From: a virus
Length of the DNA stretch: 25,599 bases
IMG/VR virus record: IMGVR_UViG_3300010885_019188
Coordinates: 1-25,599 of that record
Direction: 5' to 3' (one strand)
Shown here: positions 1 through 25,599 of the stretch, one piece after another
Layout of the letters: each line of letters begins with the position of its first letter
How positions within the stretch are numbered: the first letter of the stretch is position 1
Program-made: the position numbers and the translations under genes
The notes under the pieces: model-generated
The model's input: only the letters and a program-made list of their open reading frames with translations
Database searches by the model: none
What the model was told of the DNA's origin: nothing

Positions 1-2
1 AG

Positions 3-395
3 CCAGATAGTGGTATAAAGAACTTAGGTAGCAGAGTATTAAAGATGATTAGAATAGAAGGTGCAAAGAGATGGAAAGAAAGATATGGTGATGACTTATT
101 ACTAATGGAAACCTATGTATTAAAGAATGAAAATAGAAGAGGTGCAGTTTACTTAGCAGACAATTGGACACATGTAGGTGAAACAAGCGGAACAAGTATA
201 TCAAAATCTCCAATAGGATTATGGGCAAAGAGAGGAGTAAATGATGCAAGAGGTATATTAGCAAGGACAGACCCAAAAGCAGCGATAGCTAAATATGCAA
301 AAGATGGTAAACAATATAGAGTAACAGAGAGTGAACCAAAGATGATATTCGTTAAACCATTAGTAAAAGATTGGAAACAATTAATAACTAAATAA
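3..395 (+). CDS. DruA-like (DUF4338) protein, 5'-truncated by window edge
   Basis: The frame is open from base 3 to the stop, so the methionine at 45 is probably internal and the gene starts outside the window. The visible 130 residues resemble the C-terminal part of DUF4338, the family that includes DruA of the Druantia anti-phage system. The matching series is: a helix of the type NLGSRVLKM, then W-x-x-RYG, then LLLMETYV, then ADNWTHVGETSG, and finally a KMIFVKPLVKDW-like end, all in the family's order and spacing. DruA's biochemical activity is not known to me, and standalone homologues occur outside defence loci, so no reaction is assigned. It lies just upstream of the terminase genes, on the same strand and probably in the same transcript. 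The family call is by motif recognition only; a DNA-modification or nuclease-associated role is possible but inferred. Confidence 0.65.
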   Translation, partial: PDSGIKNLGSRVLKMIRIEGAKRWKERYGDDLLLMETYVLKNENRRGAVYLADNWTHVGETSGTSISKSPIGLWAKRGVNDARGILARTDPKAAIAKYAKDGKQYRVTESEPKMIFVKPLVKDWKQLITK

Positions 396-406
396 AAATT
401 AAATAT

Positions 407-574
407 ATGGAACAAGAAGACCCAATGAAAGGATTAGCTGAAATTCTATTAGCACAATTCAAACCAGAAGAGATAGAAGAAATGAAACGAAAGTATAATG
501 AGATGGTAGAGGAACAGACAATGCTTCAACTACAAAAGATGCAAGGTGGTGTTAAAGATGTAGAGACCGAATAA
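407..574 (+). CDS. small acidic helical protein, function unknown
   Basis: This is a 55-residue ORF starting MEQEDPMKGLAEIL and ending in TAA. It starts 11 nt after the upstream stop and ends 20 nt before the terminase small subunit, filling what would otherwise be a gap. The composition is rich in Glu, Lys, Met and Gln with few aromatics (one Phe, one Tyr), suggesting a mostly helical protein, possibly a short coiled coil around residues 20-45. The leader is A-rich, like its neighbours. I recognise no family. Position between a DruA-like gene and terS suggests a small packaging or accessory factor, but this is inference. It could also be a non-functional ORF, though the tight spacing favours a real gene. 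Confidence 0.6.
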   Translation: MEQEDPMKGLAEILLAQFKPEEIEEMKRKYNEMVEEQTMLQLQKMQGGVKDVETE

Positions 575-594
575 ATAACGGACGAAAAACAATT

Positions 595-909
595 ATGGCA
601 AAGTTTGAAAAAGGAAATAAATTAGGTGGTAGAAAGCCAGGTGCATTAAATAGAAGCACGGAGGAAATGAAATTAACTATTGCTCGTGCGGTAAACAATA
701 CACTATCTACAATACAGCAAGACTTACTTGAGATAAAAAAGAAAAACCCAGAGAAGGCAATGGAGTTAGCAATGAAGTTAATGGAATACACAATGCCTAA
801 GATGAGGTCAATGGATATAAGTGGAACAATGGAAGTCAATGCAAAGATACAATCAATCAACCTAAACATAGTAGATGGAACTAAACATAACCACATCAAA
901 GACATATAG
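595..909 (+). CDS. putative terminase small subunit
   Basis: A 104-residue basic protein whose N-terminus carries the phrase FEKGNKLGGRKPGALNRST. This matches the K-G-x-x-x-G-G-R-K-P-G-x-x-N signature at the start of many small terminase subunits and DUF5681-like DNA-binding proteins. The middle, about residues 22-75, is helical and ends in a Met-rich MELAMKLMEYTMPKM stretch, compatible with oligomerisation. The 3' end overlaps the large terminase start by 35 nt, and translational coupling of terS and terL is common. The expected role is recognising phage DNA and loading the large subunit for headful or site-specific packaging. Identification rests on the N-terminal motif plus position; no helix-turn-helix can be proven by eye. 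Confidence 0.72.
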   Translation: MAKFEKGNKLGGRKPGALNRSTEEMKLTIARAVNNTLSTIQQDLLEIKKKNPEKAMELAMKLMEYTMPKMRSMDISGTMEVNAKIQSINLNIVDGTKHNHIKDI

Positions 910-2059
910 GGATATTGAGGATAGCAAGAAGATTTGTATTCTCCAAGGTGGAACTAGAAGCAGTAAATCATATTCTGCTCTACAATGGATATTAGTGCAT
1001 TGTTTAATGGAGCCTAACATAGTAGTATCAGTAGTAAGAAAGTCATTCCCATCTATGCGTGTGAGTATTATGAGAGACTGGCAAACAATACTGAAAGACT
1101 TAGGGATATGGTCTGATGATAACTGGTCTGCAACTGAACACATATATAGTTTTGACAATGGTAGTATGGTAGAGTTTATGTCAATTGATAGTAGTGAAAA
1201 GAGAAAGGGTAGTGCAAGAGATTACTTATTTATAGATGAGTGTAATGAATTAAGTAGAGAGGATTACTTTCAGTTATTTATTAGAACACGCATTAAAACT
1301 ATTATTGCATATAACCCTAGTTTTGGAACTAACCACTATATCTTTAATGAAATACAAACACACCCTGAAAGTAGTTTATATATAAGCACATTCTTAGATA
1401 ACCCATTCTTAGAGAAAAGTATTATAGATGAGATTGAAAGATTAAAGTATGTTAACCCTGAATACTATAAGATATATGGATTAGGTTTACCAGGCAATAA
1501 TGTAGGAACTATATTCACTGCAGACTTAGTAGAGGTTATACCTGAAGAGGCAGAGTTTGTTGCATTCGGTATGGACTTTGGTTTTAGTATTGACCCAACG
1601 ACATTGATTGCAGTATATAAGTGGAGAGAGAACTTATACTTTGAAGAACTATTATATAAGAAAGGTTTAGTCACATCAGAAATAGTAGCAGAATTAAAAT
1701 CATTAGATGTAGAGAGAAACATTATATGGGGTGATAGTGCAGAAGGTAGATTGATAGAAGAGATATATAGAGCAGGTTTCAATATAAAGCCTGTTAAGAA
1801 GGGTAAGGATAGTATCAAAATGGGAATTGACATAATGCATCAACATAAACTACACATACTTAAAAGCAGTGTTAATATTGTTAGAGAGTTTAGTGAGTAT
1901 GTGTGGACAGTAAATAAGAATGGTGACTTTGAAAACATACCTGTTGATTACTCTAACCACGCAATAGATGCAATTCGTTATGTGTGTATGGAACAATTAA
2001 ATCAAAAGAAAATCAATGCAGGAAGATATGCAATTACAATCGGACAATACAAATACTAA
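875..2059 (+). CDS. terminase large subunit (packaging ATPase/nuclease)
   Basis: A 394-residue terminase of the Terminase_3-like class that powers DNA translocation into the prohead and cuts the concatemer. The ATPase half shows Walker A QGGTRSSKS at residues 24-32, Walker B YLFIDE at 117-122 with acidic D121/E122, and a coupling-type motif AYNPS at about 145-149. The nuclease half has the expected acidic residues: D234 in FGMDFG, D287 in WGDSAE and D365 in NHAIDAIR. The length is at the short end for the family but all key motifs are present. The chosen start overlaps terS. The preceding in-frame sequence is not needed because Walker A already follows a normal-length N-terminus. The 3' end overlaps the next ORF by 44 nt. 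Confidence 0.95.
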   Translation: MELNITTSKTYRDIEDSKKICILQGGTRSSKSYSALQWILVHCLMEPNIVVSVVRKSFPSMRVSIMRDWQTILKDLGIWSDDNWSATEHIYSFDNGSMVEFMSIDSSEKRKGSARDYLFIDECNELSREDYFQLFIRTRIKTIIAYNPSFGTNHYIFNEIQTHPESSLYISTFLDNPFLEKSIIDEIERLKYVNPEYYKIYGLGLPGNNVGTIFTADLVEVIPEEAEFVAFGMDFGFSIDPTTLIAVYKWRENLYFEELLYKKGLVTSEIVAELKSLDVERNIIWGDSAEGRLIEEIYRAGFNIKPVKKGKDSIKMGIDIMHQHKLHILKSSVNIVREFSEYVWTVNKNGDFENIPVDYSNHAIDAIRYVCMEQLNQKKINAGRYAITIGQYKY

Positions 2060-2243
2060 TAAAGATAGGACATGGGATAGAGATGAGATAGCAGAACTAA
2101 TACAATATGCTAAACATCTACAACAAGAGAATGAGGACTTACAGGCAAAGATGATAATGATGAATGCCAAATTAGGTAATGAGGAAAGTAAAGTGAAACA
2201 ACTACAAATGTTAATTAAACAACTAACACAATATACAGCATGA
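2016..2243 (+). CDS. small coiled-coil protein downstream of terL
   Basis: A 75-residue ORF that begins inside the end of terL and overlaps the next gene by 4 nt (stop and start interlocked). Residues 25-70 are a convincing coiled coil with regularly spaced Leu and Met in phrases such as HLQQENEDLQAKM and VKQLQMLIKQL. An alternative start is the ATG at 2028, which shortens the overlap with terL to 32 nt; I cannot choose between them from the sequence. There is no transmembrane segment, Cys or catalytic motif. The tight overlaps suggest coupled translation with packaging genes. Function is unknown; a small oligomeric assembly factor is a guess. Confidence 0.7.
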   Translation: MQEDMQLQSDNTNTNKDRTWDRDEIAELIQYAKHLQQENEDLQAKMIMMNAKLGNEESKVKQLQMLIKQLTQYTA

Positions 2244-2884
2244 TAAAAGAAATAGAATTAAGTATACCTACCGATTGGAGTGGTATAACCCTAAAGAAGT
2301 ATTTAGTATTACAACAAGACTTAAAGAGTTATGAAGATGACGAAGAAGCAATGGTTGCGTTAATGATGTCTCACTTATGTGGATTAGATGCAGAATACTT
2401 ACACTCTATACCTGTTGACACATACAATCAAATTAGAGAAACACTAACTGCATTCATATCACAGACAGAACATCCCTTGCAGAAAATAATTAAGATAGAT
2501 GGTAAGGAGTATGGATTTGAACCTAACTTATCTCAACTATCTTATGGTGCTTACTTAGACATCAGCAAATACCAAACGATGACTATTGATGATAATTGGG
2601 CAAGTATAATGTCAATCCTTTATAGACCTGTATTAGAAAAGAAAAGTGACATGTATCATATAGCACCTTACACAGGCAAAATAGATAGTGAAAAGTTTTT
2701 AACATTAGGAATGGATATACACTTTGGTGCACTCTTTTTTTTTGTCAATTTATCAATGGACTTACTGAACGCTATCCTGAACTCTTTGAAGGTGGAGGGG
2801 ATACCACCCAACATCAAGTCAATTTTGGAAAAAAGTGGGGAGGTTACTCATCGCTTGCTGAACTTGCAAACGGAGATGTCTTAA
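2240..2884 (+). CDS. putative tail-assembly-chaperone-like protein, zero-frame product
   Basis: Read without frameshifting, this gives 214 residues, starting MIKEIELSIPTDWSG at an ATG overlapping the previous stop. Residues 1-168 look like an ordinary soluble phage protein ending in the hydrophobic phrase GALFFF. That FFF is encoded by a run of nine T at 2735-2743. After the run the zero frame gives 46 residues of unconvincing sequence, while the -1 frame continues as a well-formed protein (see the 2743-3009 entry). The full -1 product would be 256 residues. A short/long pair made by a -1 slip is typical of tail assembly chaperones. However, this gene is next to terL and 18 kb from the tape measure, so the functional call is tentative. 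A homopolymer sequencing error (true T10) would equally restore one long gene. Confidence 0.7.
   Translation: MIKEIELSIPTDWSGITLKKYLVLQQDLKSYEDDEEAMVALMMSHLCGLDAEYLHSIPVDTYNQIRETLTAFISQTEHPLQKIIKIDGKEYGFEPNLSQLSYGAYLDISKYQTMTIDDNWASIMSILYRPVLEKKSDMYHIAPYTGKIDSEKFLTLGMDIHFGALFFFVNLSMDLLNAILNSLKVEGIPPNIKSILEKSGEVTHRLLNLQTEMS
2735..2743 (+). other. T9 slippery run inside the 2240 gene
   Basis: Nine consecutive T read in frame as three Phe codons, preceded by CTC and followed by GTC. The last seven bases fit the X-XXY-YYZ pattern of a -1 ribosomal slippery heptamer (T-TTT-TTT) in the correct phase. A slip by -1, an extra T added by RNA polymerase, or a one-T insertion in the genome would each join residues 1-168 to the 88-residue -1 frame segment ending at 3009. 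I see no obvious strong stimulatory stem directly 3' of the run. Confidence 0.6.
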
Positions 2885-3009
2885 AGTTTGACGAAATCAC
2901 AGAACTTACATTAGAGAAGTGTTTATTGTATCTATCTTATAAATCGGATAAGGCTACATTAGAAAACATATTACATAGAGAGTCCATAAAAAGACAGCAG
3001 CAGTCATAA
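2743..3009 (+). CDS. -1 frame C-terminal extension of the 2240 gene
   Basis: This 88-codon stretch has no independent start supported by context. It reads as real protein: a helical segment with FINGLTERYPELFEGG, then a conserved-looking block NFGKKWGGYSSLAELANGD, then a KFDEITELTLEKCLLYLSY-type region and a polar tail ending QQQS. The block resembles a recurring family in Bacteroidetes phages (N-F-G-K-K-W-G-x-Y, LA-x-GD, I-T-x-L). It therefore belongs to the upstream gene and is reached by a -1 shift at the T9 run. Its stop (3007-3009) lies inside the left box of the promoter-like motif at 3006, as expected if it is the true end of the transcription unit. Without it, 165 bases between 2884 and 3050 would be left unexplained. 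Confidence 0.72.
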   Translation, partial: CQFINGLTERYPELFEGGGDTTQHQVNFGKKWGGYSSLAELANGDVLKFDEITELTLEKCLLYLSYKSDKATLENILHRESIKRQQQS

Positions 3010-3035
3010 CGATATTTCCATTTCGTATTGTTATA
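3006..3035 (+). promoter_or_regulatory. bipartite late-promoter-like motif, copy 1
   Basis: Left box ATAACGATATTT at 3006-3017, 12 nt spacer, right box GTTATA at 3030-3035, and an ATG 20 nt after the first base of the right box. Same architecture as five other intergenic sites in the window. The surrounding bases also form an imperfect inverted repeat, ATAACGATA (3006-3014) against TATTGTTAT (3026-3034), pairing at 8 of 9 positions plus a wobble. It would drive the small Cys-motif gene and the giant fibre. Confidence 0.6.
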
Positions 3036-3049
3036 TCATTAAAGATATT

Positions 3050-3331
3050 ATGGGTAAATGGTCAAATAGTAGAAATGGTAACCTTAGATACTCCGTTAAC
3101 AGAGAGAATGCTAGTGGCATATACTTAGGCCCTACTCAAGGTCTATCATCACCAAAGAATAGTAGAAGAGCATGTCTATGTTTAGATAGTGATACTTACG
3201 ATGTTAAGTGTTGCAATGGTGCGTTAATGCAACAAGGTATTGGTGTCATACAAGGAACACCGCCTGTAAGCATTGGTGCATTTAGTGATGGATATAGTGA
3301 AGGTTTCAATATTGGTTCTCCGTTAAATTAA
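3050..3331 (+). CDS. small conserved Cys-motif protein of Bacteroidetes-type phages
   Basis: A 93-residue protein starting MGKWSNSRNGNLRYS. The central segment RRACLCLDSDTYDVKCCNGA, with Cys 42, 44, 54 and 55, is the distinctive part. A C-x-C ... T-Y-x-x-x-C-C-x-G pattern followed by QGIG recurs in small structural-region proteins of phages infecting Bacteroidetes, as I recall the family. No enzymatic motif or membrane segment is seen. The Cys pairs could bind a metal or form disulfides. It is the first gene after promoter-like copy 1 and lies 8 nt before the giant fibre gene, so a role in fibre attachment or tail-tip assembly is plausible but inferred. The function is not established. Confidence 0.75.
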   Translation: MGKWSNSRNGNLRYSVNRENASGIYLGPTQGLSSPKNSRRACLCLDSDTYDVKCCNGALMQQGIGVIQGTPPVSIGAFSDGYSEGFNIGSPLN

Positions 3332-3339
3332 AATAGAAT

Positions 3340-6300
3340 ATGTCATTGAACAAACAACAATTAGAAGTAGTAAATCAGACTAACTTTCCTGACAACAATA
3401 CGAAGTATATTACTCCAGCATTGTTAAGGGATTTTAATACTGATATGATTGACGCCATACAACTAACAGGGTCTTATGCGACTACTGGTAGCAATACATT
3501 TGTAGGCAATCAAACCATTACCGGTAACTTAAATGTTAGTGGTGTTATTTCTGCAAGTGTATTATATGTGCAAACAGAAACATCATCGGTAATATTCTCA
3601 AGTGGTAGTAACCAATTCGGTGATGAGTTAACGGATATACAAACCCTAAGTGGTAGTGTAAAGGTTCAAGGTAGCTTAACTGTAAACGGAGTAGCAGTAT
3701 TAACTAGTTCTGCTGATGTAACAGGTTTTGTAACTACTGCATCTTTTAACTCATATACTTCATCTACTAATTTAAGACTTAATTCTTTAGAAACTAATAG
3801 TGCTAGTGTAAACATTTCAATTGCAAATATAAATACAACAACTGCAAGCTTGAATACATCGGTAAGTGCATTAAACACATTCACTGCATCTCAATTAGTA
3901 TTAAACGGAAAATATGCAACAACAGGTAGTAATACATTTACAGGCAATCAAGTAATTGACAGAGCAAGTAAGTTATATACTAACGGAATATATTGGACAG
4001 ATGTAACTGCAGGATATAATAACTTAGAAATCATAAACCAAGGTGGAGGCAATTTAGATTTTGCTTCTTTGAATGGTGGTAAGATGAGAATAGTAAGTAC
4101 ACCTTTAATACTAACGGGTAGTGCTTTATCTTCATCAAACGATATTTCTACATCAGCAAACATATATGGTGCTAACTTAACTGGTAGCACATTACCTTCT
4201 GGTGTTATATCAGGTAGTGCACAAATAACTGGATTAGGATTTGTTAGTTCATCAGTAACTGCATCTTCTTTGATTACTGCTTCATTTAGTGGAAACACTT
4301 TAACATTCACAAAAGGTAACGGAACTACATTCGGTGTGGTAATACCTGATGTTAGTGGTAGTACAATCCCATCGGGTACAGTTTCAGGTAGTGCACAAAT
4401 AGTAGCATTAGGATTTGCAACAACTGCATCTCTTAACACATATACTGCATCTATAAACTCATACACTCAATCTAATGATGCAAAGTGGACAACATTACAA
4501 ACTTTAACTGCATCTAATAGTGCATCGCTAAATCAATTGAATGCATTTACTGCATCTCAATTAACAATCAATAGTGCAATAGGAGCATCAACTGCTTCAT
4601 TAAATACATTTAGTGCATCGACATTAACTAGATTAAATAATATTGAAACGACTACTGCAAGTTTATTGATTGAGACACAAAACTTAGAATTGTTTAGTGC
4701 ATCTGCATTAACATCATTAAGTAATCTAAATACTGCAACTGCATCTTTATTTACTTCTACAAGTTTATCTTTGACTACTGCATCTTTTGCAGGAAATACT
4801 TTAACATTTACAAAAGGTAATGGTACAACATTTGGTGTAGTTATTCCTGATATTAGTGGTAGTACAATACCATCAGGAACTGTTTCATCTTCTGCACAAA
4901 TAGTTAACTATGGTATATTCGCAACAACAGGTAGCAATCAATTTATTGGTAATCAAGCAATTGATGGTACATTAACTATAACTGGCAAAATCATAGGTTC
5001 ACAAAGTATAATTTTACAACCTAATGCTAACGATGCTAGAACTTTAGAAATATACAATACCTCTGCAGCTGATACACATATTACTGCAAGTGGTGGTGAA
5101 TTATTTTTAGGTAATGATGAAACCTATGTATTAGTAAATACTAACGCAAATCAAAAGCTAGTAGTTATAAGAGGTGATGAAAAAATTGTTGCTAGTGGTA
5201 GTTTAGATATTAGTGGTAGTTTAACTTCATCTTTACAACAAGGATATGTTTTAGTAGGAGATAGCAATAATAGAACTAAATTAGTTGCAACATCATCATT
5301 CATTGACACATTTAATAGTAGTAGTTTAGTAACAACTGCATCATTCAACACATACACAGCATCTAACGACCAAAAGGTAAATAGTTTAATTGCAGCAACT
5401 GGAAGTTATGCAACAACAGGTAGTAATACTTTTAATGGTAACCAAAATATTAGTGGAAGTATTAATTTCCCTAATGGAATGTATATTAAAGGATTTGCAG
5501 GCCAATTCGGTGAAATATTAGCTGCTTCTACTCAATTAAATATTCAAGCAACTGCTTTAACATTAAGTGGTAGTAATGTATCAATAAATGGTGTTAACTT
5601 TATATCATTTAGTTCATCTGTTGATAGTAGAATAAATGCAATAACAGGTAGTAATATAAATACAGGTAGTTTTGCAACAACCGGTAGCAATACATTCATC
5701 GGTGACCAAACAATTAGTGGGTCTGCGTTTGTATCAGGAAATATATCTGCACCAAATAACACAATAGACGCTAATACATTTAATGGTAGTTTTATAAACT
5801 TATGGAACCAAAATGCTGGAATGGGATTGGCATTAAATTCACAAGGTAGTGGCTCTCAATATCCACAATTTAATGTTACTGTAGACTCAACCGTATGGCC
5901 GAAAGACATTTATGGTGGTTTTCAAGTACAAGACCCATCATTAGGATATTTTACATATTTGGCAGCCGAAGCAACTTCATACACACCTGAATATAATGGT
6001 GAAGTAGTTGGTTTTATTGCAGGTGGTGCTAATAACGCAAATGGTTCTAACACTGCAATCATTATGAGAACAGGTAGTGCTAATTTGGAAATATATAAAC
6101 CTATCGTTGCAAACTTTAATTTGAATGTAATAGGAAGTTTAACCTCTTCTTTACAACAAGGGTATGTATGGGCAGGTGGAGCAGGTAATATATCTAAATT
6201 AGTAGCAACATCATCGTTTATTGATAATCAAATAACATCTGCATCGTTTAACTCATACACAGCTTCTAACGATGCAAAAGTAAATAGTTTAATTGCAGCA

Positions 6301-8187
6301 ACTGGAAGTTATGCAACAACCGGAAGTAATACATTTAGAGGCAATGAAACATTTGAAGATGCAGCAGGTAATGCATCTACATTAGTTCCTATATCAGGTA
6401 GTTTAATGTTAGTTGCAAAATCATTTACATCAGCATCAGCTCATTTAAGTGCATCTACATCAACACAAGTAAACTTAATATTCAAAAATAGTAATACTAC
6501 TCCAGATACAATTATATCTGGTAGCAATAACATATTTACAAATCCAACTGCACCAACTGCAGGTTTCAAAAGATATATCGGTGGTAGTAGTAATTTAATG
6601 TTATCACCTGGTGGTGTCAATCAAATAAGTGCCTCTCAAGCATTCCCAATTACAACGAACTTTAATGTTAATATGAATGGGGCTATTACAACTAGAGGGC
6701 CTGTAAGTGCATCTGCATGGAATATGAATGGTAATTTGATAATGGCGGGTATCAATGTTGGTCAAAGTGCTGCAAATAATGCAGAAAAACTATTGGGAAC
6801 ACTTGCTATAAATAATAATCAAGCTGGAAATAGTTTGAATATCATTGCAAATAGAACAGCAATTAGTGCATCTACAACCATAGGTAGTAATGCATTTATA
6901 GGAGGAGCAACTATTTTAACAATGGCATCTTCCTCAATTGGCCACCAATTTAATGTTGGTAATGCTACTATTACTAATGGATTTCAAAATGCAGGTGGAA
7001 CAGGAACTAATAATAGTTTACAAGTATTTTCTAACTGGTTTGGTGGAGCAATAATAAATGTATCAGGAAGTGACGCAGGTGGGTTGTCCAATCCAAGATT
7101 TATGTATAACAATTATTTATTTAGTGGATTAAGTTTATCAGGAACATCAGCAATTGCAAATCTTTCATTAAATGGTAGTGGGTCGTCAATGTTATCTACA
7201 ATGGCGATGGGACATGAATTAGGTATAACTGGTAGTAATGGATATGATAGTAATAATAATATTTTAACACCAGGTACTGGAGCAGGTAGTGCTTTCTTTG
7301 GTAGATGGAATGCTCAAGATGGAAATAGAGCAAGAACTTCTGAAACGGTATTTGCAATAGGAACAGGAACTGAAGCAACTAAAAAGACAGGCTTCTTAAT
7401 TGACTCAGGTAGTAACACATTTATAGAGGGAACTCTTAATGTAAGTGGTAGCACAACACTAACGGGTAGTTTATCTGTATTAGGTAACACAACAATAATA
7501 AATAATAAATTAACATTTAGTGGTTCGGCTCCTTTTAACAATGCATCAGTAATAGAAACAATTGGTGGTGGTAATCTACAAATTAGTAGTAGTGGATATA
7601 TGGTATTAGGTGCTAATGGTTTAGGTATTTCACAAAATGATAGAAATAGTGATTTCACAATGTATTCAAATATGGCAAAAAATGCAACATTTGGAGCATT
7701 TGCATCACAATCAGCAAATATGAATGTTGGTGTATACGACCCTGATAATTTTACATATGATAATGAATTACAAATAACTGCAGAACCAAGCGGTGGAATT
7801 ACTTTTAATGATTGGGATAATGGAAATGGTCAATATGTGTCATGGTTAAAAACAATACCTAACGATGGAAGTAATCCTGCACCTGTAATGACAAGAGGTT
7901 TAACTATATCAGGTAGTTTAAGTATGACTGGTAGTGTAAACTTTACAACAGGTAGTAATAAGCAAGCAGGAACTGCAGTATTAGATGGTGCAAACCCAGG
8001 TACAGTAACAGTATCAAACTCATTGGTAACTACAAATAGTATCATAATGGTAAGTAAACAAACTAACAATCATCCAAATGCTGGACCGGTTGTTATAAGT
8101 TCAAAAGGTAGTGGTACATTTACAATTACTTCTAATCATAATGGTGATACTGATACAGTAGGATGGTTTATAATCAATAATTCATAA
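3340..8187 (+). CDS. giant modular tail/head fibre protein (1615 aa)
   Basis: Very rich in Ser, Thr, Asn, Gly and Ala and built from repeated beta-type units. The phrase ATTGSN-x-F-x-G-(N/D)-(Q/E) occurs six times (DNA near 3475, 3913, 4918, 5407, 5671 and 6310). SGSAQI and TASFNSYTASNDAKV-type units recur between them. This composition matches collagen-free, repeat-built fibres of aquatic phages. The last about 80 residues start at QAGTAVLDGANPGTVTVSN and end DTVGWFIINNS. They resemble a C-terminal fibre domain in which GTVTV, an ITS block and DTSTVGW/IIN recur, probably the trimeric receptor-binding tip. I see no intramolecular chaperone (peptidase S74) domain. Long antisense ORFs here are artefacts of the repeats. 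Target and attachment point are unknown; host recognition is the likely role. Confidence 0.85.
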   Translation: MSLNKQQLEVVNQTNFPDNNTKYITPALLRDFNTDMIDAIQLTGSYATTGSNTFVGNQTITGNLNVSGVISASVLYVQTETSSVIFSSGSNQFGDELTDIQTLSGSVKVQGSLTVNGVAVLTSSADVTGFVTTASFNSYTSSTNLRLNSLETNSASVNISIANINTTTASLNTSVSALNTFTASQLVLNGKYATTGSNTFTGNQVIDRASKLYTNGIYWTDVTAGYNNLEIINQGGGNLDFASLNGGKMRIVSTPLILTGSALSSSNDISTSANIYGANLTGSTLPSGVISGSAQITGLGFVSSSVTASSLITASFSGNTLTFTKGNGTTFGVVIPDVSGSTIPSGTVSGSAQIVALGFATTASLNTYTASINSYTQSNDAKWTTLQTLTASNSASLNQLNAFTASQLTINSAIGASTASLNTFSASTLTRLNNIETTTASLLIETQNLELFSASALTSLSNLNTATASLFTSTSLSLTTASFAGNTLTFTKGNGTTFGVVIPDISGSTIPSGTVSSSAQIVNYGIFATTGSNQFIGNQAIDGTLTITGKIIGSQSIILQPNANDARTLEIYNTSAADTHITASGGELFLGNDETYVLVNTNANQKLVVIRGDEKIVASGSLDISGSLTSSLQQGYVLVGDSNNRTKLVATSSFIDTFNSSSLVTTASFNTYTASNDQKVNSLIAATGSYATTGSNTFNGNQNISGSINFPNGMYIKGFAGQFGEILAASTQLNIQATALTLSGSNVSINGVNFISFSSSVDSRINAITGSNINTGSFATTGSNTFIGDQTISGSAFVSGNISAPNNTIDANTFNGSFINLWNQNAGMGLALNSQGSGSQYPQFNVTVDSTVWPKDIYGGFQVQDPSLGYFTYLAAEATSYTPEYNGEVVGFIAGGANNANGSNTAIIMRTGSANLEIYKPIVANFNLNVIGSLTSSLQQGYVWAGGAGNISKLVATSSFIDNQITSASFNSYTASNDAKVNSLIAATGSYATTGSNTFRGNETFEDAAGNASTLVPISGSLMLVAKSFTSASAHLSASTSTQVNLIFKNSNTTPDTIISGSNNIFTNPTAPTAGFKRYIGGSSNLMLSPGGVNQISASQAFPITTNFNVNMNGAITTRGPVSASAWNMNGNLIMAGINVGQSAANNAEKLLGTLAINNNQAGNSLNIIANRTAISASTTIGSNAFIGGATILTMASSSIGHQFNVGNATITNGFQNAGGTGTNNSLQVFSNWFGGAIINVSGSDAGGLSNPRFMYNNYLFSGLSLSGTSAIANLSLNGSGSSMLSTMAMGHELGITGSNGYDSNNNILTPGTGAGSAFFGRWNAQDGNRARTSETVFAIGTGTEATKKTGFLIDSGSNTFIEGTLNVSGSTTLTGSLSVLGNTTIINNKLTFSGSAPFNNASVIETIGGGNLQISSSGYMVLGANGLGISQNDRNSDFTMYSNMAKNATFGAFASQSANMNVGVYDPDNFTYDNELQITAEPSGGITFNDWDNGNGQYVSWLKTIPNDGSNPAPVMTRGLTISGSLSMTGSVNFTTGSNKQAGTAVLDGANPGTVTVSNSLVTTNSIIMVSKQTNNHPNAGPVVISSKGSGTFTITSNHNGDTDTVGWFIINNS
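3574..3660 (+). repeat. fibre module shared with the second fibre (14500-14586)
   Basis: The 29-residue block centred on SSVIFSSGSN, followed by GD-x-x-x-D-x-QTL-x-GS, is present here and again at 14500-14586 in the second fibre. Both copies follow the same kind of beta repeats. Protein similarity is clear, while the codons have diverged, suggesting old duplication or import of a common module. Confidence 0.7.
4291..4403 (+). repeat. internal fibre repeat A, second copy at 4792-4904
   Basis: Two 113-nt segments encode almost the same 37 residues, including LTFTKGNGTTFGVVIPD, SGSTIPSGTVS and SAQIV. Most differences are at third codon positions, so the protein unit is conserved while the DNA has drifted. 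The lengths are identical, with no indel. Confidence 0.85.
5215..5445 (+). repeat. internal fibre repeat B/C, second copy at 6133-6348
   Basis: Composite duplicated block. Part B (5215-5307 and 6133-6225, 93 nt each) encodes GSLTSSLQQGYV ... KLVATSSFID. Part C (5338-5445 and 6241-6348, 108 nt each) encodes ASFN-x-YTASND followed by VNSLIAATGSYATTGSNTF. The B-C spacer differs by 15 nt between copies. The arrangement indicates unit-wise duplication within the fibre. Confidence 0.85.
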
Positions 8188-8196
8188 TAAAATAAA

Positions 8197-8226
8197 ATAA
8201 CGATTTTTTAACTTGGGTATGTTATA
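8197..8226 (+). promoter_or_regulatory. bipartite late-promoter-like motif, copy 2
   Basis: Left box ATAACGATTTTT at 8197-8208, 12 nt spacer, right box GTTATA at 8221-8226. The left box differs from copy 1 at one base. A small palindrome, GGTAT-GTT-ATACC (8216-8228), overlaps the right box. The site precedes the scaffold/capsid/tail-tube genes, the most highly expressed set expected in a phage. Confidence 0.62.
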
Positions 8227-8247
8227 CCTGTATAAACAAAATAGAAT

Positions 8248-9000
8248 ATGAACGCAAAAAATGTATTGAATAAGATTTTAGGACTTTTATCAGAAGATGT
8301 TCTAAACTTTACAGATGCTAAAACAAAAGACGGTACTATTTTACAATCACCAACTTTTGACTTAGGTGAAACAGTTGATGTTGTAGATGCAGACGGAAAG
8401 AAAACTCCAGCTCCAGACGGCGAACACGAAATCGCATTGAAAGACACAGAGGGTAAAGAAGTTATCATCAGAATTGAAACTAAAGACGGAAAAATTACTT
8501 CAAGAGAAAATGTTGAAGAAGCAAATCCTGAATTAGCTAAAGTAGATGAAGAAGTAGTTGACAAGAATGTTGACGAAAAGAAAGAAGGTGATGTTAAGAT
8601 GGCTGACACTACAACAGAAGAAGCACATCCATTACCAAACACAACTGACGAAGACCCACGCAATATGATTGCTGATGACTCTGAGGAAACTGAGAAAGAC
8701 CCATTAATTTCATTGTCTTACAGAATTTCAGAAATGGAAAAGCAAATGAAAACTATGATGGAAAAGTTTGGTGACCCTAATTTACCAATGGTAGATGAAG
8801 AAGTTCCAGCAGAAGATGAGATGTTACCAGAAGATGGTGTTGCAATGTCAGAAGTAGAAGAAGAAGAGTTACCTAAATTAGATGGTGCTCCAATTGATAC
8901 TGCAGGCTTTAAGTTTTCACAAGAGGTACACAAACCTAACACATTCGGAAAAAAAGTAGGAAGTTCACAAAACAACTTCTTATCTAAACTATATAATTAA
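8248..9000 (+). CDS. putative head scaffolding protein
   Basis: A 250-residue, very acidic protein immediately upstream of the major capsid gene, the usual place for a scaffold. Residues about 20-85 form a beta-type domain with KTKDGTILQSPTFDLGETVD and a P-A-P-D-G-E-H-E phrase. In Bacteroidetes-phage scaffolds this kind of domain (DGT, F-x-x-G, DG-x-x, PAPDGE) recurs. A long low-complexity acidic linker follows. A short predicted coiled coil at about 150-175 (RISEMEKQMKTMMEKFG) comes next, then another acidic stretch, and a basic, polar C-terminus ending NNFLSKLYN that could contact the capsid protein. The likely role is guiding prohead assembly and then being removed, perhaps by the XkdF-type protease at 23461. 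Scaffold assignment is by position and composition, so moderate. Confidence 0.7.
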   Translation: MNAKNVLNKILGLLSEDVLNFTDAKTKDGTILQSPTFDLGETVDVVDADGKKTPAPDGEHEIALKDTEGKEVIIRIETKDGKITSRENVEEANPELAKVDEEVVDKNVDEKKEGDVKMADTTTEEAHPLPNTTDEDPRNMIADDSEETEKDPLISLSYRISEMEKQMKTMMEKFGDPNLPMVDEEVPAEDEMLPEDGVAMSEVEEEELPKLDGAPIDTAGFKFSQEVHKPNTFGKKVGSSQNNFLSKLYN

Positions 9001-9022
9001 AATAATTAAAAAACAAACAAAC

Positions 9023-9985
9023 ATGAAAAAATTTCAAAAGTTTGCTGAACCTACCATCACCGCTACATCGTATGCAGGTGAGGCAGCTGCACAATATATC
9101 GCTGCAGCTTTGTTATCAGCAAAAACACTTGACAACAAGTATGTGACTATCATGCCAAACGTGAAATACAAAGAAGTAATTCAAAAGTTAGCAGTTGATG
9201 GTATCGTACAAGACGCATCTTGTGATTTCACAACTTCAGGTAGTGTAACAATTACTGAAAGAGTTATCACTCCAAAAGAATTACAAGTTAACTTACAATT
9301 ATGTAAGCAAAACTTCGTAGCATCTTGGGAAGCTTTACAATTAGGATTTTCTGCATTTGACGAAATTCCTAAATCATTCAACGACTATTTAGTATCTTAT
9401 GTAGGTGGTGTAGTTGCACAAGCAACTGAACAATCTATTTGGGCAGGTACAAATGTAAATGGTCAATTCGCAGGTTTCCAAACTGCATTATCTGCATCAG
9501 TAGCAGCAGGAACAGGTGTAATCTCTGCAAAGAGTGGTTCAATCGTAATTTCTGGAAGTATCACAGCTGGTAATGTATTATCAGTAATGAACTCAGTAGT
9601 GGATACAATCCCTGCAGCAGTTTATGGTAAAGAAGATTTATTATTGTATGTAGGTACAGGTGTTGCAAAAAACTATCAACAAGCATTAGCAGGTGGAGCA
9701 GTTGGAGCAAATGGTTGGAACAACCAAATGAACGTGGGTGACAAACCTTTCAACTTTAACGGTATTGAAATCGTTATGTGTCCAGGTATGTCTGCTAACA
9801 CAATCGTTGCAGCTCAAAAATCTAACTTATTCTTCGGAACAGGTTTACTTTCTGACTACAATGAAGTAAAAGTAATTGACATGGCGAATATTGATGGTTC
9901 ACAAAACTATCGTATCATCATGAGATACACAGCAGGTACACAAATCGGTATCTTAAGTGATGTAGTTTACTACGGAGCTTACTAA
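9023..9985 (+). CDS. major capsid protein (HK97-fold type)
   Basis: A 320-residue protein following the scaffold gene. It has the look of Bacteroidetes-phage HK97-fold capsid proteins. An N-terminal arm (KKFQKFAEPTITATSYAGE) leads into AAQYIAAALLSAKTLDNKYV. The middle resembles the spine-helix region (NFVASWEALQLGFSAFDEIP, followed by VSYVGGVVAQATEQSIWAG). The C-terminal part has the P-loop/A-domain style strand PFNFNGIEIVMCPGM and ends in a strand with MRYTAGTQIGILSDVVYY. Its codon use has more C-ending codons than the fibre genes, consistent with a highly expressed gene. The A-rich leader with no Shine-Dalgarno is notable for the most abundant virion protein. No protease-cleavable delta domain is evident; the scaffold is a separate gene. 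Confidence 0.88.
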   Translation: MKKFQKFAEPTITATSYAGEAAAQYIAAALLSAKTLDNKYVTIMPNVKYKEVIQKLAVDGIVQDASCDFTTSGSVTITERVITPKELQVNLQLCKQNFVASWEALQLGFSAFDEIPKSFNDYLVSYVGGVVAQATEQSIWAGTNVNGQFAGFQTALSASVAAGTGVISAKSGSIVISGSITAGNVLSVMNSVVDTIPAAVYGKEDLLLYVGTGVAKNYQQALAGGAVGANGWNNQMNVGDKPFNFNGIEIVMCPGMSANTIVAAQKSNLFFGTGLLSDYNEVKVIDMANIDGSQNYRIIMRYTAGTQIGILSDVVYYGAY

Positions 9986-9998
9986 TATAACTAAGGTC

Positions 9999-10018
9999 GG
10001 TGGGGTTAAAATCCCACC
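9999..10018 (+). other. hairpin just downstream of the capsid gene
   Basis: GGTGGG(G) pairs with (T)CCCACC around a six-base TTAAAA loop, 13 nt after the capsid stop. The stem is strong for such AT-rich DNA, but the following AACTTTTAAC is a poor U tract. It looks more like a 3' mRNA-stability element or leaky attenuator than a full terminator. Confidence 0.45.
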
Positions 10019-10052
10019 AACTTTTAACTAACAAAAATAAAATTAAAGTATC

Positions 10053-10589
10053 ATGGCTTGTAACTTAACACAAGGGCGTCAGGAAGTTTGTAAAGAAAGT
10101 ATCGGTGGATTACTAGGTGCTTACTTCATTAACTTTACAACTGGGTCTTTTACAAAAAACGCAGCAGGATTGGTGACAGCGTTACCATCAGGCTCAACCG
10201 TATATTATTACGAGTTGAAAGGAACTAGTGCATATACCGAAACTGTAAACACATCTCGTGAAAATGGTACAACATTCTTCTCTCAAGAATTATCTTTGAA
10301 TTTGAAGAAGTTGACTAATGAAATGACTACACAATTAAAGTTGATGGCTTACGGCCGTCCTCAAGTAATTGTATGGACAAATAACGGAGATGCATTGTTA
10401 GTTGGTGAAAAATTAGGAGCTGATGTAACTGCAGGAACTATTCAAACAGGTGGAGCATTGGGTGACTTATATGGTTATTCAGTAACTTTAACAGGAACTG
10501 AACAATTACCAGCATCATTTATCTCTGGAAGTACAACGACTTCTCCTTTCGCAGGATTAGCAGTTCAACCAACTATCGTATACAACTAA
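10053..10589 (+). CDS. probable major tail (tube) protein
   Basis: A 178-residue protein starting MACNLTQGRQEVCKES, followed by IGGLLGAYF. In Bacteroidetes phages this C-x-LT-x-GR ... CK ... GG N-terminus recurs in a protein encoded beside the capsid gene. The middle (YYYELKGTSAYTETV, then SQELSLNLKKL) and the short strands at the C-terminus suggest a small beta-sandwich, consistent with tail tube proteins. Two Cys near the N-terminus (positions 3 and 13) are characteristic. It shares the scaffold/capsid transcription unit and is followed by the strong terminator at 10615, so it would be made in amounts like the capsid protein, which fits a tube subunit. The tube role is inferred from context; a capsid decoration protein is the main alternative. 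Confidence 0.62.
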   Translation: MACNLTQGRQEVCKESIGGLLGAYFINFTTGSFTKNAAGLVTALPSGSTVYYYELKGTSAYTETVNTSRENGTTFFSQELSLNLKKLTNEMTTQLKLMAYGRPQVIVWTNNGDALLVGEKLGADVTAGTIQTGGALGDLYGYSVTLTGTEQLPASFISGSTTTSPFAGLAVQPTIVYN

Positions 10590-10614
10590 TCAGTATAACG
10601 CATAAAAATATTAG

Positions 10615-10643
10615 ACCCTACTCTTCGGAGTGGGGTTTTTTTA
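10615..10643 (+). terminator. rho-independent terminator, UUCG tetraloop
   Basis: Nine-base-pair stem ACCCTACTC / GAGTGGGGT (one G-T wobble) closed on a TTCG tetraloop, followed by a further six T (10637-10642). This is a textbook intrinsic terminator and the only strong one I see in the window. It closes the scaffold-capsid-tail-tube unit, and copy 3 of the promoter-like motif starts two bases later. Confidence 0.93.
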
Positions 10644-10644
10644 T

Positions 10645-10674
10645 TTAATGATATTTGGTTTTGATGGTGTTATA
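10645..10674 (+). promoter_or_regulatory. bipartite late-promoter-like motif, copy 3
   Basis: Left box TTAATGATATTT at 10645-10656, 12 nt spacer, right box GTTATA at 10669-10674 (here within the palindrome GTTATAAC). It restarts transcription immediately after the terminator, which is the best contextual argument that the motif is a promoter. Next start codon at 10694. Confidence 0.62.
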
Positions 10675-10693
10675 ACTAGATAAAGACAAGGTA

Positions 10694-11059
10694 ATGCTAG
10701 CATATAATATATCTCAGAGCAACGAATATACATTTAGAATACAACCTACGGCCAGTGCAGAGTTCACAATGAGTTTACAAGATATGACAACTCTACAAAA
10801 CTTTACCGCATCTATCGTAAGTATGTCATATGAACCATACGAAAGTTATGTTTCATTTAGTTTGAATATAAGTGGTGCAATTGTAGGAGAAGAATATAGA
10901 GCAGTGCTTTATAATTCAGGTAGTATAACTTCACTATGGAATGGTTCCGTTCAATGTTATGCATCACAATCTTTATCTATACCAAAATCAGATTACGAAA
11001 ACCAAAACAAGCAATATGTTTCCAATGTAACGGAGAACAGATATGTAATACTAGACTAA
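10694..11059 (+). CDS. small virion-region protein, function unknown
   Basis: A 121-residue protein starting MLAYNISQSNEYTFRIQP. It is rich in aromatic and polar residues and predicted mostly beta-stranded. The second half, EEYRAVLYNSGSITSLWNGS followed by DYENQNKQYVSNVTENRY, resembles small proteins located between capsid and portal genes in Bacteroidetes phages, as I recall them; none has an assigned role to my knowledge. AAGG five bases before the ATG is one of the few Shine-Dalgarno-like sequences here. It is the first gene after the terminator and copy 3 of the motif, one base before the portal gene. A head decoration or connector-associated function is plausible but unproven. Confidence 0.7.
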   Translation: MLAYNISQSNEYTFRIQPTASAEFTMSLQDMTTLQNFTASIVSMSYEPYESYVSFSLNISGAIVGEEYRAVLYNSGSITSLWNGSVQCYASQSLSIPKSDYENQNKQYVSNVTENRYVILD

Positions 11060-11060
11060 T

Positions 11061-12374
11061 ATGAAAGCAAATCAAAATTTCGCAGTTGTTAATGTTAACA
11101 CAAACCAACTTCCAATTATTACGGAAGATACAAAGACTCGTTATCAATGGGTGCCATTCGGCGTTTATGGTCACGATGACTTCTTTGGTGCTGTAACATC
11201 TGCATTTAATGTATCTACAACAACTTCTGCATGTGTAGAAGGAATTGCTGATTTAATTTATGGTAAAGGGTTATACTCAAAGAATAGTGCATTTAACGAT
11301 GTATTACAAAAGTTAATTCCACAAGAAGAAACTAAAAGAGTATCATTTGACTTAAAATTATTCGGTAATGCTGCATATCAAGTGTTTTGGAATGATGACC
11401 ATACTAAAATAATTAAGTTGTATCACATTCCTATTCAAACCCTTCGTGCAGAAAAGTTAAACAACGAACCAAAGATACAAAACTATTATTATTGCACAGA
11501 TTGGAATGACCAAAGAAAGATTAAAGATAAAAAGAAAATACCAGCATTTGGAACATCAAGTGACAAAATGGAAATACTTTACATAAAGAATTATTTCCCT
11601 GGATTATACTATTATTCTTTACCAGATTGGGTTTCAGCAATGCAATACTCAATAGCCGAAGGTGAAATCTCCAATTTACACTTAAATAATATTACTAATG
11701 GTTTCTTACCTGCAGTAATGATTAACTTTAACAATGGAGTTCCTGCACCTGAAGAAAGACAAACCATTGAAGATTTATTACAGGCTAAATTTACTGGAAC
11801 AGATAACGCAGGTAGATTTATGTTATCATTCAATGATGACCCTGCAACTAAACCAACATTAGACATTATTCAAATAGATAACTTACATGAGAAGTATGAA
11901 TATGTTGCAGATTATACACAAGATAGAATATTAGTTGCACATAGAGTAACATCACCTTTATTATTCGGTATTAGAACTGACAATAATGGTTTTAGTTCTC
12001 AAAGTGAAGAAATGAAGACTGCATTCTCTATCATGCAAACAATGACTATCTCTCCATTCCAAAATCTTATCTTAAACAGTTTAGATATGGCATTGACAGA
12101 AGGTGGATATGAAGCAACTGAATTATACTTTGAACAATTAACTCCATTAGTAATACTTGCAGAAACTGCAGATGAAACTGGTAAATCAATTGGACAAGTT
12201 GAAGATGAAACTAACAAATCAATGGAAAATCCTGCAACACAGGAAAACCCAGGTGACCAAACTACTCAAGATGCAACTCCTCCAACTAAAAACAAAATGG
12301 AGACAGAAGATAATATAATGATGCCAATGAGTAGTGCATTTTTTGAAAGAGAATACGAAATAATTAAACATTAA
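11061..12374 (+). CDS. portal protein
   Basis: A 437-residue protein forming the dodecameric DNA gate at the capsid vertex, by family resemblance to PBSX/Phage_portal-type portals. Diagnostic parts: an N-terminal WVPFGVYGHDDFFGAVTSAF region; the SACVEGIADLIYGKGLYSK stretch typical of the start of the clip/wing; the LFGNAAYQVFW strand with KLYHIPIQTLRAEK; and the stem region DRILVAHRVTSPLLFGIRTD with the NNGFSSQSEEMKTAF segment, a conserved portal feature. The C-terminal 60 residues are polar, Thr/Glu/Asn-rich and probably disordered. It lies between a small structural gene and the connector, the standard head-neck order. Length is normal for the family. Confidence 0.88.
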   Translation: MKANQNFAVVNVNTNQLPIITEDTKTRYQWVPFGVYGHDDFFGAVTSAFNVSTTTSACVEGIADLIYGKGLYSKNSAFNDVLQKLIPQEETKRVSFDLKLFGNAAYQVFWNDDHTKIIKLYHIPIQTLRAEKLNNEPKIQNYYYCTDWNDQRKIKDKKKIPAFGTSSDKMEILYIKNYFPGLYYYSLPDWVSAMQYSIAEGEISNLHLNNITNGFLPAVMINFNNGVPAPEERQTIEDLLQAKFTGTDNAGRFMLSFNDDPATKPTLDIIQIDNLHEKYEYVADYTQDRILVAHRVTSPLLFGIRTDNNGFSSQSEEMKTAFSIMQTMTISPFQNLILNSLDMALTEGGYEATELYFEQLTPLVILAETADETGKSIGQVEDETNKSMENPATQENPGDQTTQDATPPTKNKMETEDNIMMPMSSAFFEREYEIIKH

Positions 12375-12377
12375 GAC

Positions 12378-12896
12378 ATGGCGATAGCACTTTTTATTAC
12401 AAGAAACGACATTATAAAGAATACACCATTACAGGGTGCAATAGATGCAGATGCTCTATTACCTTTTGTAAGTGTATCTCAAATTAAGTATATGAAAAAC
12501 TTATTGGGTACAGTTCTTTATGATTATATAGATGCACAAATCTTAGCAGGTACATTTGACAATCTAAGTATATACTACCAAGATTTAATGACTGACCATA
12601 TTAAACCATGTTTGATTTGGCACGCATGTGCTGAATACATTCCGTTTAGTTCTGTTCAATTCAAATCAAATGGTGCAGTTAAACAACAATCTGAACAAGG
12701 TGTTGCTCCATCTAAAAGTGAATTAGATTACTTATTAGCAAAAGCAAATGAGAATGCTAACTACTACGATTTAAGATTGCAAAACTATTTGATTGCATAC
12801 GCAAACAATATACCACAATACTTACAATCAGTTGGTAATCAAACACAGATTTACCCTGACATGACAAATCAATATTTCGGAGGAATACAATTATAA
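12378..12896 (+). CDS. head-tail connector / adaptor (DUF6712-like)
   Basis: A 172-residue, mainly helical protein three bases after the portal gene. The beginning (ALFITRNDIIKNTPLQGAID) and the helices QIKYMKNLLGTVLYDYI and DHIKPCLIWHACAEYIPF resemble the DUF6712 family of small neck proteins in Bacteroidetes phages. These occupy the position of gp6-type adaptors that bind below the portal. The last 35 residues are Gln/Asn-rich. The next gene is the tail-terminator-like protein, so portal, connector and terminator form a contiguous neck cassette. Family name is from recall of the pattern; the neck role is well supported by context. Confidence 0.75.
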   Translation: MAIALFITRNDIIKNTPLQGAIDADALLPFVSVSQIKYMKNLLGTVLYDYIDAQILAGTFDNLSIYYQDLMTDHIKPCLIWHACAEYIPFSSVQFKSNGAVKQQSEQGVAPSKSELDYLLAKANENANYYDLRLQNYLIAYANNIPQYLQSVGNQTQIYPDMTNQYFGGIQL

Positions 12897-12899
12897 AAT

Positions 12900-13790
12900 A
12901 TGTCATATCCATTACAACATACACAAAATCAGAGTATTGTTCAAAATACAGGTACTAATTATACTTTGTATTACAATGTCTTAAATTACTTTAAGACTAT
13001 TATGAACAATCACCCTAGTATTGCACAAGTATCACAAGGTGATATTAGTGAGGTGGATAATATTGCATTCCCTAGTTATCCATTAGGTAATGTATTAGTA
13101 ACTACTTCTACTTTTGGAACTTCAACAACACAATTCAATATTCAATTGATTGTTGCAGATAAAGTTAAGAATAAGAATAATGAGTCAATAGGAGAAAGAA
13201 ATGAACAAATAGTTCCGTTCTATGGTGTAGATGATATGGTAGACATACATGCAAACACTCTAGCTATACTAAATGATTTAACGGCATATACGCAAAGAGG
13301 AGTTGCTGGTTTTGAAATAAACGAAGAAATTACATGTACTCCATTTGGTGATAGGTTTAATAACGGACTAGCTGGGTGGCAAGCAGAGTTTACTTTGACC
13401 ACTCACAATGATAAAAATCGTTGTCTTTTTTTTTTAATTAACCCTTCGGGAAGTGGTTATATTATAGAAGAATGTTTAACGGGAAATTATTATAAAGCGG
13501 TTTTAGCGGAGACAGGTAGTATAGGACAAGTATTTAGTAGTAGATACTCTCTAAAAAACAATATAGATGTCAATACATATGACTTCTTACATTGTTATAC
13601 GATTGTAGATACTTTTAGTGGTGAAAATGATTTTGACTATGTTAATTTACAAATATTGGACTTACCTTATGCAGATTATGGAGATTGTCCGTATTGTGAA
13701 TTATGGATAAATCCTAAAATATGGTCAACAACACCAGCAAAGTGGGGACAAGGAACAGATGTTGAGTTTAGAAGATGGCAATTTGATTAA
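12900..13790 (+). CDS. tail-terminator-like protein with C-terminal Cys module
   Basis: Residues 1 to about 178 look like a complete neck/terminator protein: an N-terminal helix with LYYNVLNYFKTIMNNHPS, central strands, and an ending GLAGWQAEFTLTTHNDKNRC that resembles the end of such proteins in related phages. At codons 176-179 the gene crosses a T10 run (13426-13435). Read straight through, it continues for 117 residues that contain a four-Cys module. That module is: GYIIEEC, GSIGQVFSS, HCYTIV, and finally DCPYC near residue 265. It matches two tandem modules in the adhesin at 15511. Slippage by one base in either direction meets TAA at once (13435-13437 or 13439-13441), giving a roughly 178-180-residue short form. 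The gene may thus encode both a plain terminator and a displayed, extended form. Confidence 0.8.
   Translation: MSYPLQHTQNQSIVQNTGTNYTLYYNVLNYFKTIMNNHPSIAQVSQGDISEVDNIAFPSYPLGNVLVTTSTFGTSTTQFNIQLIVADKVKNKNNESIGERNEQIVPFYGVDDMVDIHANTLAILNDLTAYTQRGVAGFEINEEITCTPFGDRFNNGLAGWQAEFTLTTHNDKNRCLFFLINPSGSGYIIEECLTGNYYKAVLAETGSIGQVFSSRYSLKNNIDVNTYDFLHCYTIVDTFSGENDFDYVNLQILDLPYADYGDCPYCELWINPKIWSTTPAKWGQGTDVEFRRWQFD
13426..13435 (+). other. T10 run at the domain junction of the 12900 gene
   Basis: Ten consecutive T, the longest homopolymer in the window, fall exactly between the terminator-like domain and the Cys module. In the sequenced genome the frame stays open through it. Either one-base shift ends translation within two codons. 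The arrangement could act by transcriptional or ribosomal slippage, or by genomic length variation. Confidence 0.6.
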
Positions 13791-13809
13791 AACGATAAAA
13801 TAAAAATAA

Positions 13810-15504
13810 ATGGGAAGTTTAAGTAATTTATATATTTCACAATCTTATCAGTCACTAATTCATTTTAGTACTGATACTTCTGCGTCTACAACATTAACTG
13901 AATTAGAAGATGGTGTAGGACAAGGACTAGGTATTTACTTTAATACAGAAGGTGACTTTAGAGCTGATGGTAGATACTATGTAGATAAAGGTATTACAAT
14001 TTCAGGGTCTGTATTAATTGATACACAATATTCTGCATCAACTCCTGCATATTATAATTCTTTTAATTCTATTAGTAATACTATTAGAGTGCAAGGTAGT
14101 TATCCTGCAGCAGGTTATGACCCACCATCAATAAACGATGTGCAAGTGGGTTGGTTAGTAAATGGTGAGAATGTAACTAATGCAATTGTAACTGCAATAA
14201 CAGGAAAAGGAACAGGTGATGTATTGGTTACAATTAATCAAAACTTTGCAAGACCTACAAAACAATATATATTTAAAGGTAATATTCCAACAATAATACA
14301 GATTACAGGGTCAATGACTCAATCAGGAAGTTATACTTTAACTGGCTCATTGTCAGTCGACGGACATGGTAAATTTGGTAAAGGATTAGAAGTAACTGGA
14401 GCAATTGATTTAGTAGGTGACTTAACAGCATCTAATGTATTTATAAAAAATAACTTAATAGTTAGTGGAACAATTAATGCGTATAGGATAGTTACTACAA
14501 TAGAAAGTAGTTCTGTCATATTCTCATCTGGGTCTAATATTTTGGGAGATGCTACAAATGATACACAAACACTCATAGGAAGTATTATAATGTCAGGAAG
14601 CAGTTCTTTGACAGGTTCTAGCGGTATTACAGGTAACTTAAATGTAGGTGGGGCTGGAACATTCGGAGGAACGGGTAGTTTTATAGGAGATTTAACTGCA
14701 ACTGGAAATATTTCTTCATCTACTTTAAGTGGTGTTGGAAATGTAACTATATATTCTGCTTCAGTTAATAGTAGATTAGTTTATTTAGAGGGCCCGTTTA
14801 GTACATCTGTTGATTTAAGATTAGACCAATTAGAAAGTTTTAGTTCTTCATTACAAACAACATTTGTAACAGAAATTGAAGCAAATCAAACTGCATCTTT
14901 TTTTCAAAATCAAATAAACCAAAAGTTATTTACTTCATCATTTAATTCATATACACAATCATATAGTCAAAGTGTTGCGGTAACAACTACTGGTTTAAAT
15001 GATAGAATAAATACTCTTTCTTCATTTACGGGAAGTTACGCAACAACCGGAAGTAATATATTTATTGGTAATGAAACTATTAGTGGCTCATTATCTGTTT
15101 CTGGAAGTACATCATTAAGAGGAAACTTAAATGTAACAGGTGCAGTGGGTATTAATGGTAATATGATTTATTCAGGCTCAGTTAGAGGCAATGTTGTTGC
15201 ATTAACAATTAGTGGAACTACTTCAAGTATGGATTTATCTTTAGGTAACTTCTTTACTATTACCTTGAACGCAAGTAGTCCATGTAGAATTGAACCAACA
15301 AATATTCAACCTGGTGAAACTATTACATTAAGAGTAACACAACCTGCAGGTGGATTTGGAACTGTACAATTTCCAACTAATGTAGATTATGCAACTGGAT
15401 ATCAATATAGTGCAACACCACAAGCAAATGCAGTGGATATTTTAACTTTCTTATCATTTGATACTGGTAGTTTATATTATAATAGAGCAAATCAATTTAT
15501 TTAA
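13810..15504 (+). CDS. second modular fibre protein (564 aa)
   Basis: Starts MGSLSNLYISQSYQSLIHF, a probable virion-attachment N-terminus about 120 residues long, then beta repeats of the same type as the 3340 fibre. It includes one ATTGSN-x-F-x-GN unit near 15040 and the SSVIFSSGSN block at 14500-14586. The C-terminal about 105 residues, beginning around VALTISGTTSSMDLSLGNFF, then RVTQPAGGFGTVQFP and NAVDILTFLSFDTG, resemble a widespread fibre tip domain (LSLGNFFTITL ... ANAVDVL ...). No chaperone domain is visible. It is followed six bases later by the Gly-rich adhesin, so the pair may form a shaft plus tip. Host binding is the likely role, based on composition, repeats and neighbour. Confidence 0.83.
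   Translation: MGSLSNLYISQSYQSLIHFSTDTSASTTLTELEDGVGQGLGIYFNTEGDFRADGRYYVDKGITISGSVLIDTQYSASTPAYYNSFNSISNTIRVQGSYPAAGYDPPSINDVQVGWLVNGENVTNAIVTAITGKGTGDVLVTINQNFARPTKQYIFKGNIPTIIQITGSMTQSGSYTLTGSLSVDGHGKFGKGLEVTGAIDLVGDLTASNVFIKNNLIVSGTINAYRIVTTIESSSVIFSSGSNILGDATNDTQTLIGSIIMSGSSSLTGSSGITGNLNVGGAGTFGGTGSFIGDLTATGNISSSTLSGVGNVTIYSASVNSRLVYLEGPFSTSVDLRLDQLESFSSSLQTTFVTEIEANQTASFFQNQINQKLFTSSFNSYTQSYSQSVAVTTTGLNDRINTLSSFTGSYATTGSNIFIGNETISGSLSVSGSTSLRGNLNVTGAVGINGNMIYSGSVRGNVVALTISGTTSSMDLSLGNFFTITLNASSPCRIEPTNIQPGETITLRVTQPAGGFGTVQFPTNVDYATGYQYSATPQANAVDILTFLSFDTGSLYYNRANQFI
14500..14586 (+). repeat. fibre module shared with the giant fibre (3574-3660)
   Basis: Protein-level partner of the block at 3574-3660. 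Both contain SSVIFSSGSN and then GD, a D-x-QTL phrase and GS at identical spacing over 29 residues. This shows that the two fibre genes draw on the same set of domains. Confidence 0.7.
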
Positions 15505-15510
15505 TAGAGT

Positions 15511-17343
15511 ATGTATATACCTTCTTTATTTACAACAAGTCCTAATGGGTGTCCTAATGGATTTAGGGCATATAAAATGGCTAATTTTGGTACAACTAAT
15601 CTAAATTCAGGTGCAAGAGGAAGAATAACTGTCAATATAAATCAATTTACAAATGATGTTGTTGGTGAAAACTTTCAAGGTATTGGAAGTTATACTACAA
15701 ATATAACATTAAATAATGGTGGAAGTTATACTACAAATGGTATAGAACCACCATCTGGTATATCAAACCCTGCACTTCCTTTTTGGGGTAGTACCAGTCA
15801 AAACCAAAGCACTAATTATTATATAACTAGTTCTGCAGGTGAAGAATTATATTATTGTTATGATTGTACTAAAAAATGGAGATGGACAATTGGTTCAAAT
15901 GCATGTCAAGCTGCACCATGGCAACAATTTGCTACACCATTAACACTTGCGGTATTAACAACTCCTACCGGGTCTTTAACATCGGATGCTGCTTACACAA
16001 AAGGAACTTTTAATTTTTGTATAGGAACTACCTCAACTATTGAAGGTTTTGGCCCTATATGGGAAAGAGCAACCGGTGGTAATAATTCAACTGCATATTA
16101 TATTGTAAGTAGAGAAGATATTACACCAATATATTATGGTATAGAAAATTGCTTAACATCAAGTGTTACAAGAAGTATTTCATTATCTGGAGGTGTAACT
16201 CTAAATGTTGGAGATGTATTCAAATCATCTACAACAGGTTTATCAGGAAGTTGTTGGAGTGTAACAAGTTCATTCCAATCAGCATCATTTACACCAAATG
16301 TTGCAAATGTTGTAACCGCATCTACATTTGCTGCATGTATAAATTGTACTGACCCATTATCTATAAAATATAATATTACTGATTGTGCTACATCTACAAG
16401 TTATGTTGCTACATTTAGTTCAGCACCTACATTGGGAACTATATTCAAATCAAATGATTTACAAAAATGTTTTACAATAGTTTCACAAGCAAGCCAAAGT
16501 GTAACAACCGATTATTCTAATTTATCAATTGCACAAACATATGTAGATTGTCCTACTTGTTTAGCTACTTCAAGTAGTTTAACAATTAATTATTTAATTG
16601 TTGGTGGAGGAGGAGCAGGTGGAGGATATGGTGGTGGAGGAGCAGGAGCAGGTCAATATATAGCATCAACAACTACATTATTAACTGGGTCATCATATAC
16701 TGTTGTTGTTGGAGATGGTGGAATAGCTGCAGGATTTAAAGGAACGAATGGTGATAGTTCATCATTTAATTCAATAATTGCTATTGGTGGTGGAGCCGGT
16801 GGAGCTCTTTATTATGAAGTAGGAAATAGTGGTTCATCTGGTGGCGGTGGTGCATATTACGGCAGCGCTGCAGGTGGTATAGGTACTGCAGGAAATAATG
16901 GTGGTGCAGGTAGTTCCGGAGCACAGGACGCAGGTGGTGGCGGTGGTGCATCAGCGATAGGTGCTGGTGGTAGTACAACTTCAAATGGAGGTGTAGGTAC
17001 TGCATGGGTTGATGGAAATTATTACGCAGGTGGAGGTGGTGGTTATAGAAGAGAAACTGCATTGACATCTAATGGAGCTGGTGGTTTAGGTGGTGGTGGT
17101 AATGGTGCACAAAATGGTAATAGTGGAACATTAAGAGTTGCATCATCCGGTAGTGCAAACACAGGTGGTGGTGGTGGAGGTTCAATTAGTGGTGTAGGTA
17201 GTGGTGGTGATTGGAATGGAGGTAGTGGTGTTGTTAAAATTAGATACGCTGCTAGTTCATCCGTAGCTACTGGTGGTCAGATTGTAATCTCAGGCTCATA
17301 TGTATACCATACATTTACAGGCTCAGGAAACTTTACAACATAA
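15511..17343 (+). CDS. glycine-rich tail adhesin with tandem Cys modules (610 aa)
   Basis: Three regions are visible. Residues 1 to about 205 form a unique N-terminal domain starting MYIPSLFTTSPNGCPNGF, with a CYDC pair. About 208-350 hold two tandem Cys modules: the first with IENCLTSS, VGDVFKSS, SCWSV and CINC, the second with ITDCATST, LGTIFKSN, KCFTIV and CPTC. From about 362 a long Gly-rich domain begins (LTINYLIVGGGGAGGGYGGG) with many GGGG runs, resembling glycine-rich adhesins such as the T4-like gp38 tips or polyglycine-type lattices. It closes with SGVVKIRYA and a final VYHTFTGSGNFTT strand. It follows the second fibre and probably forms its receptor-binding tip. The short + ORF in another frame at 16149 is a shadow. 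Host-recognition role is inferred from composition and position. Confidence 0.8.
   Translation: MYIPSLFTTSPNGCPNGFRAYKMANFGTTNLNSGARGRITVNINQFTNDVVGENFQGIGSYTTNITLNNGGSYTTNGIEPPSGISNPALPFWGSTSQNQSTNYYITSSAGEELYYCYDCTKKWRWTIGSNACQAAPWQQFATPLTLAVLTTPTGSLTSDAAYTKGTFNFCIGTTSTIEGFGPIWERATGGNNSTAYYIVSREDITPIYYGIENCLTSSVTRSISLSGGVTLNVGDVFKSSTTGLSGSCWSVTSSFQSASFTPNVANVVTASTFAACINCTDPLSIKYNITDCATSTSYVATFSSAPTLGTIFKSNDLQKCFTIVSQASQSVTTDYSNLSIAQTYVDCPTCLATSSSLTINYLIVGGGGAGGGYGGGGAGAGQYIASTTTLLTGSSYTVVVGDGGIAAGFKGTNGDSSSFNSIIAIGGGAGGALYYEVGNSGSSGGGGAYYGSAAGGIGTAGNNGGAGSSGAQDAGGGGGASAIGAGGSTTSNGGVGTAWVDGNYYAGGGGGYRRETALTSNGAGGLGGGGNGAQNGNSGTLRVASSGSANTGGGGGGSISGVGSGGDWNGGSGVVKIRYAASSSVATGGQIVISGSYVYHTFTGSGNFTT
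16132..16560 (+). repeat. tandem four-Cys display modules (16132-16347 and 16360-16560)
   Basis: Two successive modules follow the pattern Y-x-I-x-x-C, then G-x-(I/V)-F-(K)-S, then C-(W/F)-(S/T)-(I/V), then C-x-x-C. The third copy in the window is at 13449-13697 in the tail-terminator-like gene. The DNA is diverged, so the repeat is seen at protein level. Confidence 0.7.
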
Positions 17344-17344
17344 T

Positions 17345-17728
17345 ATGCCTACATTACAAGACATAGCAAAACAGATAAGTTCCTTAGCACAATTGAACTT
17401 ACAAAGAAAACCAACCCGTGCGATAGATACAGGTAACTTACTTCGCACGGTGGCAAGCTATAATACACCTCAAAGAATGGTCAATGAAATTAAAACTTCT
17501 GACACTTATTCTTTTGAAATTGAATTAGATTATGCACCACCAGGAGCAGAATATGGTAGGTATGTAAATGACGGAACTTATAAAATGGCAGCAAGACCAT
17601 TTGCAGATAATGCAATCAATGACCCAACTGTCTTAGCAATGTTGGATGACTATTATAGTGATGTAGTAGATAAATTAGTTATTGGAAATCTTGCAAAAGA
17701 ATTGGATAAGATGGAAGCTGAGTATTAG
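17345..17728 (+). CDS. HK97-gp10-like neck/tail-completion protein
   Basis: 127 residues from the ATG at 17345, one base after the adhesin stop. An in-frame ATG at 17300 would overlap the adhesin by 44 nt and add 15 residues of no family character, so I prefer 17345. The diagnostic part is YGRYVNDGTYKMAARPFADN, the Y-x-R-(F/Y)-V-x-x-GT-x-(K)M-x-ARPF signature of HK97-gp10-like proteins, which join head and tail. The N-terminal half is helical with a basic patch (LNLQRKPTRAIDTG), and the end is a helical tail rich in Leu and acidic residues. It is the last gene of the unit started by motif copy 3, which also encodes the portal, connector and terminator. Length is near the family norm. Confidence 0.82.
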   Translation: MPTLQDIAKQISSLAQLNLQRKPTRAIDTGNLLRTVASYNTPQRMVNEIKTSDTYSFEIELDYAPPGAEYGRYVNDGTYKMAARPFADNAINDPTVLAMLDDYYSDVVDKLVIGNLAKELDKMEAEY

Positions 17729-17730
17729 CA

Positions 17731-17760
17731 TCCACCATTTTTCCAGAAACTGTGGTTATA
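17731..17760 (+). promoter_or_regulatory. bipartite late-promoter-like motif, copy 4
   Basis: Left box TCCACCATTTTT at 17731-17742, the most divergent at its 5' half, then 12 nt, then GTTATA at 17755-17760. It starts two bases after the previous stop codon. An AAAGGA sequence follows before the ATG at 17778, one of the few possible Shine-Dalgarno sites. Confidence 0.5.
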
Positions 17761-17777
17761 ATAAGAAAGGATTATAA

Positions 17778-18938
17778 ATGTCATTATCAATCACACAAAC
17801 ACCAGCGTTAGTTTCTTTAGCACAATCACCGATTATTTTTACGGTTGCAGAAAGTACACCTGTTTATACATCATCTTCATTTCAATATGTAGGTGAATTA
17901 TATTATTGGACAGGTAGTTTAACTGCTTCAGGTAGTGCAGACTATACGATTGTCAAATATCCAAATACAGTAAATGTAGGTATTTTTGACTTAAATAGAA
18001 TTATTAATTCAACACTTACAGATTTAGCATATACTAATACATCAAATGTAATGTATTATGCAGTTGATTTTTATTATCAATATTACAATGGAACTTCATT
18101 TGTAACTGGGTCACATCTTAAATCATCTACATACAAAGCATTAGATGGTTATAGTATTTTCCAAGAACCAATAGGACAAGTAGTTTATTCCAAAACTCCA
18201 TACTGGCCTTTGATGACTGATGGGCCTGCAACTCAATCTGCATTTTTAGATAACTACGGAACTGCAGGTGTATATAGTGGTGATGCGGGAACAACACAAC
18301 CTACAAAGATAACATACACATCTAATTTAGGAAGTGCAGATTATAATGTCAGTTCATCAACTTCAACATCAGGACAAGTATATCAATATCCAATAGGGCC
18401 ATTGCAAAGTGGATTTCCTCTTTCTACAACAGGTTTAGAATATTTTACAACACAAGCATACAATGGTTCAACTGCATTAGGTAGTTCAATTAAATATGTT
18501 GTTGATTGTATTCAGAAATATCCTAATGTAAGAATTAAGTGGAAAAATAGATTTGGTCAATTTGATTTCTTTAACTTTTATATGGTTAATAGACAATCAT
18601 TTACAACTGAAAAGAAAACTTATCAACCACAATTAGGTACATGGGAAAGTTCAACTTTATCTTATGCAAAACCAGATAGTGGTGTATTGAATTATATTGT
18701 AGATAGTAAGCAAGCAATTCAAGTTAATTCATTTTGGATTTCACAAGATTATAATGAATTATTAAAGCAACTAATGGTATCTGATGAAATATATTGGGTA
18801 TATGATGAAGCTAACAACTATGTAAGACCGATAACAATTACAACTTCTAATGTAGTATTTAAAACAGGAGTTGTAGATGGTTTAATTCAATATCAATTTG
18901 ATTTCAATTACGGACAAGCGTATAAATTAATTATCTAA
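17778..18938 (+). CDS. tail-tip / baseplate structural protein (386 aa)
   Basis: A 386-residue beta-rich protein starting MSLSITQTPALVSLAQSPII. The opening (x-x-SP-x-x-FTV) and the C-terminal block VRIKWKNRFGQFDFFNFY resemble a distal tail protein of Bacteroidetes phages, in which R-x-KNRFGQ-x-(D)-(F/Y) is conserved. Its stop and the next start share a base (TAATG), indicating coupled translation with the next tail-tip protein. The chain is rich in Tyr, Ser and Thr, with no enzymatic motif. The probable role is part of the tail-tip complex, possibly the ring-forming distal tail component, but I cannot demonstrate a Dit fold from sequence alone. Confidence 0.72.
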   Translation: MSLSITQTPALVSLAQSPIIFTVAESTPVYTSSSFQYVGELYYWTGSLTASGSADYTIVKYPNTVNVGIFDLNRIINSTLTDLAYTNTSNVMYYAVDFYYQYYNGTSFVTGSHLKSSTYKALDGYSIFQEPIGQVVYSKTPYWPLMTDGPATQSAFLDNYGTAGVYSGDAGTTQPTKITYTSNLGSADYNVSSSTSTSGQVYQYPIGPLQSGFPLSTTGLEYFTTQAYNGSTALGSSIKYVVDCIQKYPNVRIKWKNRFGQFDFFNFYMVNRQSFTTEKKTYQPQLGTWESSTLSYAKPDSGVLNYIVDSKQAIQVNSFWISQDYNELLKQLMVSDEIYWVYDEANNYVRPITITTSNVVFKTGVVDGLIQYQFDFNYGQAYKLII

Positions 18939-20959
18939 TGGCAGGAGTTATATCAACCCAAGGGTTTCAGTTTAGATTATTAGCAGGTACACCATTTCAA
19001 CAATTAGACCTATTTGCAGATGAAGATATTAAATTATCAAATAATGTAACAGGTATATTTGACATTGGTACACTACCTGCAGATTTTACTAGACAAATTA
19101 CAATACCAGGAACTAAAGTAAACAATGCTTTCTTTGAGCATGTTTATGATATTTCAATTCAAAATCCATTTCTATTTGCAACAAATATTAAAGTTCCTTG
19201 CTATTTTGATTTTGGTGGATTTTATTTATCAAATGGGTATATACAATTAAATAAAGTAAATGTCCTTGCTAATAAATTCATTGAAAGTTATGAGGTAACA
19301 ATTTATGGTGCATTGTCCAGTTTTGGTAGAGATATTAATAGAGCATATTTAAGTGATTTAACTTCATTAGCACAATATAATCATACTTCATCTTACGATA
19401 ATATTAAATTAAGTTGGGAAACAGGTAGTACTGGTTTATTTAATCATGATATAGTTTACCCATGGGCAGATTATGGACAAGGATGGCAATATACATCAGG
19501 TGATGATTTTTTTGGTGTAGATGATAACTATGGTGGTTTATCTGTTATGGATTATAAACCTGCTATTAGAGTTAAAAAGGTATGGGATGCAATCTTTGAT
19601 TATGCAGGATATACATACTCATCTTCATTTTGGAGTGAGAGTTGGTTAGATGATGTTTATATGGTTTGTAATAAAGGATTAAGATATCCAGTTTATCCTG
19701 AAGTTGATTTGGAAACATATGGTGTAATGAAATTAGGTGCAATATCAGGAAGTGGTATGACTGATTTAAATATACCAATGAATACATGGACAACTTTACC
19801 TTGGTTTAATCAATTAGTTGACCCAGGTAATTTTGTAAACAATGGTGCATATACAGTAGAAAAGAATACAAATTTAACTGGAGTATTAAACTTAAATTTT
19901 GAAGTTAGTTCTTCAGGTAATTTACCAGGACAATTTTGGATGAGAATGATTGAGACAGGTAGTGCAACTGCAGTAGGTGAAAGTACATTGGTAACATTTA
20001 ATAATTACTTTACACAAATTGCTAGAAGTAGAAGTTCAACTCAAAGTATTCAACAAACATATACATTATCAACACCTTTACCTTTTCAAAATGTAGCAGC
20101 AGGTACTTATTATTTTCAAATTAAGATAGATGAATATTATGTAACTACTGACCCAAGAATTATAATAGACCCAGGTGGAACAACAAAATCTTTTATTCAA
20201 ATACAAAGAGTAAATCAGGCAGCTGATGGTAGAGTTTTAGATATACCTTCAAATATGCCATATGGAACTGCAGGTATTAAATTAGTAGATTGGATAAGCG
20301 GAATACAAAAGAAATTTAATTTAGTAATTTATCCTAACAACACTAAACAAAATGAGTTTATTATTGAAACATTTAGTAATTGGTATAATAAAGGAAATGT
20401 ATTAGATTTTAATAGATACATTAATTTAGATGAAAAATTAGAAGTAATATCTGCAAATAGTTTTGCTGTAAATAAATTAAACTTTGGTGATACTTTAGAC
20501 CAAGATTATGTTTCATTACAATTTAGTAGAGGAGCAAATAGAGAATTTGGTAAACAATATTACATTGATACTACTAACTTTTATTCACAAGGTGAGTTTA
20601 ATGTTAAAACTACATTTGCATCATCACCATTATTGTATATGACAGGTACAGGTTTATCTGGAAGTATTGGAGGATTTTCACCTACACAATCATACTATTC
20701 AATCGGAACTTATAAAGTTTCATATGTAAGTTCTGCAAGTTCAGTTTGTGGAAATTTCACACAATGTGCATTCTATCAATTATATACCGATACTGGTACA
20801 TTTGCAACTGGTAAAATAGTTTATACAGATGCTTATGGGAATAATCCTGTGGTAGGTTTTAGTTGGTTAGTATACAATACAGGTGGTGGAGCAAACGAAA
20901 TATATTCATTAAATTCATCAACCGGAGAAATCGGATATGGAACAGGACAATTTTGCTAA
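18938..20959 (+). CDS. large tail-tip protein, N-terminal part of an apparently split gene (673 aa)
   Basis: The N-terminal 180 residues (QLDLFADEDIKLSNNVTGIF; DFTRQITIPGTKVNNAFFEH; further on PCYFDFGGFYLSNGYIQLN) look like the start of the long tail-tip protein found in Bacteroidetes phages. The region about 430-560 (WISGIQKKFNLVIYPNNTKQ; NEFIIETFSNWYNKGNVLDF; LDQDYVSLQFSRGANREFG) continues that family. Around residue 568 onward it changes into a short module (VSSASSVCGNFTQCAFYQLY; GKIVYTDAYG; IYSLNSSTGEIGYGTGQFC) and then stops. The family's usual C-terminal part appears instead as the separate 174-residue gene starting at 20972. So the gene looks as if a small display module with its own stop was inserted into an ancestral longer ORF. 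Tail-tip role: fairly sure; the split: inference from family memory. Confidence 0.74.
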   Translation: MAGVISTQGFQFRLLAGTPFQQLDLFADEDIKLSNNVTGIFDIGTLPADFTRQITIPGTKVNNAFFEHVYDISIQNPFLFATNIKVPCYFDFGGFYLSNGYIQLNKVNVLANKFIESYEVTIYGALSSFGRDINRAYLSDLTSLAQYNHTSSYDNIKLSWETGSTGLFNHDIVYPWADYGQGWQYTSGDDFFGVDDNYGGLSVMDYKPAIRVKKVWDAIFDYAGYTYSSSFWSESWLDDVYMVCNKGLRYPVYPEVDLETYGVMKLGAISGSGMTDLNIPMNTWTTLPWFNQLVDPGNFVNNGAYTVEKNTNLTGVLNLNFEVSSSGNLPGQFWMRMIETGSATAVGESTLVTFNNYFTQIARSRSSTQSIQQTYTLSTPLPFQNVAAGTYYFQIKIDEYYVTTDPRIIIDPGGTTKSFIQIQRVNQAADGRVLDIPSNMPYGTAGIKLVDWISGIQKKFNLVIYPNNTKQNEFIIETFSNWYNKGNVLDFNRYINLDEKLEVISANSFAVNKLNFGDTLDQDYVSLQFSRGANREFGKQYYIDTTNFYSQGEFNVKTTFASSPLLYMTGTGLSGSIGGFSPTQSYYSIGTYKVSYVSSASSVCGNFTQCAFYQLYTDTGTFATGKIVYTDAYGNNPVVGFSWLVYNTGGGANEIYSLNSSTGEIGYGTGQFC

Positions 20960-20971
20960 AATTAAAATATT

Positions 20972-21496
20972 ATGAGTCAAAGAATACCAATATACATTCC
21001 AACTTACATTAATAATTCAACATACGAACCAGCAAGAGTATTGCCTCGTTTATTCTTTTATAATGGTAATTTACAATGTGAAAGATACTTTATACAACAA
21101 GCTTCACCAGGATATGGTGGAATATCTGAACAACAATTTGAATTCCCATATTTTGACAATTATAATGTAGTTAGTGGTAGCTTTCCAACAACCGATAGTC
21201 GTTCATTACTTTTTAATAATGAAGCAGCAGTTTATGGTGAATTACCTACTGAAAATCTTTATACTACTTATTGGGAAAAGTATATTAATTTTTTATATAA
21301 TCCAACTACAAGAGTATTGAATTGTAAAGCAATTATACCTTTAGCTGATTATTTTAAAATGTCATTAAATGATATTGTAAATTTTAGAGGAAATTATTGG
21401 CATTTAAGAGCAATAAATAATTACTCTCTTAAATCAGGAGATTGTGATTTACAATTATTAGGGCCAATTATTCCAGATGTATTAGATGGCAAGTAA
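20972..21496 (+). CDS. C-terminal part of the tail-tip protein as a separate gene (174 aa)
   Basis: Starts MSQRIPIYIPTYINNSTYEP, 12 nt after the stop of the upstream tail-tip gene, with an A-rich leader. The content looks like a continuation rather than an independent gene: ARVLPRLFFYNGN, then SRSLLFNNEA, then NPTTRVLNCKAIIPLADYF, SLNDIVNFRGNYWHLRAINN and a QLLGPIIP end. Such an N-x-(R/K)-x-L-x-(C/A) ... L-x-D-I-x-x-x-x-(G/N)-x-Y-(W/Y) ending normally closes the large tail-tip protein in related phages, as I recall. It would assemble with the 18938 product in trans. An alternative is an independent small baseplate protein. A stop readthrough or frameshift is not needed because it has its own start. 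Confidence 0.72.
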   Translation: MSQRIPIYIPTYINNSTYEPARVLPRLFFYNGNLQCERYFIQQASPGYGGISEQQFEFPYFDNYNVVSGSFPTTDSRSLLFNNEAAVYGELPTENLYTTYWEKYINFLYNPTTRVLNCKAIIPLADYFKMSLNDIVNFRGNYWHLRAINNYSLKSGDCDLQLLGPIIPDVLDGK

Positions 21497-21526
21497 TCAC
21501 TCACTTTTAATTTTACCAATGTTATA
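21497..21526 (+). promoter_or_regulatory. bipartite late-promoter-like motif, copy 5
   Basis: Left box TCACTCACTTTT at 21497-21508 begins on the base after the previous stop, followed by 12 nt and GTTATA at 21521-21526. It matches the T-rich half and the right box but not the ATAAC half. It precedes the small ORF at 21532 by 11 nt and the tape measure start by 145 nt. Confidence 0.5.
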
Positions 21527-21531
21527 TCATT

Positions 21532-21690
21532 ATGATAAAGAACTTAATAGATTTATTGCAAACTAACAATTTTTACGGACACTCTGAAACAATCAACATA
21601 GCAAAAGGAAAATACGCAATTCCTTATACTTGGTCTGATTTGGGAAAGAACATTAAAAGAAGATTATGGCCGATAAGAAAATCAAAGTAA
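21532..21690 (+). CDS. 52-aa ORF overlapping the tape measure start
   Basis: Runs from the ATG at 21532 to a TAA that lies 25 nt inside the tape measure gene. The product starts MIKNLIDLLQTNNFYGHS, is basic at its end (KRRLWPIRKSK) and has an alternating polar pattern. It fills the otherwise empty 170-base space before the tape measure, where siphophages usually encode tail assembly chaperones, but it is too short to be one and I do not recognise it. The overlap would allow coupled translation. If the GTTATA of copy 5 acts as a -10 element, the transcript would begin almost at this ATG, which argues for caution. Coding status is uncertain. Confidence 0.5.
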   Translation: MIKNLIDLLQTNNFYGHSETINIAKGKYAIPYTWSDLGKNIKRRLWPIRKSK

Positions 21691-23429
21691 AAGTTGATGT
21701 AGAAACCAACGCAGCTAATTCAATTGCAGATTTGAAAGCATTAAAAAAGCAATTAAAAGAAACTGCTGCAGGTAGTGAAGACTTCAAAAAACTTTACAAC
21801 CAGATTGATGATTTGGAAGATAAAATCAAATCAGCAAAAAATGTTTCAAGTGATTGGGTTGACTCATTAGAAAGTGCAGGTGGGCCATTGGGTGCATTAG
21901 GTGGTGCTTTGAATAAAGCAAAAGTTGCCACACAATCATTTGGTGCTGCATTGAAAGCAACAGGTATTGGTTTAATCGTTGCTTTATTAGGTGGATTTGT
22001 TGCAGCTCTTTCAAAGTCCGATGAGACAATGAAAAAGTTTGAACCAATTCTTATTATGTTTGAACAACTTTTGAATGGTTTATTAGGTGCATTACAACCC
22101 CTAATTGATGGATTTATAGAGCTAGCAATTAATGTAATGCCTTATGTAACAAAAGCATTTAAGGTAGTTTATTCAGCAGTAACTGCAGTATTCCAATCAT
22201 TAGGTAAGTTAGGTGGTGCAATTGTAAAATTATTCAAAGGAGATTTCAAAGGTGCATGGGAAGATGCAAAAGCATCAGTATCATCATTTAGTGATAATTA
22301 CGATGCAGCAGTTGATAGATTTGAGCAAGGTCAAAAGAAAATGACTAAAACTCAAAAAGAGAATTTAGATAAACAAAAGAAAGATAGAGACGAAGCTGCT
22401 GAAAAAGCTAAACAACAAAGAGAAGAAGAATTAAAAGCTTTGATGGAAGGTCAGAAGGAAGCAATGCAAGAATTGCTTTCTGAAAAAGAAGCTGAAGAAT
22501 ATAAAGTAAGAGAAAAGTATGCAAATCTATTATATCTTGCAACTAAGTATGGTGATGATACTGCTCAATTAAAACTTGCACAACAAAATGCATTAGATGA
22601 AATTGATGCAAAGTATAAGTTAAAAGAAGATGAGAAGAAAGCTAAAGAAGCAGAAGAAAGACAGAAGAATGCAGATGAATTGGCTAAGTTTTATTTAGAC
22701 CAATATGATAAGATAAAGAAATTAGAAGAAGATAGAGAAAATACTACATTCAAAACAAACCAAGCAGTTAGACAATCTTGGGTTGATTTAGGACAAAATA
22801 TTGCAGGTGTGTTTGGTTCATTGATAAATGTATTTGAACAAGGTTCAGATATGGCTAAAGCATTTGGTATTGCACAGGTTGCAATTAATGCTGCATCATC
22901 AATAGGACAAATATTAACAAATGCACAAGCAATGCAATTTGAATATAATAAAGCAATTGCAACGGGTAATGCAGCAATTTTAAGTGGTATACCTAAATTG
23001 GTAAACCCTATTACTGCAGGTTTAGGTATTGCTGAAATTGCTGCAGGTAAAGCAGCAGTAGCGGGTGGTATAGCCGGTAAAGCAGCAACCAAAGTTAGTA
23101 CAACATTACAGGTTGCAGCCGTAGGTGTTTCATCTGCAGCTCAAATTGCAGCAATACTTTCAGCAGGTAAAGGTAGTAAGTCAAGCGGTAGTGGTGCATC
23201 GGCAAGTACCGGTGGAGGTAATGTAGCTAACATAGCAGTTCCAACTGCACCAACTGCAACAGCACCATCCGTTAATACAACAGGTGGCCAGAATGCAACT
23301 TCACAAATTGGTGAAACTATATCTGCAGCGCAAAAACCAATCAAAGCATATGTTGTATCACAAGATGTTTCTTCTCAACAGGCATTAGATAGAAGAACAA
23401 ACAGAGCTGCAACATTCAACGGAGCATAA
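21666..23429 (+). CDS. tail tape measure protein (587 aa)
   Basis: N-terminal helix starting MADKKIKVKVDVETNAANSI. Then SIADLKALKKQLKETAAGS and QIDDLEDKIKSAK, a typical tape-measure beginning. A hydrophobic segment follows at about 99-115 (TGIGLIVALLGGFVAAL) and a second amphipathic/hydrophobic stretch at about 137-178. A long charged coiled coil (about 215-365) comes next, then an Ala/Gly-rich region and a low-complexity Ser/Gly/Thr linker. It ends in KPIKAYVVSQDVSSQQALD, a conserved end in Bacteroidetes-phage tape measures (AYVV-x-QDV-x-x-QQALDRR). The family sets tail length and helps DNA ejection. By the rule of about 0.15 nm per residue, 587 residues suggest a tail near 90 nm; this is an estimate. 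No peptidoglycan-hydrolase motif is visible. Confidence 0.85.
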   Translation: MADKKIKVKVDVETNAANSIADLKALKKQLKETAAGSEDFKKLYNQIDDLEDKIKSAKNVSSDWVDSLESAGGPLGALGGALNKAKVATQSFGAALKATGIGLIVALLGGFVAALSKSDETMKKFEPILIMFEQLLNGLLGALQPLIDGFIELAINVMPYVTKAFKVVYSAVTAVFQSLGKLGGAIVKLFKGDFKGAWEDAKASVSSFSDNYDAAVDRFEQGQKKMTKTQKENLDKQKKDRDEAAEKAKQQREEELKALMEGQKEAMQELLSEKEAEEYKVREKYANLLYLATKYGDDTAQLKLAQQNALDEIDAKYKLKEDEKKAKEAEERQKNADELAKFYLDQYDKIKKLEEDRENTTFKTNQAVRQSWVDLGQNIAGVFGSLINVFEQGSDMAKAFGIAQVAINAASSIGQILTNAQAMQFEYNKAIATGNAAILSGIPKLVNPITAGLGIAEIAAGKAAVAGGIAGKAATKVSTTLQVAAVGVSSAAQIAAILSAGKGSKSSGSGASASTGGGNVANIAVPTAPTATAPSVNTTGGQNATSQIGETISAAQKPIKAYVVSQDVSSQQALDRRTNRAATFNGA

Positions 23430-23455
23430 CAATTTTTAATAATAAGCCTGTTATA
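23426..23455 (+). promoter_or_regulatory. bipartite late-promoter-like motif, copy 6
   Basis: Left box ATAACAATTTTT at 23426-23437 overlaps the tape measure stop. Then 12 nt, then GTTATA at 23450-23455. ATAAC and GTTAT form an inverted repeat with the same 24-nt start-to-start distance as in copies 1 and 2. The start codon follows the right box by only 5 nt, so a transcript starting here would be nearly leaderless. Confidence 0.58.
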
Positions 23456-23460
23456 AGATT

Positions 23461-24216
23461 ATGAAACTATTTGAACTTACCATTGAGGACTCTGCTGATG
23501 AAATCTTTGCAATCAGTCTCGTAGAAAATCCTGCAATAGAGTCGGACTTTATGTTTTTTGCAAAAGAAACACAAATGTTTGCAGCAGTTGATAATGAGAA
23601 GCGTATGTTAATTGGAGCTATACTAATTCCTGATAAAAAGATAATGAGAGTAGAGGCCGATGGTTCTCCATACGAAGTTTACTTTACAAAGGATACAGTT
23701 GCTAGATTAGCACAAAACTATTTAGCAAAGAAGTATACGGATAAAGCAACATTAGAACATGATGCTAAAATCAAAGGAGTAACATTAGTAGAGAGTTGGA
23801 TTAAAGATGGTCAGTTTGATAAATCAAATAATTATGGATTAAACTTACCAAAGGGAACTTGGGTAGGAATGATGAAGATAACTGATGATAAGATTTGGAA
23901 TGATTATGTAAAAACAGGCAAAGTGAAAGGGTTTTCAATTGAAGGTCTATTTTCACACAAATTAATTAAAGCATCATTAGAAGATATTTTAGAAAAAGAT
24001 GTTTTGGAATTGAGTGATTATGAAGCAGCAGCAGTTTTGAATAAAATGAAGCATATAATCAAATCAGATAATAGATTTAAGAAAGGACAAAGAGTAGATG
24101 TATATGATATGGAAGGTGAAACACCATCAATACCTGCATCATCTTACCCTGGTCAATCAGGAACTAAAAAGAAAAAATCATACATTCACCCTGCATTGAT
24201 AGGACAAACTAAATAA
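23461..24216 (+). CDS. prohead protease, XkdF-like (Peptidase_S78_2 type)
   Basis: A 251-residue protein whose core follows the XkdF/Peptidase_S78_2 pattern. It includes RMLIGAILIPDKKIMRVE (about 48-65), GSPYEVYFTKDTVARLAQNY, LEHDAKIKG (99-107), VTLVESWIKDGQFDKS (107-122), NLPKGTWVGMMKITDD and KVKGFSIEGLF. By analogy with S78 proteases, H100 and S112 are the likely catalytic His and Ser; that assignment is inferred. The first 35 residues (ELTIEDSADEIFAISLVENP) are also typical. Function: cleaving scaffold and capsid N-termini during head maturation, so its substrate genes lie 14 kb upstream. The placement after the tape measure, rather than beside the capsid gene, is unusual. The C-terminus is a basic, Pro-containing tail. 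Confidence 0.8.
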   Translation: MKLFELTIEDSADEIFAISLVENPAIESDFMFFAKETQMFAAVDNEKRMLIGAILIPDKKIMRVEADGSPYEVYFTKDTVARLAQNYLAKKYTDKATLEHDAKIKGVTLVESWIKDGQFDKSNNYGLNLPKGTWVGMMKITDDKIWNDYVKTGKVKGFSIEGLFSHKLIKASLEDILEKDVLELSDYEAAAVLNKMKHIIKSDNRFKKGQRVDVYDMEGETPSIPASSYPGQSGTKKKKSYIHPALIGQTK

Positions 24217-24217
24217 C

Positions 24218-24586
24218 ATGGCAACAATGGTAGAATTTTTATCAGTATTAAATAGTGCTAAACAACAGGCTATTTTCTGGCATAATCAAACGGAAGTATA
24301 TAGTGAACACAAAACTCTTAATGGGTTTTATGACAGAATATTAGGTTTATTAGATGGTTTGGTTGAAAGTTATGCAGGTATATTCGGTAGACCAAAAGGA
24401 TATGAAGCACATGACTTTGTAGATTGGACTTCAACTGATGACACTATAAAGTATTTTCAAAATCTTTATCAGTATGTTCAAAGTGAAAGAACAAGTTTAC
24501 CACAAGAAAGTTGGATACAAAATCAAATAGATGAGATTGCAGCACAGATTGCACAAACAATTTACTTACTTACCTTAAAGAAATAA
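24218..24586 (+). CDS. small helical protein, DUF5856-like
   Basis: A 122-residue, mainly helical protein directly downstream of the protease (1 nt gap). The beginning MVEFLSVLNSAKQQAIFWHN, the phrase EHKTLNGFYDRILGLLDGL and VESYAGIFGR resemble DUF5856, a family of four-helix, Dps/ferritin-like phage proteins. The H-x-Q-T-x-x-(Y)-x-x-H and E-x-x-x-G-x-(F)-GR features appear in order. In the known examples no function has been established, as far as I recall. Position in the unit started by copy 6 with the protease suggests a virion or maturation role. Family call rests on a few residues, so it is moderate. Confidence 0.6.
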   Translation: MATMVEFLSVLNSAKQQAIFWHNQTEVYSEHKTLNGFYDRILGLLDGLVESYAGIFGRPKGYEAHDFVDWTSTDDTIKYFQNLYQYVQSERTSLPQESWIQNQIDEIAAQIAQTIYLLTLKK

Positions 24587-24587
24587 T

Positions 24588-25001
24588 ATGTTAGGTAACC
24601 AAAAACAACTACAAAAGTTAAAGCAATATCGTTTAGCAGGATGTCCTCCAGCTACACATGATATTCCAACTAACTTAAAGAATAGACAAAAGTGTATTGA
24701 TGATGCCAACTACGGCCCATTAAATCCAAACGAACCAAATGAAGATTATTGGAAAGCTAAAGCAGATATGTTTAAGGGAGATGTGGAAGGTGCAAAGAAA
24801 GCATTATGTGGTAATTGTTCATTCTTCAATCAAACAAAAGCAATCCTTGATTGTATTGCTACGGGTATTGGGGGAACACAGAAAGAAGAGTGGGATACAA
24901 TAGACGCAGGTGACTTAGGATATTGTGAAGCATTTGATTTCAAATGTGCATCAGCTAGAACATGTGACGCATGGGTAGCAGGTGGGCCAGTAATTGACTA
25001 A
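24588..25001 (+). CDS. Cys-rich phage protein, possible metal-binding
   Basis: 137 residues starting MLGNQKQLQKLKQYRLAGCP. Eight Cys: 19, 36, 74, 77, 89, 113, 120, 126. The second half contains the pattern CGNCSFF (74-80), LDC (89), GYCEAFDFKC (111-120), then ARTCDAW and GGP. This C-x-x-C ... GYC ... K-C-x-x-x-R-x-C-x-x-W-x-x-GGP arrangement recurs in small proteins of marine tailed phages, as I recall, without a known function. It fits a bound metal or iron-sulfur cluster, or disulfides; the sequence does not say which. Gene spacing is one base on each side of the neighbours, so it is in the same operon as the protease. Confidence 0.68.
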   Translation: MLGNQKQLQKLKQYRLAGCPPATHDIPTNLKNRQKCIDDANYGPLNPNEPNEDYWKAKADMFKGDVEGAKKALCGNCSFFNQTKAILDCIATGIGGTQKEEWDTIDAGDLGYCEAFDFKCASARTCDAWVAGGPVID

Positions 25002-25002
25002 C

Positions 25003-25359
25003 ATGAATACAAACTCAGTTCATAATAAACTTTATAACTTTGAAAGTCATTCTGACTATCCAGATGGTGTTAAAGCAAATGCAAGAGCAGCATTAAAATG
25101 GGTAAGTGATAATGGATGGGGCAGTTGTGGAACACCTGTTGGAAAACAAAGAGCAAATCAATTAGCAAAAGGTGAACCAATTAGTGTAGATACTATAAAG
25201 AGAATGTATTCTTTTTTAAGTAGACATGAAAAAGATTTACAAAGTAGTAGTGGATATAATGATGGGTGTGGATATCTTATGTATATGGCTTGGGGTGGTA
25301 AAGCAGCATTGGGTTGGTCACATAACAAACTAAAAGAATTAGGAGAAATAGATGAATAG
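25003..25359 (+). CDS. small protein with WGSCGT/LSRHE/AWGGKA motifs, head-associated
   Basis: 118 residues from the ATG at 25003. A TTG at 24994 in the same frame would overlap the upstream stop and gives no benefit, so I prefer the ATG. Conserved-looking phrases are VSDNGWGSCGTPVGKQRANQ, then AKGEPISVDTIKRMYSFLSR, then YNDGCGYLMYMAWGGKA and a final WSHNKLKELGE. I recall this domain in aquatic phages, sometimes fused to head-maturation protease or minor head proteins; here it is standalone and downstream of the protease. Three features invite attention: the invariant GSCG and DGCG Cys, the RH pair in SRHE, and AWGG. Function is unknown; a capsid-maturation partner of the protease is a reasonable inference. 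Confidence 0.68.
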   Translation: MNTNSVHNKLYNFESHSDYPDGVKANARAALKWVSDNGWGSCGTPVGKQRANQLAKGEPISVDTIKRMYSFLSRHEKDLQSSSGYNDGCGYLMYMAWGGKAALGWSHNKLKELGEIDE

Positions 25360-25599
25360 TAATTCAGTATATAAGAATATTCAAAAGTTTGCATCTAAAC
25401 CTGTGTCAATGACTAGGTTTAAGAATATGTTAAAATCAACATCAGCAAGTAATCCTATGTTTATCAAATGGAGAACTGCAGAGATGCCAACACACGCAAC
25501 ATCACATTTAATGTATTGGGGTAAGTTTTATTCCAATTCAGACCAATCAGTAACAAAAGAAGAAGAAGGTATGGTAAACTTAGTTGCACCTGATACTTC
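25352..25599 (+). CDS. unknown protein, 3'-truncated by window edge
   Basis: Open from the ATG at 25352 to the window end (82 residues seen), overlapping the previous gene by 8 nt. The beginning MNSNSVYKNIQKFASKP resembles the beginning of the previous gene (MNTNSVHNKLYNFES). Both start M-N-(S/T)-N-S-V and have N and F at the same later positions. The rest (MTRFKNMLKSTSAS; KWRTAEMPTHATSHLMYWGK) has no recognised family. The shared leader may reflect duplication of a 5' end or a short common targeting segment; this is speculative. Function unknown. Confidence 0.55.
   Translation, partial: MNSNSVYKNIQKFASKPVSMTRFKNMLKSTSASNPMFIKWRTAEMPTHATSHLMYWGKFYSNSDQSVTKEEEGMVNLVAPDT

Follow-up and report, generated by a model that had tools for sequence, protein, structure and literature searches.

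A repeated intergenic motif, very probably the virion-gene promoter of a family of uncultured Bacteroidota-type phages, and a phage ECF-type sigma factor that probably reads it

Results

The window and the circle it completes

We analyzed a whole IMG/VR virus record, IMGVR_UViG_3300010885_019188, and refer to its 25,599 bases as the window. A contig of the same metagenome, L155, matches window positions 1–1286 at 100% and positions 24,883–25,599 at 99.7%, and joining the two by the overlaps at both window ends closes a circle of 32,883 bases (~32.9 kb). L155 contributes early-looking small genes together with a sigma factor gene (L155:6553–7116), which lies upstream of the terminase genes and outside the window. 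The window itself carries the following genes.

875–2059: terminase
9023–9985: putative capsid gene, guessed from its position; its PHROG family is without known function
11061–12374: portal
21666–23429: tape measure, from a weak match
23461–24216: phage serine protease (Peptidase_S78_2, 7.8e-15)

The C-terminal part of a DruA-domain gene (Pfam PF14236, 9.6e-20) adjoins the terminase genes (window 3–395; L155:7704–8396). No prophage relative that names a host was found among the genome contigs searched; an isolate relative and the type of early promoter, both described below, would place the host in Bacteroidota.

Six copies of a bipartite motif lie between genes

An earlier note on the window, made from its letters, had described a motif at six sites between genes, with constant spacing between its two boxes, and had proposed that it is a phage-specific late promoter or a dual operator and promoter. 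Re-reading the window bore out the description. All six copies (3006, 8197, 10645, 17731, 21497, and 23426) are intergenic and on the + strand, and in each, exactly 12 nt separate a 12-nt left box from the right box, GTTATA. The finer details also held: T precedes the right box in five copies, with G at 17731, and ATAAC is exact in three (3006, 8197, and 23426). These copies, and the terminator that accompanies one of them, are as follows.

3006–3035, + strand: candidate promoter copy 1, ATAACGATATTT-12-GTTATA; 14 nt 5′ of ATG 3050; conserved before 32 of 48 homologs of the 3050 gene
8197–8226, + strand: candidate promoter copy 2, ATAACGATTTTT-12-GTTATA; ahead of the putative capsid operon (8248 gene, 9023 gene); 40 of 48 homologs
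10616–10642, + strand: intrinsic terminator predicted from sequence, with an 8-bp stem, a TTCG loop, and seven T; directly 5′ of copy 3
10645–10674, + strand: candidate promoter copy 3, TTAATGATATTT-12-GTTATA; before 10694 and the portal gene; 40 of 63 homologs
17731–17760, + strand: candidate promoter copy 4, TCCACCATTTTT-12-GTTATA, with G before the right box; before 17778; 33 of 38 homologs
21497–21526, + strand: candidate promoter copy 5, TCACTCACTTTT-12-GTTATA; 5 nt 5′ of ATG 21532, upstream of the tape measure gene; mRNA predicted leaderless; 10 of 21 homologs in a strict test
23426–23455, + strand: candidate promoter copy 6, ATAACAATTTTT-12-GTTATA; 5 nt 5′ of ATG 23461 (phage serine protease); mRNA predicted leaderless; 15 of 22 homologs

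Several copies abut the end of the preceding unit. At 3006 and 23426 the preceding frame terminates at the TAA within ATAAC, copy 21497 begins directly after a stop codon, and copy 10645 sits after the strong terminator hairpin with its T-run. The genes 3′ of the copies encode portal, tape measure, protease, and other virion-type proteins. GTTATA occurs 14 more times on the + strand of the window, never with a left box; the earlier note was right on this point, although the copy it placed at 8091 sits at 8092. When the 30-mer was searched as a strict pattern with at most three mismatches, four matches were found in the window, against 0.20 expected from dinucleotide shuffles.

Close to copy 1, an ATG-less open frame (window 2885–3009) directly follows the 2240–2884 gene and ends at the TAA inside the motif. 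Relatives have an overlapping short frame at the same place, and the frame may encode a programmed frameshift product of the tail-chaperone kind.

The motif is confined to gene borders and recurs at the same borders in relatives

We trained a scan matrix on relatives alone, leaving out the window's own copies, and applied it to both strands of the circle. Every copy in the window was among the top eight hits (scores 17.5–23.6), with L155:1139 and L155:5250 as the other two; all eight are intergenic and on the + strand, which is the coding strand. The ninth hit scored 12.8 and falls inside a gene on the − strand, and shuffled sequences yielded a mean of 0.23 hits scoring ≥16. When the window and 22 additional long contigs were scanned, 118 hits scored ≥13, and 93 of these were intergenic on the + strand. 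Ten others were assigned to + strand genes, of which at least four (G002:25832, G009:24420, G013:1969, and G018:2386) directly precede the expected gene, and the reading frames that hold these four are probably spurious. A scan of this kind had been proposed in the earlier note, and in the circle and the further contigs alike its hits were intergenic rather than genic.

The same note had asked for the motif at homologous borders. Upstream regions of homologs were gathered by tblastn and de-duplicated; the motif is present in 170 of 240 distinct regions before homologs of the six window genes versus 3 of 596 before 17 other genes. Of 193 sites, 182 have a 12-nt gap, a tally that is not fully independent of the site finder, which used the left-box consensus, allowed 11–13 nt, and favored 12; a separate spacing scan peaked at 11–13.

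The two boxes vary in different ways. GTT is invariant among the collected sites, and the rest of the right box varies by genome or lineage, not by border, in the classes GTTATW, GTTAAA/GTTAAT, and GTTTTT. The left box varies by border: the putative −35 in relatives is mostly TAA(C/T), with TC.A(A)TAC at the 17778 border, where homologs mostly have TC.AATACTTTT and G precedes GTT in 32 of 34. Non-homologous promoters of one genome agree in right-box class in 262 of 276 pairs; in 2000 within-border permutations, which leave relatedness in the data, agreement averaged 131 and reached at most 170. Every lineage shift of the right box touches all promoters at once. That the right box is nearly uniform within a genome and differs between lineages points to a trans-acting reader, and the concerted change is the trace that such a reader would leave as it changed, a trace which by itself does not single out a sigma factor as the reader.

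The phages encode a small ECF-type sigma factor

The earlier note had suggested looking for a phage sigma-like factor, and an ECF-type sigma is indeed present: relatives whose sequence reaches across the region 5′ of TerL encode homologs of the ~185-residue protein of L155:6553–7116. Each of the 22 members in the alignment hits PHROG 1740, "RNA polymerase sigma factor" (lowest value 4e-10; window phage's own 1.9e-5). Pfam matches among these members comprise Sigma70_r2 (13), Sigma70_ECF (8), and Sigma70_r4 (7), mostly weak and several below the cut-off; the window phage's sigma, searched alone, gave no Pfam match.

In the AlphaFold model of the L155 protein, a linker joins two helical domains, of which the C-terminal one contains a helix-turn-helix; mean pLDDT is 85.7, and the pTM of 0.44 is what would be seen if the two domains orient freely. 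In this model the protein appears to possess the sigma region 2 and region 4 domains only, as is characteristic of ECF factors. A Foldseek search of the PDB placed ECF sigmas in nearly all of the top 28 places, with TM-scores of about 0.3–0.4 at full length and 0.67 for the SigR N-terminal fragment. This fold search was the informative one: by sequence, the single sigma retrieved nothing useful from the PDB, and the sigma profile retrieved only weak matches to helix-turn-helix proteins and sigmas.

Right-box class follows the tree of the sigma proteins: the deeper branches belong to GTTAA and the next group to GTTAT, and GTTTT forms a single nested group (support 98/94), with rows lacking a right-box class scattered among close kin. 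Class and sigma phylogeny are confounded, and any vertically inherited regulator would correlate too. Residues that best separate the classes include 72, 73, 77, 78, 81, and 84 (187-residue numbering) in the third helix, the expected position of region 2.3/2.4. Given the confounding just named, this fit is no more than suggestive.

A conserved zinc-ribbon-like gene adjoins the sigma gene (L155:7122–7553; L089:7438–7869), and no anti-sigma gene was seen. The motif copy at L155:5250 lies ~1.3 kb upstream of the sigma gene. Its counterparts (G022:7057, G002:12820, and G006:24636) lie 1.3–2 kb upstream of theirs and have the right-box class of their own genome. A motif copy so placed suggests self-amplification, a possible positive autoregulation.

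An isolate relative has a homologous sigma and similar sites

Nonlabens phage P12024S (Inhavirus) encodes a portal homolog (33%) and, upstream of its terminase, gp33, which matches Sigma70_r2 at 25.2 bits (cut-off 24). A tblastn from the window phage's sigma into isolate phages found no homologs; the link rests on the isolate's own annotation, tblastn in the opposite direction (5e-6), and profile comparison (hhalign, 94.9%), the last two of which identify gp33 as homologous to the sigma family.

P12024S also has sites composed of an AAC upstream (placed by eye), a T/C-rich stretch, and (C)GTTA. Seven of its start codons (179, 3031, 5412, 21280, 23961, 25201, and 26802) lie 10 or 11 nt past the G of GTTA. 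The resemblance to the window phage extends from portal and sigma to the AAC...GTTA sites themselves. The isolate's motif differs in that its right box is CGTTAATA after a C/T-rich stretch, AAC and GTTA are 17–18 nt apart by eye, and ATG is nearly always 11 nt past the G.

Geometry of the motif as a proposed promoter

We consider it highly probable that the motif is the virion-operon promoter of a family of Bacteroidota-type phages, read by host polymerase with a phage ECF-type sigma encoded upstream of terminase. The sequence evidence for a late promoter is strong, and the intergenic matrix hits, the homologous borders, and the phage-encoded sigma support the phage-specific promoter that the earlier note had favored. 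With the motif, its spacing, its conservation at homologous borders, the concerted variation of its right box, and a sigma-like protein with its predicted fold established here, we infer the binding of sigma to motif, the exact start points, and the late timing; "late" follows from the kind of genes downstream.

Under this reading the left box, ATAACNATTTTT, would be the −35 element, with ATAAC at about −35 to −31 and the T-tract of the spacer at −28 to −24, and the right box, TGTTAWW, would be the −10 element. The motif would thereby have the AAC-containing −35 element and the −10 element at fixed spacing that are looked for in ECF promoters. Transcription would start ~11 nt past the G of GTT, which would itself lie at about −11. 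Over 193 sites, the distance from right box to ATG has a floor of 10–11 nt, and at the last two borders it is exactly 11 in 32 of 39 sites. A start point at the A of ATG, as predicted, would explain this floor, and leaderless mRNAs are predicted on that account; those before 21532 and 23461 would be of this kind. Leaderless mRNAs are a minority in flavobacteria, accounting for 5.5% in F. psychrophilum (PMC9723704), and most F. johnsoniae mRNAs are leadered (PMC6847099).

In the simplest scheme, the host sigma would act first, early genes including the phage sigma would follow, and the virion operons would come last. A fuller proposition seems to us evenly balanced between right and wrong: that aquatic, uncultured phages of Bacteroidota, as a whole family, rely on an ECF-type sigma of their own with a lineage-specific −10 (GTTAAA, GTTATW, or GTTTTT), that all late promoters of a genome shift with sigma region 2, that late mRNAs are partly leaderless, and that self-amplification is suggested by the conserved motif 5′ of the sigma operon.

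Other readings of the motif

The left box might instead be a phage activator site in the style of T4 MotA, and the right box a −10 recognized by a host sigma. The MotA box to −10 spacing resembles the 12-nt gap, and a left box that differs by border next to a right box common to borders, as well as the zinc-ribbon-like neighbor of the sigma gene, would suit such an arrangement. Scanning the L155 proteins turned up nothing that resembles MotA. The right box, however, is unlike the Bacteroidota TAnnTTTG (PMC6847099), its shifts to GTTAAA and GTTTTT by phage lineage are unexplained by a host sigma, and a phage sigma is present, all of which render this reading quite unlikely. Recognition by a phage-encoded RNA polymerase, for which dedicated polymerases with their own promoters in other phages set a precedent, is extremely unlikely: no polymerase-like gene was seen in the closed ~32.9-kb circle, the large proteins that were scanned either are structural or gave no Pfam match, and a sigma-type protein is present. 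We separately rejected, as the main reading, TGTTATA as a sigma-70 extended −10; no −35 fits, the box becomes GTTAAA or GTTTTT in relatives, and the Bacteroidota primary sigma uses TAnnTTTG.

It is very unlikely that the motif is an operator or RNA element at operon borders, such as a processing site or translation signal, and not a promoter. ATAAC...GTTAT forms a 5-bp inverted repeat in three copies, right boxes are often near ATG, and at one border the right box is enclosed by a covarying dyad; but the ATAAC/GTTAT pairing is gone in other borders and right-box classes, the dyad is limited to that border, the geometry fits −35/−10 spacing, and a sigma is encoded. The same loss of complementarity led us to reject an ATAAC...GTTAT stem-loop. 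At 8197 the right box lies inside the dyad GGTAT-GTT-ATACC, and across the 8248 borders (window 8197–8240 and homologs) the dyad arms vary yet stay complementary, with a stem of ≥5 in 22 of 42 versus 3.85 expected. Other borders have no clear excess, and a hairpin around the right box was accordingly rejected as a general feature. The dual-operator half of the earlier proposal thus retains a hint of support at 8197 and none at the other five sites; the 8197–8240 dyad may act as an operator or, in read-through RNA, as a hairpin ahead of the putative capsid operon.

Elsewhere in that region, a GC-rich hairpin without a T-run (GGTGGGGTTAAAATCCCACC; window 9986–10052) lies between the putative capsid gene and 10053. 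Similar hairpins occur at the same place in relatives, and also before early genes in G001 and G002.

Discussion

Very probably, the 30-base repeat turns on virion genes across a large family of uncultured aquatic phages with Bacteroidota-type hosts, and a small sigma factor in the same phages probably reads it. Little has been published on late-gene switching in Bacteroidota phages, and a literature search yielded no prior description of the motif or of a sigma-driven late promoter in these phages. Motif and sigma would form a matched regulator-and-promoter pair that is open to testing. Natural variation, with dozens of sigma proteins and three or four −10 classes, could allow the promoter specificity of an ECF sigma to be read from its evolution, with residue swaps in a harmless reporter as the check. 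The pair might also serve as a compact orthogonal promoter and sigma for laboratory use in Bacteroidota, and the motif as a handle for locating operons in many uncultured phage contigs.

A phage sigma that redirects host polymerase to virion genes, as would be the case here, has parallels in T4 gp55 with gp33 and in SPO1 gp28 with gp33-gp34. T4 late promoters consist of TATAAATA alone. The present system departs from the T4 and SPO1 late promoters in its ECF-type protein and in its clear −35 and T-tract.

Among ECF systems, the promoter of A. baumannii SigAb has the −35 GTCAAC, four T in a 17-bp spacer, and the −10 CGTT (PMC12153292). SigAb (GTCAAC-17-CGTT) and B. subtilis SigX (TGTAAC / CGWC) share with the phage system an AAC-type −35, a spacer T-run, a GTT-type −10, and a small two-domain sigma. 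Here, by contrast, 18 nt separate ATAAC and TGTTA, one more than the SigAb optimum, and the sigma is phage-borne, would drive virion operons, and lacks a visible anti-sigma gene.

The Bacteroidota primary sigma, which recognizes TAnnTTTG (PMC6847099), presumably shares the same host polymerase core, but the motif has neither the −33 TTTG nor the −7 TAnnTTTG of its promoters; the −7 element is found at none of the six window sites. A good host-type promoter, TTTG-20-TATATTTG, does occur at L155:2656–2687, directly upstream of the presumed early operon of small genes.
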